Origin: Streptomyces antibioticus
GTDB taxonomy: Bacteria > Actinomycetota > Actinomycetes > Streptomycetales > Streptomycetaceae
Reading direction: 5' to 3'
NCBI RefSeq assembly: GCF_001514065.1
Contig: NZ_KQ948428.1
Span: 559,943 to 623,942, forward strand
DNA length: 64,000 nt
This document shows positions 1-64,000 of this stretch, piece by piece (the first letter of the stretch is position 1; each line of letters opens with the position of its first letter). A model generated the notes under the pieces. The model was not told the origin of the DNA. It saw only the letters and a program-made list of their open reading frames with translations, and did not search any database. The position numbers and the translations under genes are program-made.

Positions 1-997
1 AGGCCCGAAGGGCCGCTTCCCGTACGTCGTCGAAGGTCCGGTACGGCGGGTTCTCCGCCGCCAGGTTCGCCTCGGCGCCCGACCGGCCCACGTACGAGAC
101 ACCGACCTTGACGTTCACCGGCCCGGCGCCCGGCGCGAACTCCACGTACCCCCCGGCCCCCTTGCCCGCGACCGGCCGGCCGCCGTCGGCGAAGCCACCG
201 GTGCCGCCGCTCGCCGCGCGGGAACCGGGGTCGAGCCGGTCGTCCCGCCAGGTGCCGGTCGCCTTGAAGGCGCGGTCGAACCGGGCGGTGAAGTGCAGGG
301 TGTAGTAGGCGCGTCGGCCTTCCGGGTCGAGGTGGCCGCAGAAGTTGCCGGAGGTCACGGAGCCGGAAACGGTACGGCTCTCCGGGTCGATCTCCACCGT
401 CGAATCCGTGGACCCCACCTCGGAGTTGGCGGTGCGGATGAGCAACGAGGCGGGGCGGTCGGCCGGGTAGGTGAAGCGGGCCGAGCCGGTGCGGGCGGTG
501 GCCGTGAGGTCCGCGGTGACGCCGGAGGCGAGCGCGACCTTGTAGTGGCCGGGTTCGGCCGCCTCGTCGGCGTGGTCGAAGCCGGCGGCGTACACCGCGT
601 CCGCAGTGTCGCTCGCGGGCGAGGAGTCGACCTGTCCGGCGTACGGGAAGAACGGGATGTCGCCGCTGCCGCCCGCGCACCCGGTGCCGGACATGTGGGT
701 GAGGCTGAAGCCCCGGATGCGGGTGGCGTCGTAGTGGTAGCCGCCGGGCGCCGCCGTGCGGGTGGCGTCGCCGCGGGTGTTCTCGGGGCTCCACGAGAGC
801 ATGCCGAACGGGGTGACCGCGCCGGGGAAGACGTTGCCGCCGTCGCGGGTGCCGATGAGGGGGTCGACGTAAGGGGTGGGGTCGTCGACGAGCTCGGGAG
901 GTGCGAGGGGTGTGGCGGGCGCGGCGGCGACACCGGCGAACACCGAGGCCAGGGCGGCGGCGAGCATCAGGGGCTTCACGTGCGCCAGCCGTACCAC
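1..997 (-). CDS. GH92 family alpha-mannosidase, secreted, N-terminal part only
   Basis: Family 92 glycoside hydrolases are calcium-dependent exo-alpha-mannosidases that trim alpha-1,2 (or 1,3/1,4/1,6) mannose from glycans outside the cell. The visible part starts with a signal peptide (an Ala/Val-rich stretch ending near AAAPATP), followed by the family hallmark around YVDPLIGTRDGGNVFPGA, FGMLSWSPEN and the LTHMSGTGC block. The gene runs off the left edge, so the catalytic C-terminal domain is not seen. I placed the start at a GTG at 997; a GTG at 979 or ATG at 967 would also keep a signal peptide. Two operator-like palindromes lie just upstream (1092-1107 and 1109-1120). The family call is firm from the N-terminal motifs; linkage specificity cannot be told. 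Confidence 0.8.
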   Translation of the reverse strand, partial: MVRLAHVKPLMLAAALASVFAGVAAAPATPLAPPELVDDPTPYVDPLIGTRDGGNVFPGAVTPFGMLSWSPENTRGDATRTAAPGGYHYDATRIRGFSLTHMSGTGCAGGSGDIPFFPYAGQVDSSPASDTADAVYAAGFDHADEAAEPGHYKVALASGVTADLTATARTGSARFTYPADRPASLLIRTANSEVGSTDSTVEIDPESRTVSGSVTSGNFCGHLDPEGRRAYYTLHFTARFDRAFKATGTWRDDRLDPGSRAASGGTGGFADGGRPVAGKGAGGYVEFAPGAGPVNVKVGVSYVGRSGAEANLAAENPPYRTFDDVREAALRA

Positions 998-1091
998 GCC
1001 CGGTCGCGAACAGCCGTCCGACAGCGCCGCGGAACCACTCGGACGGGTCAATCCAACTCGCTTGACGCCACGGTCCATTGACGCGGTAAGG

Positions 1092-1107
1092 TGAGGTTTA
1101 GACCACT
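1092..1107 (-). promoter_or_regulatory. DasR-type dre-like operator
   Basis: Read on the minus strand this is AGTGGTCTAAACCTCA, which agrees with the Streptomyces DasR responsive element ACTGGTCTAGACCACT at 12 of 16 positions, including the GGTCTA...ACC core. DasR is the GntR-family N-acetylglucosamine-responsive repressor. It lies about 95 bp upstream of the GH92 start, a position suited to control of that gene. This is a motif match by eye only. Confidence 0.45.
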
Positions 1108-1108
1108 C

Positions 1109-1120
1109 GACAACGTTGTC
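1109..1120. promoter_or_regulatory. Perfect palindrome GACAACGTTGTC, LacI-type operator candidate
   Basis: A perfect 12-bp palindrome with a central CG, the usual shape of LacI-family operators, next to the dre-like site. The gap from 998 to 1302 holds no other recognisable gene; these two sites are what it contains. A sugar-responsive LacI repressor of the GH92 gene is the simplest reading, but no such regulator is in the window. Confidence 0.4.
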
Positions 1121-1302
1121 CGATCCGCCGCGCTGTCGCCGTCTTCAGCCACTCCGCACCCGGGCAGAGACTCCCCCCTCGCCTGCCCGGCTCGCGGACC
1201 CGGTGGGGGTGTCCACCGGGTCCGCACCTGAGCCCTGGGGCCGACCGAACCCCGCGCCCTCTCCCCGGCGCCGCCCCCCGACTCCCGCCTCCTACCGCGG
1301 TG

Positions 1303-1815
1303 TCATCGGCGGCGCCGGCCAGACGTCGGCTCCCCCGACGCGGGGAGCGGGTCCTCCCGGCCGCCCGCCAGCCGGCGCCGCCACCACAGGTCGCCCCGCC
1401 ACTGACGCTCCGCGGCGAAGGGGTCGGGGAGGGTGCGTCTCAGGTACGCGGCGTCCAAGTCGCCCACGGCACGGGCGAGTTCGGCGCGTGGGCGGGGAGG
1501 CAACCGGGTGCGGACCTCGTCCAGTACGTCGCGGGCGTGCCGGACGTCGTCGAAGGAGCAGCCGCGGCAGGAGCACTCCGCGTCCTGCGGGTAGCGGGGG
1601 CGTCGGCCCGCCGGTTGCAGGAACCGGCGGTAGCGCCGCAGGGCCTGGTCGGTGGCGCCGGAGTAGACGTAATTGTCGCCCGGAAGCCCTTCAACGCGGG
1701 CTATGGCCAGGCTGGTTCGGGTGGAGAGGCCATGGATGCGGGCCGGCGGAAGGCCCCACCGCGGGGCACTGGCGGGTCGGGCGGCGCGCAGCGCGCCGGG
1801 ACGCCTACGCGGCAT
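1303..1815 (-). CDS. Hypothetical protein with a CxC-x2-C cluster
   Basis: A 170-residue protein, very rich in arginine, with the segment ECSCRGCSFDDVRHARDVLD in the middle; the three closely spaced cysteines could bind a metal. The N-terminal third has no clear fold, and the C-terminal half is predicted helical. I do not recognise the family. The start ATG at 1815 follows GAAAGGA. It sits between the LPMO gene and the GH92 gene on the same strand, 125 bp after the LPMO stop, so co-transcription is possible but not shown. Codon bias is typical of the neighbours, which supports it being real. Confidence 0.5.
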   Translation of the reverse strand: MPRRRPGALRAARPASAPRWGLPPARIHGLSTRTSLAIARVEGLPGDNYVYSGATDQALRRYRRFLQPAGRRPRYPQDAECSCRGCSFDDVRHARDVLDEVRTRLPPRPRAELARAVGDLDAAYLRRTLPDPFAAERQWRGDLWWRRRLAGGREDPLPASGEPTSGRRRR

Positions 1816-1940
1816 CGTCCTTTCGGGACGCGGCCGGCACGGTCATGCGGGTCGTGAACATCATGTCCGCCATCATGTCATCGCCGACGGACCCGGTGAG
1901 CGGCGGCTCGTGGCCCACCGGGTCCGCAGGCCGGCCGGGG

Positions 1941-3029
1941 TTACCCGACGCGACAGGGCAACGTGGTCGCCGTATCACCGCCGGAGCCGGTCACGACGTA
2001 CCCGAACGTCGCGCTCTGTCCTGGGCTCAGGGACCCGTTCCAGTCGGCGTTGTGGACCATCACCCCCTGGCCGGTGTAGGTGGCGTTGCCGTTCCAGAGG
2101 CTGTCGACCTTCTGGCCGCTCGGGAGCGTCCAGTCGACCATCCAGCCCAGCATCGGGACGTCGCCGGAGTTGGTGACGGTCACCTCGGACTGGTAGCCGC
2201 CGCTCCAACTGCCGGTCGTCCTGCGAGTGGCGGTGCAGGCGCCGGGGACCGGTTCGGTCGGGTTGCCCGGTTCGTGGATGCCGGTCACCTCGCCGTGACC
2301 GCCGTCGAAGACGACGTCAGAGCAGGAGTAGAAGGTCTCCGAGCTGTCCGAGCGCTGCCAGACCATGTAGATGATGTGGCGGCCCGACTTGTTGGACGGA
2401 AGCTGCCCGGTCCAGGAGTAGTTGGCATCGACCGTGCCCGGGCTGCCGTGGAGGGGCGGGTGGTCGACGGAGAGGAAGGGCCGGTCCTCGATGTCGTTCC
2501 AGGTGAGGGTCTTGGTCGGGTCGAAGCCGTCCTTGGTGACGTAGACGTAGAACCAACCCGGGTGCGCCGCCCAGGCGTTGTAGGAGAAGTCGACGGTCGC
2601 GCCCGAGGTGAGGTGGGTCAACGGCCAGTCGTTGCGCGGGGCGTTGAAGCCGGTGAAGTTGGTGTTGCCGCCGCTGCACAGCTGGCCGTCCGGTACGAAG
2701 CCGCGGGTGCGGCCAGCGCCGTCCGAGCGGAGCACCGAGAACCAGTTGTAGAACGGTGTGGTGCCGCTGACCGCCTGCGCGTTCTTGCAGGCCGGGTTGA
2801 CCGGCTTGATCTCACCGGTGTCGGTCAGCGCGTCCTGCCAGCACAGGAAGGTACGGCTGGCGGGCTTCATCGGGGTGCCGTGGGCCTCCGCCTGCCCGCC
2901 GGCCGTGACGACCAGGGCGACGGCGGGGATGGCGGCGAGCAGGGAGACCAGGACGAGGAAGAGGGCTCTGGCGCGAGTCGGAAGCACTAATCGGCGACCT
3001 GGGGACGCCGCTGATTTTGTCAGGATCAT
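1941..3029 (-). CDS. Secreted AA10 lytic polysaccharide monooxygenase with CBM2
   Basis: Copper-dependent monooxygenase that oxidatively cleaves crystalline cellulose (some members chitin). A 49-residue export signal ends at AEA, exposing His50 as the mature N-terminus (HGTPM), the first ligand of the copper histidine brace. The second His is in AWAAHPGWFYVYVT. The AA10 domain runs to about residue 240; a Pro/Thr linker and a CBM2 cellulose-binding module follow (about 260-362, with the Trp-rich WSGGY, WTLPSGQ and HNADWNG segments). The start ATG at 3029 was chosen because it gives the signal peptide and follows AAGGAA; the longer frame upstream crosses the operator. A perfect CebR box lies 100 bp upstream, so expression should respond to cellobiose. 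Confidence 0.93.
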   Translation of the reverse strand: MILTKSAASPGRRLVLPTRARALFLVLVSLLAAIPAVALVVTAGGQAEAHGTPMKPASRTFLCWQDALTDTGEIKPVNPACKNAQAVSGTTPFYNWFSVLRSDGAGRTRGFVPDGQLCSGGNTNFTGFNAPRNDWPLTHLTSGATVDFSYNAWAAHPGWFYVYVTKDGFDPTKTLTWNDIEDRPFLSVDHPPLHGSPGTVDANYSWTGQLPSNKSGRHIIYMVWQRSDSSETFYSCSDVVFDGGHGEVTGIHEPGNPTEPVPGACTATRRTTGSWSGGYQSEVTVTNSGDVPMLGWMVDWTLPSGQKVDSLWNGNATYTGQGVMVHNADWNGSLSPGQSATFGYVVTGSGGDTATTLPCRVG

Positions 3030-3128
3030 GACAGTCCAGTCCGTTCCTTGAGGTACGGGCCGTGCGGATGCGTGTGCGGAGGGGCGGGGTGGGTGGTCCC
3101 CCTTCGGATGGGTTCCGGTCCATCCGCA

Positions 3129-3142
3129 TGGGAGCGCTCCCA
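3129..3142. promoter_or_regulatory. CebR box upstream of the LPMO gene
   Basis: TGGGAGCGCTCCCA is a perfect 14-bp palindrome, identical to the consensus operator of CebR, the LacI-family cellobiose-responsive repressor of cellulolysis genes in Streptomyces. It is about 100 bp upstream of the LPMO start on the minus strand. The divergent Uma2 gene starts 169 bp away, so control of that gene is less likely. Confidence 0.85.
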
Positions 3143-3310
3143 CCCCGCCTGTGGCGGAAGGTAGCGCGAATAGGGGCGGGTGTAAACGGTCGGCGCAGGA
3201 GGGTCTGCCGTCAACGGCACGCCATGGCCTCGCCGGTTCGAGGGACGGTACCTTCGTACGTACGGTCACGCCGCGTATCGGCGTCCACACTGGCGTCCAT
3301 GGGAGCAGTG

Positions 3311-3913
3311 ATGACGACACCCCAGCAGGGACAGGCCACCGAGGACACCTGGATGTTCCCCCCGGCCGACGGCTGGACCTTCGACCAGGTCAAGGACTTG
3401 GAGCTGCCCTTCGACTGGGAACTCGTGGACGGACGGATCGTGGTTCGAGGACAGACCAAGTTTTGGCACAACCGTGTGCGGGACAAGATCGTGAGCGGCC
3501 TGGAGACGGCGCACACCCAGCCGTACGAGGTCGTGGCCGAGCAGTGCGTGATGGTCGACGCCCAGAACACGCCCAAGCCCGATGTGATCGTCTTCGACCC
3601 CCGAGAGCTGGACTTCTTCGAGCTCGAATGTGTCCCGGTGGCCAAGGTCGCCCTCGTCGTGGAGGTGGTCTCTCCCGGCTCCCGCCAGGACGACCGCGTA
3701 CGCAAACCGGTCCTCTTCGCCACGCACAAGGTCCCGTACTACTGGCGCGTCGAACTGGACCGCGACCAGAAGCTCGCGGTCCACGAGTACTGGCTCAACG
3801 CGGACACCCTCACGTACTTCCCCGCGCCATCCCACCCCGTGCACCACGACAAGCTCGTCACCGAACTGCCCTTCCCCATCGAGATCGACCTCGACGCGCT
3901 CCTCGGCTTCTGA
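3311..3913 (+). CDS. Uma2 family (DUF820) putative endonuclease
   Basis: A 200-residue single-domain protein with the PD-(D/E)xK-like core of the Uma2/DUF820 family: KPDVIVFDP (Asp), then VALVVEVVSPGS (Glu) and a later Lys in DDRVRKPVLFATHKVPYYW. Such proteins are very numerous in Streptomyces and cyanobacteria; a nuclease role is inferred from the fold and their true substrate is unknown. The ATG at 3311 follows GGGAG at a 5-base spacing; a longer reading frame upstream lacks such a site. It is monocistronic, convergent with the HD gene 18 bp downstream. Confidence 0.8.
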   Translation: MTTPQQGQATEDTWMFPPADGWTFDQVKDLELPFDWELVDGRIVVRGQTKFWHNRVRDKIVSGLETAHTQPYEVVAEQCVMVDAQNTPKPDVIVFDPRELDFFELECVPVAKVALVVEVVSPGSRQDDRVRKPVLFATHKVPYYWRVELDRDQKLAVHEYWLNADTLTYFPAPSHPVHHDKLVTELPFPIEIDLDALLGF

Positions 3914-3931
3914 GCCTGGTGGGCGGCCCCT

Positions 3932-4522
3932 TCACACGGGATACGCCCCCTGAAAGGCGAGCCGTGCCTCCGCCCCCTCCCCCACGGCCGTCAGCAGGTC
4001 GTCGAGGTCGAGGAACTCCTCCCACGCCGTGCGCCCGCTAGCCTCGGCCAGCGCCCTGACCACCAGGTCCTCCAACTCCGGGACGCGCTTGTTCTTCCAT
4101 GCCTTGTCGGCGAGGCTGACCAGCAGATCCTCGATCGTCACGTCCGGCGCGGTCCAACTCGCGTGGGTGGCGGCGAACCGGGCCAGGTACGGGGTGATGC
4201 CATGGCTCAACAGCAGCTCACGACCGGCGACTTCGTGCGCCGAGCCGGGGCCGGAGAGTTCCGTGGTGTGCGCCGTCTTGCCTATGTCGTGCGTGGCCGC
4301 GCCGAACAGCACCGCCTCGCGGTCGAACGGGAGTTGAGGATGCTGCCGCGTCACCCACTCCACGAGGTCGTACGCCACGTCGTGCACCGCCCTCAGATGC
4401 GCGGCCAGCCGCGGCGGCGCGTCCAGCTCGCGCAGCAGCTCGGCCGCCCGGTCCGGCAGCGGGCGAAGGGTCGGGTCGCCGGGGTCGTGCAGGGCGCGGT
4501 GGAGGAGGTCCGGGGTGGTCAC
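3932..4522 (-). CDS. HD domain phosphohydrolase
   Basis: A 196-residue HD-superfamily metal-dependent phosphohydrolase. The motif order is visible: a His in LRAVHDVAYDLVEW, the HD pair in FGAATHDIGKTAH, HEVAG and a late Asp in VSLADKAWKNKRV. The substrate cannot be read from sequence; relatives act on nucleotides. The frame opens with GTG at 4522 with no clear Shine-Dalgarno sequence, so the transcript may be leaderless. It lies downstream of acnA on the same strand but is separated from it by a strong hairpin at 4593-4632, so it probably has its own promoter. Confidence 0.75.
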   Translation of the reverse strand: MTTPDLLHRALHDPGDPTLRPLPDRAAELLRELDAPPRLAAHLRAVHDVAYDLVEWVTRQHPQLPFDREAVLFGAATHDIGKTAHTTELSGPGSAHEVAGRELLLSHGITPYLARFAATHASWTAPDVTIEDLLVSLADKAWKNKRVPELEDLVVRALAEASGRTAWEEFLDLDDLLTAVGEGAEARLAFQGAYPV

Positions 4523-4592
4523 GCGGACAGGGTACGGCGATCGCCGACGCCGGTCTCAGGGCATGTCCCGGCGGGCCGAGGCCGGGAACGCC

Positions 4593-4632
4593 GAAGGCCC
4601 GTGTCCCCGGTACGCCGGGGACACGGGCCTTC
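4593..4632 (-). terminator. Strong hairpin terminator after acnA
   Basis: An 18-bp perfect stem (GAAGGCCCGTGTCCCCGG pairing with its complement) closes a 4-base loop TACG, 9 bases past the acnA stop codon. There is no U-tract, as is usual in Streptomyces. Confidence 0.85.
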
Positions 4633-4641
4633 CGGGAAGGA

Positions 4642-7446
<2,805 letters not shown>

Positions 7447-7488
7447 GTAACCCTAACCAGGGTGGCGGCTGCGGTACGCCTCGACAGA

Positions 7489-7506
7489 TATCTCGATGTC
7501 GAGATA
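7489..7506. promoter_or_regulatory. Inverted repeat TATCTCGA-TG-TCGAGATA
   Basis: A perfect 8-2-8 inverted repeat between acnA and the genes to its right. It contains the pattern ATCTC-N6-GAGAT, which recurs with identical spacing just upstream of the XRE-MurA start (8081-8096). The shared site suggests one regulator acting on both; the XRE domain of the MurA fusion is the nearest candidate. Confidence 0.6.
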
Positions 7507-7846
7507 ACTCTAGTACATGGGGTCGGGATGGTCATGCCCGCCCTCCGTTTGTGACGTCCCACACGCCCTAGGCTCACCTGGTGATTATCCGGCGGGACGA
7601 CGCCTTCGGCGCGGGCGGCGCCTTCGGCGCGGGCGGCGGCCTCCGGCACGCCCTGCGCGCCCACCTCATCCACCCTGCGCCCGGACGACCTCGCGGCCGC
7701 CACCGGGTGTCACGGCACCGGCGCCTCGTCACCACCGCCCCGGCGGCATCGGTCACCTTCGAGGAGCCGGCCGAGTTCTGCCATCAGTACGCCAAGTCGG
7801 GGTAACCGACAGGTACGTTGCCAGACCCCCGAAGGGAGGCGTACGC
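7507..7846. other. 340-bp stretch without a confident gene
   Basis: An open frame from 7581 to 7805 (plus strand, 74 codons) is the only candidate. It includes an exact 18-bp tandem duplication (7602-7619 and 7620-7637) encoding repeated AFGAGG. The predicted protein is rich in Arg/His/Pro, has no recognisable domain and lacks a convincing ribosome binding site, so I do not call it a gene. The right end supplies the promoter of the DUF4236 gene. Confidence 0.4.
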
Positions 7847-8044
7847 ATGCCCCTGACGTTCCGCAAGAGTTTCCGCATCCTGCCCGGCGTACGGCTGAAC
7901 ATCAACCGGCGCTCCTGGTCCATCACCACCGGCGGAAAGAGCGGTCCGCGCCACACCCACAGCAGCACCGGACGTCGTACGACATCGGTCGATTTGCCCG
8001 GACCTTTCGGATGGCGTCGCACCCGTACCGATAAGAGGCATTGA
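7847..8044 (+). CDS. DUF4236 family small protein
   Basis: A 65-residue basic protein. The N-terminus MPLTFRKSFRILPGVRLNI followed by a W-S-I-T-T-G-G stretch and an R-T-T-S-V-D-L-P-G block is the DUF4236 signature, a short beta-rich domain of unknown function found in bacteria and phages. Start ATG 7847 has AGGGAGG eight bases upstream. It sits between the acnA promoter and the XRE-MurA gene, whose operator begins 36 bp after its stop. Confidence 0.7.
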   Translation: MPLTFRKSFRILPGVRLNINRRSWSITTGGKSGPRHTHSSTGRRTTSVDLPGPFGWRRTRTDKRH

Positions 8045-8080
8045 CGGGCCATCACCCGAATGGCCCCATCGAGATGTGCC

Positions 8081-8096
8081 ATCTCATATCTGAGAT
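8081..8096. promoter_or_regulatory. Operator-like repeat ATCTC-N6-GAGAT before XRE-MurA
   Basis: A perfect inverted repeat (ATCTCA-tatc-TGAGAT), ending 12 bases before the ATG of the XRE-MurA gene, where it would overlap the -10 region or transcript start. It shares half-sites and spacing with the repeat at 7489-7506 upstream of acnA. An extra GAGAT half-site is at 8071-8075. Autoregulation by the XRE domain of the encoded protein is inferred. Confidence 0.55.
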
Positions 8097-8108
8097 AGCC
8101 TCAACCTC

Positions 8109-9638
8109 ATGGCAGACGATTACCTCGTACGCATCGGCAAGCTCATCCGTGACGCCCGGCAACACCGTGGCTGGACACAGTCGCAGCTCGCGGAGGCGCT
8201 CGGCACCAGTCAGAGCGCCGTCAACCGCATCGAGCGCGGCAACCAGAACATCAGCCTTGAGATGATCGCTCGAATCGGTGAGGCCTTGGAGAGCGAGATC
8301 GTCTCCCTGGGCTACGCGGGCCCGATGCACCTGCGAGTCGTCGGCGGGCGCCGGCTGTCCGGCGCCATCGACGTCAAGACCAGCAAGAACGCGTGCGTGG
8401 CACTGCTGTGCGCCTCTTTGCTCAACAAGGGGCGCACAGTGCTGCGTCGGGTCGCCCGCATCGAGGAGGTCTACCGCCTGCTGGAGGTACTGAACTCCAT
8501 CGGCGTGCGCACCCGCTGGATCAACGAGGGCGTCGACCTGGAGATCGTGCCGCCGGCCCGGCTGGACATGGCCGCGATCGACGCGGACGCGGCCCGCCGC
8601 ACCCGCTCGATCATCATGTTCCTCGGCCCGCTGCTGCACCGCATGGACGGCTTCAAACTGCCGTACGCCGGTGGCTGCGACCTCGGCACGCGAACCATCG
8701 AGCCGCACATGATCGCGCTGCGCCGCTTCGGCCTGGACATCGCGGCGACCGAGGGGCTCTACCACGCGCGGGTGGACCGCTCGATCTCCCCCGACCGCCC
8801 GATCGTGCTGACCGAGCGCGGCGACACCGTGACCGAGAACGCGCTGCTGGCCGCCGCGCGCCACGACGGCGTCACGGTCATCCGCAACGCCTCCTCCAAC
8901 TACATGGTCCAGGACCTCTGCTTCTTCCTGGAGGCGCTCGGCGTCAAGGTCGAGGGCATCGGCACCACCACCCTCACCGTGCACGGCATGCCGACCATCG
9001 ACGTGGACGTCGACTACTCCCCCTCCGAGGACCCGGTCGAGGCGATGAGCCTGCTGGCCGCCGCGGTGGTCACGGAGTCGGAGCTGACGGTCCGCCGGGT
9101 GCCCATCGAGTTCCTGGAGATCGAGCTCGCGGTCCTGGAGGAGATGGGCCTCGACCACGACCGCACGCCGGAGTACTTCGCCGACAACGGCCGTACCCGC
9201 CTGGTCGACCTGACGGTCCGCCCGAGCAAGCTCGAAGCGCCGATCGACAAGATCCACCCGATGCCGTTCCCGGGCCTGAACATCGACAACGTCCCGTTCT
9301 TCGCGGCCATCGCGGCCTCAGCGCAGGGCCAGACGCTGATCCATGACTGGGTCTACGACAACCGCGCGATCTACCTGACGGACCTCAACCGCCTCGGCGG
9401 CAGGCTCCAGTTGCTGGACCCGCACCGCGTGCTGGTCGAGGGCCCGACCCGCTGGCGCGCCGCCGAGATGATGTGCCCGCCGGCACTCCGTCCCGCCGTG
9501 GTCGTCCTGCTGGCGATGATGGCGGCGGAGGGCACGTCCGTACTGCGGAACGTGTACGTCATCAACCGGGGCTACGAGGACCTCGCCGAGCGGCTCAACA
9601 GCATCGGGGCGCAGATCGAGATCTTCCGGGACATCTGA
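8109..9638 (+). CDS. XRE helix-turn-helix fused to MurA-like enolpyruvyl transferase
   Basis: A 509-residue fusion. Residues 6-65 form a XRE/Cro helix-turn-helix (IRDARQHRGWTQSQLAEALG, SQSAVNRIERG). Residues 73-505 are a full EPSP synthase/MurA domain, which in MurA transfers enolpyruvate from PEP to UDP-GlcNAc, the first step of peptidoglycan synthesis. Catalytic elements are kept: Lys93-Asn94 in TSKNA, and Cys190 in YAGGCDLG, equivalent to Cys115 of E. coli MurA (the fosfomycin target). It could therefore be an active second MurA, a sugar-nucleotide-sensing repressor, or both. No Shine-Dalgarno sequence precedes ATG 8109, suggesting leaderless translation. Synteny next to acnA suggests a core gene. 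Confidence 0.88.
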   Translation: MADDYLVRIGKLIRDARQHRGWTQSQLAEALGTSQSAVNRIERGNQNISLEMIARIGEALESEIVSLGYAGPMHLRVVGGRRLSGAIDVKTSKNACVALLCASLLNKGRTVLRRVARIEEVYRLLEVLNSIGVRTRWINEGVDLEIVPPARLDMAAIDADAARRTRSIIMFLGPLLHRMDGFKLPYAGGCDLGTRTIEPHMIALRRFGLDIAATEGLYHARVDRSISPDRPIVLTERGDTVTENALLAAARHDGVTVIRNASSNYMVQDLCFFLEALGVKVEGIGTTTLTVHGMPTIDVDVDYSPSEDPVEAMSLLAAAVVTESELTVRRVPIEFLEIELAVLEEMGLDHDRTPEYFADNGRTRLVDLTVRPSKLEAPIDKIHPMPFPGLNIDNVPFFAAIAASAQGQTLIHDWVYDNRAIYLTDLNRLGGRLQLLDPHRVLVEGPTRWRAAEMMCPPALRPAVVVLLAMMAAEGTSVLRNVYVINRGYEDLAERLNSIGAQIEIFRDI

Positions 9639-9661
9639 TCATCCCTCGCAGGAAGGCCGTC

Positions 9662-9704
9662 GCACCCCTCCTGGCCTGCTCCGACGCAAGGCTGGAAGGG
9701 GTGC
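9662..9704 (+). terminator. Possible hairpin after XRE-MurA
   Basis: GCACCCCT pairs perfectly with AGGGGTGC around a 27-base loop that can itself fold partly (CCTGGCC/GGCTGG). It is 23 bases past the stop codon. The large loop makes this a weak call. Confidence 0.35.
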
Positions 9705-9812
9705 CGCGGCTGCTCTGAGACTCTGAATCGGGAGCAAACCTCCAACCGCACGGAAGTGCAGCGGATGACGTGTTGAGCTCATCCCGGTCTGCTCAGCAGA
9801 AGGAGTGCGCCC

Positions 9813-12800
9813 TCAGGAATCGCCATCGAGACAATCTGGCAGCCACCTTGACGCCCGTTCGCGACTGACTCGGTTCGCGTCCACATACCACTGGCGGCGT
9901 TGGTTGTCCCACCGCGCACCGAGCAACCTCTTCGCCTCGTCCTTCTCGGCAAAGGGAACGTTCAGGTAGAGCCGATTTCCATCCTGCATCGAAGCCCGGC
10001 CGTCCGACGGACGAGAGGCCCTTGGGTTCCACGCGGCACGCTCCTTGCGAGCGCGCTCGATCACCCGCCCGACGCGTTCGCATGCGGCTGGGTCCGTCAG
10101 GCGCATCATCAGATCCGTCGGGCCCGAGTTGGCCAGCAGGTTGAGCGAGCCGTGCCACAGCACAGCGTCATCCAGAACGAGCACCTTCTCGTGCATGCGG
10201 TCACGGAACTCCACCTGGCATCCGGCCGCTCTCAGTTCCTGGACGAGTCCTCGGACGCGTTCCACGGCCGCGTCCGAGGACTGCTCCTCGGGCGGCCGGG
10301 TGCGAACGGTGACACTGACACCCTCCACCACTCGCTTGGCCAGTTGTGTGGACCACGCCCGCACAGGTCGTGGATCGAGGAAGGGACAGTAGACCTCGAT
10401 GCTGCGCGTGGCCCGATCGATGTCCCAGCTCACGGCGCGAGGTACTTCGTCGGCCGGGAAGAACGCGGGCCGGGAGAGTTCCTCCTCGGAGAGCGAGGCG
10501 AGTTGTGCGGCCTCACGGACGGGGATGAGCTGGTCGACGGAAATGCACTGGGCGTGCGCTTCGAGATGGTCGAGCATCCGTCGCGCTTCGCTGGTCGCGG
10601 AAAGGTGCTGCCGCAGATGCTCGACGTCCGCGATGACGATGAGGTGGTCCTGGGCGCGGCTGAGCGCGACGTTGAGCAGACGACAGGTGTTCGAGGACAG
10701 TCCGGTTCCCTGGAAGAAGTAGCCGGGCTGGGTTCCAGCCCCTGCCGTCGTGTCGAGGATGACGATGGGTCGCTGGCTGCCCTGGAAGCGGTGCACGGTG
10801 TCGACCAGGCCCTCGAACTGTTCCCCGAATCGGTGGCCGAGGCTGCCCTTGAGTGCCTGGACCTGCTTCCTGTATGGGGCGATCACGGCAAGGCGGTCGG
10901 TCGCCCGCTCCCCAACAGGTACGTCGTCCCACTTGCGGCCGGGCAGCACGCCCTCGTACTGGAGTCCGCGGACGAGTTCGTGGACGGCGGCCTCGTGCAC
11001 GGTGTTGGTCTGGTGGTCGCGACCACGGATGCGTTGGCGCGAGGTGTCAACAAGGATCAGTGGCGCGTCGACCAAGGCGTTGAAGGGGATCCGCGAATCG
11101 TTGTCGCGCCCTGTCTTCAGCGGTGCGTCCGGGTACGCGACGGTGTTGACGAGATCGCAGATCGCACTGCGCATGCGGTACTGGGTCTCGAGTGCGACGA
11201 GCCGCGCATCCGGCATCACCGACCCGCCCGCACTCACCAGCCCGGCACTGGAGAACACGTCCTGGGCAGTCCATTGCCGGGCGTGCTCCCGCTCGACCTC
11301 CGACGCTTTGCGGTCGCTGTCGGCCTTCGTCACCGACGGCAGTTGACGGAAGTCTCCGGCGAACACGATCCGTTTCCCTGCCAGTCCGGCGGCGTACCAG
11401 GCGGCCGGCAGGTTGACCATCCCGGCCTCGTCGACGACGACCACGTCCACCCGGTCGAGGAGTTTGCGCACCTGCACGCCCATGGTCACGGTCGCTCCGA
11501 GGACGCGGCACTTCGAGCGTACGGTCTCCTTGATCTTCCGGCGCTGCGCTTCCAGTTCGCCGATCTGCTGCTGGATGTGCTCGGCCTGGGACAGCAAGGC
11601 CGCACGGGCGGGCAGTCCGAGGAGCTTCGGTTGTTCGGCGGTGATCGCCTTGTCCAGTCTGTCGGCCTCGGCCGCGGCCCGGCGGAGGTCGCGGTCCGCC
11701 GCCGCCAGCCCTGTCGACGCCTGCTGGACGTCGATGCGGGCTTGGTGCAGAGCCGCCTGCGCCTTGTCGAGCTGGGCCTGCTTGCGGCCGGCGAAGATGC
11801 CGCTCGGGGCTCGTGTCTTCCTGATCAGTTCCTCTTGGGCGGCGATCACGGATCGTGCGGTGTTCTGGGCCTGGAGGTGGTTCGCCCGCCTGGTGCCCGC
11901 ATCGTTCTGACGTCGGCGAGCATCCGCGAGGTCCGTCCGGAGACCGTCCGCTCTGTCATGGACGGCGATGCCCTCCTGGGCGTGTCGCAAGGCCGTGCCC
12001 AGCTCTACGAGGGACCGGTCCAGGTGGGCGCTCAGCCGGGCGCCGATCCGTTCGGCGTCGACGTGGTCGCCGTACCGGTCCCGCAGCGAGGCGCCGACGA
12101 TGGTCCCGGCGCGCTGCACGAGCCCGCTGTCGAACCCGTCCTCGTTCGAAAGCAGCTCACATATGCGTTCCAGAGCCTGGTCCACGGCGACGTTGGTGGG
12201 AGCGAGGAAGAGCACTGAGTGCCCTTGGCGGTAGCTCCCTTCGACAATGTGCCCGACCACATCGGTCTTGCCCGTCCCGGGTGGGCCCCACAGGAACAAC
12301 ACGTCACCGTCGAGGGCTTGTGCCACCGCCTGGCGCTGACGAGGGTTGAGCTTCAGTGACGCCCAGTTCGCGACCCATTGGGCGGTGGCTCCTGCACCTT
12401 TCCCCCGCCGCGGGTCGCCCTGTCCGAGGGCCCAGGCCGCGTGATCCGTCCGGACGGGGTGATTCGGCTGCCCCACCGTCTCCAGCCGTTCCACGAGAAC
12501 GCGCCAGGTGGCCGCGTCGTCCTCCCGGATCTGCACATGGGAGGGGGTCGCTCCGAGATCCGCACCGGTCACGACACGCACCTTGCCCTCGGGCATGCGC
12601 GACACCTCGGCCGGCGTCCACTCGCCTGTCGACCTCGACATACGGACCAGCGCCGCCTTGCCGTCCAGTGCGTCCAGCCACCGCTTGCAGTCGAAGAGGT
12701 ATTCATGCCTGCCGTCGGCAGTGGCCACCCTGCGTCCGGCCGAGAGCGAGACCTTGTCGCCGTCCTTGCCGTCGCTGCGCAGCTCCGCTGCGATCTCCAA

Positions 12801-12878
12801 TCGCGCGGCCGTGAGCAGTTCCTTGACCGGATACGGCAACCCCGCGGCCTCGTTCAACCCCGCCCCCCGTAGCCCCAC
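9813..12878 (-). CDS. SF1 (Upf1-like) helicase fused to phospholipase-D domain and DUF5710
   Basis: A 1021-residue multidomain protein. Residues 1-170 are unassigned. An AAA_11/AAA_12 superfamily-1 helicase follows, with Walker A GPPGTGKT at 198-205, a long coiled-coil insert (about 290-440), Walker B VVVDEAGM, GDFRQLP, and C-terminal motifs LETQYRM and NVALSRA. A PLD-type nuclease domain then carries one HxKx4D motif (HEKVLVLDD, then GSLNLLANSG). The tail is a DUF5710 domain (LYLNVPF, ARWDNQRRQWYVD). GTG 12878 was chosen because GAGAGGG lies nine bases upstream; the frame stays open far beyond it. It is divergent from the kinase-helicase operon across a GTTGAC-N3-GTCAAC box. A nucleic-acid-degrading defence role is inferred; the PLD domain may stand in for DrmC. 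Confidence 0.85.
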   Translation of the reverse strand: MGLRGAGLNEAAGLPYPVKELLTAARLEIAAELRSDGKDGDKVSLSAGRRVATADGRHEYLFDCKRWLDALDGKAALVRMSRSTGEWTPAEVSRMPEGKVRVVTGADLGATPSHVQIREDDAATWRVLVERLETVGQPNHPVRTDHAAWALGQGDPRRGKGAGATAQWVANWASLKLNPRQRQAVAQALDGDVLFLWGPPGTGKTDVVGHIVEGSYRQGHSVLFLAPTNVAVDQALERICELLSNEDGFDSGLVQRAGTIVGASLRDRYGDHVDAERIGARLSAHLDRSLVELGTALRHAQEGIAVHDRADGLRTDLADARRRQNDAGTRRANHLQAQNTARSVIAAQEELIRKTRAPSGIFAGRKQAQLDKAQAALHQARIDVQQASTGLAAADRDLRRAAAEADRLDKAITAEQPKLLGLPARAALLSQAEHIQQQIGELEAQRRKIKETVRSKCRVLGATVTMGVQVRKLLDRVDVVVVDEAGMVNLPAAWYAAGLAGKRIVFAGDFRQLPSVTKADSDRKASEVEREHARQWTAQDVFSSAGLVSAGGSVMPDARLVALETQYRMRSAICDLVNTVAYPDAPLKTGRDNDSRIPFNALVDAPLILVDTSRQRIRGRDHQTNTVHEAAVHELVRGLQYEGVLPGRKWDDVPVGERATDRLAVIAPYRKQVQALKGSLGHRFGEQFEGLVDTVHRFQGSQRPIVILDTTAGAGTQPGYFFQGTGLSSNTCRLLNVALSRAQDHLIVIADVEHLRQHLSATSEARRMLDHLEAHAQCISVDQLIPVREAAQLASLSEEELSRPAFFPADEVPRAVSWDIDRATRSIEVYCPFLDPRPVRAWSTQLAKRVVEGVSVTVRTRPPEEQSSDAAVERVRGLVQELRAAGCQVEFRDRMHEKVLVLDDAVLWHGSLNLLANSGPTDLMMRLTDPAACERVGRVIERARKERAAWNPRASRPSDGRASMQDGNRLYLNVPFAEKDEAKRLLGARWDNQRRQWYVDANRVSRERASRWLPDCLDGDS

Positions 12879-12978
12879 AGACCTGGCCCTCTCATGAGAC
12901 CTGCGCCGAAAAGGATGACTGTAAGCATGGGGAACAGAGGAGCGAGCCTTTCCGGCCAAGACACAACGAGAGATGCCC

Positions 12979-12993
12979 GTTGACAATGTCAAC
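12979..12993. promoter_or_regulatory. GTTGAC-N3-GTCAAC box 1 (perfect)
   Basis: A perfect 15-bp palindrome (GTTGAC AAT GTCAAC) between the helicase-PLD gene and the kinase-helicase operon, followed by AGGTAGGTGTGAT. A direct repeat of its right half plus flank (GTCAACAGGT at 12988-12997) recurs at 13011-13020. The same box and flank precede mcrB (40248-40262). It probably binds a regulator and may overlap a -35 element. Confidence 0.7.
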
Positions 12994-13085
12994 AGGTAGG
13001 TGTGATGCTCGTCAACAGGTGAAGGTATACGCTCCCTACGGAATGTACCCACCTTGTATGCGACGGGTGAGAACGGGGAGGGACA

Positions 13086-16000
13086 GTGGGCCAGGAGACG
13101 GTCGCCGGGCGGTTCCGGATCACGGGGATCCTGGGCCGCGGGAACATGGGCGAGGTACACCGTGCCGAAGACCTTCAGGCCGCCCCTGACTCCCCGCACC
13201 GGCAGGTCGCCGTGAAGACCGTGCTGCGGAGCCGCACCGGGATTGCCGTCGATGCGTCGGGGTCCGGCAAGGAGATCGACCGCTTCCGCCGTGAAGTGCG
13301 GATCATGCGCATGCTCTCCCAGGGGCACCCGAACCTCACCCTGCTGATCGACGGCGGTGTGGACGAGGCGCCGGGCGGCAGCGGACTGCCCTATCTGGCC
13401 ATGGAGTTGCTGGACGGCCATCCGCTCGCCGACCTCATCGACGAAGAACCCCAGCTGCCGGTCTCCTGGGTCGCCGCCCTCGGGGCGCAGCTCGCCGCCG
13501 GTCTTGCCGCCGCGCACACCGCGGGGGTGGTCCACCGCGATCTGAAGCCGGCCAATGCGATGCTGACCCGCGACGGCACCGTCAAGGTCCTCGACTTCGG
13601 TATGGGTTCGGTCGTCGACGATCCCGATCAGACGCGGCTGACCAGTACGGGAGTCAGCGTCGGCACGGCTCGCTACATGGCGCCCGAGCAGTTCCGTGCC
13701 GAACGCGTCTCCGCCTCCGCCGATCTCTACGCGCTCGGCTGCATCCTGTACGAACTGCTGATAGGACGGCCGCCGTTCTCCGCGAGAACCCCCTACGAGC
13801 TCTCCGAACAGCATCAGCACGAGCGGCCGCCGCGGCTGACCCTGGTGCGCCCGGATCTGCCCGCCGAGCTGGTCCGGCTGGTGGAGCGCCTCTTGGAGAA
13901 GGACGCCGAACTCCGGCCCGACAACGCCGCCTTGGTCCGTGAGGCGCTGGTCCCGCTCGCCTTCGCACCGGACGACACGGCCGCCCTGCTGGCTCCGCAC
14001 TGGCAAGTCATGGACCCGGTGGCGCGACTGCGCGCCCTCCTCCCCCGGCCCACCCCGGCCGCACCTACGCCCGTACCGCGCAGAGAGCCTCGTCTGCCCG
14101 AGGCGATGGACGTCTTCGGTATCCACTCCGATCTGATCAGCGAGTACGAGAGCTTCACCAGGAGCGCGACGGTGATCCGGGACGCCCGTATCGCCGGCTT
14201 CGTAGAGGACGATCTGGCGGCGAAGTCCCAGTGGCCCGACCCCTGGTTGTCGCTGAACCCGTTCTTCGCGGACGGCGGTCAGGTCACCGATCTCGTGCGA
14301 GACGGCGTGCTCCACCCGAAGTGCGCGGAGATCTTCCAGGCCGACAAGAAGGAGAGCTCGCCGCGCCCCGACGGGCGTCCGCTGACCTTCCACCTCCATC
14401 AGCGGCAGGCGATCGAAGCCGCACAGGCGGGCGACTCCTACGTGCTCACCACGGGCACCGGTTCCGGCAAGTCGCTGTCGTACATCGTCCCGATCGTGGA
14501 CCGGGTGCTGAAGGAACGTCAGGCGGCCGGCCCCGATGCGGCTCGCCGGGTGCGAGCGATCGTCGTCTACCCGATGAACGCGCTGGCCAACTCGCAGTTG
14601 GGCGAGTTGGAGAAGTATCTGCGCCATGGCTTCGGAAAGGGCCGGGAGCCGGTCACCTTCGCCCGCTACACCGGTCAGGAGTCCAAGGAGGACCGTCGGG
14701 AGCTGCGCAAGAACCCTCCGGACATCCTGCTGACCAACTACGTGATGCTGGAGCTGATGCTGACCCGGCCGGACGACCGGTCCAGCCTGATCCGCATGGC
14801 CGAGGGGCTGCAGTTCCTCGTCTTCGACGAGCTGCACACCTACCGCGGCCGGCAGGGCGCGGACGTGGCGTTCCTGATCCGCCGGGTGCGTGAGGCCTGC
14901 CGCGCGTCCACGACCCTCCAGTGCATCGGCACCTCGGCGACCATGTCCACCGAGGGCTCCTGGGAGGACCAGCAGCGTGAGGTGGCGAGGGTCGCCGGCC
15001 GGTTGTTCGGTACGACGGTGCTGCCGAAGCGGGTCATCGGCGAAACTCTGGTGCGGGCGACCGACGAGGCCCCCGAGAGCCTGCCCGCCGAGCGGCTTCG
15101 GGTGCCGGCCGCGCCCCGCTCGTACGACGCGTTGACGAAGGACCCGCTGGCCCGCTGGGTGGAGTCCCGGTTCGGTCTGGAGCGCGAGGAAGGGACGGAA
15201 CGGCTACGGCGCTGCGCCCCGGGCACCGTCGAGGCGGCGGCGGCCGAGCTGGCCGCGGCGTCCGGGGTACCCGAGGAGACCGTGCGGGAGGCGATCCGGA
15301 CGACCCTGGAGGCGGGCGCGCAGGCCAAGCATCCGGTGACCGAGCGGCCGCTGTTCGCGTTCCGGCTGCACCAGTTCCTATCCAAGGGCGACACCGTCTT
15401 CACCACGCTCGAGGATCCGCTGACCCGGCCGCTGACCCGCACCTACCAGCTGGAACAGCCGGACAGCGACGGCAAGCCGCTGTTCCCGCTGGCGTTCTGC
15501 CGTGAGTGCGGCCAGGAATACCTGACGGTCTGGCGGACGGAGAAGGACGGCGCGTTCCGGTACGAGCCGCGCCGCGACACCTCCGCTTCGGGCGGCCGCG
15601 AGGGCGAGGGCTACCTCTACCTGGGCATGCCCGGCGAGGACTACGAATGGCCGGCCGATGCGCAGAAGGCCGTGGACGACCGGCGGTTGCCGGAGTCCTG
15701 GCTGGAGTCGGACGCGCAGGGTGTGACGGTCGTCAAGAAGTCCTACCGGCCCCGGGTGCCCAAGCGAGTCGTCGTGGACGCCCACGGCCGGGAGTCGGGT
15801 GAGGGGCTGGTGGCGGCGTTCGTCCCGGCGCCGTTCCTGTTCTGTGTGCACTGCCAGGTGTCCTACGAGCAGACCCGCGGCCGGGACTTCGCCAAACTGG
15901 CCACCCTGGACCAGGAGGGGCGTTCCTCGGCGACCTCGCTGATCTCCGCGTCGATCGTGAAGTCACTGCGGGCGGTGCCGGAGGACAGCCTGGGCAAGGA

Positions 16001-19000
16001 GGCGCGCAAGCTCCTGACCTTCGTGGACAACCGGCAGGACGCCTCGCTGCAGGCCGGGCACTTCAACGACTTCGCCCAGGTGACCCAGTTGCGGGGCGCC
16101 CTGTACCAAGCCGCGGTGCGGGCCGGTGAGGAGGGCCTCAGCCACGACGACCTCGCCGAGGCCGTCACCGAGGTGATGGGTCTGACGCCCGCCGAGTTCA
16201 CGGACGTCGCGAACCTGACCCCGGCCATGGAGCGCCGGGCCGTGAAGGCCTTCCGGGACGTCGTCGGGTACCGCCTCTACCGCGACCTGGAGCGCGGCTG
16301 GCGTATCACGATGCCGAACCTGGAGCAGACGGGGCTGCTCAGGATCGACTACGAGGACCTGGACTGGCTCGCCGCCGCCGACGAGCGCTGGCAGTCCGCT
16401 CACGCCGTGCTGCGGGACGCCGATCCGGCGCTGCGCGAGGAGATCGCCCGTACTCTGCTCGACTTCATGCGGCGGGCGCTGGCCATCGACGTGCAGTACT
16501 TCCGCGACGACTTCGACACCCTGCAGCGAGCGAGCGAGGAGCGGCTGACCGGGGCGTGGGTGCTGAGCGAGAGCGACCGCCCGGCGGTCGGAACCGCCTA
16601 CCCGTACGGCTCGCGACCGGGTATGGAACGCTCTGCCCTGTTCCTGTCGGCCCGCGGCAAGTTCGGCAAGTACCTGCGGCGGAACATGCCCGAGCTGCGC
16701 GAGGCTTCCGTCACCCTGGACGACGTCCAGGGCGTCATCGAGGACCTGTTGAAGGTACTGGTCGACGCCGACCTGGTGCGCGAGGTGGACGCGACCCCCG
16801 AGCTCTCCGGCCCGGCCTACCGGCGCCGCGCGGCGCAGAAGCGCACCGGTTACCGAGTGTCGGCCGCGGCGCTGATTTGGCGGGCCGGGAACGGTGAACG
16901 CGGCGCGGTCGACCCGCTCGCACGCACCTACAGCAGCGGCGAGGGCCCGCGCGTGAACCCGTTCTTCCGCGACCTGTACCGCACCGCGGCCGCCGAACTG
17001 GCCGGTCTGTACGCACGCGAGCACACCGCCCAGGTCCTCCCGGAGGACCGGCTGGAGCGCGAGGAGCAGTTCCGCAAGGCCGAACTGCCGCTCCTGTACT
17101 GCTCGCCGACGATGGAGCTGGGCGTGGACATCTCCTCGCTCAACGCCGTGCTGATGCGCAATGTGCCGCCGACCCCGGCGAACTACGCGCAGCGCTCGGG
17201 CCGCGCGGGCCGTTCCGGTCAGCCCGCGCTGGTGACCACGTACTGCGCGACGGGCAACAGCCACGACCAGTACTACTTCCGCGACTCCCAGAAGATGGTG
17301 GCGGGCCAGGTGGCCCCGCCCCGCCTCGACCTGGCCAACGAGGATCTGGTCCGCTCGCATCTGCAGGGCATCTGGCTGGCCGAGACGGAGATGCAGCTCG
17401 GCATCGCGATTCCGGAGGTCGTCGATGTCGCCTACGACCCGGACGGGGACGACCGCCCCGATCCACAGATGCCGCTCCCGCTCCGCTCCGACATCCTCAA
17501 CCGGTCCCTGGACGAGGACGCCCGCAGACGCGCGGCCGCCACCGCCCGTACCGTCCTCGCCCCGCTGATCGCGGACTTCGAGTCGACCACCTGGTGGTAC
17601 GACGAGTGGATCGATGACCGGATCGAGCGGGCCCCGCAGGAGTTCGACGCCGCCTTCGACCGGTGGCGCCAGCTGTTCCGGGCCGCCGTCATCGACCAGT
17701 ACGAGCAGAACAAGCGGGTCGTCGACCACACCCTCACGCAGGGCGAGCAGAGCCGGGCGCGCAGCCGCCGCCGGGAGGCCGAGACCCAGACGAATCTGCT
17801 GCTGAACCGCTCCACCGACAGCAAGTCGGTGATGAGCGACTTCAACCCGTACCGCTATCTGGCGTCCGAGGGGTTCCTGCCGGGCTACAGCTTCCCGCGC
17901 CTGCCGCTCGCCGCCTACATTCCGCGCTCCGGCAACCGCCGCAACGCCGACGGCGACTATCTGCAGCGCCCCCGGTTCCTCGCGATCCGCGAGTTCGGCC
18001 CCGGTGCACTCATCTACCACGAGGGAGCCCGCTACCAGGTCACGCGGGTGCAGCTGCCGCCGGACGCCTCGGGCGAGCTGGCGACGGCGGAGGCCCGGCG
18101 CTGCGACGGCTGCGGCTACCACTACGTCGTCAAACCCGGCCTCGACCAGTGCGACATGTGCAAGGAGGAGCTGCGCGGCAAGCGCACCGGCCTGCTCCAC
18201 CTGCACACCGTGTACACCACGCCGCGCGAGCGGATCTCCTCCGACGAGGAGGAGCGCCGCCGGGCCGGTTTCCGGCTGGAGACCTCGTACGCCTTCCAGG
18301 ACCACGGCGCCCGCAAGGGACGCCTCACCTCGCATGTCGCCGACGGCGACGGGGCGCCCGTTCTCGATCTGGACTACGGCGACTCCGCGACCGTGCGCAT
18401 CACCAACCTCGGCCGCGTCCGCGACAAGGAGGGTGAGCCGGACGGCTACTGGCTGGACCTCGGCGACGGCCGCTGGCTCAACGACCGGGCCGCCGCCGAC
18501 GCCATCGAGGGCACCGGAATGCCGGTGGTCGACGAGGACGGCAACGAGAAGCGCCGCAAGAAGCGGGTCCTGCCCTTCGTGGAGGACCGCCGCAACATCC
18601 TCGTGGTCACCCTGGAGGAGCCGCTGCCCGAGCCGGTGGCGTGGTCGTTCCTGTACGCGCTGGAGCGGGGCATCGAGGCCGCGTTCGAGCTGGAGGACTC
18701 CGAGCTGACCGCGGAGCTGCTCCCGCCGGACGAGGGTCCGCGCCGCCGCATGCTGTTCACGGAGGCCGCCGAGGGCGGCGCCGGTGTGCTGCGCCGGATC
18801 CAGCATGAGAAGGACGCCCTCGCCAAAGCCGCGAAGACCGCCCTGGAGATCTGCCACTTCGACCCTGACACGGGCGAGGACGAGGACGGGCCGGCGGACG
18901 GCGAGAGGTGCGCCCGCGGCTGCTACGCCTGTCTGCTGACCTACGGCAACCAGACGCACCACCGTCAGCTGAGCCGGCACGCGGCCCAACCGCTGCTGCT

Positions 19001-19412
19001 GCGCCTGTCCGAGGCCCGCACCGAACGGGAGGACCGCGGCGAGTCCCGCAGCGAACGGTTCCGCAGGCTGGCCCCCGCGAGCACCTCGCCGACACCGGTC
19101 GAGGCGGATCTGGCGGCCCTGGTCGCGCAGGGCGATCTGCTCGGCTGGCTGAGGGCGAAGGGCTACCGGCTGCCCGACGAGGTGGAAGTCCTCGTCCCGG
19201 AGGCCGGGGCCTGCCCGGACCTCGTCTTCCGGCTGGACGGCGCCAACCTCGCCGTGTTCGTCGACCTCCCGGGCCGCGTCCCCGACTCCACCCGCGACAT
19301 CGAGGCCGGGTATCGCCTGGAGGACGCCGGCTGGGATGTCGTGCGGTTCCCGACGGACGCGGACTGGGACACCATCGCGGACACGAACGCCCTCTACTTC
19401 CATCTCCGTTGA
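13086..19412 (+). CDS. Hanks-type Ser/Thr kinase fused to a DEAD/DUF1998 helicase (DruE-like)
   Basis: A 2108-residue fusion. Residues 8-290 are a complete protein kinase: glycine loop GRGNMGEVH, catalytic Lys44 in VAVK, HRDLKPAN with Asp152, DFG with Asp170 and MAPEQF. After a Pro-rich linker, residues 340-2108 form a very large SF2 helicase: Walker A TTGTGSGKS (455-463), DELH near 580, the helicase-C block ending in AQRSGRAGRSGQ, a zinc ribbon (CDGCGYHY...CDMC, near 1672) and the MZB/DUF1998 cysteine motif (CARGCYACLLTYGNQ, near 1941). The last 100 residues resemble the PD-(D/E)xK-like tails of such helicases. The helicase part is of the DruE (Druantia) kind. GTG 13086 follows GGGGAGGG. First gene of a three-gene operon; the kinase may sense infection or gate the helicase (inference). 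Confidence 0.9.
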   Translation: MGQETVAGRFRITGILGRGNMGEVHRAEDLQAAPDSPHRQVAVKTVLRSRTGIAVDASGSGKEIDRFRREVRIMRMLSQGHPNLTLLIDGGVDEAPGGSGLPYLAMELLDGHPLADLIDEEPQLPVSWVAALGAQLAAGLAAAHTAGVVHRDLKPANAMLTRDGTVKVLDFGMGSVVDDPDQTRLTSTGVSVGTARYMAPEQFRAERVSASADLYALGCILYELLIGRPPFSARTPYELSEQHQHERPPRLTLVRPDLPAELVRLVERLLEKDAELRPDNAALVREALVPLAFAPDDTAALLAPHWQVMDPVARLRALLPRPTPAAPTPVPRREPRLPEAMDVFGIHSDLISEYESFTRSATVIRDARIAGFVEDDLAAKSQWPDPWLSLNPFFADGGQVTDLVRDGVLHPKCAEIFQADKKESSPRPDGRPLTFHLHQRQAIEAAQAGDSYVLTTGTGSGKSLSYIVPIVDRVLKERQAAGPDAARRVRAIVVYPMNALANSQLGELEKYLRHGFGKGREPVTFARYTGQESKEDRRELRKNPPDILLTNYVMLELMLTRPDDRSSLIRMAEGLQFLVFDELHTYRGRQGADVAFLIRRVREACRASTTLQCIGTSATMSTEGSWEDQQREVARVAGRLFGTTVLPKRVIGETLVRATDEAPESLPAERLRVPAAPRSYDALTKDPLARWVESRFGLEREEGTERLRRCAPGTVEAAAAELAAASGVPEETVREAIRTTLEAGAQAKHPVTERPLFAFRLHQFLSKGDTVFTTLEDPLTRPLTRTYQLEQPDSDGKPLFPLAFCRECGQEYLTVWRTEKDGAFRYEPRRDTSASGGREGEGYLYLGMPGEDYEWPADAQKAVDDRRLPESWLESDAQGVTVVKKSYRPRVPKRVVVDAHGRESGEGLVAAFVPAPFLFCVHCQVSYEQTRGRDFAKLATLDQEGRSSATSLISASIVKSLRAVPEDSLGKEARKLLTFVDNRQDASLQAGHFNDFAQVTQLRGALYQAAVRAGEEGLSHDDLAEAVTEVMGLTPAEFTDVANLTPAMERRAVKAFRDVVGYRLYRDLERGWRITMPNLEQTGLLRIDYEDLDWLAAADERWQSAHAVLRDADPALREEIARTLLDFMRRALAIDVQYFRDDFDTLQRASEERLTGAWVLSESDRPAVGTAYPYGSRPGMERSALFLSARGKFGKYLRRNMPELREASVTLDDVQGVIEDLLKVLVDADLVREVDATPELSGPAYRRRAAQKRTGYRVSAAALIWRAGNGERGAVDPLARTYSSGEGPRVNPFFRDLYRTAAAELAGLYAREHTAQVLPEDRLEREEQFRKAELPLLYCSPTMELGVDISSLNAVLMRNVPPTPANYAQRSGRAGRSGQPALVTTYCATGNSHDQYYFRDSQKMVAGQVAPPRLDLANEDLVRSHLQGIWLAETEMQLGIAIPEVVDVAYDPDGDDRPDPQMPLPLRSDILNRSLDEDARRRAAATARTVLAPLIADFESTTWWYDEWIDDRIERAPQEFDAAFDRWRQLFRAAVIDQYEQNKRVVDHTLTQGEQSRARSRRREAETQTNLLLNRSTDSKSVMSDFNPYRYLASEGFLPGYSFPRLPLAAYIPRSGNRRNADGDYLQRPRFLAIREFGPGALIYHEGARYQVTRVQLPPDASGELATAEARRCDGCGYHYVVKPGLDQCDMCKEELRGKRTGLLHLHTVYTTPRERISSDEEERRRAGFRLETSYAFQDHGARKGRLTSHVADGDGAPVLDLDYGDSATVRITNLGRVRDKEGEPDGYWLDLGDGRWLNDRAAADAIEGTGMPVVDEDGNEKRRKKRVLPFVEDRRNILVVTLEEPLPEPVAWSFLYALERGIEAAFELEDSELTAELLPPDEGPRRRMLFTEAAEGGAGVLRRIQHEKDALAKAAKTALEICHFDPDTGEDEDGPADGERCARGCYACLLTYGNQTHHRQLSRHAAQPLLLRLSEARTEREDRGESRSERFRRLAPASTSPTPVEADLAALVAQGDLLGWLRAKGYRLPDEVEVLVPEAGACPDLVFRLDGANLAVFVDLPGRVPDSTRDIEAGYRLEDAGWDVVRFPTDADWDTIADTNALYFHLR

Positions 19413-19461
19413 TCGCCACATCAGCACTCACCCATACGACACTCAGGAACCGAGAGATCTC

Positions 19462-22410
19462 ATGAGCCTCACGTACACAGCCGGCTCCCTGGTCGCCGCC
19501 CGGGGCCGGGAATGGGTGGTGCTGCCAGAGAGCGCCTCCGACATGCTGGTGCTGCGCCCTCTGGGCGGAAGCGAGGACGACATCGCGGCCGTCTTCCCCG
19601 CGTTCGAGGACGTACGGCCGGCCGAGTTCGCGGCGCCGAGCCCGACCGACCTGGGCGATCAGCGGGCCGCCGGTCTGCTGCGCACGGCGCTGCGCATCGG
19701 GTTCCGGTCGGGTGCGGGCCCCTTCCGCTCGCTGGCGTCGATCGCGGTGGAGCCCAGGGCGTATCAACTGGTTCCGCTCCTGATGGCGCTGCGGCAGCGC
19801 ACGGTAAGGCTGCTGATCTCGGACGACGTCGGCATCGGCAAGACGGTCGAGGCCGGCCTGATCGCCAAGGAGTTGCTCGCGCAGGGCGAGGCGACCCGGC
19901 TGGCGGTGCTGTGCTCCCCCGCGTTGGCCGAGCAGTGGCAGGGTGAGCTGCGGGAGAAGTTCGGGATCGACGCCGAGCTGGTCCTGGCCTCCACGGTGAC
20001 GCGGCTCGAACGCGGCCTGGAGCTGGGCCAGTCCCTGTTCGACAAGCACCCGTACACGATCATCTCGACGGACTTCATCAAGTCGACCCGGCACCGCGAG
20101 GACTTCGTACGGAACTGCCCCGACCTGGTGATCGTCGACGAGGCCCACAGCTGCGTGGCCGCCGACGACGCCGGGCAGGGCACCGCCTCGTCCTCCTCCA
20201 ACCAGCTCCGATACGAGCTGCTGCGCCGGATCTCCGCCGACGCCGACCGCCACCTGCTGCTGCTGACCGCGACCCCGCACTCCGGCAAGGAGTCCGCCTT
20301 CCGCAACCTGCTCGGCCTGGTGCGGCCGGAGCTCGCGACGGTGAATCTGGAGACCCCGGCGGGGCGGGCGAAGCTCGCCGAGTACTTCGTGGCCCGCAAG
20401 CGCGCCGACGTCCGCACCTACCTCACCAAGGAGGACGGCCTCAGCGACGACTCCCTGGCCGAGCGCACCGCGTTCCCGTCCGACCGGTGGACGAAGGACG
20501 AGCCGTACAAGCTCAGCCCCGCCTACCGGGCCCTGCTCGACGACGCCATCGCCTACGCCAGGGACCGCGTCCAGGCGGCCGGTGAGCAGGGCAAGCGGGA
20601 AGCCAGGATCGCCTGGTGGTCGGTGATCGCGCTGCTGCGCTCGATGGTCTCCTCCCCGGCCGCCGCCGCCCAGACCCTCAAGACCCGCTCGGAGTCCGCC
20701 GCCGCCCGCACCGCGCAGGAGGCGGATGTGCTGGGCGCGCCGGTCGCCGCCGACTCCGCCGAGAACGACCGTCTGGAGGGCATGGACGTCGCTCCAGGCG
20801 CCGCCGAGTCGGAGGAGGCGGGTGCCCGGCTGCTCGAACTCTCCCAGCGCGCCGCTGAGTTGGTCGGCCCGACCGAGGACGCGAAGCTCAAGGCGCTCAC
20901 CAAGCACCTGAAGAGCCTGATCGCCGAGGGCTATCACCCGATCGTCTTCTGCCGTTACATCCCGACCGCCGAGTACCTGGCCACCCAGCTGGAGGGCAAG
21001 CTCGGCAAGAAGACGAAGATCGCCGCGGTGACCGGCACCCTCTCCCCGCAGCAGCGGCTGGAGCGCATCGAGCAACTCGCCGCCGAATCCGCCGAGGAGG
21101 CGGGCGACCCGGCCGTCCGCCGCGTGCTGATCGCCACCGACTGCCTCTCCGAGGGCGTCAACCTCCAGCACTACTTCGACGCCGTCGTCCACTACGACCT
21201 GGCCTGGAACCCGACCCGCCACGACCAGCGCGAGGGCCGCGTCGACCGGTACGGCCAGAGGCGCGACCAGGTCCGGGTCATCACCATGTTCGGCGAGGAC
21301 AACGGCATCGACGGCAAGGTCCTTGAGGTGCTGTTCGCCAAGCACCGGCAGATCAAGAAGGACCTGGGCATCTCGGTCTCCGTCCCCGACGAGACGGCTT
21401 CCGGGGTGACGGACGCCGTGGTCGAGTGGCTGCTGCTGCACGGCCGTCAGGGCAGCCAGGAAAGCCTGTTCGAGCTCGACAGCCACCAGGAGTCCTTCGA
21501 GCGTATCGAGCGCGAGTGGTCCTCGGCCGCCGAGCGGGAGAAGACCTCCCAGTCCAAGTACGCCCAGCGCAGCATCCACCCGGAGGAGGTGGCCCGCGAG
21601 GTCGCCGCCGTACGGGCCGCGCTAGGCGGCGCCGACGAGGTGCGGGACTTCGCCCTGGAGGCACTGCGCGACCTGGACGCGGTGGTCCGCGACCCGCGCG
21701 ACGGCAGCGGCGACTTCACAGCCCAGCCCGGCGGCGCTCCCGCCGGCCTGCGTGACGCGCTCGCCGCCACCCTAGGCGGGCGACTGATCGAGGAGGACCG
21801 GGAGATCCCGTTCCGTACGACACCGGCGGTCGGCCGAGGCGAGGCCGCGCTGGTCCGTACCGACCCGGCGATCGGCGCGATCGCCTCGTACGTCCTGGAC
21901 TCGGCGCTGGACGCGAACACCCCGGGCCCGCGCCCGGCGCGCCGCTGCGGTGTGGTGACGACGGACGCAGTGACCATCCGCACGACCCTCCTGCTCGTCC
22001 GCTACCGCTTCCACCTCACGCTGCCGTCCCGTACCGGCGAGCGGCAACTGGTCGCGGAGGATGCCCGGTTGCTCGCGTACGAGGGGATGCCGTCGCGTGC
22101 CCGCTGGCTGGACGACGAGGCGGCTGCCGCGCTGCTGGCCGCGCGGGCCAGTGCCAACACCCATGAGCAGCTCGCCCGCAACCAGATCGGCCGTGCGCTG
22201 GACGGTCTGCCGGATCTGGCCGGGCATCTCACGGAGTACGGCACGAGCCTCGCTGCCGAACTCGACGCCTCGCACCGCCGGGTCCGCAAGGCGAACGAGG
22301 AGATCGTTCGCGGCCTGAAGGTCGTCCCGCAGGAGCCCGCCGACGTCCTCGGTGTGTACGTCTACCTGCCGCAGCAGCCCACTTCTACTGTGTCCGGAGC
22401 CGAAGCCTGA
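19462..22410 (+). CDS. drmD: SNF2-family helicase, DISARM DrmD-like
   Basis: A 982-residue SNF2/HepA-type DNA translocase: SDDVGIGKTVEAGLIAKEL (Walker A near 125), VIVDEAHS (near 224), TATPHSGK, and the C-terminal motif ATDCLSEGVNLQ...DLAWNPTRHDQREGRVDRYGQ (near 556-600). Length and arrangement match DrmD, the SNF2 helicase of class 1 DISARM, a restriction-like system that blocks phage DNA. ATG 19462 lies 49 bp after the kinase-helicase stop. The stop overlaps the next start by one base (TGATG), showing tight coupling with the DrmMI-like methylase; that pairing is the main support for the DrmD call. Confidence 0.82.
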   Translation: MSLTYTAGSLVAARGREWVVLPESASDMLVLRPLGGSEDDIAAVFPAFEDVRPAEFAAPSPTDLGDQRAAGLLRTALRIGFRSGAGPFRSLASIAVEPRAYQLVPLLMALRQRTVRLLISDDVGIGKTVEAGLIAKELLAQGEATRLAVLCSPALAEQWQGELREKFGIDAELVLASTVTRLERGLELGQSLFDKHPYTIISTDFIKSTRHREDFVRNCPDLVIVDEAHSCVAADDAGQGTASSSSNQLRYELLRRISADADRHLLLLTATPHSGKESAFRNLLGLVRPELATVNLETPAGRAKLAEYFVARKRADVRTYLTKEDGLSDDSLAERTAFPSDRWTKDEPYKLSPAYRALLDDAIAYARDRVQAAGEQGKREARIAWWSVIALLRSMVSSPAAAAQTLKTRSESAAARTAQEADVLGAPVAADSAENDRLEGMDVAPGAAESEEAGARLLELSQRAAELVGPTEDAKLKALTKHLKSLIAEGYHPIVFCRYIPTAEYLATQLEGKLGKKTKIAAVTGTLSPQQRLERIEQLAAESAEEAGDPAVRRVLIATDCLSEGVNLQHYFDAVVHYDLAWNPTRHDQREGRVDRYGQRRDQVRVITMFGEDNGIDGKVLEVLFAKHRQIKKDLGISVSVPDETASGVTDAVVEWLLLHGRQGSQESLFELDSHQESFERIEREWSSAAEREKTSQSKYAQRSIHPEEVAREVAAVRAALGGADEVRDFALEALRDLDAVVRDPRDGSGDFTAQPGGAPAGLRDALAATLGGRLIEEDREIPFRTTPAVGRGEAALVRTDPAIGAIASYVLDSALDANTPGPRPARRCGVVTTDAVTIRTTLLLVRYRFHLTLPSRTGERQLVAEDARLLAYEGMPSRARWLDDEAAAALLAARASANTHEQLARNQIGRALDGLPDLAGHLTEYGTSLAAELDASHRRVRKANEEIVRGLKVVPQEPADVLGVYVYLPQQPTSTVSGAEA

Positions 22411-25400
22411 TGCCCGTCACCGCCACCCGCACCGCCCTGGCCTTCACCGCCGTCACCACGGTCGGCGGGCTGCTCCCCGCCGACATGCTGCTGCGCATCG
22501 CCGAGGCGCGGAACCTGCCGGGCACCAAGTCCGCCGACTACGGCCTGCCCGCGTCGGTCCCGGTACGGGACGAGGCCGAGCGCGCCTGGGAGTATTTGAA
22601 GCCGCTCTGGCGTGACCTGCGCAAGGCCCTGCCCTCGGACCCGAACACCGGGGCGCCTGCCGCCGACCCGACGGGGCAGGCCGGTACCGACTGGCTCGCG
22701 CAGCTCTTCCGGAAGCTGGACTTCGGTGCGCTGACGGAGGTCGACGCGGCGGGTATCCCGGCCGACTCGGAGCCGGAGAAGCGGTTCCCGGTGTCGCACC
22801 GGCATGGTCCGGCGCTCGTCCATCTGATCCCGTGGAACCAGGAGTTGGACAAGCGCCCGGCGGCAGGGCAGGTTCCGGCGCAGTCCATGATTCAGGACTG
22901 CCTGAACCGCACGGAGGCCCACCTGTGGGCGGTCCTCACCAATGGCCGGCGTCTGCGTCTGCTGCGCGACTCGTCGTCTTTCTCTACGGCCGCCTACGTC
23001 GAGTTCGACCTGGAGGCGCTGTTCGACGGTGAGCTGTTCAGCGAGTTCGTGCTGCTGTACAGCCTGCTGCACGCGTCGCGGTTCGCGGTGGCGGAGGGGG
23101 CGGCGCCTTCGGGGTGCTGGCTGGAGAAGTGGCGTACGGAGGCGGTCACTTCGGGGGCGCGAGCCCTGGATCAGCTGCGGCTGGGGGTGCAGAACGCGCT
23201 GACGGTGCTCGGGACCGGGTTCCTTCGGCACCCGGAGAATGTCCGGCTGCGGGAGGACGTAGATCCGAAGGCACTTCGGGATGCGTTGCTGCGGCTGGTC
23301 TACCGGCTGCTGTTCGTGTTCGTCGCGGAGGACCGTGGCGCCCTGCTCGACCCGGACGCTGGCGAGCGGCAGCGGGAGGCGTACGAGCGGTACTTCTCTT
23401 CCGCGCGGTTGCGGGAGCGGGCGCGGCGGCGTCAGGGGACGGCGCATGGTGATCAGTACGAGGCGCTGCGGATCGTTCTTGACGCGCTGGGGGCGGAGGG
23501 GGGTCGGCCGGAGCTGGGGCTGCCTGGGCTTGGCGGGCTGTTCTCCCACAGGGAGGCCGATGCGCCGCTCGATGGGCTGAAGTTGTCCAACGAGTCGTTG
23601 CTCGCGGCGGTTCGGCACCTGGCGCAGGTGCGCGATGTGGGGGCGCGACGGTGGCGGGCCGTCGACTATCGGCATCTGGATGCCGAAGAGTTGGGCTCGG
23701 TGTACGAGTCCCTGCTGGAGCTGGAGCCGAAGCACTCGGCCACGGATCGGTCGTTCGAGTTGATCGAGGTCGCGGGGAACAGCCGTAAAACGACGGGGAG
23801 TTACTACACGCCGTCTTCGCTGATCGAGTGCCTGCTGGATACGACCCTCGACCCGGTGATAGACGATGCGGTCAAGCGCGGCGGGAAGCGTGCTGCTGAG
23901 GCTGGGCGTCCCGATCCGGCGGATGACATCGTGGCCGAGCTGCTTTCACTGACGGTGTGTGACCCTGCTTGTGGGTCGGGGCACTTCCTTGTCGCTTCTG
24001 CTCGGCGTATTGCCAAGCGGGTGGCGTCGGTGCGGGAGCGGAACCCTGAGCCGACGGTCGATGCGATGCGGCATGCGTTGCATGAGGTCGTGGCGCGGTG
24101 CATCTACGGTGTCGACCTGAACCCGATGGCCGTGGAGTTGGCCAAGGTATCCCTGTGGATCGAGGCCATGGAGCCGGGCAAGCCGCTCGGGTTCCTGGAC
24201 GCCCATGTGAAGCAGGGGAACGGCTTGATCGGCGCGACGCCGAAGTTGTTGGCGGACGGGGTTCCGGACGACGCGTTCAAGCCGATCGAGGGGGACGATC
24301 GGAAGTACGCGGCGGGGTTGGTCAAGCGGAACAAGGCTCAGCGGGGCGGGCAGGACGAGCTGCTGTTCGACACGGATGCGTTGCCGGGTAACGAGCGGTA
24401 CGCCGCCGAGTTGGCCGCTATTTCTGCCGCGCCTGCCGATCTTCTGGAGCAGGTTCGGGCGCAGGAGTCTGCCTACCGGGCTTACACGCAGTCGGCCGCG
24501 TATGTGCAGGACTTGCATGCTGCTGACGCATGGTGTGCGGCGTTTGTCTGGCCCAAGCAGGAGGGTGCGCCGGAGGCGCCTACCGATCAGGTGTTTCGGG
24601 CGCTGCGGGGGCGTGACCAGTCTGCGGTGCCGGATGACACGCACGAGTGCATTCTGCGGCTGCGGGATCAGTACAGCTTCTTTCACTGGCACTTGGAGTT
24701 TCCGGAGGTCTTCTCCGTTCCGGAGTCAGGGGTTGGGGTTCAGCGGGGGACGGGGTGGGCCGGGGGGTTCGACGCGGTGGTGGGGAATCCGCCGTGGGAG
24801 CGGGTGAAGCTTCAGGAGCAGGAGTTCTTTGCTCAGAGGGATCCGCGCATCGCCGAGGCCAAGAACGCCGCCGCGCGAAAGCGGCTCATCGTCGAGTTGC
24901 GCAATGATCCCGATGGGGTGCGTCTGTACACCGAGTTCGAGGATGCCAAGCGACGTGCGGAAGGGGAGAGTCACTTCCTGCGGGTCAGTGCGCGGTTCCC
25001 GCTAACGGGGCGCGGTGACATCAACACGTACGCCGTCTTCACGGAGACGGATCGCACGCTGACGGGGTCTCGCGGGCGGACGGGCGTGATTGTGCCGACG
25101 GGGATCGCTACGGATGCGACGACGCAGTTCTTCTTCAAGGATTTGGTCACCAAGGGGCATCTTGTCGCGCTGTACGGCTTCGAGAACGAGGAGAAGGTCT
25201 TCCCCGGTGTTCACCACAGCGTGAACTTCGCCCTGTTCTGCATGGCGGGCTCCGGCTCTCCCGACGAGCCAATCTCCATCGCCTTTAGAGTCCGTCAGGC
25301 AGAGCAGATCTCGGAGCGGTCCTACGCTCTGACGGGCCGAGACATCCAGCTCCTCAACCCGAACACCGGCACGTGCCCTGTCTTCCGCAGCCGCCGTGAC

Positions 25401-26537
25401 GCCGAGGTCACTCTGGGAATCTACCGCCGCATTCCTGTTTTGATCGACAGAGCGAAGGGCTCTGAGGAAAACCCCTGGAACGTCTCCTTCATGACAATGT
25501 TCCACATGGCGAACGACTCTCACCTGTTCCGGCCCGATGCGCAGAACGACGAGACCTTCGACGACCTGATTAAAGCTGGCTGGCGCCTCGATGGCAACGT
25601 ACTAGTGCGTGGCAATGAGCGGCTGCTCCCGCTTTACGAAGCGAAGATGCTTCACCACTACGATCACCGCTTCTCCACGTATGAGAACGCCACCGAGAAG
25701 CAGCTCGCAGTGGGCACCCTTCCCCGATTCACGGTGGAGCAGCATCAGGATGCGGAGGCGGTACCGATGCCCCGCTACTGGATTCCCGAGCAGGACATTT
25801 CCACTGGCAAGTTTGACCAGAACGGCAATGAGCTCAAGACAATGGGCGCGCGGAAGCGCCTGGCGATCAAGGGGTGGGATCGAGAGTGGCTCCTGGGGTG
25901 GCGCAACATTGGTCGCGCCTCGGATGAACGCACCATGATCGTCTCTGCCGCACCTCGTTACAGCTTCCAGAACTCCTTCCACCTTGCTCTTCCTCGTACA
26001 GCGAGCAACGCACCCCTGTTGGGCACAGTCCTGTCCTCCATGGCCTGCGACTACTGCGTTCGGCAAAAGGTTGGCGGAACCAACCTCACGTACAACTATG
26101 TCGAACAGTTCCCCGTGTTGTCTCCGGCTCAAATCTCCCAACACTCAGTCTTCATCACCCCTCGCGTCGTCGAACTGACCTACACCGCAAATGACATGAG
26201 CCCATTCGCCCGCGACCTCGGCGACACCGGCGCCCCCTTCCTCTGGGACCCCAACCGCCGATCCGTAATCCGCGCCGAACTCGACGCCCTCTTCTTCCAC
26301 CTCTACGGCATCACCCGCGACGACACGGCCTACATCCTGGACACCTTCAACGTCACCCGCGACAACGACATCAAGGCCCACGGCGAGTACCGCACCAAGA
26401 ACCTGATCCTCGCCGAGTACGACCGCATGGCCGCCGCCGGCCTCACCCTGGAGAACCCTCTGACCGAGGGCGAGTCCGGCACCTACCGCTCCACCCTCAC
26501 GCCACCCCCCGGCCAGGGCCCCAGGCACCCCGCCTGA
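22410..26537 (+). CDS. drmMI: Large N6-adenine DNA methyltransferase, DISARM DrmMI-like
   Basis: A 1375-residue Eco57I/PglX-type adenine methyltransferase. GSYYTPSSLIECLLD (near 463) begins the core, SAM motif I is DPACGSGHFLV (near 517), YGVDLNPMAVELAK follows, and catalytic motif IV is NPPWERVK (near 792). The C-terminal part resembles target-recognition and specificity regions of single-chain modification enzymes. In class 1 DISARM, DrmMI marks host DNA as self. No endonuclease motif was noticed. The start overlaps the DrmD-like stop by one base. GC content and codon choice vary along the gene; the recognition region (25.2-26.2 kb) is lower in GC, as expected of a variable specificity domain. 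A hairpin follows the stop. Confidence 0.85.
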   Translation: MPVTATRTALAFTAVTTVGGLLPADMLLRIAEARNLPGTKSADYGLPASVPVRDEAERAWEYLKPLWRDLRKALPSDPNTGAPAADPTGQAGTDWLAQLFRKLDFGALTEVDAAGIPADSEPEKRFPVSHRHGPALVHLIPWNQELDKRPAAGQVPAQSMIQDCLNRTEAHLWAVLTNGRRLRLLRDSSSFSTAAYVEFDLEALFDGELFSEFVLLYSLLHASRFAVAEGAAPSGCWLEKWRTEAVTSGARALDQLRLGVQNALTVLGTGFLRHPENVRLREDVDPKALRDALLRLVYRLLFVFVAEDRGALLDPDAGERQREAYERYFSSARLRERARRRQGTAHGDQYEALRIVLDALGAEGGRPELGLPGLGGLFSHREADAPLDGLKLSNESLLAAVRHLAQVRDVGARRWRAVDYRHLDAEELGSVYESLLELEPKHSATDRSFELIEVAGNSRKTTGSYYTPSSLIECLLDTTLDPVIDDAVKRGGKRAAEAGRPDPADDIVAELLSLTVCDPACGSGHFLVASARRIAKRVASVRERNPEPTVDAMRHALHEVVARCIYGVDLNPMAVELAKVSLWIEAMEPGKPLGFLDAHVKQGNGLIGATPKLLADGVPDDAFKPIEGDDRKYAAGLVKRNKAQRGGQDELLFDTDALPGNERYAAELAAISAAPADLLEQVRAQESAYRAYTQSAAYVQDLHAADAWCAAFVWPKQEGAPEAPTDQVFRALRGRDQSAVPDDTHECILRLRDQYSFFHWHLEFPEVFSVPESGVGVQRGTGWAGGFDAVVGNPPWERVKLQEQEFFAQRDPRIAEAKNAAARKRLIVELRNDPDGVRLYTEFEDAKRRAEGESHFLRVSARFPLTGRGDINTYAVFTETDRTLTGSRGRTGVIVPTGIATDATTQFFFKDLVTKGHLVALYGFENEEKVFPGVHHSVNFALFCMAGSGSPDEPISIAFRVRQAEQISERSYALTGRDIQLLNPNTGTCPVFRSRRDAEVTLGIYRRIPVLIDRAKGSEENPWNVSFMTMFHMANDSHLFRPDAQNDETFDDLIKAGWRLDGNVLVRGNERLLPLYEAKMLHHYDHRFSTYENATEKQLAVGTLPRFTVEQHQDAEAVPMPRYWIPEQDISTGKFDQNGNELKTMGARKRLAIKGWDREWLLGWRNIGRASDERTMIVSAAPRYSFQNSFHLALPRTASNAPLLGTVLSSMACDYCVRQKVGGTNLTYNYVEQFPVLSPAQISQHSVFITPRVVELTYTANDMSPFARDLGDTGAPFLWDPNRRSVIRAELDALFFHLYGITRDDTAYILDTFNVTRDNDIKAHGEYRTKNLILAEYDRMAAAGLTLENPLTEGESGTYRSTLTPPPGQGPRHPA

Positions 26538-26562
26538 CAGCACGTCACCCCGTCGAGAAGAT

Positions 26563-26590
26563 GGTCCTGGAACGGGCTCGCTCCAGGACC
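26563..26590 (+). terminator. Hairpin terminator after the methylase operon
   Basis: A 9-bp perfect stem (GGTCCTGGA/TCCAGGACC) with a 10-base loop, 25 bases past the DrmMI-like stop. It separates this operon from the EcsC gene. Confidence 0.65.
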
Positions 26591-26705
26591 TGACCGCCGC
26601 CTGAACCCGTACAACACACTGCAAGCTTCACGCTGCGGCTTCACCCACGCGCCGACGGCCAGCCCATCGTGGCCGCTGCCATCACAGTCGAACCGGAGAA
26701 TCACG

Positions 26706-27722
26706 ATGAGCACGGACGCCGACCACCTCCTCGACGGCATACCCGCGATGAGCAAGTACGACGAGCAGGTATGGGCCACGCTCAACGACCACTGGCAGCG
26801 CCGAAACAACCGCCGCGGCCTGCCGAACTGGGCGAGCACAGCGCTGAGTCGCACAGGCGAGGCCGCCGGAAAGGCCACCAGAAAGGTCGCCGACGCCGTC
26901 CCGGATGCTGTCTCGGAGCCCATGCGGCGCGCGGGCGACGCGGTCGCCGACAAGGCCCTGCGACCGGCGCTCGCGGGCGCTGCGGCATTGCTCGACCTCG
27001 TCAACGAGTCGGCCAGGGAGCTCAACGACCCGAAGAACGTCGAGAAACTCGCCCGCAAACAGGGTCTCGAACTCGAAAGCTTCACCGAACTGCGGAAGCA
27101 GGAACTCAAGTTCTGCGACCGGCTGCTGACCCGCAACACCCTCAAGTGGCGCTTCGCAGGGGCCTTCGAAGGCGGCGCCATGGGCGTCCTGGCGTTGGTC
27201 CCCGTCGCCGGGATCCCTGCCGCGATGACGGCGGACATCCTCGTCGTCCAGGTACTGAGCACGTCGATCGCCTCGCGGATCGCGTACTCCTACGGCTACG
27301 ACGCCAAGGACCCCGACGAGCAGCTGTTCATCCAACGCCTGGTGCGCCGGTCCTTCATGGCGCAGGCAGCTAAGGCCGAGCCCTTGCGTGACACAGCCCG
27401 GGCAGCGCACGCCCTCAAGGGACGCGTCAACTGGTCGCAGAAGCTCCGCCAGGACCATCGCCTCGTGGCCGCCCTGGAAAAGCTGATGCAGCAGCTCGGC
27501 CCGGCCGGCTCCAGGGTGCCGGTACAGAACGTCGCCAAGGTCGTGCCGTTCGTGGGGATTCTCGTCGGTGCGGGCATGAATGCCGCAATCCTCGGCAGGG
27601 TGGCCGCCGACGCCCAGCGGTACTGTCAGACCCGGTTCCTGTGCGAGAAGTACGGCCTGCCGCTACCGGCCGCACTGGCGGTCGACGACGAGGACGACTC
27701 CCCCCAGGCCGACGCCCCGTAA
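26706..27722 (+). CDS. EcsC family membrane-associated protein
   Basis: A 338-residue protein of the EcsC family, whose biochemical role is not well established. The conserved core is the Gly/Ala-rich hydrophobic block (GAFEGGAMGVLALVPVAGIP, near 153-172), the following IASRIAYSYGYDAKDPDEQ and a second hydrophobic segment (VVPFVGILVGAGMNAAILGR, near 280-300). The N-terminal 110 residues are charged and helical. Isolated by a terminator upstream and an own leader of 115 bp, so it seems independent of the DISARM-like operon. Relatives of EcsC occur in defence islands, but a role here is only suggested by position. Confidence 0.7.
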   Translation: MSTDADHLLDGIPAMSKYDEQVWATLNDHWQRRNNRRGLPNWASTALSRTGEAAGKATRKVADAVPDAVSEPMRRAGDAVADKALRPALAGAAALLDLVNESARELNDPKNVEKLARKQGLELESFTELRKQELKFCDRLLTRNTLKWRFAGAFEGGAMGVLALVPVAGIPAAMTADILVVQVLSTSIASRIAYSYGYDAKDPDEQLFIQRLVRRSFMAQAAKAEPLRDTARAAHALKGRVNWSQKLRQDHRLVAALEKLMQQLGPAGSRVPVQNVAKVVPFVGILVGAGMNAAILGRVAADAQRYCQTRFLCEKYGLPLPAALAVDDEDDSPQADAP

Positions 27723-27758
27723 GCGCTGCGGTGGCGCCCAACCAGAGCGCCGCCCCGC

Positions 27759-27944
27759 TCAGGCGTGACCCACGAACCGCACGAACGACCGCCAGCCCTC
27801 ACGGCCGACCAGGAACGCCGAGCGGCTGATGTCCTTGGAGTCCCGTACATGGACGGCCTGTTCGGCGATCGCGACCTCCACACAGTCGTCGCCCGAGCTA
27901 CCGCTATGGCTTGACTTGAACCAGGCGAGTTCCGTCGTGCTCAT
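27759..27944 (-). CDS. DUF397 small protein
   Basis: A 61-residue protein with the DUF397 signature: WFKSSHSGSSGDDCVEVA, a VHVRDSKD segment and a terminal W-x-SFVRFV block. In Streptomyces these are encoded directly after XRE-DUF5753 regulators, as here, with a 4-base ATGA overlap at 27941-27944. They act as small partners of the regulator in developmental control or conflict systems; the biochemical role is uncertain. Confidence 0.85.
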   Translation of the reverse strand: MSTTELAWFKSSHSGSSGDDCVEVAIAEQAVHVRDSKDISRSAFLVGREGWRSFVRFVGHA

Positions 27945-28834
27945 GCCTCTCCTCGCAGTCGCTCCAGCAAGGCCCGGGAATCTTTGGGGTGCAGGGCCTG
28001 CGACCGCAGTGTGTCATAGCGCTGCTGGAGAACTCTCACCTCTTTCGAGTCGCCAATCAGCCGCCCGCTCTCTTGACCCCCCGAGTAGGCGAGTCGACGC
28101 CCTTCGGGAGTCTCCAGCAGACGCAAAGGCCCATCCATGCACGAGTGGTACTCGGCTTCCAGCGGCATGATCTGCAACGTCACGTTGCGAGGCACCGTGT
28201 GCTCCAGAACGTGGTTCAGTTGCTCGCGCCACACCTCGGCGCCGCCCAGCCTCCGCCGTAGGACCGCTTCCTCAACGATGAAGTGGAACGGAACTGTCGG
28301 ACGCTCGTGCAGCATTCGCTGTCGCTCCATCCTGGCCTCGACTTGTGCCTCCAACTGCTCATCCGTCAGCAGCGGGATCCGATTCTCGAAGAGTGCCCGC
28401 GCATAGCGCTCCGACTGCAACAGCCCCGGCACCAGCCTGCACTCGTACGTACACAGACTCACCGCCTCCCGCTCCAACCGCGCCCACCGTCGGAACCAGG
28501 CAGCCAGTCCCGCCTCGCCCCGGGTGAGAAACCGGGCGGCCCTCCGTAGCGCGCCGGTGTTACCGAGGGCCTCCTCCGCCCGCTCCACGAACCCCTCGTC
28601 CGGCATCCGACGCCCCAACTCCACCGACTCAACGGTGTGTTTGGAGTACTGGACGATCGCGGCAAGCCCCTCCCGGCTCAGCCCCGCATGTTCCCGCAAC
28701 GCCTGGACGACCGCCCCGAACGTACGCAAACTGTCGGACGGATGAGGTTCCCGCTCCCACTCCCCCACCGAACCCATCCGGGCCCGAGTCCCCGCAGCCG
28801 CCTCCGCCTCCGTCTCCACCTCGACGATGTCCAT
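27941..28834 (-). CDS. XRE family regulator with DUF5753 domain
   Basis: A 297-residue DNA-binding regulator. A helix-turn-helix occupies about residues 40-95 (LREHAGLSREGLAAIVQYS, VESVELGRRMP), and a DUF5753 sensor-like domain fills the C-terminal two thirds (LVPGLLQSERYARAL, MERQRML, FHFIVEEAVLRR, LQIMPLEA). It overlaps the DUF397 gene by 4 bases and is divergent from an ATPase gene; this trio is a standard Streptomyces module. A start further downstream is possible because the first 30 residues are acidic and poorly conserved in type. Confidence 0.85.
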   Translation of the reverse strand: MDIVEVETEAEAAAGTRARMGSVGEWEREPHPSDSLRTFGAVVQALREHAGLSREGLAAIVQYSKHTVESVELGRRMPDEGFVERAEEALGNTGALRRAARFLTRGEAGLAAWFRRWARLEREAVSLCTYECRLVPGLLQSERYARALFENRIPLLTDEQLEAQVEARMERQRMLHERPTVPFHFIVEEAVLRRRLGGAEVWREQLNHVLEHTVPRNVTLQIMPLEAEYHSCMDGPLRLLETPEGRRLAYSGGQESGRLIGDSKEVRVLQQRYDTLRSQALHPKDSRALLERLRGEA

Positions 28835-28991
28835 CCGCCGCCCCTCTCTCCAGCCCCTCGGGCCCGCACACGATCACCACTCAGCGTGACGTCAGGTGGA
28901 ACGTACTGTCCACCCTGCGTGCCCGTACGCTGACTCCGCGTACGGGGCGCCACGCTCGCAACAGCCCCCACACTCCCGCCACGCTGGCTCC

Positions 28992-29438
28992 ATGAACCAA
29001 CCCCCACCCCAACTCACCACGCCCTCCCTCACCTTCACGCAGCTGCTCTCATCGACCCCGCGCGGCGCGCGCCTCGCCCGGCTGCTCAGCGTGAGCCAAC
29101 TGCGGTCCTGGGGCGCCCCGCACGACCTCACGGAGCGTGCCGAGATCGTCGTCGCGGAGCTCGCCGCGAACGCCGTACTCCACGGGCGCCTGCCCGGTCG
29201 TAGCTTCCGGCTGTCCCTCGTGTTCGACGCCCCGGCCGGCCGCCTCCGCATCGACGTCACCGATGCACGCGGCGACAGAGGCCCGCAGCCCCGCCCCGCG
29301 ACCTCCTCCTCCGACATGGAACTCCACACCAACGGACGCGGCCTCACCCTCGTCGCCGCGATCGCCGACCACTGGGAGACGCTGCCCCACCCACCCAGCG
29401 GCAAGACCGTGCGAGCCGAACTGAGCTGTCCAGCCTGA
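28992..29438 (+). CDS. RsbW-like GHKL ATPase (anti-sigma/regulatory kinase type)
   Basis: A 148-residue stand-alone HATPase_c domain. The N box is IVVAELAANAVLHG, the G1 box VTDARGDRGPQP, and the G2 box TNGRGLTLVAAIADHWE, as in serine kinases of the RsbW/SpoIIAB kind that bind sigma factors or anti-anti-sigma factors. Start ATG 28992 was preferred over the longer frame because conserved sequence begins only near residue 20. It is divergent from the XRE-DUF5753/DUF397 pair, with which such ATPases usually work. Confidence 0.82.
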   Translation: MNQPPPQLTTPSLTFTQLLSSTPRGARLARLLSVSQLRSWGAPHDLTERAEIVVAELAANAVLHGRLPGRSFRLSLVFDAPAGRLRIDVTDARGDRGPQPRPATSSSDMELHTNGRGLTLVAAIADHWETLPHPPSGKTVRAELSCPA

Positions 29439-29606
29439 AAGGGCGCCCGCACAGCCACTTACGGGCGGGTACGTCGGCCGGTGAGCCGTCACACCCGAGG
29501 CCGCACTGCGAAGCCGCACCAAATCGGCCGAGTCGCCCCGGATCGCCCGTCCACCGGCTTTCGCGATCCTCCGACTCGCCATCCGCACGCCTCGTATGCT
29601 CCCCTC

Positions 29607-29891
29607 ATGATCAAGCTGATGTACCGAGGCGGAGCGGCCAACCTGCAACTCCTGGCGGAAGAGATCCGGGAATCCCCAGAACTGAACCGGCATTGCACGG
29701 TCGAAGTCACACACCGAGAGACACAGAGCAGTTCACTGCATCACGGGCAGTTGGCGGAAATTGCCATCTCCGTAGCGGCAGGAGTTGCCACCAACGGCCT
29801 GTACGACGCGATCCGGGATCTCATTGATCGAGCCCGTGACCGCGGCTCCGTGGAACCCATCGAGCCAATCGAAAACGAGAATGGCGAGTAG
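29607..29891 (+). CDS. Small EACC1-like (effector-associated) protein
   Basis: A 94-residue protein with an N-terminal alpha/beta part (LLAEEIRESPELNRHCTVEV) and a hydrophobic helix followed by a basic end (IAISVAAGVATNGLYDAIRD, LIDRARDRG). This layout resembles the effector-associated constant component 1 (EACC1) of actinobacterial NTP-dependent conflict systems, where such proteins lie next to an effector gene. The neighbour 25 bp downstream encodes an HExxH protein, in keeping with that idea. ATG 29607 is chosen; the upstream extension reads as non-coding. Family call is tentative. Confidence 0.5.
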   Translation: MIKLMYRGGAANLQLLAEEIRESPELNRHCTVEVTHRETQSSSLHHGQLAEIAISVAAGVATNGLYDAIRDLIDRARDRGSVEPIEPIENENGE

Positions 29892-29915
29892 CTGAAGCAG
29901 AGAACAGGATTCCCA

Positions 29916-31379
29916 ATGAACTCTCCGACCCTGCATAGTACGACCGGCGCTCAGCTAAATCTAAGAAGCCAGCTCCTATTCCACGACAACATGCGCGACA
30001 ATCCAAACGACCTAGTCACGTCACTCATGTCGTGGAACTTAGTCCATGCGCACGAGACGAGCCACTGGGCCCGATTCCACGGATCCACCATTGGCGTACT
30101 TCTCACGTTTCTCCGCGCTGCCCGAGACTCCCTGGCCGACTATTCAATCCGCCACCTCGACGGTAACGACCGATCCACTTTCGAGACGCGCCGCAACGAC
30201 GGCATTCCCCTCTTCGCCTGGAACCAGAGAGCAAGCGCCTACTCACTCGGAAGCGAAATAACCGACGACTGCCTCACATGGCTTTCCCTGCACCGCGCCT
30301 ACTCAATCCTCCTGGGCTTCGAGCCTCTCAACTGGTCGAAAATAAACCGGGAAGCAATGCAAGACTCACTGACCTTGGCTTTGCACACGACCTGGAGCCA
30401 ATGGGCAGGACGAGGAATGTTGCCTATGGGGAGTGAAGACTGCGCACACGTGCACAGTTTCGAACCCCTCCTTGGAGGCGACGAGCCGATCACTACACGG
30501 CTCCTCTTTGAGTGCGCAGGCCTATTGGACGAGGGGTATCTCTTCCGTGGTCCTTATCCGAAAATCATGGATCGAGGACTCCAGAGAATGTGGGAAATCA
30601 ACCGGAGAGGAGAATACGGGGCACCTTACCGCCTCGCAGAAGCCATCGCAGGCCGAAGTCTCTCTCATTCTGAAGTACTGACCCTCATCGACTTCGCCTT
30701 GAACCCACCATTGCCTGGCCTGCACAACGGCGTGCGCACCATTGACTGGCGCGAACTCTACCCGCCATACCGATTCCTCTTTGCCGCGGCAGAAATGGCA
30801 GAGGGGCAAAACTACAAGCATTCGGAGGCAATCAGCACACGGCCCACGATCGGCCACGTCAGCGACTTCTTCAGCACGGTCACTCGAGAGACCGATGTCC
30901 GCATGGGGTCGATCGATTGCCAACTGACCGAGGACTCGGACCTGCGTGACATCGCGGACCCTAAACGCTCCCTTGCGCAAAGGATGATGGGTATCCCACT
31001 TCTCTCAGCCGACCGACTTCACAGAGAGCGACACGCGGATATCAGATCAATATCTCACTTCGGCTCCTTGTTGATCGACATTGACGGATATCGCCTGCTG
31101 GACCCGGAAGCTCCTGACTACCCATGGTGGTTCTTCCCGCCGCTGAAAGTAATCAACGATGGAGTATACGGCTGGCCCGCCAAGCACCTTACTCTCGACG
31201 AAGCCACTGACCTGTTCATCGGCTGTGCCATCTCATCGGCATACGACGACGTCGTGCATGGGGTCGGCCCTCTTGGCCGCGATCACCTACCAGCGGCCCC
31301 ATTCCGCGAGCCAGACGAAACCGCAGCACTGAACGACATGGCCCGATATCACCTGGGAGTGAATATCGGATGGACGTAA
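29916..31379 (+). CDS. Uncharacterised HExxH-motif protein, possible metallopeptidase effector
   Basis: A 487-residue protein I do not recognise. It has one HExxH zinc-peptidase-like motif, HETSH at about residues 46-50 (HAHETSHWARFHGS). The rest is mixed helical with many Trp and aromatic residues and no signal peptide or membrane segment. The gene has clearly lower GC and more A/T third positions than its neighbours, pointing to recent acquisition. It follows the EACC1-like gene by 24 bases with CAGGA before its ATG, so both are probably one unit in which this is the effector. Whether it is a peptidase is unproven; a third zinc ligand could not be fixed by eye. Confidence 0.6.
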   Translation: MNSPTLHSTTGAQLNLRSQLLFHDNMRDNPNDLVTSLMSWNLVHAHETSHWARFHGSTIGVLLTFLRAARDSLADYSIRHLDGNDRSTFETRRNDGIPLFAWNQRASAYSLGSEITDDCLTWLSLHRAYSILLGFEPLNWSKINREAMQDSLTLALHTTWSQWAGRGMLPMGSEDCAHVHSFEPLLGGDEPITTRLLFECAGLLDEGYLFRGPYPKIMDRGLQRMWEINRRGEYGAPYRLAEAIAGRSLSHSEVLTLIDFALNPPLPGLHNGVRTIDWRELYPPYRFLFAAAEMAEGQNYKHSEAISTRPTIGHVSDFFSTVTRETDVRMGSIDCQLTEDSDLRDIADPKRSLAQRMMGIPLLSADRLHRERHADIRSISHFGSLLIDIDGYRLLDPEAPDYPWWFFPPLKVINDGVYGWPAKHLTLDEATDLFIGCAISSAYDDVVHGVGPLGRDHLPAAPFREPDETAALNDMARYHLGVNIGWT

Positions 31380-31445
31380 AGCGAGACAATCTCCGTCGGG
31401 TATCCCTCAGAACGCTTCGCCGAGGCCGGGAAGGCGTCGCCGCTA

Positions 31446-31579
31446 TCAGGCGTTGTCATCGTGGATCCGCGCCCCCAGGTCCTCCGCCCACTCCAGCGCC
31501 CACGTCTTGAGTTCTTCGATCTGCCGAGAGGTGAGCCCGTACGCGGCATAGTCCTCGTCCTCGTACCAGTGCGCACCGG
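31446..31579 (-). pseudogene. Out-of-frame C-terminal tail of the AbiEii gene
   Basis: This minus-strand frame, closed by TGA at 31446-31448, encodes AHWYEDEDYAAYGLTSRQIE, then ELKTWALEWAEDLGARIHDDNA, with normal GC-biased codons. It reads on directly from LCDRLTG, the end of the AbiEii frame, if one 8-bp unit of the CCGGTCAG repeat is removed. It is therefore the detached tail of that gene. Confidence 0.75.
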
Positions 31580-31598
31580 TCAGCCGGTCAGCCGGTCA
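31576..31598. repeat. Tandem repeat of CCGGTCAG (2.9 units) causing a frameshift
   Basis: CCGGTCAG at 31576-31583 and 31584-31591 is followed by CCGGTCA at 31592-31598. With one unit fewer the AbiEii frame would continue for about 42 more codons to a natural stop. Slipped-strand duplication is the simplest cause. Confidence 0.8.
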
Positions 31599-32113
31599 CA
31601 GAGGTCTTCAAGGCTGAACTCGTCGTGGGCACGGCGGCGGCCGAGAGATTCGAGGTCGGCTGTGGACCGGTGGCGGGAGGCAGCCTGGACGTCGATGAGG
31701 TCGCGGACGGTGCCACGGTCGGCGAGGGCGCGGACCTTGGTGCCGATCACGTCGTCGAGAGAGAGGACCGGGCCATAAGGGGTCTGGGCGGGTGGGGCCC
31801 AGAACGCCTCTTTGAGGACGTCGACCTCGCACTCCTCGCCAGTGGCCGGGTCGGTGACGAGGAACCGTCCGCTGAGCGGGTCGGTCTGGACATGCGTGGT
31901 CCGCCATCCGCGCGCTACGAGACCTGCTGTGAGGGAGGCGACGATCTCGTCCATCGGGGCGGGGTTCTCGGTGGCGACGTCGAGATCGCGGCTGAAGCGT
32001 TCGACCAGGCCGTGGGCCTGCACAGCGTATGCACCGGTGAGGACCAGAGGGTAGGGGGAGCCGAGGTCGAGGATGTCGGAGAGAAGACGCTCGTGGAGCG
32101 GGGTGAGCTTCAC
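31580..32113 (-). CDS. AbiEii/AbiGii-type nucleotidyltransferase toxin, C-terminally truncated by frameshift
   Basis: A 177-residue protein of the AbiEii nucleotidyltransferase family, toxin half of type IV toxin-antitoxin abortive-infection systems. The nucleotidyltransferase core is LVLTGAYAVQAHG, then FSRDLDVATE (catalytic Asp pair), and later VDVLKEAFW and LSLDDVIGTKVRALADRG. The frame stops at a tandem 8-bp repeat; the missing end lies out of frame at 31446-31579, and a repaired gene would encode about 219 residues. GTG 32113 overlaps the preceding stop as GTGA. Activity of the truncated form is uncertain, because the catalytic core is intact but the C-terminal helices are lost. Confidence 0.8.
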   Translation of the reverse strand: MKLTPLHERLLSDILDLGSPYPLVLTGAYAVQAHGLVERFSRDLDVATENPAPMDEIVASLTAGLVARGWRTTHVQTDPLSGRFLVTDPATGEECEVDVLKEAFWAPPAQTPYGPVLSLDDVIGTKVRALADRGTVRDLIDVQAASRHRSTADLESLGRRRAHDEFSLEDLCDRLTG

Positions 32114-32472
32114 GCAGCGGTCGCGTCAGCCGGAGCGGTGCGAGGGAGCTCGGGGAAAGCGTTCTCCCAGACCTCGCGGATGTAGGGGCTGACCAAGCGA
32201 CGCAGAACGGGCCACTGCTCGGTGAGCAGCCGGTGGTGAAGGAAGGTCGCCAGGTCATCACGCAGGCCCTCGGCGAGAACGGTCCGGTAGAGCGTCATGC
32301 GGGACTTCGGGCGGTCCAGGCTGTAGCTCGTCCGCCCTGACCAGACGATGTGAAGCGGCAGATCGACGGTGCCCTCGACGGGGCCGGCCAGCTCCTGCAG
32401 GCGCTCGGGCAGCCGACTGCGGTAGCGGTCCCGCAGCACCTCGGCGCGGGGGGCAGTGGTCGTCGCGTCCAT
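32110..32472 (-). CDS. Small protein upstream of AbiEii, possible antitoxin partner
   Basis: A 120-residue protein with no recognised domain: RYRSRLPERLQELAGPVEG, VDLPLHIVWSGRTSY, then a helical C-terminal half with LLTEQWPVLRRLVSPYIREV. It overlaps the AbiEii-type gene by a GTGA, so the two are translationally coupled. It lacks the winged-helix look of AbiEi, so the antitoxin role rests only on position. ATG 32472 has AGGAG upstream at long spacing. The 179 bp between it and the next gene (32473-32651) contain a weak coding-like frame only. Confidence 0.6.
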   Translation of the reverse strand: MDATTTAPRAEVLRDRYRSRLPERLQELAGPVEGTVDLPLHIVWSGRTSYSLDRPKSRMTLYRTVLAEGLRDDLATFLHHRLLTEQWPVLRRLVSPYIREVWENAFPELPRTAPADATAA

Positions 32473-32651
32473 GCATCCAGTATGGCTCCTAGAGGCGACG
32501 GCATGGGAGCAAGTCCTGAACGAGGACGCCTGGGCGGCTTCCGCGCGCTCCTCACCGAGCGGCGTGGCGCTCCCATGTCCGACGAGCTCCAGGAAGAGGC
32601 CCGACGCCAGCTGCTCGGGCGCAGTACGGCTGACGGCCGGGTGACGCGCCA

Positions 32652-33764
32652 TCACCGCGTTCGCACCCACCCCTCCAGCCCCTCCAGGTGCCGCGGCAGT
32701 CGGCTTCCCTGCCAACCCAGCACCAGCCGCTCCCGCGCCCGGGTGATCATCACGTAGTACGCCATGCGCACGGTCGCAGACGTGGGGTCGTCGGCGGAGT
32801 CGGACTCCGCGTCGGCGATGACGACGGTGTCGAAGTCAAGCCCCTTGGCACTGGCTCGATGGACGAGTACGACACCCGGGCGGGCAAGGTCGAGGTCACG
32901 GTAACGGCCGGAGGAAGCCGCCGAGCTGTAGAGCTGGGGCTCATGGGCGAGTCCGGCCCGTTCGAGGCGCCGCATCAGATCGGCGGCGGTGGGCAGGCGG
33001 TTGACGATCACGCCAATGCGCTGCCGCGGCTGTCGGCCGGCCATGGCCGCGATGTCGTCGGCGAGGTCCTTGACGGCGGCATAGTGGCGGACCACGGGCA
33101 GTGCCCCGCTGCGGAGGGGGATTTCGGGGCGGGAACCGCCCGTGCGGAAGTGTTCCGCCAGGGAGGCGATCTCGCGGGTGTTCCGGTGGTTCCCGGTGAT
33201 CTCAACCCGCGCTGTGGAACGGCCGAGGGCGTCGGTGATCTCGGCCAGGGTGGAGTTCGTCTCGGTGAGGCGCTGGCACTCGTCGGCGAAGACCGTGACG
33301 GAGGCAGCGGCAAGGCGTACCAGGCGGTAGAAGCCCTGCGGCAGGTCCTGGCCCTCGTCGATGACGAGATGAGGGGTCGCCGCATCGTCCTCGCCGAGGG
33401 TGGCGGCAGCTCGACGGGTGAGTTCCGTCCAGTCGAACCAGCCGTCCTCGGCGCGCGGTGCGTCGTGGCCGAAGTGGCGATGGATCCAGGTGTATCCGGT
33501 GGCGGCATCGACGGGCGCGCCGGGGACGGTGAGGCCCTGGAGGGTTCCGCGCAGGAGCTGGCGCAACAGGTTGGAGCGCGAGATCAGGAAGGTGGGGCGG
33601 CCCGTGAGCGAGAGGTGGACGGCGCGGTGCGCGGCGAGCAGGCTCTTGCCGCTGCCGGGCGGGCCGCTGACGACGTGGTTGCCGGTCAGCGGCAGGGCGT
33701 CCAGGCAGTCGCGCTGGGCGGAGGTGAGGTCCGGGTGCAGGACAGGGGTGTTCGCGGTGGTCAT
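32652..33764 (-). CDS. UvrD-type SF1 ATPase, last gene of the DrmA-DrmB operon
   Basis: A 370-residue superfamily-1 ATPase: Walker A GPPGSGKSLL near residue 30, Walker B LVIDEGQDLPQGF, motif III-like VFADECQRLT, motif IV-like TGNHRNTREI, and motifs V-VI ASAKGLDFDTVVIADA and YYVMITRARERLVLG. It is half the length of UvrD, lacking the 1B/2B subdomains, so it may be a DNA-dependent ATPase rather than a processive helicase. The ATG at 33764 has AGGG at a good distance; an ATG at 33773 would overlap the DrmB stop as ATGA. It takes the place where canonical DISARM has drmC. Confidence 0.78.
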   Translation of the reverse strand: MTTANTPVLHPDLTSAQRDCLDALPLTGNHVVSGPPGSGKSLLAAHRAVHLSLTGRPTFLISRSNLLRQLLRGTLQGLTVPGAPVDAATGYTWIHRHFGHDAPRAEDGWFDWTELTRRAAATLGEDDAATPHLVIDEGQDLPQGFYRLVRLAAASVTVFADECQRLTETNSTLAEITDALGRSTARVEITGNHRNTREIASLAEHFRTGGSRPEIPLRSGALPVVRHYAAVKDLADDIAAMAGRQPRQRIGVIVNRLPTAADLMRRLERAGLAHEPQLYSSAASSGRYRDLDLARPGVVLVHRASAKGLDFDTVVIADAESDSADDPTSATVRMAYYVMITRARERLVLGWQGSRLPRHLEGLEGWVRTR

Positions 33765-33769
33765 GGGTG

Positions 33770-35653
33770 TCATCCCTGGACGATGGCGGCGGCGGACTCG
33801 CGGCTCGCAGTGAGGATGTCGGTGAAGTAGCCGGGTACGCGGGCGGAGCCGACGACCAGGGCACGGTCGAGCAGGGTGTTGCCGGTCTGGCAGCTGGTCT
33901 CCGGCAGCAGCGTGCAGGCATGGCAGGCGGCCCGGTTGAGGTTGCCAAAGCCCTGGCCGGTGTGCTCGGCACACAGCGGGTCGGCGGAACACCAGGCGGC
34001 CGCCTCCAACATGCGGATGAGCGTCTCGGCGAAGAGCGGTGCCTCGCCCTGCCGGACCAGGCCGCCGAGGGTGCCTTCTGCGTCACCGGCGGCCGTGTAG
34101 ATCAGCAGTCCGTGCTGGCCGTACTCGGGGCGGCCGTAGACGCGTTCGCGCAGGCTGGCGGTGGTGTAGCCGGAGTCGAAGGACAGCTGGCGGATGAGCA
34201 GGTGCGCGACGGTGTGCAGGAGCAGGAAGCGGGGCGAGAGTTCGCTGCCGGTCGTCTCGGCGAGCTGTTCGTCGCGGAACGACGCGTCGAGGTCCGTACG
34301 GACACCCAGGACGTGGGCCTGCACGCGCGGGTCGTTCTCCCAGGCGCTGAGGCGCTGTTCGTCGAGGGTAAGGACGATGCCCTCGCCGTAGACCTCGGTC
34401 GCGGGGAGCCAGCGCAGACGGCCGGTGGTGTCGGCGGGAACGAGGGTGCCGCCCGGGGAGTGGCGGCGGAAGCCGGTCAGGGCACGGACCTCACGCAGGC
34501 GGTCGGCCAGGACGATGCCGCCGATGTGGGCGTCGAGGGTGGCCCAGGGTTCCTCGTTCTCGCCGTCGAGGCCGAGTCCACCACGGCGGATGGCGAACTC
34601 TGGTGTTGCTTCAGGAAGTTGCACGGCGTCGAAGGCGTACCACTCGTCGCGGCTCAGGTCGACCTTCCCGGACTTTCCGAACTCCTGCCGGTCGGGGGAC
34701 GGCTGCGCGGGGGCACCTGTGGCTTCCGCAACGAGCTGGTCGATGAGGCTGTCCGGGGCCTCGGTGTCCTCCTTGATCATGTCGCGGAGGTTGTCGGCCC
34801 TGGGCTTGCCGAGCGCTTTGAGCATGAGCGGCCAGTAGTCGTGGCCGAGGACGGCTTCGGCCAGGTTCCGCTCCGCGCGCGGGGCTTCGGCGGTCTGGGG
34901 GATGTCGAGGGCCGAGTAGACGACCGGGTAGTACACGTTTCCGGCGGTGCGCTGCACGTTGTGCACCTGGTGGCCGCAGGAAACCCTCGCGTCCCAGTGC
35001 TGCCAGGGGTTGCGGCCCGAGCATCGTCCGGTCTGGGGACCGAGGACGTCGAGCAGGTCGCGCTCGGCGCCGCAGGGCTTGCCGCCCTCCCTGATCGCGT
35101 CGCAGCGCACCGAGAGCGCTTCGAGTCCGGAGGCACGGTCGGCGACGCGGAAGCTGAGCCGACGCGCCTTCCAGGCATCCTTCGACTCGGAGCAGGAGTC
35201 CCGCAGTTCGGGCGCGAGCTTGGAGTGGGCCCAGTACCACCAGTCGACGTCGTCGAGGTGCCCGTCCGGGCAGATACGGACGAACCGCATCGGGGTGAGC
35301 CGGGGTGCCGCGGCGCAGGACGTGCAGACGGGCGGCTCGCCCGGCTTCTCGTGCTCGCGCAGAAAGCGGACCATGGCCCGGCAGGAGCCGCAGAACAGCC
35401 AGCCGGGGAAGCGCACATAGGGCACGCCGGGGCGATCGACCTTGTCGTAGCGGTCGTTGAGGGTGTGGGGCGCGGCGAAGAACCCCTTGACGCCGAGGCG
35501 GGTGGCGAGCCGGTCAGAGGAGACGGGGGTCTTGATGTCCGGCCACTTCTCGATACCGGCGGCGACGAACGACTCGCCCTGGACGTCGAGTACCGCACCC
35601 ACGCCGAACGGCAGCACGGTCTGCGCCTGGCGGACCCGGAGTTTGCGCTTCAC
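33770..35653 (-). CDS. drmB: DISARM DrmB-like DUF1998 protein
   Basis: A 627-residue DUF1998 protein, the DrmB component that works with the DrmA helicase in DISARM. The start MKRKLRVRQAQTVLPFGVGA resembles DrmB N-termini. Zinc ribbons follow (CGSCRAMVRF...CTSC, near 88-110, then ICPDGHLDDVDW), and the C-terminal DUF1998 block has RFLLLHTVAHLLIRQL, GGLVRQGE and the cysteine motif AACHACTLLPETSC near 590. GTG 35653 overlaps the DrmA stop as GTGA and follows GGAGCAGGAAA. DUF1998 carries the zinc site that DrmA itself lacks, consistent with a two-protein helicase. Confidence 0.85.
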   Translation of the reverse strand: MKRKLRVRQAQTVLPFGVGAVLDVQGESFVAAGIEKWPDIKTPVSSDRLATRLGVKGFFAAPHTLNDRYDKVDRPGVPYVRFPGWLFCGSCRAMVRFLREHEKPGEPPVCTSCAAAPRLTPMRFVRICPDGHLDDVDWWYWAHSKLAPELRDSCSESKDAWKARRLSFRVADRASGLEALSVRCDAIREGGKPCGAERDLLDVLGPQTGRCSGRNPWQHWDARVSCGHQVHNVQRTAGNVYYPVVYSALDIPQTAEAPRAERNLAEAVLGHDYWPLMLKALGKPRADNLRDMIKEDTEAPDSLIDQLVAEATGAPAQPSPDRQEFGKSGKVDLSRDEWYAFDAVQLPEATPEFAIRRGGLGLDGENEEPWATLDAHIGGIVLADRLREVRALTGFRRHSPGGTLVPADTTGRLRWLPATEVYGEGIVLTLDEQRLSAWENDPRVQAHVLGVRTDLDASFRDEQLAETTGSELSPRFLLLHTVAHLLIRQLSFDSGYTTASLRERVYGRPEYGQHGLLIYTAAGDAEGTLGGLVRQGEAPLFAETLIRMLEAAAWCSADPLCAEHTGQGFGNLNRAACHACTLLPETSCQTGNTLLDRALVVGSARVPGYFTDILTASRESAAAIVQG

Positions 35654-38600
35654 TTTCCTGCTCCCGTCACGGTGATCTGGCACTCGCGGTCCACGCTGCG
35701 CATCGAGTTGAGGGTCTCCCACAGGCCGTAGCGCTGCTCGAACACCTTGAGCAGGTTGTGCTGGCCCTTGCCTTGGCTGCGGTAGTAGAGGTCCTTGCCC
35801 TCGGCTGCGGCGGCGCCGGCCTGCCGATACCAGTCGTCCAGGAGGTAGCCGAGTTCGGCCCGTACATCGGCGCGTACGGTGTCGGCTCCCGCGGCTCCGT
35901 ACTCGGCGGTCGCGGCACGCTCGGCCAGGGTGTCGGCGATCCGCCCCGCCTCCTCCTTGTGGTCGGTGATGCGTCCGGCCCGGTTCTCGGCGGCCAGGCC
36001 GAGCCGGTGGCGGACCAGGATGACCAGCACAGCGTGCAGGGCGCGGCGGCGGGCGGGCAGTGACCATGGAGTGACACTGGCGGGTTCGACGTAGCGGTAG
36101 AGCGCCCGGTGATAGTCCATGAAGGTCTCGTAGTGGGACCGGTCGCGCGGGCGTGTGGCGTTGAAATAGGTGACGACGAGTCCGGGCACCCGGTGACGGC
36201 CGACGCGGCTGGTGGCCTGGATGTACTCGGCGGTGGTCTTGGGCTGGCCCTGCATGAGCATGTACGCGAGCCGCTTCACGTCGACGCCGACGGAGAGCAT
36301 GTTGGTGCACGGCAGGAACGACACCGACCGGGGGTCCGTCCAGGGCTGTTCGAGGCGGTCGAGGAGGATGGGCTGCTCGGCGCGCGGCAGGTTGCTGGTC
36401 AGCTCCTGTACGTCGCCGTCGCCGAGCGCGCGCACGCCGACGCCCTCGTCAAGTCCCCGGAGCTGGGCGGGGATGTCGTCACCGGCCGCGGTGACGGTAC
36501 GGCCGAGCTCGCGCAGGCTGTGGTGGTAGGCGACCAGGGTCCAGTAGGCGTCGCGGTGTTCCTCGGGGAGCTGGTGAACGCCCTGGAGCATGGCCGCTGT
36601 GGTGGCGACGGCGCCGCGGCCCGCGGTGTGGCCCTGTGCCATGACACCGAGGTAGAGACGGCCGGGGCTGCCGGTGTCGGGGACGGCGAAGAAGCTGTCG
36701 CGGGCGTCGAGTCCGGACGGCGGAAAGAGCTGGACGTCCTGGTAGTGCAGGGCGCGGACCTGTTCGGCGGAACGCCGGATGGTGGCCGTGGCGGCGACGA
36801 CCTTGGGCGGGCGGCCGTCGGGGTCGGTGCAGAGCTCCAGGACGGCCGCCTCGTAGAGGCCGACCGTGGTGCCGAGCGGTCCGGTGAGCAGGTGCAGCTC
36901 GTCCTGGATGATCAGGGACGGGGGCCGGCGGCCGGTGCCCGCGCCGAAGAGGCGGCCGGAGTCGGGCTCCCAGGCGAGCCGGGCGAACTTGTCGACGGTG
37001 CCGAGGACGAACGTGGGCGGATCCTCGTAGAGGTGCTGGTCGACGACGGCGACGGGCAGGACGTCGTGGAAGGCGCACTCGTCGCGGGTGCAGTGGAAGG
37101 CGAACTCGTCGGCCTCGGCGCGGACTCCGTAGTCGGAGCGGACGCTGGACCAGGTGGGTGGCAGGATGCGGGTGCCACACCATGGGCAGCGATCGAGGAT
37201 GAAGACGTCCTCGGGGTGGCTGGCCGCTCGCTGCTCCTCGAAGGCGACTTTGGCCGCCTCGAACTTGTTCGGGGTGGTGGTGTCACCGACCCACAGGCCG
37301 ATGGTGATGGGTTCACCACCGAGGCCGAGTCCGGGTTCGGTGCGGCGGAGGTGCTCCAGGGCGCAGATCGTGGTGGCGGCGCGCTGGAACTGCTGGGTGG
37401 TGAGCAGGCTGAGCGTGTAGCGGCTGATCACGGTGGTCCCGCCGCCCTCGCCGCGGATCCGGCGCAGGGCGATGGTGAAGGCCGCCAGGAGCAGATAGGC
37501 CTCGGTCTTGCCACCACCGGTGGGGAACCAGATCAGGTCGGTGGTGTCGCGGTCCTGGTGGCCGGGATCGGCGACGCCGTCGAGGGCGAGGAGGAAGAAG
37601 GCGAGCTGGAAGGGGCGCCAGGTGGCTCCGAGGTCGACGGGCGGGTCGAGGGCCACGGCATTGGAGCGGAGCCGTCTCTGCCCGGCCTGGTCGGGGGCGG
37701 AGTGCCGCATCTGCAGCAGCATGGCGCGCTGGGCGATGCGGAAGGCGTCGAGGAGTTCGGGGCGGTCGGGGTCGCACAAGGTGCGCACGCCGGCCTCGAT
37801 GCGGGTGACGGCCTGGCGGACGCGGGCCAGGATCCGCTCGGCTGCTTCCTGTCCCCAATCCGGTACCTCGACCGAGCGCTGGCCCACGTACCAGGCGTGG
37901 TAGCTGGCGGCGAACTCGGCTAGCTCGTCCCGGAGTTGGTCCCTGCCGACGGCTGGGTCGGCCAGGTGGGAGATCGTGAGCGCGGGGGCGTCGAGCGGGC
38001 CGCCGGCCCGGACGGTGGGTACTTCGGCTCGGGGCAGAGCTTCACAGGTGAGGAGTTCGACACCACCATGTGCGCCGTGGTCCTCGCGGACGGCGCAGCC
38101 GTGACCGACCGCGTGGGTGACAACATGCCGGTATTGGAGGCGCAGTTCGCGTTCCTCGGGATCGCGGCTGGCGAGCCGCACACTGGGATACGGCAGCACG
38201 GCGCCGTCGGCGGGGCGGACGCTGAGCCGGCACTGGAACAGCATGTCGTCCCAGTCCGGCGCCTTGTCGTCGGCACCATCGTGATGCTTCTCGTTGACCA
38301 GGGCCACGGTGAGGAGGGTGCCCGCGCCGTAGGAGCGGCGGGTCAGCCGGATCTTGGCGCGGCCTTCGAAGACGGGCACCTCCTCCCGGTCGGGGCCGAT
38401 CGTGTGGGCCTCGGGCGGGAGGGGGATGCGCTGCCAGCGTCGCCCGCGCCCGGGCTCGTTGCGCTGCGTCTCGTAGCGGGCGGCGGCACAGCTGACCTCG
38501 ACGTTCACGGCATCGGTGTAGAAGCTGATGCCGAGGGACGCGGGCAGCCAGCTGTTGGTCTCGGGCACGGGATCGGTGGCCGGGTCCACGTCGGGGGCGT

Positions 38601-38793
38601 CCTGCTCGGCACCGGGCGCCTCGGGGTCGTCGGCGGCGCGATCGAGCAGGCGTCGGCGCTCGGCCTGTTGCGGGTAGAGCGTGCCCATCAGGTACTGCCG
38701 GTCCGGCGGCGCGTCGAGCACCTCGCCGTCACCGCCAACTGGGCCGACGAGCTGGCGGGTGAGGTAGTCGACCAGCTCTTGGCGCGGGTCCAT
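35650..38793 (-). CDS. drmA: DISARM DrmA-like helicase
   Basis: A 1047-residue helicase. The N-terminus (DPRQELVDYLTRQLVGPVGG, then PPDRQYLMGTLYP) has the typical DrmA opening. Walker A is PTGGGKTEAYL near residue 424, the Walker B box IQDELHLLTGP near 630, a zinc ribbon starts at CPWCGTRILPP, and the helicase-C part has TNMLSVGVDVKRLAYMLMQG and ATSRVGRH near 850. DrmA binds and threads DNA in DISARM. ATG 38793 follows GAAGGA. The frame is open upstream of the ATG without a stop, through a GC3-rich stretch that matches the shifted frame of the sigma-like gene. DrmB overlaps its stop by four bases. Confidence 0.88.
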   Translation of the reverse strand: MDPRQELVDYLTRQLVGPVGGDGEVLDAPPDRQYLMGTLYPQQAERRRLLDRAADDPEAPGAEQDAPDVDPATDPVPETNSWLPASLGISFYTDAVNVEVSCAAARYETQRNEPGRGRRWQRIPLPPEAHTIGPDREEVPVFEGRAKIRLTRRSYGAGTLLTVALVNEKHHDGADDKAPDWDDMLFQCRLSVRPADGAVLPYPSVRLASRDPEERELRLQYRHVVTHAVGHGCAVREDHGAHGGVELLTCEALPRAEVPTVRAGGPLDAPALTISHLADPAVGRDQLRDELAEFAASYHAWYVGQRSVEVPDWGQEAAERILARVRQAVTRIEAGVRTLCDPDRPELLDAFRIAQRAMLLQMRHSAPDQAGQRRLRSNAVALDPPVDLGATWRPFQLAFFLLALDGVADPGHQDRDTTDLIWFPTGGGKTEAYLLLAAFTIALRRIRGEGGGTTVISRYTLSLLTTQQFQRAATTICALEHLRRTEPGLGLGGEPITIGLWVGDTTTPNKFEAAKVAFEEQRAASHPEDVFILDRCPWCGTRILPPTWSSVRSDYGVRAEADEFAFHCTRDECAFHDVLPVAVVDQHLYEDPPTFVLGTVDKFARLAWEPDSGRLFGAGTGRRPPSLIIQDELHLLTGPLGTTVGLYEAAVLELCTDPDGRPPKVVAATATIRRSAEQVRALHYQDVQLFPPSGLDARDSFFAVPDTGSPGRLYLGVMAQGHTAGRGAVATTAAMLQGVHQLPEEHRDAYWTLVAYHHSLRELGRTVTAAGDDIPAQLRGLDEGVGVRALGDGDVQELTSNLPRAEQPILLDRLEQPWTDPRSVSFLPCTNMLSVGVDVKRLAYMLMQGQPKTTAEYIQATSRVGRHRVPGLVVTYFNATRPRDRSHYETFMDYHRALYRYVEPASVTPWSLPARRRALHAVLVILVRHRLGLAAENRAGRITDHKEEAGRIADTLAERAATAEYGAAGADTVRADVRAELGYLLDDWYRQAGAAAAEGKDLYYRSQGKGQHNLLKVFEQRYGLWETLNSMRSVDRECQITVTGAGK

Positions 38794-38863
38794 GTGCGAG
38801 GTCCTTCGGATCAGAGTCGGAGGTCGGAAGGGGGGCGGCGGCAGGGGCTCCGTCGGAATCAGG

Positions 38864-40114
38864 TCATCGAGCGCGAGGCCGTCGCCGGCCAGCCCGTCCG
38901 GAAGGCTCTTTGATCCTGCGCGCTTCCTCCACTTCAGCGAAGGTGAGACCGCTGGCGTAGGCCACGTTGTCGACCGTCGTGGCGCGACCTTCAGCCGAGA
39001 GCTTGCGCTCGGCCTGGGCGACCTTCCTGACCTTTTCGCGGAGGTCCGAGGGAAGCCGGACCAGGGGGCCTTCGTCGGCGATGGCCCGGACGATGGCGTG
39101 CTGTATACACGAAGTCGCGTAGGTCGAGAACTTGTTGCCTCTGCCGGCGTCGAATCCGCGGACCGCACTCAGCAGTCCGATGCTTCCGTGCTGAACGAGG
39201 TCCTCAATGTCCAGTCCGCGTCCCCGGTGGCCCTGTGCGATCCGCCGCACGAGGTGCTGATTATGCAGAACAAGGCACTCGTAAGCGCGCCGTCGCTCGC
39301 TGTCGCGAGGCAGCGCCGAGATCTCGCTCTCCGGAACAGCGCGCGCGAGGGGGCCGGTACCGCCACGGAGCAGAAGGGCGAGCCCGACTTCCTCGTCCGC
39401 CTTCAGCACCACTGTGGCCGCGTCCTGGCGCCACCGGTCTTCCTCCAGTACAGCTCGCGCGGCGCGAACGGCGTCGGCGAGTCCGACTTCCTCGGCAGAA
39501 GAAGCAACCAGGGCATTCGTCCGGCCGATCGGCGGCCTCACCGGTGCGGCCCGGAACGTCGGCGCCAGTGCGGGCGCGCCGGAGCGGACATCACGACGCT
39601 CCGCAGGTTCGACTTGCACGCGGAGCGTTCCAGGTCGAGTGATCGGGAAGTCGGCGGTCAGCTCGCGCGCTTCGTCTGGGCTCAGTCCGTGGAGTCGTGC
39701 CACCCCATCGTGGGCGAGCCTGCTGACGGTGCCGTTGGCGTCGGTGTAGCGGGCCAGCATGCGCCGGGCCTGGGCCAGGCGTCTGGCCGCCTCGGTTGCG
39801 ACGAGCCCTGGTTCAGCGGAGAGGGTCGGTGGGGCAGACACCTTTGCCGCCGGAGGCGCAGTCGGCACCTCAAAATCGACGACAGGCGCGGTCCCACTCG
39901 CGGACTTCACGTGAACGCCTGCGGCGGCCAGCTCACCACGAAGTCTTCGCCGCTGGTCATCGGTCCTCAACCCGAGCCGGTCCGCCTCCAGCGCGAAGGC
40001 CCGTTGGCTGACCGCGCCCGCACGAGACGCGCAGCCCTTCAGCCTCTCAATTACCGACGGCAACTCCGCCTCGATCGTGCGCCGTCTGGCCTCAGCCGTC
40101 GGCTCCCCACCCAT
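38864..40114 (-). CDS. Sigma-70-like protein lacking region 4, leader gene of the DrmA operon
   Basis: A 416-residue protein. An N-terminal domain (VIERLKGCASRAGAVSQRAF to GVHV) resembles sigma region 1.1 and the middle is unassigned. Region 1.2-like VVLKADEEVGLALLLRGG comes next, then region 2 (YECLVLHNQHLVRRIA, DIEDLVQHGSIGLLSAVRGF, NKFSTYATSCIQHAIVRAI) and region 3 (DLREKVRKVAQAERKL). Region 4, which contacts the -35 element, is absent. The last 14 codons lose GC3 bias, while the +1 frame from about 38910 stays GC3-rich and runs in frame into DrmA. ATG 40114 follows GGGGGG; the upstream GTG has no such site. It may be a specialised sigma factor or a repurposed promoter-opening domain. Confidence 0.78.
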   Translation of the reverse strand: MGGEPTAEARRRTIEAELPSVIERLKGCASRAGAVSQRAFALEADRLGLRTDDQRRRLRGELAAAGVHVKSASGTAPVVDFEVPTAPPAAKVSAPPTLSAEPGLVATEAARRLAQARRMLARYTDANGTVSRLAHDGVARLHGLSPDEARELTADFPITRPGTLRVQVEPAERRDVRSGAPALAPTFRAAPVRPPIGRTNALVASSAEEVGLADAVRAARAVLEEDRWRQDAATVVLKADEEVGLALLLRGGTGPLARAVPESEISALPRDSERRRAYECLVLHNQHLVRRIAQGHRGRGLDIEDLVQHGSIGLLSAVRGFDAGRGNKFSTYATSCIQHAIVRAIADEGPLVRLPSDLREKVRKVAQAERKLSAEGRATTVDNVAYASGLTFAEVEEARRIKEPSGRAGRRRPRAR

Positions 40115-40196
40115 AGTGCCCCCCACTTGAGCGTTAGAGCGCCCGGACCTCCGGCGAGGGGTCGGCCGAGCACAACTAGCACTCTAGACCCGACAT

Positions 40197-40211
40197 GTTT
40201 ACAACGTCAAC
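40197..40211. promoter_or_regulatory. GTTGAC-N3-GTCAAC box 2
   Basis: GTTTAC AAC GTCAAC matches the box at 11 of 12 defined bases. It is 83 bp upstream of the sigma-like gene and belongs to the divergent promoter region shared with mcrB. Nearby TGTTTAC recurs at 40226-40232. Confidence 0.55.
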
Positions 40212-40247
40212 GCATTATCTGGATTTGTTTACACGTAGGAGAGGTCG

Positions 40248-40262
40248 TTTGACGGCGTCAAC
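40248..40262. promoter_or_regulatory. GTTGAC-N3-GTCAAC box 3 before mcrB
   Basis: TTTGAC GGC GTCAAC matches the box at 11 of 12 defined bases and is followed by AGGTAAGGTGTGATCGTCG, almost the same flank as box 1 at 12979-12993. The conserved spacing and flank argue for a shared promoter architecture. It lies 51 bp upstream of the mcrB start. Confidence 0.65.
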
Positions 40263-40313
40263 AGGTAAGGTGTGATCGTCGGTGCAGGTCTCGCGACTCC
40301 CGGAAGGTCATCC

Positions 40314-42095
40314 GTGTCCCAGCCCGAACTCCTCCCCGGCACTCCTGAGTTCCGCATCAAGCTCCCCAAGGGCGGTGAGGCGCGCGGGCATCTGCTGGCC
40401 GAGTTCGGCGGCAACGGCACCCACAAGTTCCTGCTGCGGGAGGGTTCCCTGGTGGCCGCCGAGGCCTGGCCCGGGCTCGGCGACCACGCCCGCCGCAACC
40501 GCGCGGACCTGCGCGCGAACGGCGGCCTCGTCGACGCGACGACCGACCCCGGCCTGCCGAAGGACCAGCAACGGTGGAGGGCGGCCCGGGACATCGAGTG
40601 CAACTCCTCCTCGGCCGCCGCCGCGCTCGTGTACGGCTACGACGCCTCCGGCCCGGAGTCCTGGCGCACCGCGGAGGGCCATCCGCTCGCCGACTATCTC
40701 TCCACCGGCTGGCGTGCCCCGCGCAAGGCATGGCTGGTGCGCGGCTCCAACGTCTCCGGGCACAACCTGGTGCGGCAGTTGTGGCTGGCGGAGGGCTTCG
40801 TCTCGCTCGCGGGGGCGCATCTGCCGCCCATGGAGGAGACCGACCCGACCAAGAGCGCGCTGCGCCGCTTCGTCGAGGACGGATACGAGGGGGCGGCCTC
40901 GTACAACCAGAAGCGGGGCCTGGTCGACGAGTTGCACGCCTTTCTGACGCAGATGCGCGTCGGTGACGTCGTGGCGACCATCAGCGACGGTCAGCTGCAC
41001 ATCGGGCACATCACCGGGGAGGCCGTACAGACCGCGTCGCCGGACGGGCTGTCGAATCTGCGGCGGACGACCGCCTGGCGGTCGGGCAGCCACCCATACG
41101 AGGAACTGCCGGAGGAGCTGCAACAGAAGCTGTCCGTCCAGCATGACGTGGTCGATCTGACCGCCGTTCTGGACGCGCTGGACGAGCTCATGGGGCTGAC
41201 GGACCACACGGCCCCCGTGGCGAGCGGGGAACTGGCCTTGCCGGACATCACCGACGCCCTGGCCGCCGAACTCCTCGTCCACGACCGTGCGTGGCTGGAG
41301 GAAATGCGGGAACTGCTCATCGACGAGCGGCAGTTGGTTCTGTACGGCCCGCCGGGCACCGGAAAGACGTACCTGGCGATGAAGCTGGCCGAGTACCTCG
41401 GCGGCGGCCCGGAACGAGTCAAGATCGTGCAGTTCCATCCCTCGTACGCCTATGAGGACTTCTTCGAGGGGTTCCGGCCCGTGGAGGACCCCGAGACGCG
41501 GGAGGTGGCCTTCCGGCTGACGGCCGGCCCGCTGCGGGAGCTCGCCGATCTCGCCTCTCGCGACGGCAACCGGCACATCCCGCACTTCCTGATCATCGAC
41601 GAGATCAACCGCGCCAATCTGGCGAAGGTCTTCGGCGAGCTGTACTTCCTCCTGGAGTACCGGACGAAGTCGGTCCGGCTCACCTACTCGGGGGACGACT
41701 TCGCGCTGCCGCCCAACCTCTTCGTGATCGGCACGATGAACACCGCCGACCGGTCGATCGCCCTCGTGGACGCGGCGATGCGGCGCCGCTTCGCGTTCGT
41801 GGAGCTGTCCCCGCGCACCGAACCGACCGCCGGGCTGCTCGCCCGCTGGCTGAAGCGCGAGGGCAAGGACCTGGAGCCCGCCCGCCTGCTCGACGCCCTC
41901 AACGCCCGTATCGACGACGCCGACTTCGCCATCGGACCGTCGTACCTGATGAAGCCGGGCGTGTATCGCGACGGCGGCCTCGAACGGACGTGGCGCACGA
42001 AGATCCTGCCGCTGCTGGAGGAGCACCACTACGGCGAGGGCCTCGACGTCGGCGCCCGCTTCGGCCTCGACGCACTGCGCGAGCAGCGCCCGTGA
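40314..42095 (+). CDS. mcrB: McrB-type AAA+ GTPase with DUF4357 and PUA-like N-terminal domains
   Basis: A 593-residue motor subunit of a type IV (modification-dependent) McrBC restriction enzyme. Residues 60-115 look like DUF4357 (AARDIECNSSSAAAALVYGY). Residues 125-250 are a PUA/EVE-like reader (KAWLVRGSN, MRVGDVVATISDGQLHIGHI), a likely sensor of modified bases. The AAA+ domain has Walker A GPPGTGKT at 345-352, IDEINRANLAKVFGEL, and the sensor/arginine finger MNTADRSIALVDAAMRRRF; MNTADRS is the McrB GTP signature. GTG 40314 follows GGAAGG. GTGA overlap with mcrC. The reader domains differ from E. coli McrB and would set a different target. Confidence 0.9.
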   Translation: MSQPELLPGTPEFRIKLPKGGEARGHLLAEFGGNGTHKFLLREGSLVAAEAWPGLGDHARRNRADLRANGGLVDATTDPGLPKDQQRWRAARDIECNSSSAAAALVYGYDASGPESWRTAEGHPLADYLSTGWRAPRKAWLVRGSNVSGHNLVRQLWLAEGFVSLAGAHLPPMEETDPTKSALRRFVEDGYEGAASYNQKRGLVDELHAFLTQMRVGDVVATISDGQLHIGHITGEAVQTASPDGLSNLRRTTAWRSGSHPYEELPEELQQKLSVQHDVVDLTAVLDALDELMGLTDHTAPVASGELALPDITDALAAELLVHDRAWLEEMRELLIDERQLVLYGPPGTGKTYLAMKLAEYLGGGPERVKIVQFHPSYAYEDFFEGFRPVEDPETREVAFRLTAGPLRELADLASRDGNRHIPHFLIIDEINRANLAKVFGELYFLLEYRTKSVRLTYSGDDFALPPNLFVIGTMNTADRSIALVDAAMRRRFAFVELSPRTEPTAGLLARWLKREGKDLEPARLLDALNARIDDADFAIGPSYLMKPGVYRDGGLERTWRTKILPLLEEHHYGEGLDVGARFGLDALREQRP

Positions 42096-43327
42096 CACTG
42101 CCCATGCCCGAGGTGTCCCTGCGCGAGTACGGACCCGCCGTCTCCGTCGCGCTGGACACCGAGGCCGGGCGCGCCCTGGCCGCCTCCGGGATCCTGCAGA
42201 GCGCGACCCCCGATCCCGGCCGTGGCGGCCACTGGCTGCTGCGGGCGGGCAGCCGCGTCGGCGCCGTGCGCACGGCCGGCGGTCAGGTCGTACGGATCAT
42301 GCCCAAGACCCCGGTGAGCCGGTTGTTCTTCCTCCTCGGGTTCAGCCTCGACCCGGCCCGCGCCTGGCGCGACAGCGGCGAGGGCACCGTGGACACTGGT
42401 GCCTACGACGATGTCGTGCCCGCCCTCGCTCATGCCGTGGAGCGGCAGATCGACGGGGCCCTGCGACAGGGGGTCCTCCAGGGGTACCGGGAGGTCGAGG
42501 AGACCGCGCTGGTCGTACGCGGAAGGCTGCGTGAGGCCGAGCAGATCCGGCGGCACTTCGGCCGTACGCCGCCCGTGGAGATCGCCTACGACGCGTACAC
42601 CGCCGACACCGCCGAGAACCGCATCCTGCGCGCCGCCACCGAGCGGTTGCTGCGGCTGCCGGGTGTTCCCGGTCCCGTCCGGCGGCGCCTCGCTCATCAG
42701 CAGGTACGACTGGCCTACGCGCTGCCGTTGATACGGGGGCAGGCGCTGCCGCGGTGGCAGCCGTCCCGGCTCAACTCCCGCTACCAGCCCGCGCTTCGGC
42801 TCGCGGAAGCCGTGCTGCGCGGCACTTCGCCGGAGCACCGGCCGGCCGGTGCCGACCCGCTCGCCGTGGACGGCTTCCTGCTCGACATGAACAAGTTGTT
42901 CGAGGACTTCGTGACCGTAGGCCTGCGCGAGGCGCTCAGGGAGCATGGTCTGACCGCGCGTCTCCAGGACCCCCATCACCTCGACCTCGCGGGTCGGGTG
43001 GGTATGCGTCCCGACCTCGTCGTCCGCACCGGTGACGGCCGTACCCCGCTGGCCGTCGTCGACGCCAAGTACAAGGTGGAGAAGGCCGACGGGCTCCTCA
43101 ACGCGGACCTGTACCAGGCGCTCGCGTACGCCACGGTGCTCGGTCTGCGCGAGGCGCATCTGGTGTACGCGGCCGGGCGGCAGCCCCTGCGCTACCACGA
43201 GGTGCGCGGAACGGCCGTGCGGCTTTATCAGCACAGCCTCGATCTCTCCCGCGAGCCAGACCAACTCCTCACCGCTTTCCGGGAGATCGCCGCACACCTG
43301 GCGTCCGGAAGAAGGGAAGTGACCTGA
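42092..43327 (+). CDS. mcrC: McrC-type nuclease subunit
   Basis: A 411-residue McrC homologue. The N-terminal half contacts McrB (LREYGPAVSV, RIMPKTPVSRLFFLLGF). The C-terminal PD-(D/E)xK nuclease shows MRPDLVVRTGDGRTPLAVVD with Asp308, Asp324 and Lys326 (VVDAKYK), the catalytic triad of the family. A GTGA overlap joins it to mcrB, and its TGA overlaps the ATG of the RelE-UvrD gene by one base, so all three are one translationally coupled operon. Confidence 0.9.
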   Translation: MTLPMPEVSLREYGPAVSVALDTEAGRALAASGILQSATPDPGRGGHWLLRAGSRVGAVRTAGGQVVRIMPKTPVSRLFFLLGFSLDPARAWRDSGEGTVDTGAYDDVVPALAHAVERQIDGALRQGVLQGYREVEETALVVRGRLREAEQIRRHFGRTPPVEIAYDAYTADTAENRILRAATERLLRLPGVPGPVRRRLAHQQVRLAYALPLIRGQALPRWQPSRLNSRYQPALRLAEAVLRGTSPEHRPAGADPLAVDGFLLDMNKLFEDFVTVGLREALREHGLTARLQDPHHLDLAGRVGMRPDLVVRTGDGRTPLAVVDAKYKVEKADGLLNADLYQALAYATVLGLREAHLVYAAGRQPLRYHEVRGTAVRLYQHSLDLSREPDQLLTAFREIAAHLASGRREVT

Positions 43328-45462
43328 TGCCTCGGCTCGCCTTCGCCCAGAGTTTCTGGGACGGCTACGACGCCCTGGAGAAGCCGGTACGGACCGGAGT
43401 GCGCAAGGCCATGGCGAAGTTCCAGGCCATGAGCGCGGCCGAACTCAACGCGGACAAGGGGCTGCATCTGGAGTCCGTCCAGAACGCCCGTGACCCGCGG
43501 ATGCGGACCATCCGCATCACCGACTTCTGGCGTGGTGTCGTCCTCGCCCCCGACGACGGCAGTGACATGTTCCTCCTGGTCAATGTCCTGCCGCACGACG
43601 ACGCCTACACGTGGGCGGCGAAGCGCCTGTACAGCGCGAACTCCGCGACGCGCGCCCTGGAAGTGCGCAACGCCGTCGCCCTGGACGAGCTGACACCGCT
43701 GTACGAGACGGCCGCGCGCACGGCTCCCCGGCTGCTGTTCGCGGACGTCTCCGACGGCACGCTGCGCGATCTCGGCATCGACGACCAAGTCCTGCGCGCC
43801 GCACGCTCGTTGGTGGACAAGGCCCAACTGGAAGCCTTCGCCACGCTGTTGCCGGAGGACCAGCTGGAGGTGCTCCAGTACCTCGCCGAGGGCTTCAGCC
43901 CGGAGGAGGTCTACCGGGACGTCGTGGCCGTGCGTCGCCCCGCCGACGCGCCCGCCGAACCGGTCGAGGACCTGGCCACGGTGATCACCAACACGTCCGC
44001 CCGCATCCGACTGGTCACCGGGCCGCGGGAGTTGGAGGAGATGCTAGCGAAGCCGTTCGCGGCCTGGCGCGTCTTCCTGCACCCCTCCCAGCGGCGCGTC
44101 GCCTACCGCACGTCGTACGGCGGCCCCATCCAGGTCACCGGGGGCCCCGGCACGGGCAAGACGGTGGCCGCGCTGCACCGGGTCAAGCATCTGCTCGGCC
44201 GCTCCGAGGACGGCCGCATCCTGCTCACCACGTACACGAACGCGCTCGCCGCCGGACTGCGCGAGATGCTCGGCCTGCTCCTCGACGAGGACGAGAAGCT
44301 GCTGGCACGGGTTGATGTGACGACGGTCGACGCCTGTGCCAACGGCGTTGTGCGCACCCACTCAGCGACCGCGCCGAAGCCGATCGGGGACCGGGAGCAG
44401 CGGCAATTGTGGGAGAAGGTGGTCAAGCAGCTGGACCTGCCCTTCACCGCCCGGTTCCTGGCCCAGGAGTACCGGCACGTCGTCCTCGGCCAGAACCTCC
44501 GCGATGTCGACGGCTACCTCGGCGCGAGCCGCCGCGGCCGCGGCACCGGTCTCGGCGCCGCGCGCCGCCGGGAGGTGTGGAGGGGCGTGGAACGGTTCGA
44601 GCAGTTCCTGCGCGACCGCGGCGAGACCACGCACCTGGGCATCTGCGCCCGTGCGGCGGAACTCCTCGCCGACGGGCCGGCGCCGTACGCCCATGTCGTC
44701 GTGGACGAGGCACAGGACCTGCACCCCGCGCAGTGGCGGGTGCTGCGTGCCGCCGTCTCCCCCGGCGCCGACGACCTGTTCATCACCGGTGACCCGCATC
44801 AGCGGATCTACGACTCCCGGGTGTCGCTGGGCTCGTTGGGCATCACCACGGCCGGTCGCAGTTTCCGGCTGCGCGTCAACTACCGCTCCACGGAAGAGAT
44901 CCTGGCCTGGTCGGCCCGCCTCCTCGCGCCCGTCACCGTCGACGCGCTCGAAGGTGAGGGGACGGACTCGCTGGCCGGGTACCGCTCGCTGCTCCACGGC
45001 GGCCGCCCTCGGGTGCGGGGGTACGCCACCCGGCAGGAGGAGACGGAGGCGCTGGTGGAGCGAGTGCGTGCCCTGGTCGCCGAGGGCTTCGCGCCGCACG
45101 AGATCGGTGTGTGCGCGCGTTTCAACCTCGCCCTGGACGCGGCCGAGGAGAAGCTGAAGGCCGCGGGGATTCCGGTGCTGCGGGTCAAAGGGCAGGTCAC
45201 GCAGGGGTCCGAGGGCGTGCGGCTGGCGACGATGCACGCGATGAAGGGACTGGAGTTCCGGGCGGTGTCAGTGCTCGGTGTCGCCGAGGGCACCGTTCCG
45301 TTCACCCGTGAGATCACCCCGCGTGAGGCGGACCCGCTGCAACATGACGCCGATCTGCTCCGTGAGCGCTGTCTGCTCTTCGTCGCCTGCACACGCGCGC
45401 GCGAAACCCTGAAGGTGTCGTGGAGCGGGACCGCGAGCCCCTTTCTCCCGCCCGTCGACTGA
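43327..45462 (+). CDS. RelE/HigB-like domain fused to UvrD/Rep helicase
   Basis: A 711-residue protein. Residues 1-115 have the look of the RelE/HigB toxin fold: FAQSFWDGYDALEKPVRTGV, MRTIRITDFWRGVVLAP, LLVNVLPHDDAYTWAAKRLY. After a linker, an SF1 helicase follows: Walker A GGPGTGKT (273-280), TTYTNALA, Walker B VVVDEAQDLHPAQW, GDPHQRIY, LRVNYRST, and C-terminal TMHAMKGLEFRAVSV and FVACTRARETL. Such proteins recur in actinobacteria and the RelE-like part may bind rather than cut RNA. One-base overlap with mcrC makes it the third component of this restriction operon, perhaps processing cleaved DNA. Confidence 0.82.
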   Translation: MPRLAFAQSFWDGYDALEKPVRTGVRKAMAKFQAMSAAELNADKGLHLESVQNARDPRMRTIRITDFWRGVVLAPDDGSDMFLLVNVLPHDDAYTWAAKRLYSANSATRALEVRNAVALDELTPLYETAARTAPRLLFADVSDGTLRDLGIDDQVLRAARSLVDKAQLEAFATLLPEDQLEVLQYLAEGFSPEEVYRDVVAVRRPADAPAEPVEDLATVITNTSARIRLVTGPRELEEMLAKPFAAWRVFLHPSQRRVAYRTSYGGPIQVTGGPGTGKTVAALHRVKHLLGRSEDGRILLTTYTNALAAGLREMLGLLLDEDEKLLARVDVTTVDACANGVVRTHSATAPKPIGDREQRQLWEKVVKQLDLPFTARFLAQEYRHVVLGQNLRDVDGYLGASRRGRGTGLGAARRREVWRGVERFEQFLRDRGETTHLGICARAAELLADGPAPYAHVVVDEAQDLHPAQWRVLRAAVSPGADDLFITGDPHQRIYDSRVSLGSLGITTAGRSFRLRVNYRSTEEILAWSARLLAPVTVDALEGEGTDSLAGYRSLLHGGRPRVRGYATRQEETEALVERVRALVAEGFAPHEIGVCARFNLALDAAEEKLKAAGIPVLRVKGQVTQGSEGVRLATMHAMKGLEFRAVSVLGVAEGTVPFTREITPREADPLQHDADLLRERCLLFVACTRARETLKVSWSGTASPFLPPVD

Positions 45463-45475
45463 CCGGCGGACCGGC

Positions 45476-47146
45476 TCATTCCTCCGGCGCCAGGGCGCCC
45501 GTGGCCAGACCGTCACGGGCGACCTCGGCGAGCTGTCGGCTCAGCTCGTCGACCTTGCGCATCCCCTCCTCGAACGCGGACACGGCACGGAAGGCAGCGC
45601 CGTACCGACGCTGCTCGTCGATGCCCATACGGGGGATGCGTGAGCCCTTGCCATCGAAGCGGTAGGTCCCGCTCGCGCTCGTGGACCTGCGGGCATTGGA
45701 CGAGCTGCGCAGGAATCCTTGCAGATAGTCCGTGTCGAGCTGCTCGCTGGCCGAGACGGGCTCCGGACCCTCGTAGGCCACAAGCCCGGCGCGGGCCAGA
45801 TCCGCGACGCTGGTGGTGGCGCCGTCCAGCGAGCCCGGCCCGCCGCCCGCCGCGAGTTCGGGCAGAAGGGCGGCGAGTTGACGGATCTGGTCCTCCAAAT
45901 CCTTGCGCAGGGCGACGTATTCAGCGGGATAGTCTCGGTGACGGGAACGGAGATGACTCCCGGGCGTCAGGTCGACCGTGTCGTCGAGGAGTTCGATCAG
46001 CGGCACGTCGGCAACCTGGTCGGGGCGTGGTTCCAGATCCCCGTCGGGTGGGTTCTCCGTCAGGTCGACCATCCTCACGGTGTGGTGCGTGTCCACCCCT
46101 TCCGTGTTCTCGGGGCGCTGGAGACACCACAGGTGCACCGGCAGGGCGTGCGAGGTCGCTGTCCCCGGCGGCAGGGCGATCACTTGACGCACGATGCCCC
46201 GGCGGACGAGTTCCGACCGGATGCGGCGACCGGCCTTGCGGTAGGCGACCGAGGCCGGCATGACCATGAGGACGTGGCCGCCGGGTGCGGTGTGGGCGTA
46301 GGCGTGCTGGAGCCAGGCCAGCTCCCCCTCGGCTTTGGACGGGGTGCCGAGGTCCCAGCGGGAGTCGAGCAGCAACTCCTCCCGCCCCCACTCGGTCACA
46401 CCGGCCGGAGGGTCACAGACGACCAGATCCGCCTTCAGGTCCGGCCATACGTCCGCACGCAATGAATCACCTGCCACGATGAGCACGTCGGAGCGGCCCA
46501 GGAGGTCGGCGCGGAGCTGTGCGAAGCGAGCGCTGTCGTCATCCACTTCCTGGCCGCAGCAGCGCGTCCCGGCGTCGGAGGCTACGGACAGCAGGAGCAC
46601 CCCGATTCCGCAGGCGGGGTCGAAGACCGTGGCGCCGGCCGGCAGTTCGGGGGCGAAGTGGCGGACGGCACGCACCACGCGCTCAGGGGTCACCTGGTCG
46701 GAGCCGGCCCGCCGAGCGGAATCCATAAACCGGTCAGTAAGTCCGTTTACAAGGTCGACGGACGATACGGTTCGGGCGAGCGCCTGCACCCGGGTAGCGA
46801 CGTCGTCTGGCAGCCCTGGTGCTTTCTGCCCGACCAGGGCCGCGGCGACCTGCGCCAGGCCCGAGACCATCTGTTCCCCGTACGCGGCCCGCATGGCCTG
46901 CCACAACTCGACCTCGGGTGACACCTCCTGGCCCTTGCGCTGCCGGTCCAGCCATTCCTGGACCTCGGCGAGCGCGTAGAGCGGACTGTTCGCGGCGCCT
47001 CCGGCCGGCGCGGGGAAGTCGTCGTAGCGCCGACGCCAGTTGGAGACAGCGGCCCGGGTGACTCCGGCCAGCCGGGCGATCTCGGCGCCGGTGACCAGTG
47101 GGCCGGCCGATGGAACGGCGTTGTCCGTCATACCTCCAGCGTACAC
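45476..47146 (-). CDS. N6-adenine DNA methylase (HsdM-like) with N-terminal helix-turn-helix
   Basis: A 556-residue class gamma adenine methyltransferase. Residues 15-70 are a MerR/excisionase-type helix-turn-helix (TGAEIARLAGVTRAAVSNWR, then W-L-D). SAM motif I is VFDPACGIGVLLL near 175, and the catalytic motif IV is CDPPAG in place of the usual NPPF/NPPY, so the first residue is Asp after Cys; activity is plausible but less certain. The C-terminal 130 residues resemble a short target-recognition half. No hsdR or hsdS is adjacent. GTG 47146 has AGGTG seven bases upstream, while ATG 47131 has GGAGG too close. It is convergent with the RelE-UvrD gene (13 bp gap) and divergent from TIGR04141 across a box. 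Confidence 0.82.
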   Translation of the reverse strand: MYAGGMTDNAVPSAGPLVTGAEIARLAGVTRAAVSNWRRRYDDFPAPAGGAANSPLYALAEVQEWLDRQRKGQEVSPEVELWQAMRAAYGEQMVSGLAQVAAALVGQKAPGLPDDVATRVQALARTVSSVDLVNGLTDRFMDSARRAGSDQVTPERVVRAVRHFAPELPAGATVFDPACGIGVLLLSVASDAGTRCCGQEVDDDSARFAQLRADLLGRSDVLIVAGDSLRADVWPDLKADLVVCDPPAGVTEWGREELLLDSRWDLGTPSKAEGELAWLQHAYAHTAPGGHVLMVMPASVAYRKAGRRIRSELVRRGIVRQVIALPPGTATSHALPVHLWCLQRPENTEGVDTHHTVRMVDLTENPPDGDLEPRPDQVADVPLIELLDDTVDLTPGSHLRSRHRDYPAEYVALRKDLEDQIRQLAALLPELAAGGGPGSLDGATTSVADLARAGLVAYEGPEPVSASEQLDTDYLQGFLRSSSNARRSTSASGTYRFDGKGSRIPRMGIDEQRRYGAAFRAVSAFEEGMRKVDELSRQLAEVARDGLATGALAPEE

Positions 47147-47177
47147 GGATCGACACCTGCATTCCAGAGTCTACTGC

Positions 47178-47192
47178 GTTGACAACGTACAC
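47178..47192. promoter_or_regulatory. GTTGAC-N3-GTCAAC box 4 (degenerate)
   Basis: GTTGAC AAC GTACAC keeps the left half-site and 10 of 12 defined bases. It is in the divergent promoter region between the methylase (start 47146) and the TIGR04141 gene (start 47251). The direct repeat CTACTGCGT at 47171-47179 and 47208-47216 flanks it. Confidence 0.5.
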
Positions 47193-47250
47193 AGATGGGC
47201 GCTTCTCTACTGCGTGTACTCGATTCCCTCCTGGCGCACGGAGCCACGCC

Positions 47251-48939
47251 ATGCCCTCGCACACCGAAGTACGCACCGTTTACCGGCTGTCTGGCGTGGC
47301 CCCCACCACCGAAGCCATGCTGGACGCCCTTGACGCCGAACTTCTGGACAGCCTCGGTGCAGATCCCCATTTACCGGAGGCACTCGGGGTCCCGGCCGTG
47401 TACATCACCTGTGGGTTGGAACGCGCCGAGGCCCCGTGGTGCGAGCCCATGTCACGCACCACGGGCATCACGGTCAACGAGAGCGTCCGCCGCACCGCCG
47501 CCGTACTGCTGCTCGCAGTCGATGGCGTGGTGTACGCCATCGGCTGTGACCAGGGGTACCGGTTGATCCCCGAACACCTCAAGGACAAGCGTTTCGGTCT
47601 CTCGTTTGCCATCCGGCAGATGGACCCGAACTTGATCCGCGGAGCCGTGTCGAGATCTCTCGGGCAAGCACGCACGGACATCTCCCTGGTTCCGGGCGGC
47701 GCCTCGGTCCCGTTGCTGGGTATCCGCGACCACTCGCGCATCGTGCGCAGCCTGGGCGGATACCTCGACAACCTGCCGCTCACCCGGTCGCGGTACAGCC
47801 TCGGCAAGGCCGTGAGCGCCCAGGGCGGTTGCGGGCTGCGGATCGCCCTCGGAATCGAACCCGAGGCCCTGCTCTCCGACCTGCGGACCATCGCCAGGAT
47901 CTGCCGCGAGGACATCCCGCACCCGGAGTTGGAGTTCGTCGACCACATCGTCCCGGTGAGCGACCCGACGACCCTCGACACCCTCCGCGAAACCCTGGAC
48001 GACCGTCTCGGCCGACCCGACGAGAGAGGCTTCTCCGTCTGTGTCCCCTCCGAACATCACACGGCATACGCGGAGGCCACCACGTACATGACCCAGATCA
48101 ACAGCGACAACGGAGCCCTGCTCTCGGACGACTTCGACCTCGGATACGTGCTCACCCGGGCCCGGCTCGCACCGCCCGGCCGGCGCCTCAAGGCACTGCG
48201 CGAAGGGACGGTGACCCTGGCCAGGGGCCGCCGGAGGGGGATCGGCGACACGCTCGCCGTCACCAGCGCGCTGACCTGGCTGGAGACCAGTGTGTCCCTC
48301 GGCTCCAGACGGTTCTTCCTGATGGACGGCGAGTGGTACGAGGCCGGGGCCGCCTACGTCGAAGAGTGCCGGGCCACGGTGCGGGAGCTGTTCTCTCCTT
48401 TGCCTTCCGTCTCCCTCCCCTCCTGGGAGGACGGCGAGTCGGAGAACTCCTACAACAACAGAGTGGCTGACGAGTACAACAGCGAGGTGGCTGACGGTCA
48501 GCCCCGCTGGCTCTGCCTCGACACCAAGAACGTCGCCAACCCTCTCCGGCCCAGGGACCAGGTCGAGATCTGCGACCTGCTCACGCCGGACGACACCCTG
48601 GTCCTCGTCAAGCGGGCAGGTGGTTCCGGTCCGCTGAGCCACCTGTTCAGCCAGGCCAGGGTCGCGGTGGAACTGCTCCAGGAGTCCGCCCGGGTCCGCA
48701 GCGAGTTCACCGCCAAGGTGGCCCGGCTGAGTCGAGGCGCACGCCGGCTTCCTGATGACTACACGCCCAAGCGAATCGTCCTTGCGATGCTCCTGAAGAA
48801 CCGCACGAGCCTGACCCCTGCCTCCGTCTTCGGCTTCTCCCAGATCACCATCGCGCAGACCGCGAAGGAGTTGGCGGCACGAGGGGTGACTGTCGAGGTC
48901 ATCGGCATCGCTGAAAGCGGCATCGACGCACTTACATAG
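47251..48939 (+). CDS. TIGR04141/DUF6119 family sporadically distributed protein
   Basis: A 562-residue protein matching the TIGR04141 (DUF6119) family by its conserved centre: VYAIGCDQGYRLIPEHLKDK, FGLSFAIRQMDPNLIRGAV, then a D-x-x-R-x-LGGYLDN segment near residues 155-175, followed by a long variable region with DGEWYEAGAAYVEECRATVR. The family is scattered through bacteria and is often found near restriction and defence genes; its activity is unknown. ATG 47251 follows GGAG at eight bases. Divergent from the adenine methylase; the GTTGAC-type box between them suggests joint control with the other island operons. Confidence 0.72.
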   Translation: MPSHTEVRTVYRLSGVAPTTEAMLDALDAELLDSLGADPHLPEALGVPAVYITCGLERAEAPWCEPMSRTTGITVNESVRRTAAVLLLAVDGVVYAIGCDQGYRLIPEHLKDKRFGLSFAIRQMDPNLIRGAVSRSLGQARTDISLVPGGASVPLLGIRDHSRIVRSLGGYLDNLPLTRSRYSLGKAVSAQGGCGLRIALGIEPEALLSDLRTIARICREDIPHPELEFVDHIVPVSDPTTLDTLRETLDDRLGRPDERGFSVCVPSEHHTAYAEATTYMTQINSDNGALLSDDFDLGYVLTRARLAPPGRRLKALREGTVTLARGRRRGIGDTLAVTSALTWLETSVSLGSRRFFLMDGEWYEAGAAYVEECRATVRELFSPLPSVSLPSWEDGESENSYNNRVADEYNSEVADGQPRWLCLDTKNVANPLRPRDQVEICDLLTPDDTLVLVKRAGGSGPLSHLFSQARVAVELLQESARVRSEFTAKVARLSRGARRLPDDYTPKRIVLAMLLKNRTSLTPASVFGFSQITIAQTAKELAARGVTVEVIGIAESGIDALT

Positions 48940-49377
48940 CCTCGGTGCGAGGCGGAGACCAGTGCAGCGGTATGACGGTTGCCGTCACCTGTTGCCGGCT
49001 GCCGTGGAATACCGCCGGAAGTGCTGGTTCTCCGGCGGTCTGGCCAGTTCCACACCGCGAACCCTCCCAGCGCGCCAGGTCACAGGCCGACCCGTTGTCT
49101 TCCGTGACATGACATCTGACAGGCCCGTGCCCTCGCACGACCGACCTTGCCCTGTTGAGCGGATAGCCGTCTGATACGTCCTTCTGCACCGGACAGCTGT
49201 CCGCTGGTGCCTTTCGGTCGCGCCCTCGACGCGACCGGCCCCACCCGTCGCCGCCCGCAGACCGGAAGCGCTGGACGACCTGGCACGGTGGCGATCCGCG
49301 CCCCCAACACCGTCGCCGCTGCCGCCTCATGGGCGTCGACTCTTCCTCGACGCAGCGGCATGTGACATAGTACTGAC
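48940..49377. other. 438-bp gap between the defence island and the hydroxyproline cluster
   Basis: No convincing gene. Short open frames exist on both strands but lack ribosome binding sites and family features. The right end contains the operator at 49361-49373 and the start region of the first catabolic gene. This gap marks the right border of the defence island. Confidence 0.55.
49361..49373 (+). promoter_or_regulatory. Hydroxyproline-cluster operator, site 1
   Basis: TGTGACATAGTAC, one of three matches in the cluster to the pattern GTGACATNG[CT]AC. It ends four bases before the GTG start of the oxidase gene, where binding would block transcription or initiation. The GntR-family regulator at 54400 is the likely ligand. 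Confidence 0.6.
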
Positions 49378-50541
49378 GTGACCAAGCGACTGACCTGCGA
49401 CGTCGTGGTAGTCGGAGCCGGGATGGCGGGTGCGGCCTGTGCGCTGTACGCCGCTCGTGCCGGCCTGGACGTCACCGTGGTGGACCGCGGCCCGGTGGCC
49501 GGGGGCACGACCGGTGCGGGCGAGGGCAATCTGCTGGTCTCCGACAAGGAGCCGGGTCCCGAGCTCGAACTCGCCCTGCTGTCGCAGCGGTTGTGGGCCG
49601 AGTTGGCCGCCGAGCCGGGGCTGGGGGCCGCTTTCGAGTACGAACCCAAGGGCGGTGTCGTCGTCGCGTCCACGCCCGAGGGACTCACCGCCCTGGAGGG
49701 GTTCGCCGCCGGGCAACGGGCCGCCGGGGTCGAGGCGGTGAGCGTCGCCCCCGACCAACTCCGTGAGCTGGAACCGTACTTGACGCCGGACACGGCGGGT
49801 GGCGTGCTCTACCCCCAGGACGCCCAGGTGATGCCGACGCTGGCCGCCGCGCATCTCCTACGGGCTTCGCGCGCACGCCTGTTGACCGGCTGGAACGTGA
49901 TCGACGTACCGCGCGGCGCCGACGGTGCCGTACGCGGGGTGCGCACCGACCGGGGCGAGATCCACGCGCCGACGGTCGTGAACGCGGCCGGCACCTGGGG
50001 TGGTGAGCTCGCCGCGCTAGTCGGCGTGCACCTGCCCGTCCTCCCCCGGCGCGGCTTCGTCCTGGTCACCGAGCCGCTCCCGCGCCGGGTCCGGCACAAG
50101 GTGTACGCCGCCGACTATGTGGCCGACGTGGCCAGCGACTCGGCGGCACTACAGACCTCGCCAGTGGTGGAGGGCACGGCCGCCGGGCCGGTCCTGATCG
50201 GCGCGAGCCGGGAGCGGATCGGCTTCGACCGCTCCTTCTCGCTGCCCGCCGTACGGGCGTTGGCGGCGGGCGCGACCCGGCTGTTCCCGTTCCTGGCGGA
50301 CGTCCGGGCGATGCGCACGTACCTCGGCTTCCGCCCCTACATGCCCGACCACCTCCCCGCGATCGGCCCCGATCCACGCGTCCCCGGCCTCGTCCACGCC
50401 TGTGGGCACGAGGGCGCCGGCATCGGACTCGGCACCGGCACCGGGCAGTTGATCGCCCAAGTGCTGAGCGGCAAGGTGCCCGAGCTGGATCTGACGCCGT
50501 TCCGTCCCGACCGCTTCGCCCCCGCCGAGGAGGACGCGTGA
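49378..50541 (+). CDS. FAD-dependent D-amino-acid oxidoreductase (cis-4-hydroxy-D-proline dehydrogenase catalytic subunit)
   Basis: A 387-residue DAO-family flavoprotein. The N-terminal dinucleotide fold is VVVVGAGMAGAACALYAARAG, with an EGNLLVSDK block and the C-terminal FAD contact CGHEGAGIGLGTGTG. With the following two genes it forms the three-subunit oxidase (LhpB-E-F type) that converts cis-4-hydroxy-D-proline to 1-pyrroline-4-hydroxy-2-carboxylate. The substrate is inferred from the epimerase and lyase downstream; D-proline is an alternative. No Shine-Dalgarno sequence precedes GTG 49378, suggesting a leaderless message. GTGA overlap with the next gene. Confidence 0.82.
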   Translation: MTKRLTCDVVVVGAGMAGAACALYAARAGLDVTVVDRGPVAGGTTGAGEGNLLVSDKEPGPELELALLSQRLWAELAAEPGLGAAFEYEPKGGVVVASTPEGLTALEGFAAGQRAAGVEAVSVAPDQLRELEPYLTPDTAGGVLYPQDAQVMPTLAAAHLLRASRARLLTGWNVIDVPRGADGAVRGVRTDRGEIHAPTVVNAAGTWGGELAALVGVHLPVLPRRGFVLVTEPLPRRVRHKVYAADYVADVASDSAALQTSPVVEGTAAGPVLIGASRERIGFDRSFSLPAVRALAAGATRLFPFLADVRAMRTYLGFRPYMPDHLPAIGPDPRVPGLVHACGHEGAGIGLGTGTGQLIAQVLSGKVPELDLTPFRPDRFAPAEEDA

Positions 50542-50837
50542 ACCCCATGGAGCTGGCCCAGGCCCGTCCCGGGCCCGCGTTCACCGTCACCCTCGACGGG
50601 CGCGAGATCGAGGCGCTGCCCGGCCAGACCGTCGCCGCCGCGCTCTGGACGGCCGGGATCACCTCCTGGCGGAGCACCCGCGGCGAGGGCCGTCCGCGGG
50701 GCGTCCTCTGCGGCATCGGCGTCTGCTACGACTGCCTGGTCACCGTCAACGACCGCCCCAACCAGCGAGCTTGCCTCGTACCGCTGAAGCCGGGCGACGC
50801 GATCCGCACGCAGGAGGGGACAGGTCATGACGGCTGA
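50538..50837 (+). CDS. [2Fe-2S] ferredoxin-like small subunit of the oxidase
   Basis: A 99-residue HcnA-like protein with a plant-ferredoxin fold; cluster cysteines lie in GVLCGIGVCYDCLVTVNDRP and RACLVPL (C-x4-C-x2-C-xn-C). It carries electrons between the two flavoprotein subunits. Its GTG overlaps the upstream stop as GTGA and its end overlaps the next start by 11 bases, so the three subunits are tightly coupled. Confidence 0.85.
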   Translation: MNPMELAQARPGPAFTVTLDGREIEALPGQTVAAALWTAGITSWRSTRGEGRPRGVLCGIGVCYDCLVTVNDRPNQRACLVPLKPGDAIRTQEGTGHDG

Positions 50838-52299
50838 ACGGCCGCATCTGGCGGTGATCGGTGCCGGTCCCGCGGGGCTGGCTGCCACGCTCGCCGCCGC
50901 CCGGCACGGCGTACGGGTCACCCTCGTCGACTCGGCGCCCGAGGCGGGCGGCCAGTACTACCGGCAGCCCGCGCGCGCCCTCGGCGCACGACGACCCGAG
51001 GCCCTGCATCACGAGTGGCGAACGTGGGAGCGGCTACGGGACGGGCTGCGGTCCCTTCAACAGCAGGGCTCTGTCACGCAGTTGACCGACCATCACGTCT
51101 GGCTCGTCGAGCGGCGCCCCGGCGGCTTCACCGTGCACGCGCTGCTCGGCCCGGAGCAGACCGAACCGGCCGAGGTGCGCGCCGACGCCGTCCTGCTGGC
51201 CACCGGTGGCTACGAGAAGGTGCTGCCCTTCCCCGGCTGGACCCTCCCCGGTGTCGTCACCGCGGGCGGCGCGCAGGCCATGCTCAAGGGCGCTCTCTCG
51301 GTGAGCGGGCGCACCGCCGTCGTCGCCGGGACCGGGCCGCTGCTCCTGCCCGTCGCCACCGGCCTCGCGGCGGCGGGCGTCCGGGTGGCGGCGCTGGTGG
51401 AGTCCGCCGACCCCCGGGACTTCCTACGACGGTCACGCGCGCTGTCCGCCCACCCCGCCAAGCTCGCCGAAGGCACCCGGTACGCGGCCCAGTTGGCCCG
51501 GCACCGGGTGCGCACCCTGGTCCACCACACCGTCGTCGAGGCACACGGCACCGACCGGCTGGAGGCCGTGACCGTCGCCGCGCTCGACCGCTCCGGACGC
51601 GTCCGGCCCGGCACCGGGCGCCGTATCGCCTGCGACACCCTGGCCGTCGGCCACGGCATGCTGCCGCACACCGATCTCGCCCAGGGGCTGGGCTGCCGGA
51701 TCGACGGGGTCGCGGTGCACGTGGACGACGAGCAGCGCACCGATGTGCCGGGCGTGTGGGCGGCGGGCGAGGCCACCGGCATCGGCGGCGCGGCCCTCTC
51801 GCTCGCCGAGGGGCACATCGCGGGGCGGTCGATCGCCGCACGCCTGAAGGGAGTTGAGCCGGACCCGCACGACTGGGCGGGGGCGGCACGGGCCCGTACG
51901 GCGCTCCGGAGGTTCTTCGCCACGCTCGACGAGGTCTACGCCCCGCCCGCGCACTGGGCCGAGCGGATCACCGACGACACGGTGGTGTGCCGCTGCGAGG
52001 AGGTCACCGGCGGTGCGATCCGGGAGGCCGTGACCGGGCTGGGCGCCGGGGACGAGCGGACCGTGAAGTTGCTGACGCGGGCCGGGATGGGCTGGTGCCA
52101 GGGGCGGATGTGCGGTTCCGCGGTGGCCGGGCTCGCCGGCTGCCCCGAGACGGCCGCGCGCCGGCCGTTCGCCCGCCCGGTACCGCTGGGCGTGCTCGCC
52201 CGGGCCGGGGAAGCCCTCGCTCCAGAGGTCCCGGCTCCAGGGGCCCCGGCTCCGGAAAAGCCGCCTCCGGCGGCCCAGGTGCCCGAGACCGAGGCCTAG
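50827..52299 (+). CDS. FAD/NAD(P)-binding subunit with BFD-like [2Fe-2S] domain
   Basis: A 490-residue HcnB/LhpE-like flavoprotein. FAD binding is shown by AVIGAGPAGLAATLAAARHG, a second nucleotide fold by GRTAVVAGTGPLLLPVATGL, and GVWAAGEATGIGGAALSLAEGH closes the fold. A C-terminal BFD-like cluster domain has CRCEEVTGGAIREAV and GWCQGRMC, i.e. four cysteines. The last 30 residues are a Pro/Ala/Glu tail of no known role. It completes the hydroxyproline oxidase complex encoded by the three overlapping genes. Confidence 0.84.
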   Translation: MTAERPHLAVIGAGPAGLAATLAAARHGVRVTLVDSAPEAGGQYYRQPARALGARRPEALHHEWRTWERLRDGLRSLQQQGSVTQLTDHHVWLVERRPGGFTVHALLGPEQTEPAEVRADAVLLATGGYEKVLPFPGWTLPGVVTAGGAQAMLKGALSVSGRTAVVAGTGPLLLPVATGLAAAGVRVAALVESADPRDFLRRSRALSAHPAKLAEGTRYAAQLARHRVRTLVHHTVVEAHGTDRLEAVTVAALDRSGRVRPGTGRRIACDTLAVGHGMLPHTDLAQGLGCRIDGVAVHVDDEQRTDVPGVWAAGEATGIGGAALSLAEGHIAGRSIAARLKGVEPDPHDWAGAARARTALRRFFATLDEVYAPPAHWAERITDDTVVCRCEEVTGGAIREAVTGLGAGDERTVKLLTRAGMGWCQGRMCGSAVAGLAGCPETAARRPFARPVPLGVLARAGEALAPEVPAPGAPAPEKPPPAAQVPETEA

Positions 52300-52312
52300 C
52301 CCTACGCCATCA

Positions 52313-52325
52313 GTGCCATGTCACA
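52313..52325 (-). promoter_or_regulatory. Hydroxyproline-cluster operator, site 2
   Basis: On the minus strand TGTGACATGGCAC, matching GTGACATNG[CT]AC. It lies 35 bp upstream of the lyase start in a 60-bp gap, suggesting a second regulated promoter inside the cluster. Confidence 0.55.
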
Positions 52326-52359
52326 CACCCATCACCTCACCATCGCAGAAGGGCTCCCG

Positions 52360-53262
52360 ATGACCACCACCCCGCAGACCCGCCCTTGGCGCGGCATCCT
52401 CGTCGCCACCGCGCTCCCGCTCCGCGGCGACGACCTCTCCGTCGACCACGACAAGTACGCCGAGCACTGCGCCTGGCTGGTCGAGAAGGGCTGCGACGGC
52501 GTCGTGCCGAACGGCTCGCTCGGCGAGTACCAGGTGCTCACGCCCGAGGAGCGCGCCAAGGTCGTCGAGACGGCCGTGGCCGCGATCGGCGGGGAGCGGG
52601 TGATGCCGGGGGTCGCCGCCTACGGCTCGGCCGAGTCCCGCCGCTGGGCCGAGCAGGCACGTGACGCCGGATGCGCCGCGGTGATGCTGCTGCCGCCCAA
52701 CGCGTACCGCGCCGACGAGCGTTCGGTGCTGGCGCATTACGCCGAGGTCGCGAAGGCGGGCGTGCCGGTGGTGGCGTACAACAACCCCATCGACACCAAG
52801 GTCGACCTCGTGCCGGAGCTGCTGGCGAAACTGCACGGCGAGGGACACATCCACGCCGTCAAGGAGTTCTCCGGCGATGTGCGGCGCGCCTACCAGCTCG
52901 CCGAACTCGCCCCGGAACTCGACCTGTTGATCGGCGCCGACGACGTCCTGCTGGAGCTGGCGGTCGCCGGGGCGGTGGGCTGGGTGGCCGGCTACCCGAA
53001 CGCGCTGCCGCTCGCGTCCGTCGAGCTGTACCGGGCGGCCGTCGCCGGGGACCTCGGCACCGCCAGGAAGCTCTATGAGCAGCTGCACCCGCTGCTGCGC
53101 TGGGATTCCAAGGTCGAGTTCGTGCAGGCCATCAAACTGTCCATGGACGTCGTCGGCCGGCACGGCGGCGCCTGCCGGCCGCCGCGGGTGCCGCTGCTGC
53201 CCGAGCAGGAGGCCGTCGTGCGGGCCGCCACGGAGAAGGCCGTCGCCGCCGGACTCGCGTGA
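52360..53262 (+). CDS. Dihydrodipicolinate synthase family deaminase/lyase (pyrroline-hydroxycarboxylate deaminase type)
   Basis: A 300-residue class I aldolase-fold enzyme of the DapA/NAL family. The Schiff-base Lys is Lys168 (HAVKEFSGD) and the catalytic Tyr is Tyr140 (VVAYNNPID); a G-S-L-G-E motif near residue 52 binds the keto-acid. In hydroxyproline operons this family converts 1-pyrroline-4-hydroxy-2-carboxylate to alpha-ketoglutarate semialdehyde and ammonia. The ATG at 52360 is taken (AGAAGGG upstream) rather than an ATG at 52318, which falls in the operator. The role is inferred from context; sequence alone would allow other keto-acid lyases. Confidence 0.8.
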   Translation: MTTTPQTRPWRGILVATALPLRGDDLSVDHDKYAEHCAWLVEKGCDGVVPNGSLGEYQVLTPEERAKVVETAVAAIGGERVMPGVAAYGSAESRRWAEQARDAGCAAVMLLPPNAYRADERSVLAHYAEVAKAGVPVVAYNNPIDTKVDLVPELLAKLHGEGHIHAVKEFSGDVRRAYQLAELAPELDLLIGADDVLLELAVAGAVGWVAGYPNALPLASVELYRAAVAGDLGTARKLYEQLHPLLRWDSKVEFVQAIKLSMDVVGRHGGACRPPRVPLLPEQEAVVRAATEKAVAAGLA

Positions 53263-53298
53263 CCCCCCGCCCCCGCAGCTCGCGAAGGAGACCGCATC

Positions 53299-54300
53299 AT
53301 GCGCAACAAACTCGTCCTGCACGCCGTCGACTCGCACACCGAGGGCATGCCCACCCGGGTGATCACCGGCGGCATCGGCACGATCCCGGGCGCCACGATG
53401 AACGAGCGGCGGCTGTACTTCCGTGAACACCGCGACGACATCAAGCAGTTGCTGATGAACGAGCCGCGCGGGCACTCCGCGATGAGCGGCGCGATCCTCC
53501 AGCCGCCGACCCGCCCCGACTGCGACTGGGGCGTGGTCTACATCGAGGTCTCCGGGTACCTCCCGATGTGCGGGCACGGCACGATCGGCGTGGCGACCGT
53601 CCTCGTGGAGACCGGCATGGTCGAGGTCGTCGAGCCCGTCACCACCATCCGCCTCGACACCCCGGCGGGCCTGGTCGTCGCCGAGGTCGAGGTGGTGGAC
53701 GGCGCCGCGAAGGCGGTCACGCTCCAGAACGTGCCGTCGTACTCCGTGGCCCTCGACCGCAAGATCACGCTCGCCGACGGGCGGACGGTGACCTACGACA
53801 TGGCGTACGGCGGCAACTTCTACGCCATCCTGCCGCTGGAGCAGTTCGGCCTGCCCTTCGACCGTGCCCGCAAGGACGACATCCTCGCCGCCGGGCTGTC
53901 GCTGATGGCGGCGGTCAACGCCGAGGAGGAGCCGGTCCACCCCGAGGATCCGTCCATCCGCGGCTGTCACCACGTCCATCTGATCGCTCCCGGCGCCACC
54001 GCCCGGCACTCCCGGCACGCCATGGCCATCCACCCCGGCTGGTTCGACCGCTCCCCCTGCGGCACCGGCACCAGCGCCCGCATGGCCCAGCTGCACGCGC
54101 GCGGCGAACTCCCCCTGCACACCGAGTTCGTGAACGAGTCCTTCATCGGCACCCGGTTCACCGGCCGCCTCCTCGGCACCACGGAGGTCGCAGGACGCCC
54201 GGCCGTTCTGCCCAGCTTCACCGGCCGCGCCTGGATCACCGGCACCGCGCAGTACCTGCTCGACCCGTCCGACCCGTTCCCGGCCGGATTCGTCCTGTAG
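53299..54300 (+). CDS. Proline racemase family 4-hydroxyproline 2-epimerase
   Basis: A 333-residue proline racemase family enzyme that inverts C2 of trans-4-hydroxy-L-proline. Both catalytic cysteines are present: Cys91 in MCGHGTIG and Cys254 in SPCGTGTSARMAQL. This excludes the trans-3-hydroxyproline dehydratase subfamily, which has Thr at the second site. Discrimination between proline racemase and hydroxyproline epimerase rests on the operon. GAAGGAG precedes ATG 53299. It feeds the oxidase encoded upstream. Confidence 0.88.
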   Translation: MRNKLVLHAVDSHTEGMPTRVITGGIGTIPGATMNERRLYFREHRDDIKQLLMNEPRGHSAMSGAILQPPTRPDCDWGVVYIEVSGYLPMCGHGTIGVATVLVETGMVEVVEPVTTIRLDTPAGLVVAEVEVVDGAAKAVTLQNVPSYSVALDRKITLADGRTVTYDMAYGGNFYAILPLEQFGLPFDRARKDDILAAGLSLMAAVNAEEEPVHPEDPSIRGCHHVHLIAPGATARHSRHAMAIHPGWFDRSPCGTGTSARMAQLHARGELPLHTEFVNESFIGTRFTGRLLGTTEVAGRPAVLPSFTGRAWITGTAQYLLDPSDPFPAGFVL

Positions 54301-54345
54301 ACCGCGGGGCCGGCGCCGCCGTGTCCCGCAGGGATACTGGTGGTG

Positions 54346-54358
54346 CGTGACATTGCAC
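54346..54358 (+). promoter_or_regulatory. Hydroxyproline-cluster operator, site 3 (autoregulatory)
   Basis: CGTGACATTGCAC, matching GTGACATNG[CT]AC, 42 bp upstream of the GntR gene start. It would allow the regulator to control its own gene. Confidence 0.58.
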
Positions 54359-54399
54359 ATCCGAGGTGCGTGACGCCCGCACGAGGAGAATTCCACACC

Positions 54400-55131
54400 A
54401 TGGCCGCCACCCAGCCCAGCAGCCCGCCCGCCGCGTCCGCCGCTCCCGCGACGCCCGCCCTGCCCACGCTCGGCGGCAAGAAGAGCAGCTACCGCGAGCG
54501 GGTCGCCGACGCGCTGCGGGCCGCGCTGATCGCCGGTGAGCTGCTGCCCGGCGCGGTGTACTCCGCGCCGGCCCTCGCCGCCCGTTTCGGCGTCTCGGCG
54601 ACCCCGGTGCGCGAGGCCATGCTGGACCTCGTCAAGGAGGGCCTGGTCGACACCGTGCCCAACAAGGGGTTCCGGGTCAGCGAGGTCTCCGACCGGCAGC
54701 TCGACGAGTACACGCACGTCCGGCGGCTCATCGAGATCCCGACCGTGGTGGGCCTGGCCGGGACCGCCGCCCCGGTCCAGCTGGAGGCGTTGCGTCCGGC
54801 GGCCCGCGAGATCGTGCAGGCCGCCGCGGCCGGTGACCTCGTCGCCTACGTCGAGGCCGACACCCGCTTCCACCTCGGCCTGCTCGCCCTCGCGGGCAAC
54901 GCCCACCTCGTCGAGGTCGTCCGCGACCTGCGCGCCCGCTCCCGTCTGTACGGCCTGACGGCCCTCGTCGAGGCGGGTCGTCTGCTGGCCTCCGCCGAGG
55001 AGCACCTCGAACTCCTCGACGCGCTGACCGCCCGCGACGAGCGGGCGGTGCACGAGGTCATGACCCGCCACCTCGGCCACGTCCGCGGTCTGTGGGCGGC
55101 GCGGCAGGACGGTGGCCGCGACGGGAGATGA
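54400..55131 (+). CDS. GntR/FadR family (FCD) regulator of the hydroxyproline cluster
   Basis: A 243-residue GntR regulator: winged helix at about 30-95 (ADALRAALIAGELLPGAVYS, AARFGVSATPVREAML, VPNKGFRVSEVS) and an all-helical FCD effector domain (DEYTHVRRLIEIPTVVGLAG, ADTRFHLGLLALAGN, HLELLDAL). The first 28 residues are Ala/Pro/Ser-rich. ACGAGGAGAA precedes ATG 54400. It closes the catabolic cluster, and three copies of one motif in the cluster make it the likely repressor, with hydroxyproline or a downstream intermediate as inducer. Confidence 0.85.
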   Translation: MAATQPSSPPAASAAPATPALPTLGGKKSSYRERVADALRAALIAGELLPGAVYSAPALAARFGVSATPVREAMLDLVKEGLVDTVPNKGFRVSEVSDRQLDEYTHVRRLIEIPTVVGLAGTAAPVQLEALRPAAREIVQAAAAGDLVAYVEADTRFHLGLLALAGNAHLVEVVRDLRARSRLYGLTALVEAGRLLASAEEHLELLDALTARDERAVHEVMTRHLGHVRGLWAARQDGGRDGR

Positions 55132-55215
55132 CGGGTCAGGAGGGGGCGCCCCGATCGGGCACCCGGCCCGCGCGCGGCCCGTGGCCGTGGAGCACCCCCT
55201 CGTGAACCGTCGGAC

Positions 55216-57423
55216 TCAGCGCACGGACGCCTTGTCCCGCTTCGCCTCTTCCTCCTCCGCCGGCTCCGCCGCCGCACGCGCCGGCAGCTTCGCGCCCTCG
55301 ATGTCGACGTCCGGCGTGACACGGTCCAGCCAACCCGGCAGTCCCCAGGCGCGGCGGCCGAGCAGCGCCATGGCCGCGGGCACGAGGGTCATGCGGACGA
55401 CGAACGCATCCACCAGCACACCGAACGCCAGGGCGAATCCGATGGACTTGATGATCGGGTCGGTGTTGAAGACGAACCCTCCGAAGACCGCGACCATGAT
55501 GAGCGCGGCGGCGCTGACGACCCGCCCGCTGCGGGCCATGCCCTGGGTCACGGCCTCGGCGGCGTCGCCCGTGTGCTCGTAGTGCTCGCGCATCCGGCTG
55601 ACGAGGAACACCTCGTAGTCCATGGCCAGTCCGAACAGGACACCGATGAGGAGCACCGGCAGGAAGCTGGTGACCGGCCCCGCGGAGGGGATGTCGAGCA
55701 CACCGTTCAGATGGCCGTCCTGGAAGACCCAGACCGTGGCGCCCAGCGACGCGGCGACCGACAGCAGGAACCCGAGGGCGGCCTTCACCGGCACCAGCAG
55801 TGACCGGAAGGCGATGGCCAGCAGGATCAGCGCCAGGATCACGATGATGGCGATGAACAGCGGCAGTGCGTCGGACAGTTTGCCCGCCACGTCGATCGCG
55901 GCGGCCGTCTGCCCGGCGATGTAGAGGGTGCCGCCCGCCTTCTCGACGGTGCCGGCGTTCTCCCGCAGCCGGTGCACCAGGTCGGTGGTGGCCTGGGCGT
56001 CGGGCCCGGTCTTCGGGACCACGGCGATGACGGCGAGGGTGGAGTCGGCGTTGGTGACGGGCGGGGCCGCGACGGCCACACCCCGGTCGCCCGCGAGGTC
56101 CGCCCGCAGCCCGGTCACGGTGGCCGTACGGTCGCCGGCCGGGACCCCGTCGAGGTCGACGACGGCCGTCAGCGTGGCGTTGAAGCCGGGCCCGAAGCCG
56201 TCCGTCAGCAGGTCGTAGCTCTTGTGCTGGGTGCTGTCGACGGGCTGCGAGGCGTTGCTCGGCAGCCCGAGCCGCAGATCGCGGGCGGGCGCGGCGAGCG
56301 CGAGCAGGCCGATCACCCCGGCGAGCAGGACGAGCAGCGGCTTGCGGGTGACCGCGCGTCCCCAGGCCAGCCCCCAGGCGCCGGGCGCACGTTCGCGCCC
56401 CTTGGTGCGCCGGGCCCGCGGCCGCAGCCGCTCGCCGAGGAAGCCGAGGGCGGCGGGTACGAGGCTGACGGCGACCAGCACCGCGAGCGCGACGGTGGCC
56501 GCGGCGGACAGGCCCATCACGGTCAGGAACGGGATGCCGGTGACCGCGAGCGCGGCCAGCGCGATGATGACGGTCGCCCCGGCGAAGACGACCGCGCCAC
56601 CGGCGGTGGCCACGGCCCGCGCGATGGAGTCCTCGACGTCCTGGTCGGGGTCGGCGAGCTGCTCGCGGTGGCGGGAGATGATGAACAGGGCGTAGTCGAT
56701 GCCGACGGCCAGCCCGATCATCAGGGCGAGGACGGTGGCGGTGGACGTCATCTCGACGTACCGGGTCATGAACTCGACGCCCATGACGCCGATCGCCACC
56801 CCCACCAGGGCGGTGAGCAGCGGCAGCCCGGCCGCGATCAGGGAGCCGAGGACCAGGGCGAGGACGGCGAAGGCGGCGACCACGCCGACGATCTCGGCCG
56901 GTCCGCCGACCTCGGTCTTGTGCTCCATCGCGGAGCCGCCGAACTCGACCTCCAGACCTGCGTCGCGGGCCTGCGCCATCGCGTCCGACAGGGCGTCCTT
57001 GGCCTCCTGCGGCACGTCGCTGGCCTGCTGTCCGAAGCGGACGTCCGCGTAGCCGATCCGCTGGTCGGCGGAGACGGTCTTGACCTTGAACGGGTCGGAG
57101 ACGTTCACGACACCAGGCACCCCGGCAGCCTTCTTCAGGCTCGCCTCCAGGGCCGCCGAGGTCTTCGGTCCGGTGAGCTTCGCGCCCTCGGGCGCCGCGT
57201 ACACGACGCGCACGACGCCGCCCGCCGCCTGCGGGAACTTCTCCTTCAGCATCTCCTGCGCCTGCTGCGACTCGATGCCCGGCACCGAGAACTCGGTCGT
57301 CACCTTGCCGTGCAGGGTGATCCCGAGGCCGCCGACGACGGCGAGCAGCAGTACCCAGGCCGCAACGACCCGGCCGCGGCGGCGTATCGCCCAGCGCGCC
57401 CAGTTGTACAGGCGTGACGCCAT
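55216..57423 (-). CDS. MMPL family RND-type membrane transporter
   Basis: A 735-residue MMPL exporter. A first membrane helix (VVAAWVLLLAVVGGLGITL) is followed by a large extracytoplasmic loop, a five-helix bundle with GIDYALFIISRHREQL, a second loop, and a second bundle with GLAMDYEVFLVSRMREHYE, the paired signature of the family, ending in a charged tail. These proteins move lipids or hydrophobic compounds outward. ATG 57423 begins at MASRLYNWARWAI; the frame upstream runs into the operator and TetR gene and is not coding. Divergent from a TetR gene across a perfect operator, so drug- or lipid-induced expression is likely. Confidence 0.92.
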   Translation of the reverse strand: MASRLYNWARWAIRRRGRVVAAWVLLLAVVGGLGITLHGKVTTEFSVPGIESQQAQEMLKEKFPQAAGGVVRVVYAAPEGAKLTGPKTSAALEASLKKAAGVPGVVNVSDPFKVKTVSADQRIGYADVRFGQQASDVPQEAKDALSDAMAQARDAGLEVEFGGSAMEHKTEVGGPAEIVGVVAAFAVLALVLGSLIAAGLPLLTALVGVAIGVMGVEFMTRYVEMTSTATVLALMIGLAVGIDYALFIISRHREQLADPDQDVEDSIARAVATAGGAVVFAGATVIIALAALAVTGIPFLTVMGLSAAATVALAVLVAVSLVPAALGFLGERLRPRARRTKGRERAPGAWGLAWGRAVTRKPLLVLLAGVIGLLALAAPARDLRLGLPSNASQPVDSTQHKSYDLLTDGFGPGFNATLTAVVDLDGVPAGDRTATVTGLRADLAGDRGVAVAAPPVTNADSTLAVIAVVPKTGPDAQATTDLVHRLRENAGTVEKAGGTLYIAGQTAAAIDVAGKLSDALPLFIAIIVILALILLAIAFRSLLVPVKAALGFLLSVAASLGATVWVFQDGHLNGVLDIPSAGPVTSFLPVLLIGVLFGLAMDYEVFLVSRMREHYEHTGDAAEAVTQGMARSGRVVSAAALIMVAVFGGFVFNTDPIIKSIGFALAFGVLVDAFVVRMTLVPAAMALLGRRAWGLPGWLDRVTPDVDIEGAKLPARAAAEPAEEEEAKRDKASVR

Positions 57424-57465
57424 GTTCGTTCTTCCCCTCGCTCGACTCATTACACCGTACGGCAT

Positions 57466-57485
57466 TTTTACAGTCGGCTGTAAAA
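57466..57485. promoter_or_regulatory. TetR operator TTTTACAG-N4-CTGTAAAA
   Basis: A perfect 8-4-8 inverted repeat in the 87 bp between the MMPL and TetR starts, with a second partial GGTAAAG nearby. Position and symmetry are those of a self-regulating TetR operator controlling both genes. Confidence 0.8.
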
Positions 57486-57510
57486 TCGCCGTCAGTGGTA
57501 AAGTTCCGGC

Positions 57511-58092
57511 ATGATGAGCGAGGGTCTGCGCGAACGTTCCAAGGCGCGGCGCAGAGAAGCGATCCTCCGGGCGGCGTACGAGCTCTTCGCCGACCAGGGC
57601 TTCGAGGCGACGACGATCGCCGACATCGCGGCGGCGGCGGAGGTCTCGCCGCGTACCGTCACGCTCTACTTCCCGTCGAAGCTGGAGCTCGCGACCTCCC
57701 ACTTCGACGCGAAGGCCGACCGGTTGGCCACGGCGCTGCGGGAGCGCGAGAAGGGCTGGACGACGCTGGACGCGCTGGAGCAGTGGCTGCGGGCGGACCT
57801 CGCGGACTCCGACGATCTCGACGACCTCCACGACCGCATGCTCGACCTCAACCCGCAGCTCAGGGCCGTCACCAACGTCCGCCTCACGGAGGTCATCCAG
57901 GAGGGCGCCCGCATCCTCGCCGAGGAACGCGGCGACGCCCCGGACGACTTCGGGCCCCGGATGGCGGCGGCCGCCGCGGCGGCGGTCATCAGCGAGGTGT
58001 GCCATCACGCCCAGGAGGCGAACATCGACCGGGCGATCGCCTTCCTGCGCGCGGGACTAGCGACCCTCGACGGCGAGCCGGCCGGCTCCTGA
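57511..58092 (+). CDS. TetR family repressor divergent from the MMPL transporter
   Basis: A 193-residue TetR regulator: helix-turn-helix at 13-58 (REAILRAAYELFADQGFEAT, IADIAAAAEVSPRTVTLYF) and a helical ligand domain. Two ATGs lie in tandem (57511 and 57514), neither with a strong Shine-Dalgarno sequence. The perfect palindrome 26 bp upstream indicates autoregulation together with control of the exporter gene. The ligand is unknown. Confidence 0.88.
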   Translation: MMSEGLRERSKARRREAILRAAYELFADQGFEATTIADIAAAAEVSPRTVTLYFPSKLELATSHFDAKADRLATALREREKGWTTLDALEQWLRADLADSDDLDDLHDRMLDLNPQLRAVTNVRLTEVIQEGARILAEERGDAPDDFGPRMAAAAAAAVISEVCHHAQEANIDRAIAFLRAGLATLDGEPAGS

Positions 58093-58155
58093 CGCGGGAC
58101 CCGCGCTGCGGCAGCGGCGTCCGGAGCCGGCGGCGGCCCATGCGGCCGGAGCGGG

Positions 58156-58716
<561 letters not shown>

Positions 58717-58829
58717 TCACGGTTGGCGCCAGGCCGTTCCGATGAGTTCGCGACGGGAGCATGGTCTATCCATAGGACGCCCCGTACGGAGAAGCCGGAC
58801 GGACCGTCCACCCGATGTGGAGGTGCGCC

Positions 58830-59015
58830 ATGTGTTCACGCCGGCCTTCGTGCCCTGCCTCCGAGGCCAAGGGCTCGCACGTCGTGTCCGCCCACCCCGA
58901 GCAGGGGTGGAGCCTGCTGTGCGACGGCTCGATCGTGTTCGACGACAGCGGGGAACTGCTGCCGGACGGACAGGTCGTCGCGCCTCATCGTGTCCCGTTG
59001 GCCATGGCGGCCTGA
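58830..59015 (+). CDS. DUF5999 family small protein
   Basis: A 61-residue protein with the DUF5999 pattern: an N-terminal CSRRPSCP cysteine pair, SHVVSAHPEQGWSLLCDGSI, then VFDDSGELLPDGQVVAPHR. It is widespread in Streptomyces, with unknown function. GGAGG lies seven bases before ATG 58830. It ends four bases before the convergent RidA gene. Confidence 0.85.
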   Translation: MCSRRPSCPASEAKGSHVVSAHPEQGWSLLCDGSIVFDDSGELLPDGQVVAPHRVPLAMAA

Positions 59016-59019
59016 GCGC

Positions 59020-59418
59020 TCAAGGCAGTACGGCGAAGCCGTCCAGTTCCAGCAACGCCTGCTCGTCCCAGAGCCGCACCACCCCCACCACCGCCATCGC
59101 CGGATAGTCCCGGCCCGCCGACTCCCGCCAGATACGGCCCAGTTCGGCCGCCCTGGCCCGGTACTCGGCGACATCCGTGGCGTACACCGTGACGCGAGCC
59201 AGGTCCGCCGGGGTACCGCCCGCCGCCCGCAGGGCCGCCAGCAGATTGGCCAGGGCCCGCTCGAACTGCTCGGGCAGTGTCGTGCCGACCACCTTCCCTT
59301 CGGTGTCCAGCGCCGTCTGACCGGCCAGGAACACCACCCGCGACCCCGTCGCCACCACCGCGTGCGAGAACCCCGTCGGCGGGGACAGCTCGGGCGGGTT
59401 GACGCGCTCGGTGCTCAT
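59020..59418 (-). CDS. RidA family (YjgF) protein
   Basis: A 132-residue RidA/YjgF-like protein (FSHAVVATGSRVVFLAGQTA, LANLLAALRAAGGTPADLAR, VTVYATD, VVGVVRLWDEQALLELDGFA). RidA enzymes hydrolyse reactive imines and enamines. The arginine usual in the imine-binding site appears replaced in a V-V-R-L-W context near residue 115, so this is likely a subfamily member. It follows the acyl-CoA dehydrogenase by 22 bp, with GAGGTGGGG before its ATG. In an aminobenzoyl-CoA pathway it could release ammonia from an enamine intermediate. Confidence 0.85.
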   Translation of the reverse strand: MSTERVNPPELSPPTGFSHAVVATGSRVVFLAGQTALDTEGKVVGTTLPEQFERALANLLAALRAAGGTPADLARVTVYATDVAEYRARAAELGRIWRESAGRDYPAMAVVGVVRLWDEQALLELDGFAVLP

Positions 59419-59440
59419 CGCCCCACCTCCCGCTCGGCCC

Positions 59441-60571
59441 TCATCTCTTCCCTTCCCACTCGGCGTACAACTCCTTCGCGATGATGCCCCGTTGCACCTC
59501 GCTCGCCCCCTCGTAGATCCGCGGCGCCCGCACCTCCCGGTACAGGTGCTCCAGCAGATGCCCGCGCTCCAACGCCCGTGCGCCGTGCAGCTGGACGGCC
59601 TTGTCGACGACGTACTGCGCGGTCTCGGTGGCGAGCAGCTTCGCCATCGCGGCGCGCTTGGGGACGTCCGGGGCGCCTTCGTCGTACGCCGTCGCCGCCG
59701 CGTGGACCATGAGGCGGGCCGCGTCCGTGCGCAGGGCCAGCTCGGCGACCTCGTGGGCGACCGCCTGGAGGTCCTTCAACTTGCCGCCGAACGCGTCCCG
59801 TCGGGCGGTGTGCGCGAGGGTGGCGTCCAGGGCCGCCTGGGCCATGCCCACCGCGAAGGCGCCGACGCTGGGCCGGAAGAGGTTCAGCGTGCCCATGGCG
59901 ACCCGGAAGCCGCGGTCCACCTCGCCGAGCACGTCGTCGGCGGTGACGGGTACGGCGTCGAAGGCGAGGGCGCCGATGGGGTGCGGGGAGAGCATGTCGA
60001 GGCCGGTGCCGGTGAGGCCGGGGCGGTCGGCGGGGACGAGGAAGGCGGTCACGCCGCGGGCGCCCGCATCGCCTCCCGTCCTGGCGAAGACGGTGTAGAA
60101 GTCGGCCTCGGGGGCGTTGGAGATCCAGCACTTGTCGCCGGTCAGCCGCCAGCGGTCGACGCCGTCGGGGCGGGCGGTCAGGGACAGCGCGGCCGCGTCC
60201 GAGCCCGCCCCCGGCTCGCTCAGCGCGAACGCCGCCACCGCGCTGCCCTCACCGACCCGCGGCAGCCAGCGGTCCCGCTGGGCCGGGGTGCCGTGGGCGT
60301 GCACCGGATGGGCGCCCAGCCCCTGGAGCGCGAGGGCCGTCTCCGCCTCGGTGCAGGCGTATGCGAGGGACTCCCGCATCAGACAGAGGTCGAGGGCGCC
60401 GGAGGTGAACAGGCGTTCCAGCAGACCGAGTTGGCCCAGCCCAGCGATCAGCGGGCGGTTCACCCGCCCCGGCTCGCCCTTATCCGCGAGCGGGCGCAGC
60501 CGGTCCGCGGCCAGCGTGCGCAGCTCCGCACACCAGGCGGTTTGTGCCGGATCGAGCGAGAATGCGGGCAT
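59441..60571 (-). CDS. Acyl-CoA dehydrogenase
   Basis: A 376-residue FAD-dependent acyl-CoA dehydrogenase with the family signatures AFALSEPGAGSDAAALSLTA, GDKCWISNAPEADFY, and near the C-terminus QLHGARALERGHLLEHLYRE followed by RIYEGASEVQRGIIAKEL, where the Glu of YEGASE is the usual catalytic base. ATG 60571 follows GAGGA. It is transcribed divergently from the CoA ligase and leads the RidA gene, so it probably acts in the same aromatic acyl-CoA route, after the ring has been reduced. Confidence 0.9.
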   Translation of the reverse strand: MPAFSLDPAQTAWCAELRTLAADRLRPLADKGEPGRVNRPLIAGLGQLGLLERLFTSGALDLCLMRESLAYACTEAETALALQGLGAHPVHAHGTPAQRDRWLPRVGEGSAVAAFALSEPGAGSDAAALSLTARPDGVDRWRLTGDKCWISNAPEADFYTVFARTGGDAGARGVTAFLVPADRPGLTGTGLDMLSPHPIGALAFDAVPVTADDVLGEVDRGFRVAMGTLNLFRPSVGAFAVGMAQAALDATLAHTARRDAFGGKLKDLQAVAHEVAELALRTDAARLMVHAAATAYDEGAPDVPKRAAMAKLLATETAQYVVDKAVQLHGARALERGHLLEHLYREVRAPRIYEGASEVQRGIIAKELYAEWEGKR

Positions 60572-60640
60572 TGCCGGTCCTCTCTCTCCGCTGGCCCCGG
60601 CGGCGTCCCCTGGGCCCCTCGCCGACGATATCGCGTCCCA

Positions 60641-60668
60641 TTGACTGTCGTCACCAAGACGATACGCT
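60641..60668 (+). promoter_or_regulatory. Candidate promoter of the CoA ligase
   Basis: TTGACT (60641-60646) and TACGCT (60663-60668) are separated by 16 bp, 51 bp before the ligase ATG. An inverted repeat CGTC-ACCAA-GACG lies in the spacer (60649-60661), where PaaX might bind. Confidence 0.45.
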
Positions 60669-60718
60669 CGTTGCGCGAGCCCACCCACGACGCCCACAAG
60701 GCAAGGGGGCGACCCAGC

Positions 60719-62323
60719 ATGAATCCGCGCCTGAACCCCTCGGCCCACGTCGACACCTTCGCGCGCGACCATCTCCCACCCCCGGACCAGTGGCCCGAAC
60801 TCGTCTTCGATCTGCCGGAGCTGCGGTACCCCGATCGGCTGAACTGTGCCGACGAGCTGCTGACCGGCCCGCCCGACGACCGGCCCGTGTTCCACACCCC
60901 GTCCGGCGACTCCTGGACGTACGGCACCCTGCGCGCCCGCGTGGACCGCCTCGCGCATCTCCTCACCGGCGAGCTGGGCGTCGTACCCGGCCATCGCGTC
61001 CTGCTGCGCGGCCCGACCACACCGTGGCTGGCGGCCTGCTGGCTGGCGGTGCTGAAGGCGGGGGCGGTCGCGGTCACGGTGCTGGCCCAGCAGCGGCCGC
61101 ACGAGCTGGCCACGATGTGCGAGATCGCCGAGATCGGGCACGCCCTGTGCGACATCCGGGCCGTGGACGACCTCGCCAAGGCCGAGATACCGGGGCTGCG
61201 GATCACGACGTACGGCGGTGACGCCCCCGACGACCTGCTGAACCGGACGGCGCCGGACACCCCGTACCCGGCCGTGCGGACCTCGGCCGACGACGTGGCG
61301 CTGATCGCCTTCACCTCCGGCACCACCGGGCGCCCCAAGGGGTGCATGCACTTCCACCGGGACGTCCTCGCGATAGCCGACACCTTCGCCCGGCACGTGC
61401 TGCGGCCGCACGCGGACGACGTGTTCGCCGGCAGTCCCCCGCTCGGCTTCACCTTCGGGCTCGGCGGGCTCGTCGTCTTCCCGATGCGGGCGGGCGCGAG
61501 CGCGCTCCTGCTCGAACAGGCCGGTCCCCGGCAGCTGTTGCCCGCCCTCGCCGGGCACCGGGTCTCGGTGCTGTTCACCGCGCCGACCGCGTACCGCGCG
61601 ATGCTCGACGAGCTGGACGGGTACAACCTCTCCGCGCTGCGCCGCTGTGTGTCCGCCGGGGAGAACCTGCCCGCCGCCACCTGGCGGGCCTGGCAGGAGC
61701 GGACCGGGCTGCGGATCATCAACGGCATCGGCGCGACTGAACTGCTGCACATCTTCATCTCCGCCGCCGACGAGCACATCCGGCCGGGGACCACCGGGTT
61801 GCCGGTACCCGGCTGGCACGCGCGCGTGGTCGACGAGGAGGGCCACGACCGGCCCGACGGGGAACCCGGACTGCTCGCGGTGCGCGGGCCGGTCGGCTGC
61901 CGGTACCTCGCCGATCCGCGGCAGCGCGAGTATGTGCGCTTCGGCTGGAACATCACCGGCGACACCTACGTCCGTGAGGGCGACGGCTACTTCCGGTACG
62001 TCGCCCGCGCGGACGACATGATCATCTCGGCCGGGTACAACATCGCGGGCCCCGAGGTCGAGGACGCGCTGCTGCGGCATCCGGACGTGGTGGAGGCCGC
62101 GGTGGTGGGGCGCTCCGACGAGGCGCGCGGGCAGGTCGTGGTGGCGTACGCGGTCGTCAAGGAGGGCGCCGAACGGGACGCCGACGCACTGCGCTCCTTC
62201 CTCAAGTCGGAGCTGGCGCCGTACAAATGTCCGCGCGAGATCGTCTTCCTGGACGCCCTCCCCCGCACCGCGACCGGCAAGCTCCAGCGCTTCCGCCTGC
62301 GCACCGAGGGTGACCAGCAGTGA
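60719..62323 (+). CDS. Aryl-CoA ligase (2-aminobenzoate/benzoate-CoA ligase type)
   Basis: A 534-residue adenylate-forming enzyme that activates an aromatic acid with ATP and CoA. The P-loop signature is IAFTSGTTGRPKGCMHFHRD, followed by INGIGATELLHIFISA, then FRYVARADDMIISAGYNIAG, and the C-terminal Lys in LPRTATGKLQRFRLR. The best fit is the benzoate/2-aminobenzoate-CoA ligase group; anthranilate is favoured by the RidA gene and the bifunctional hydroxylase at the right edge, salicylate being the alternative. ATG 60719 begins MNPRLNPSAHVDTF; the longer frame overlaps the divergent gene. PaaX follows after 15 bp. Confidence 0.85.
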   Translation: MNPRLNPSAHVDTFARDHLPPPDQWPELVFDLPELRYPDRLNCADELLTGPPDDRPVFHTPSGDSWTYGTLRARVDRLAHLLTGELGVVPGHRVLLRGPTTPWLAACWLAVLKAGAVAVTVLAQQRPHELATMCEIAEIGHALCDIRAVDDLAKAEIPGLRITTYGGDAPDDLLNRTAPDTPYPAVRTSADDVALIAFTSGTTGRPKGCMHFHRDVLAIADTFARHVLRPHADDVFAGSPPLGFTFGLGGLVVFPMRAGASALLLEQAGPRQLLPALAGHRVSVLFTAPTAYRAMLDELDGYNLSALRRCVSAGENLPAATWRAWQERTGLRIINGIGATELLHIFISAADEHIRPGTTGLPVPGWHARVVDEEGHDRPDGEPGLLAVRGPVGCRYLADPRQREYVRFGWNITGDTYVREGDGYFRYVARADDMIISAGYNIAGPEVEDALLRHPDVVEAAVVGRSDEARGQVVVAYAVVKEGAERDADALRSFLKSELAPYKCPREIVFLDALPRTATGKLQRFRLRTEGDQQ

Positions 62324-62338
62324 TGCCGACGACCTAAG

Positions 62339-63151
62339 ATGATCAACGTGTCCGACCAGCATGCACCACGGTCTCTCATCGTCACGCTCTACGGCGCCTA
62401 CGGCCGCTTCGTGCCCGGCCCGGTACCGGTCGCCGAGCTGATCCGGCTGCTGGCCGCGGTCGGCGTGGACGCGCCCTCCGTCAGATCCTCCGTGTCCCGG
62501 CTCAAACGCCGCGGCCTGCTCGTGCCGGCACGTACCGCACAGGGTGCGGCCGGATACGAACTCTCCCCCGACGCCCGCCAGTTGCTGGAGGACGGCGACC
62601 GCCGCATCTACGCTGTCGCACCGCCCGAGGACGACGGCTGGGTCCTCGCGGTGTTCTCCGTCCCGGAGTCGGAACGGCAGAAGCGGCACGTGCTGCGCTC
62701 CCGCCTGGCCGGCCTGGGCTTCGGGACCGCGGCACCGGGCGTGTGGCTCGCGCCCGCGCGGCTGTACGAGGAGGCCCGGCACACCCTGGAGCGGCTGCGC
62801 CTCGATCCGTACGTCGACTTCTTCCGCGGCGACCACCTCGGCTTCGCCGCCACCGCCGACGCGGTCGCCCGCTGGTGGGACCTGGCGGCGATCGCCAAGG
62901 AGCACGACGCCTTCCTCGACCGGCACGCGCCCGTGCTGCACGCCTGGGAGAGCCGCGAGGACACCCCGCCCGAGGAGGCCTACCGCGACTACCTCCTCGC
63001 CCTGGACTCCTGGCGCCACCTCCCCTACACCGACCCCGGCCTGCCCGCCCGGCTGCTCCCCGAGGACTGGCCGGGCGGCCGGTCGGCGGCGGTGTTCCGG
63101 GGGCTGCACTCGCGACTGCGGGACGCGGGGGCGGCGTTCGTCGGCGTGTGA
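62339..63151 (+). CDS. PaaX family transcriptional regulator
   Basis: A 270-residue PaaX-type repressor: N-terminal winged helix (LIVTLYGAYGRFVPGPVPVA, RSSVSRLKRRGLL), a central DDGWVLAVFSVPESERQKRH block, and the C-terminal helical part with the DSWRHLPYTDPGLPARLLP motif typical of the family. PaaX proteins bind aryl-CoA esters and release DNA. Its place directly after the CoA ligase makes the ligase product its probable inducer. No clear ribosome site precedes ATG 62339, so GTG 62348 is possible. Confidence 0.9.
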   Translation: MINVSDQHAPRSLIVTLYGAYGRFVPGPVPVAELIRLLAAVGVDAPSVRSSVSRLKRRGLLVPARTAQGAAGYELSPDARQLLEDGDRRIYAVAPPEDDGWVLAVFSVPESERQKRHVLRSRLAGLGFGTAAPGVWLAPARLYEEARHTLERLRLDPYVDFFRGDHLGFAATADAVARWWDLAAIAKEHDAFLDRHAPVLHAWESREDTPPEEAYRDYLLALDSWRHLPYTDPGLPARLLPEDWPGGRSAAVFRGLHSRLRDAGAAFVGV

Positions 63152-63154
63152 TCC

Positions 63155-63170
63155 CCCGCCCGCTGGCGGG
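63155..63170. terminator. Hairpin between convergent paaX and oxygenase genes
   Basis: CCCGCC-CGCT-GGCGGG, a perfect 6-bp stem in the 23 bp between the two stop codons; it could end transcription from both sides. Confidence 0.5.
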
Positions 63171-63174
63171 TGAC

Positions 63175-64000
63175 TCAAGTGCCCAGCGTCAGGCGGGGCT
63201 TGGGGGCGTCCGTGCGTCCGGTCTGCGGGCGTCGGCTGCCCGCCCGGTACGGGGCCGGCCAGCCGACGCCGGGCCCGTCGTACCCCTGCTCGGCGGCGGC
63301 GTGCAGGGTCCAGTGCGGGTCGTAGAGGTGGGGGCGGGCGAGGGCGCACAGGTCCGTGCGCCCGGCCAGGATCAGCGAGTTGACGTCGTCCCAGGAGGAG
63401 ATCGCGCCGACCGCGATCACCGGGATGCCGGTCTCGTGGCGGATGCGGTCGGCGAAGGGCGTCTGGTACGACCGCCCGAACTCCGGCCGTTCCTCCGCCA
63501 CGACCTGCCCGGTCGACACATCGATCGCGTCGGCGCCGTGCGCGGCGAAGGCGCGGGCGATCTCGACGGCGTCCTCGGCCGTCGTACCGCCCTCGGCCCA
63601 GTCCGTGGCGGAGATGCGGACGGTCATGGGCCGTTCGTCCGGCCATACGCCCCTGATGGCGTCGAAGACTTCGAGGGGGAAGCGCAGGCGCTTGGCGAGC
63701 GTGCCGCCGTAGGCGTCGGTGCGACGGTTGGTGAGCGGGGAGAGGAAGCCGGAGAGCAGGTAGCCGTGCGCGCAGTGGAGTTCGAGGAGGTCGAAGCCCG
63801 CGCGGGCGGCTCGCCAGGCGGCGGCCGTGAACTGCTCGCGCAGGTCGGTGAGTTGGGCCCGGGTGAGTTCGCGCGGGGTCTGGCTGCCGGGCCGGTACGG
63901 CAGCGCGGACGCGGCCACGAGGGGCCAGTTGCCCTCGGGCAGCGGTTCGTCCATGCCCTCCCACATCAGCTTGGTCGAGCCCTTGCGGCCGGCGTGCGCC
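63175..64000 (-). CDS. C-terminal OYE-like domain of a bifunctional aromatic-CoA hydroxylase/reductase (partial)
   Basis: The last 275 residues of a protein entering from the right edge. It is an FMN-binding old-yellow-enzyme TIM barrel: HAGRKGSTKL at the edge, FTAAAWRAARAGFDLLELHC, HGYLLSGFLSPLTNRRTDAY, GGTLAKRLRFPLEVFDAIR, and DLCALARPHLYDPHWTLHAA. Together with the neighbouring CoA ligase this fits the reductase half of the salicylyl-CoA 5-hydroxylase / 2-aminobenzoyl-CoA monooxygenase-reductase family; the monooxygenase half is outside the window. An ATG at 63966 exists but sits inside the conserved domain, so it is not the start. Confidence 0.82.
   Translation of the reverse strand, partial: AHAGRKGSTKLMWEGMDEPLPEGNWPLVAASALPYRPGSQTPRELTRAQLTDLREQFTAAAWRAARAGFDLLELHCAHGYLLSGFLSPLTNRRTDAYGGTLAKRLRFPLEVFDAIRGVWPDERPMTVRISATDWAEGGTTAEDAVEIARAFAAHGADAIDVSTGQVVAEERPEFGRSYQTPFADRIRHETGIPVIAVGAISSWDDVNSLILAGRTDLCALARPHLYDPHWTLHAAAEQGYDGPGVGWPAPYRAGSRRPQTGRTDAPKPRLTLGT

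Follow-up and report, generated by a model that had tools for sequence, protein, structure and literature searches.

A conserved palindromic box at the promoters of a Streptomyces antibioticus defence island suggests control by a helix-turn-helix methylase

How multi-gene defence islands are switched is far less known than how they act. In the portions available of two papers (PMC3695355; PMC3978073), the methyltransferases M.SsoII and M.Ecl18kI carry an N-terminal helix-turn-helix (HTH) and recognize a 15-mer inverted-repeat site that differs from their methylation site. Such sites lie in promoters, those of the methyltransferases included, and regulation survives the loss of methylation. For defence cassettes themselves, the part consulted of the ARMADA preprint of Bell et al. 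2025 (PMC12458937) reports that a DISARM-like cassette is frequently found beside McrBC. No paper on the box described below, or on the island methylase as a regulator, was found among the open-licence PubMed Central matches listed.

The locus analysed here is a window of 64,000 nucleotides, the features of which are collected in the table. An earlier note had proposed a palindromic box, GTTGACN3GTCAAC, at four promoters of the island, and the box is indeed present at each: perfect in box 1, with one mismatch in boxes 2 and 3, and with two in box 4. The last is better read on the minus strand, and its variant is kept at the same place in relatives. A further match with two mismatches, at 46745, lies within the coding sequence of the HTH-methylase.

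Features of the boxed operons in the window (putative promoter hexamers included)
Feature	Position	Strand	Remarks
Box 1, GTTGACAATGTCAAC	12979..12993	+	kinase-helicase promoter
-10-like TACGCT (putative)	13028..13033	+	34 nt after box 1
Kinase fused to YprA-type (DruE/ArmC-like) helicase	13086..19412	+	Pkinase, DEAD, Helicase_C, MZB; best PADLOC match of the helicase DruE3
SNF2 helicase (DrmD/ArmA-like)	19336..22410	+	kinase-helicase operon
PglX/DrmMI-like methylase (ArmB-like)	22410..26537	+	kinase-helicase operon
SF1 helicase	32652..33992	-	last gene of sigma operon
DrmB-like (MZB domain)	33770..36310	-	PADLOC DrmB 226.1 bits
DrmA-like helicase	35650..38900	-	start approximate; PADLOC DrmA 672.8 bits
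Sigma-70-like protein	38864..40126	-	region 2, partial region 3; no region 4 match
-10 TAGAGT of sigma-gene promoter (putative)	40181..40186	-	18 nt from TTGACG of box 2
Box 2, GTTGACGTTGTAAAC on minus strand	40197..40211	-	TTGAC half falls on the putative -35
Box 3, TTTGACGGCGTCAAC	40248..40262	+	McrB promoter
-10-like TAAGGT (putative)	40266..40271	+	3 nt after box 3
McrB-like gene	40314..42095	+	start inferred from preceding GGAAGG
McrC	41990..43327	+	
UvrD-type helicase (GajB-like)	43327..45462	+	
HTH-methylase, proposed regulator	45476..47131	-	HTH ~residues 12-63; HsdM-like domain; motif IV DPPA
-10-like TACGCT, methylase promoter (putative)	47138..47143	-	
Box 4, GTGTACGTTGTCAAC on minus strand	47178..47192	-	methylase promoter

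With up to three mismatches the window holds 49 matches, a number that none of 100 shuffles reached (shuffle mean 21.3); this excess proves little because the matches are mostly weak and coding. A whole-genome scan allowing one mismatch returned 27 places, three of them inside the island, against 20 for a reversed control, and the strict box is therefore hardly enriched genome-wide. The relaxed pattern GTKDACN3GTCAAC occurs at 22 places in the same genome: three are island promoters, 18 fall in reading frames (Pfam supports 15, GC3 alone the other three), and the remaining one belongs to the promoter of an HTH-methylase paralogue whose HTH core equals that of the island protein. The 15-mer of this last place also precedes such paralogues in 13 of 16 examined. 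The frequency of the box in unrelated intergenic regions, on which the earlier note had let its claim depend, does not refute it, given that 21 of the 22 relaxed matches are island promoters or frames and one is the paralogue promoter.

Comparison of orthologous islands, a check that had also been proposed, showed the boxes to be deeply conserved and the adjoining DNA to have diverged. In an alignment whose rows were chosen for having the box, half-site columns carry 1.70–1.82 bits and flanks 0.29–0.59; one half varies (GTTGAC, GTTTAC, GTGTAC, GTTAAC) and the opposite half is constant as GTCAAC. All 30 kinase-helicase promoters have the box within two mismatches and 27 within one; at two mismatches, Markov shuffles of the same promoters gave a mean of 0.43 per set and the upstream regions of five other island genes 1 in 107. 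The motif TA[CA]N[GC]T, a pattern picked after inspection, follows at 33–35 nt in 25 of the 30. Within two mismatches the box also precedes the sigma gene at 33 of 44 loci, the 11 exceptions being ten genomes of different gene order and one second copy, and McrB in 14/14 window-type islands and 0/6 others; no McrB box lies within 500 nt upstream in G136, G306, G187, G296, G359 or G047. Among 35 methylase orthologues, 31 promoters have it at that threshold and four do not, G223 having three mismatches; G289 is included on account of a perfect box shared with the kinase-helicase promoter, together with another match that overlaps its -10. In G386 one and the same unusual 15-mer forms both the sigma box and the methylase box. 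The box was found beyond the first sample in G292, G361 and G582, and in only two of six distant methylase orthologues from another family.

Conservation also delimits the operator. The flank AGGTA(A)GGTGTGAT, said to be shared by boxes 1 and 3, does follow both; behind the McrB box it corresponds to a conserved -10-like hexamer, but behind the kinase-helicase box it is not kept, and it is ruled out as part of the operator. The sequence GTCAACAGGT, which has three exact copies in the window, was likewise rejected as the true unit, its second copy (13011) being kept in close relatives only. The interposed block at 26.7–32.5 kb, described as free of the box, has none within one mismatch here, but eight relatives carry one there, 67–70 nt upstream of a TPR gene (one mismatch or fewer in seven, two in G151).

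Six operons had been assigned to a single regulon. A link through one operator type is supported for sigma/DrmA/DrmB/SF1, kinase-helicase/SNF2/PglX-like, McrBC/UvrD and the methylase, but membership is not supported for the helicase-PLD and TIGR04141 genes, which are probably passengers merely sharing an intergenic region: the former adjoins the kinase-helicase in only four of the islands examined, the window's included, and in G177, G245 and G151 the methylase box is present with no TIGR04141 match in the stretch examined. To speak of one composite system is fair as far as the core goes (sigma, DrmAB, SF1, kinase-helicase, SNF2 and PglX-like genes), since in eight distant islands these genes cluster compactly about a single box; the attachment of McrBC and the methylase is looser. 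ARMADA type II is recognized by a RelE-like domain fused to a UvrD-type helicase that follows the methylase; the UvrD helicase here belongs to an operon apart from the PglX-like methylase, and no RelE domain is listed for it at E ≤ 0.01.

The methylase HTH, already named as a candidate regulator, emerges as the best one from box co-occurrence, the invariance of its HTH helix and the boxes in promoters. An orthologue (at least 57%) is present in 34/34 box-bearing sigma genomes and 0/10 box-less ones (best long match 46%); among 20 sigma-negative genomes it occurs only in G047, with a one-mismatch box at its methylase. Because island genes travel together, the genomes do not each count as a separate piece of evidence in this co-occurrence. 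The box was absent within three mismatches from three HTH-methylase paralogues of other subgroups, within two from G117, and within two from five paralogues outside the genus. The HTH helix GVTRAAVSNWRRR is invariant in all 35 orthologues. The Pfam HTH match is weak (E 0.009, below cut-off), and the modelled fold has helices at 15–22 and 26–35 and strands at 44–46 and 49–53 joined to an HsdM-like body. Motif IV reads D/E-PP followed by A, V, T or I in 35/35 orthologues, whereas the aligned solved HsdM-like enzymes have NPPF. As the aromatic residue is absent throughout, the protein may have retired from methylation and now work as a transcription factor; it is probably an HsdM-like methylase with impaired catalysis that has turned transcription regulator.

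A dimeric HTH protein probably has its operator in the box, and this protein would most plausibly be the island HTH-methylase switching the boxed operons. The box would cover the -35 of the sigma-gene promoter and abut the -10 of the McrB promoter, positions that would favour repression; in the promoters of the kinase-helicase and the methylase it would lie upstream of the -35, centred near -54, as would suit activation or modulation. With boxes so placed, one protein would oppose the sigma/DrmAB and McrBC operons both to its own gene and to the kinase-ArmC/SNF2/PglX-like operon, much as M.SsoII and M.Ecl18kI do within a single R-M pair. The conservation and positions of the box, the co-occurrence, the invariant HTH and the changed motif IV are observed, whereas we infer binding, the promoter hexamers, the sign of control, the loss of methylation and the inducing signal. 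More tentatively, a non-catalytic DNA methylase could act as master switch for the transcription of a modular anti-phage island, which new defence operons would join by acquiring its 15-bp operator; the SAM-binding fold that the methylase retains might allow infection to be sensed, for example through the SAM level.

Other proteins could conceivably read the box. The island's XRE-type DUF5753 regulator (27941–28834) has a match of at least 70% in 32 of 35 box genomes (two partial only), against a single full-length match (G165) and a fragment of 137 residues (G036) in the 29 other genomes, and in most islands its gene comes after the PglX-like gene or the cargo of the latter. That it binds the box and controls the operons is nevertheless unlikely: it is absent at that threshold from the box-bearing G306, G136 and G047, its own promoter lacks the box in 24/24 cases examined, and eight further copies of 63–91% (L156–L158, L160–L164) have no box within one mismatch in the surrounding 20 kb. 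These box-less promoters and copies demoted it as preferred regulator. Smaller still is the chance that a host-wide regulator acts on the island in trans. The core HTH-methylase paralogue (contig C8, ~499.7–501 kb of the same genome) would be a possible one, sharing the recognition helix core and having GTGAACCGAGTCAAC upstream in 13 of 16 paralogues examined; yet the paralogue with this site is found in G087 too, a genome without any box-bearing island, and presence of the box tracks the island methylase.

The palindrome might instead be nothing but the two -35 hexamers of divergent promoters, overlapping so that each strand reads TTGAC, as the 18 nt between TTGAC of box 2 and TAGAGT on the sigma strand would allow. 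This reading is highly improbable. In the kinase-helicase promoter and in that of the methylase, ~33–35 nt separate the box from the -10-like hexamer, a distance too great for a -35, which rules out a mere -35 pair; the one-sided half-site variation also argues against it. Equally remote is a role for the sigma-70-like protein as dedicated specificity factor of the boxed promoters. It is found in 34 of 35 box genomes, and two longer relatives tested have regions 2, 3 and 4, but the window copy has no region 4 match, ten sigma-gene genomes lack the box at that gene, and G047 has the box with no close sigma homologue. Sigma factors are not known to require palindromes.

If control by the HTH-methylase is true, the island offers an operator, a candidate regulator and a testable regulon uniting ARMADA-like, DISARM-like and McrBC genes, and an N6-type, perhaps catalytically retired, enzyme would be added to the short list of methylase transcription factors. 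The arrangement would then suggest a route by which islands take up new effectors under existing control.

In comparison to described systems, the island shares with ARMADA type I, as far as the available part of PMC12458937 describes it, the order YprA helicase, BrxHII-like/SNF2 helicase and PglX-like methylase; unlike there, the helicase has an N-terminal kinase and the cassette is accompanied by a sigma/DrmA/DrmB/SF1 operon. Neither 'kinase' nor 'Streptomyces' occurs as a word in the preprint's main text. Genes like DrmA, DrmB, DrmD and DrmMI recall DISARM class 1, but the DrmD equivalog scores 311.5 bits against a cut-off of 610, and the YprA helicase, sigma-like gene and McrBC are extra. 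MzaA of the MZA system is likewise a defence-associated sigma-70 protein, but the match to its equivalog model here scores 118.8 against a cut-off of 800. The RptR repressor, in the sections available of PMC12255303, similarly pairs a dedicated regulator with a conserved palindrome of a defence island, but is a small stand-alone protein with a 6-bp palindrome in direct repeats at one promoter. The likeness to M.SsoII and M.Ecl18kI lies in the predicted joining of an N-terminal HTH to a methylase domain and in a putative inverted-repeat operator in the methylase's own and partner promoters. Those enzymes, from what the consulted portions state, are cytosine-5 methyltransferases of one divergent restriction-modification pair, whereas the island protein is N6_Mtase/HsdM-like with an altered motif IV and is associated with several operons. 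Not a member of that group, as it lacks the cytosine-5 homology, it may still work like an M.SsoII-type regulatory methyltransferase.

Pattern matching in the window found all four copies of the palindromic box GTTGACN3GTCAAC that the earlier note had listed, in the promoters of the kinase-helicase gene (box 1), the sigma-like gene (box 2), McrB (box 3) and the HTH-methylase gene (box 4). Across the whole genome the strict box, with at most one mismatch, is hardly enriched (27 places versus 20 for the reversed control), and the case for its function rests on position and conservation and not on that count. The relaxed form GTKDACN3GTCAAC occurs at 22 unique places: boxes 1, 2 and 4, 18 reading frames, and a single promoter outside the island, which belongs to a core HTH-methylase paralogue. 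The GC3 frame test is crude, as open frames were also called over boxes 2 and 4, and the 18 frames were therefore searched with Pfam, which returned a domain match in 15; the coding status of three loci (L219, L220 and L232) was taken from GC3 of 0.87–0.94 alone.

Features of the island discussed in the text (window positions; operons are inferred from spacing and strand)
Feature	Position	Strand	Remark
HTH fused to EPSP-synthase-like enzyme	8109-9638		island edge
Operon: kinase-YprA helicase, SNF2 helicase, PglX-like methylase	13086-26537	plus	
Kinase joined to N terminus of YprA-type helicase	13086-19412		
Interposed block	26.7-32.5 kb		EcsC-family gene, DUF5753 XRE regulator, frames without Pfam match
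DUF5753 XRE regulator	27941-28834		
Operon: SF1 helicase, DrmB-like, DrmA-like, sigma-70-like gene	32652-40126	minus	
Sigma-like gene	38864-40126		stops at 420 aa
Operon: McrB, McrC, UvrD-type helicase	about 40314-45462	plus	
HTH-methylase gene	45476-47131	minus	
Two-mismatch box match	46745-46759		within methylase coding sequence

The window sigma-like protein, for which no region 4 match was found, ends at the same place as its closest copies (G013 and G273), and regions 2, 3 and 4 are present in two longer relatives of 525 and 1271 aa. In most islands the match to the kinase-YprA helicase covers almost its whole length; in G136 it is a fragment and in G196 it comes in two pieces. The HTH/EPSP-synthase-like gene, which recurs at 95% identity in G013, G049 and G151, may be a marker of the integration neighbourhood.

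A search of 392 Streptomyces genomes with the sigma-like protein gave 45 places at E <= 1.2e-33, own copy included. Island sequences were examined for 44 of these (1,585,628 bases in total); the remaining locus, G099, comes from a short contig and was assessed separately; it has a one-mismatch box. The counts that follow come from related genomes and hence are not independent events. Upstream of the sigma gene, the box is present with up to two mismatches in 33 of 44 loci. The 11 box-less loci, in several of which the gene start was estimated, comprise ten genomes with DrmA opposite in direction to the sigma gene and a second copy in G386; in nine of these ten genomes a box with at most one mismatch is absent from the whole 20-kb stretch. 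All 30 kinase-helicase promoters carry the box within two mismatches and 27 within one, while Markov-model shuffles of the same promoters gave 0.43 and 0.01 boxes per set, respectively, and control regions upstream of UvrD, DrmB, SF1, McrC and PglX-like genes gave 1/107 and 0/107. Methylase promoters carry it in 31 of 35 cases (27 of 29 loci, the own copy, G289, G386 and G047), G289 being counted on two matches, one that overlaps its -10 and a perfect box shared with the promoter of the divergent kinase-helicase gene; the four lacking it are G099, G360, G166 and G057. All 14 window-type islands have the box at the McrB promoter, that of G166 with two mismatches; six other islands lack it there. 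Information per column is 1.70–1.82 bits in the half-sites, a figure inflated by choosing rows for box presence, and 0.29–0.59 bits in the flanks, where the low values are not so affected. In G386 (L117) the sigma and methylase boxes, about 10 kb apart, are the identical unusual 15-mer GTTTACATCGCCAAC. The box is probably a genuine operator of long standing. One-mismatch matches also occur within the methylase genes of G085, G245 and G299.

The box also precedes further genes in other islands. With at most one mismatch, the 44 islands hold 74 boxes, of which 57 are at known promoters, three in high-GC3 frames and 14 elsewhere. Seven of these 14 are GTTGACNNCGCCAAC, 67–70 nt 5' of a TPR-protein gene in a block between the PglX-like and SF1 genes (G177, G153, G085, G049, G245, G166 and G299); the gene also occurs in an eighth island, G151, where the box at -68 has two mismatches. 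An Hsp70-like gene comes next after the boxed TPR gene in G153 (L050), and the two TPR-gene stretches tested gave no PADLOC match. Among the ten distant islands sampled first, eight are compact around a single box between the sigma and kinase-helicase genes; G136 retains fragments of the kinase-helicase, SNF2 helicase and PglX-like trio, and G306 shows none. G136 has boxes ahead of GTPase-like and ATPase-like genes, as read by eye. Different islands seem to have placed different cargo under one operator.

At the promoters themselves, where hexamers were picked by eye and the kinase-helicase spacing was computed, the box is placed differently. On the sigma strand its TTGAC is followed after 18 nt by a TAGAGT-like hexamer; at 25 of the 30 kinase-helicase promoters 33–35 nt separate it from TA[CA]N[GC]T, a pattern picked after inspection; at the methylase gene it lies 59–64 nt 5' of the ATG in the 27 matching loci, with a GTGTACGGT-like -10 near the ATG; and at McrB a TAGGGT-like -10 stands 3 nt past it. 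Given this geometry, the box cannot be just a -35 element.

As its binder, the earlier note had proposed the HTH-methylase. All 34 box-bearing sigma genomes have an orthologue of at least 57% identity, as against none of the 10 sigma genomes without a box and 1 of 20 sigma-negative genomes, and the HTH helix GVTRAAVSNWRRR is unchanged in 35 of 35 orthologues. The sole sigma-negative genome with an orthologue, G047, has a one-mismatch box at the methylase gene and McrBC adjoining; no sigma or kinase-helicase match was found in the 20 kb examined, at the edge of which a PglX-like match (50%) starts, and the trio may lie beyond. The DUF5753 regulator is a less likely candidate for the binder: matches of at least 70% (two partial) occur in 32 of 35 box genomes, and the 29 non-box genomes yield a full match in G165 and a fragment in G036. 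Its own promoter, however, has the box in 0 of 24 cases, and eight further copies have none nearby. This gene is 70–90% identical between most islands, where it follows either the PglX-like gene or the latter's cargo. The proposed regulon and the methylase as candidate regulator are upheld, but helicase-PLD and TIGR04141 drop out as probable passengers and the McrBC link is limited to window-type islands.

The pairing of methylase and box extends beyond the first sample. Among 246 further genomes of the class, 17 with matches at E <= 1e-80, the box lies at -57 to -62 of the methylase gene in G292, G361 and G582, the last from another family with a methylase 82% identical; that of G223 has three mismatches. 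Six orthologues at 47–55% in the family of G582 include two with the box within two mismatches and four with a recognisable left half only, and five more distant methylases have none. The core paralogue of the own genome (L231, contig C8 at about 499559) has GTGAACCGAGTCAAC upstream and HPPF as motif IV. The same site precedes 13 of 16 fetched paralogues, its surroundings also well kept (0.86 bits); the other three fall in another subgroup by HTH sequence, and the G117 paralogue has no site upstream.

The structure model of the island methylase (mean pLDDT 80, pTM 0.65) has an HsdM/PacII-like body with an N-terminal HTH. In all 35 orthologues motif IV consists of D/E-PP and then A, V, T or I, whereas aligned solved HsdM-like enzymes have NPPF; the difference suggests from sequence that base methylation is weak or absent. 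Judging by box position, the sigma and McrB promoters would be repressed, and the kinase-helicase and methylase genes activated or modulated; both the sign of control and the signal are what we infer. The nearest precedent for such control is M.Ecl18kI/M.SsoII, for which two papers (PMC3695355, PMC3978073) describe an N-terminal region that binds a 15-mer inverted repeat, lowering the enzyme's own expression and raising its partner's, in a regulatory role that survives loss of methylation.
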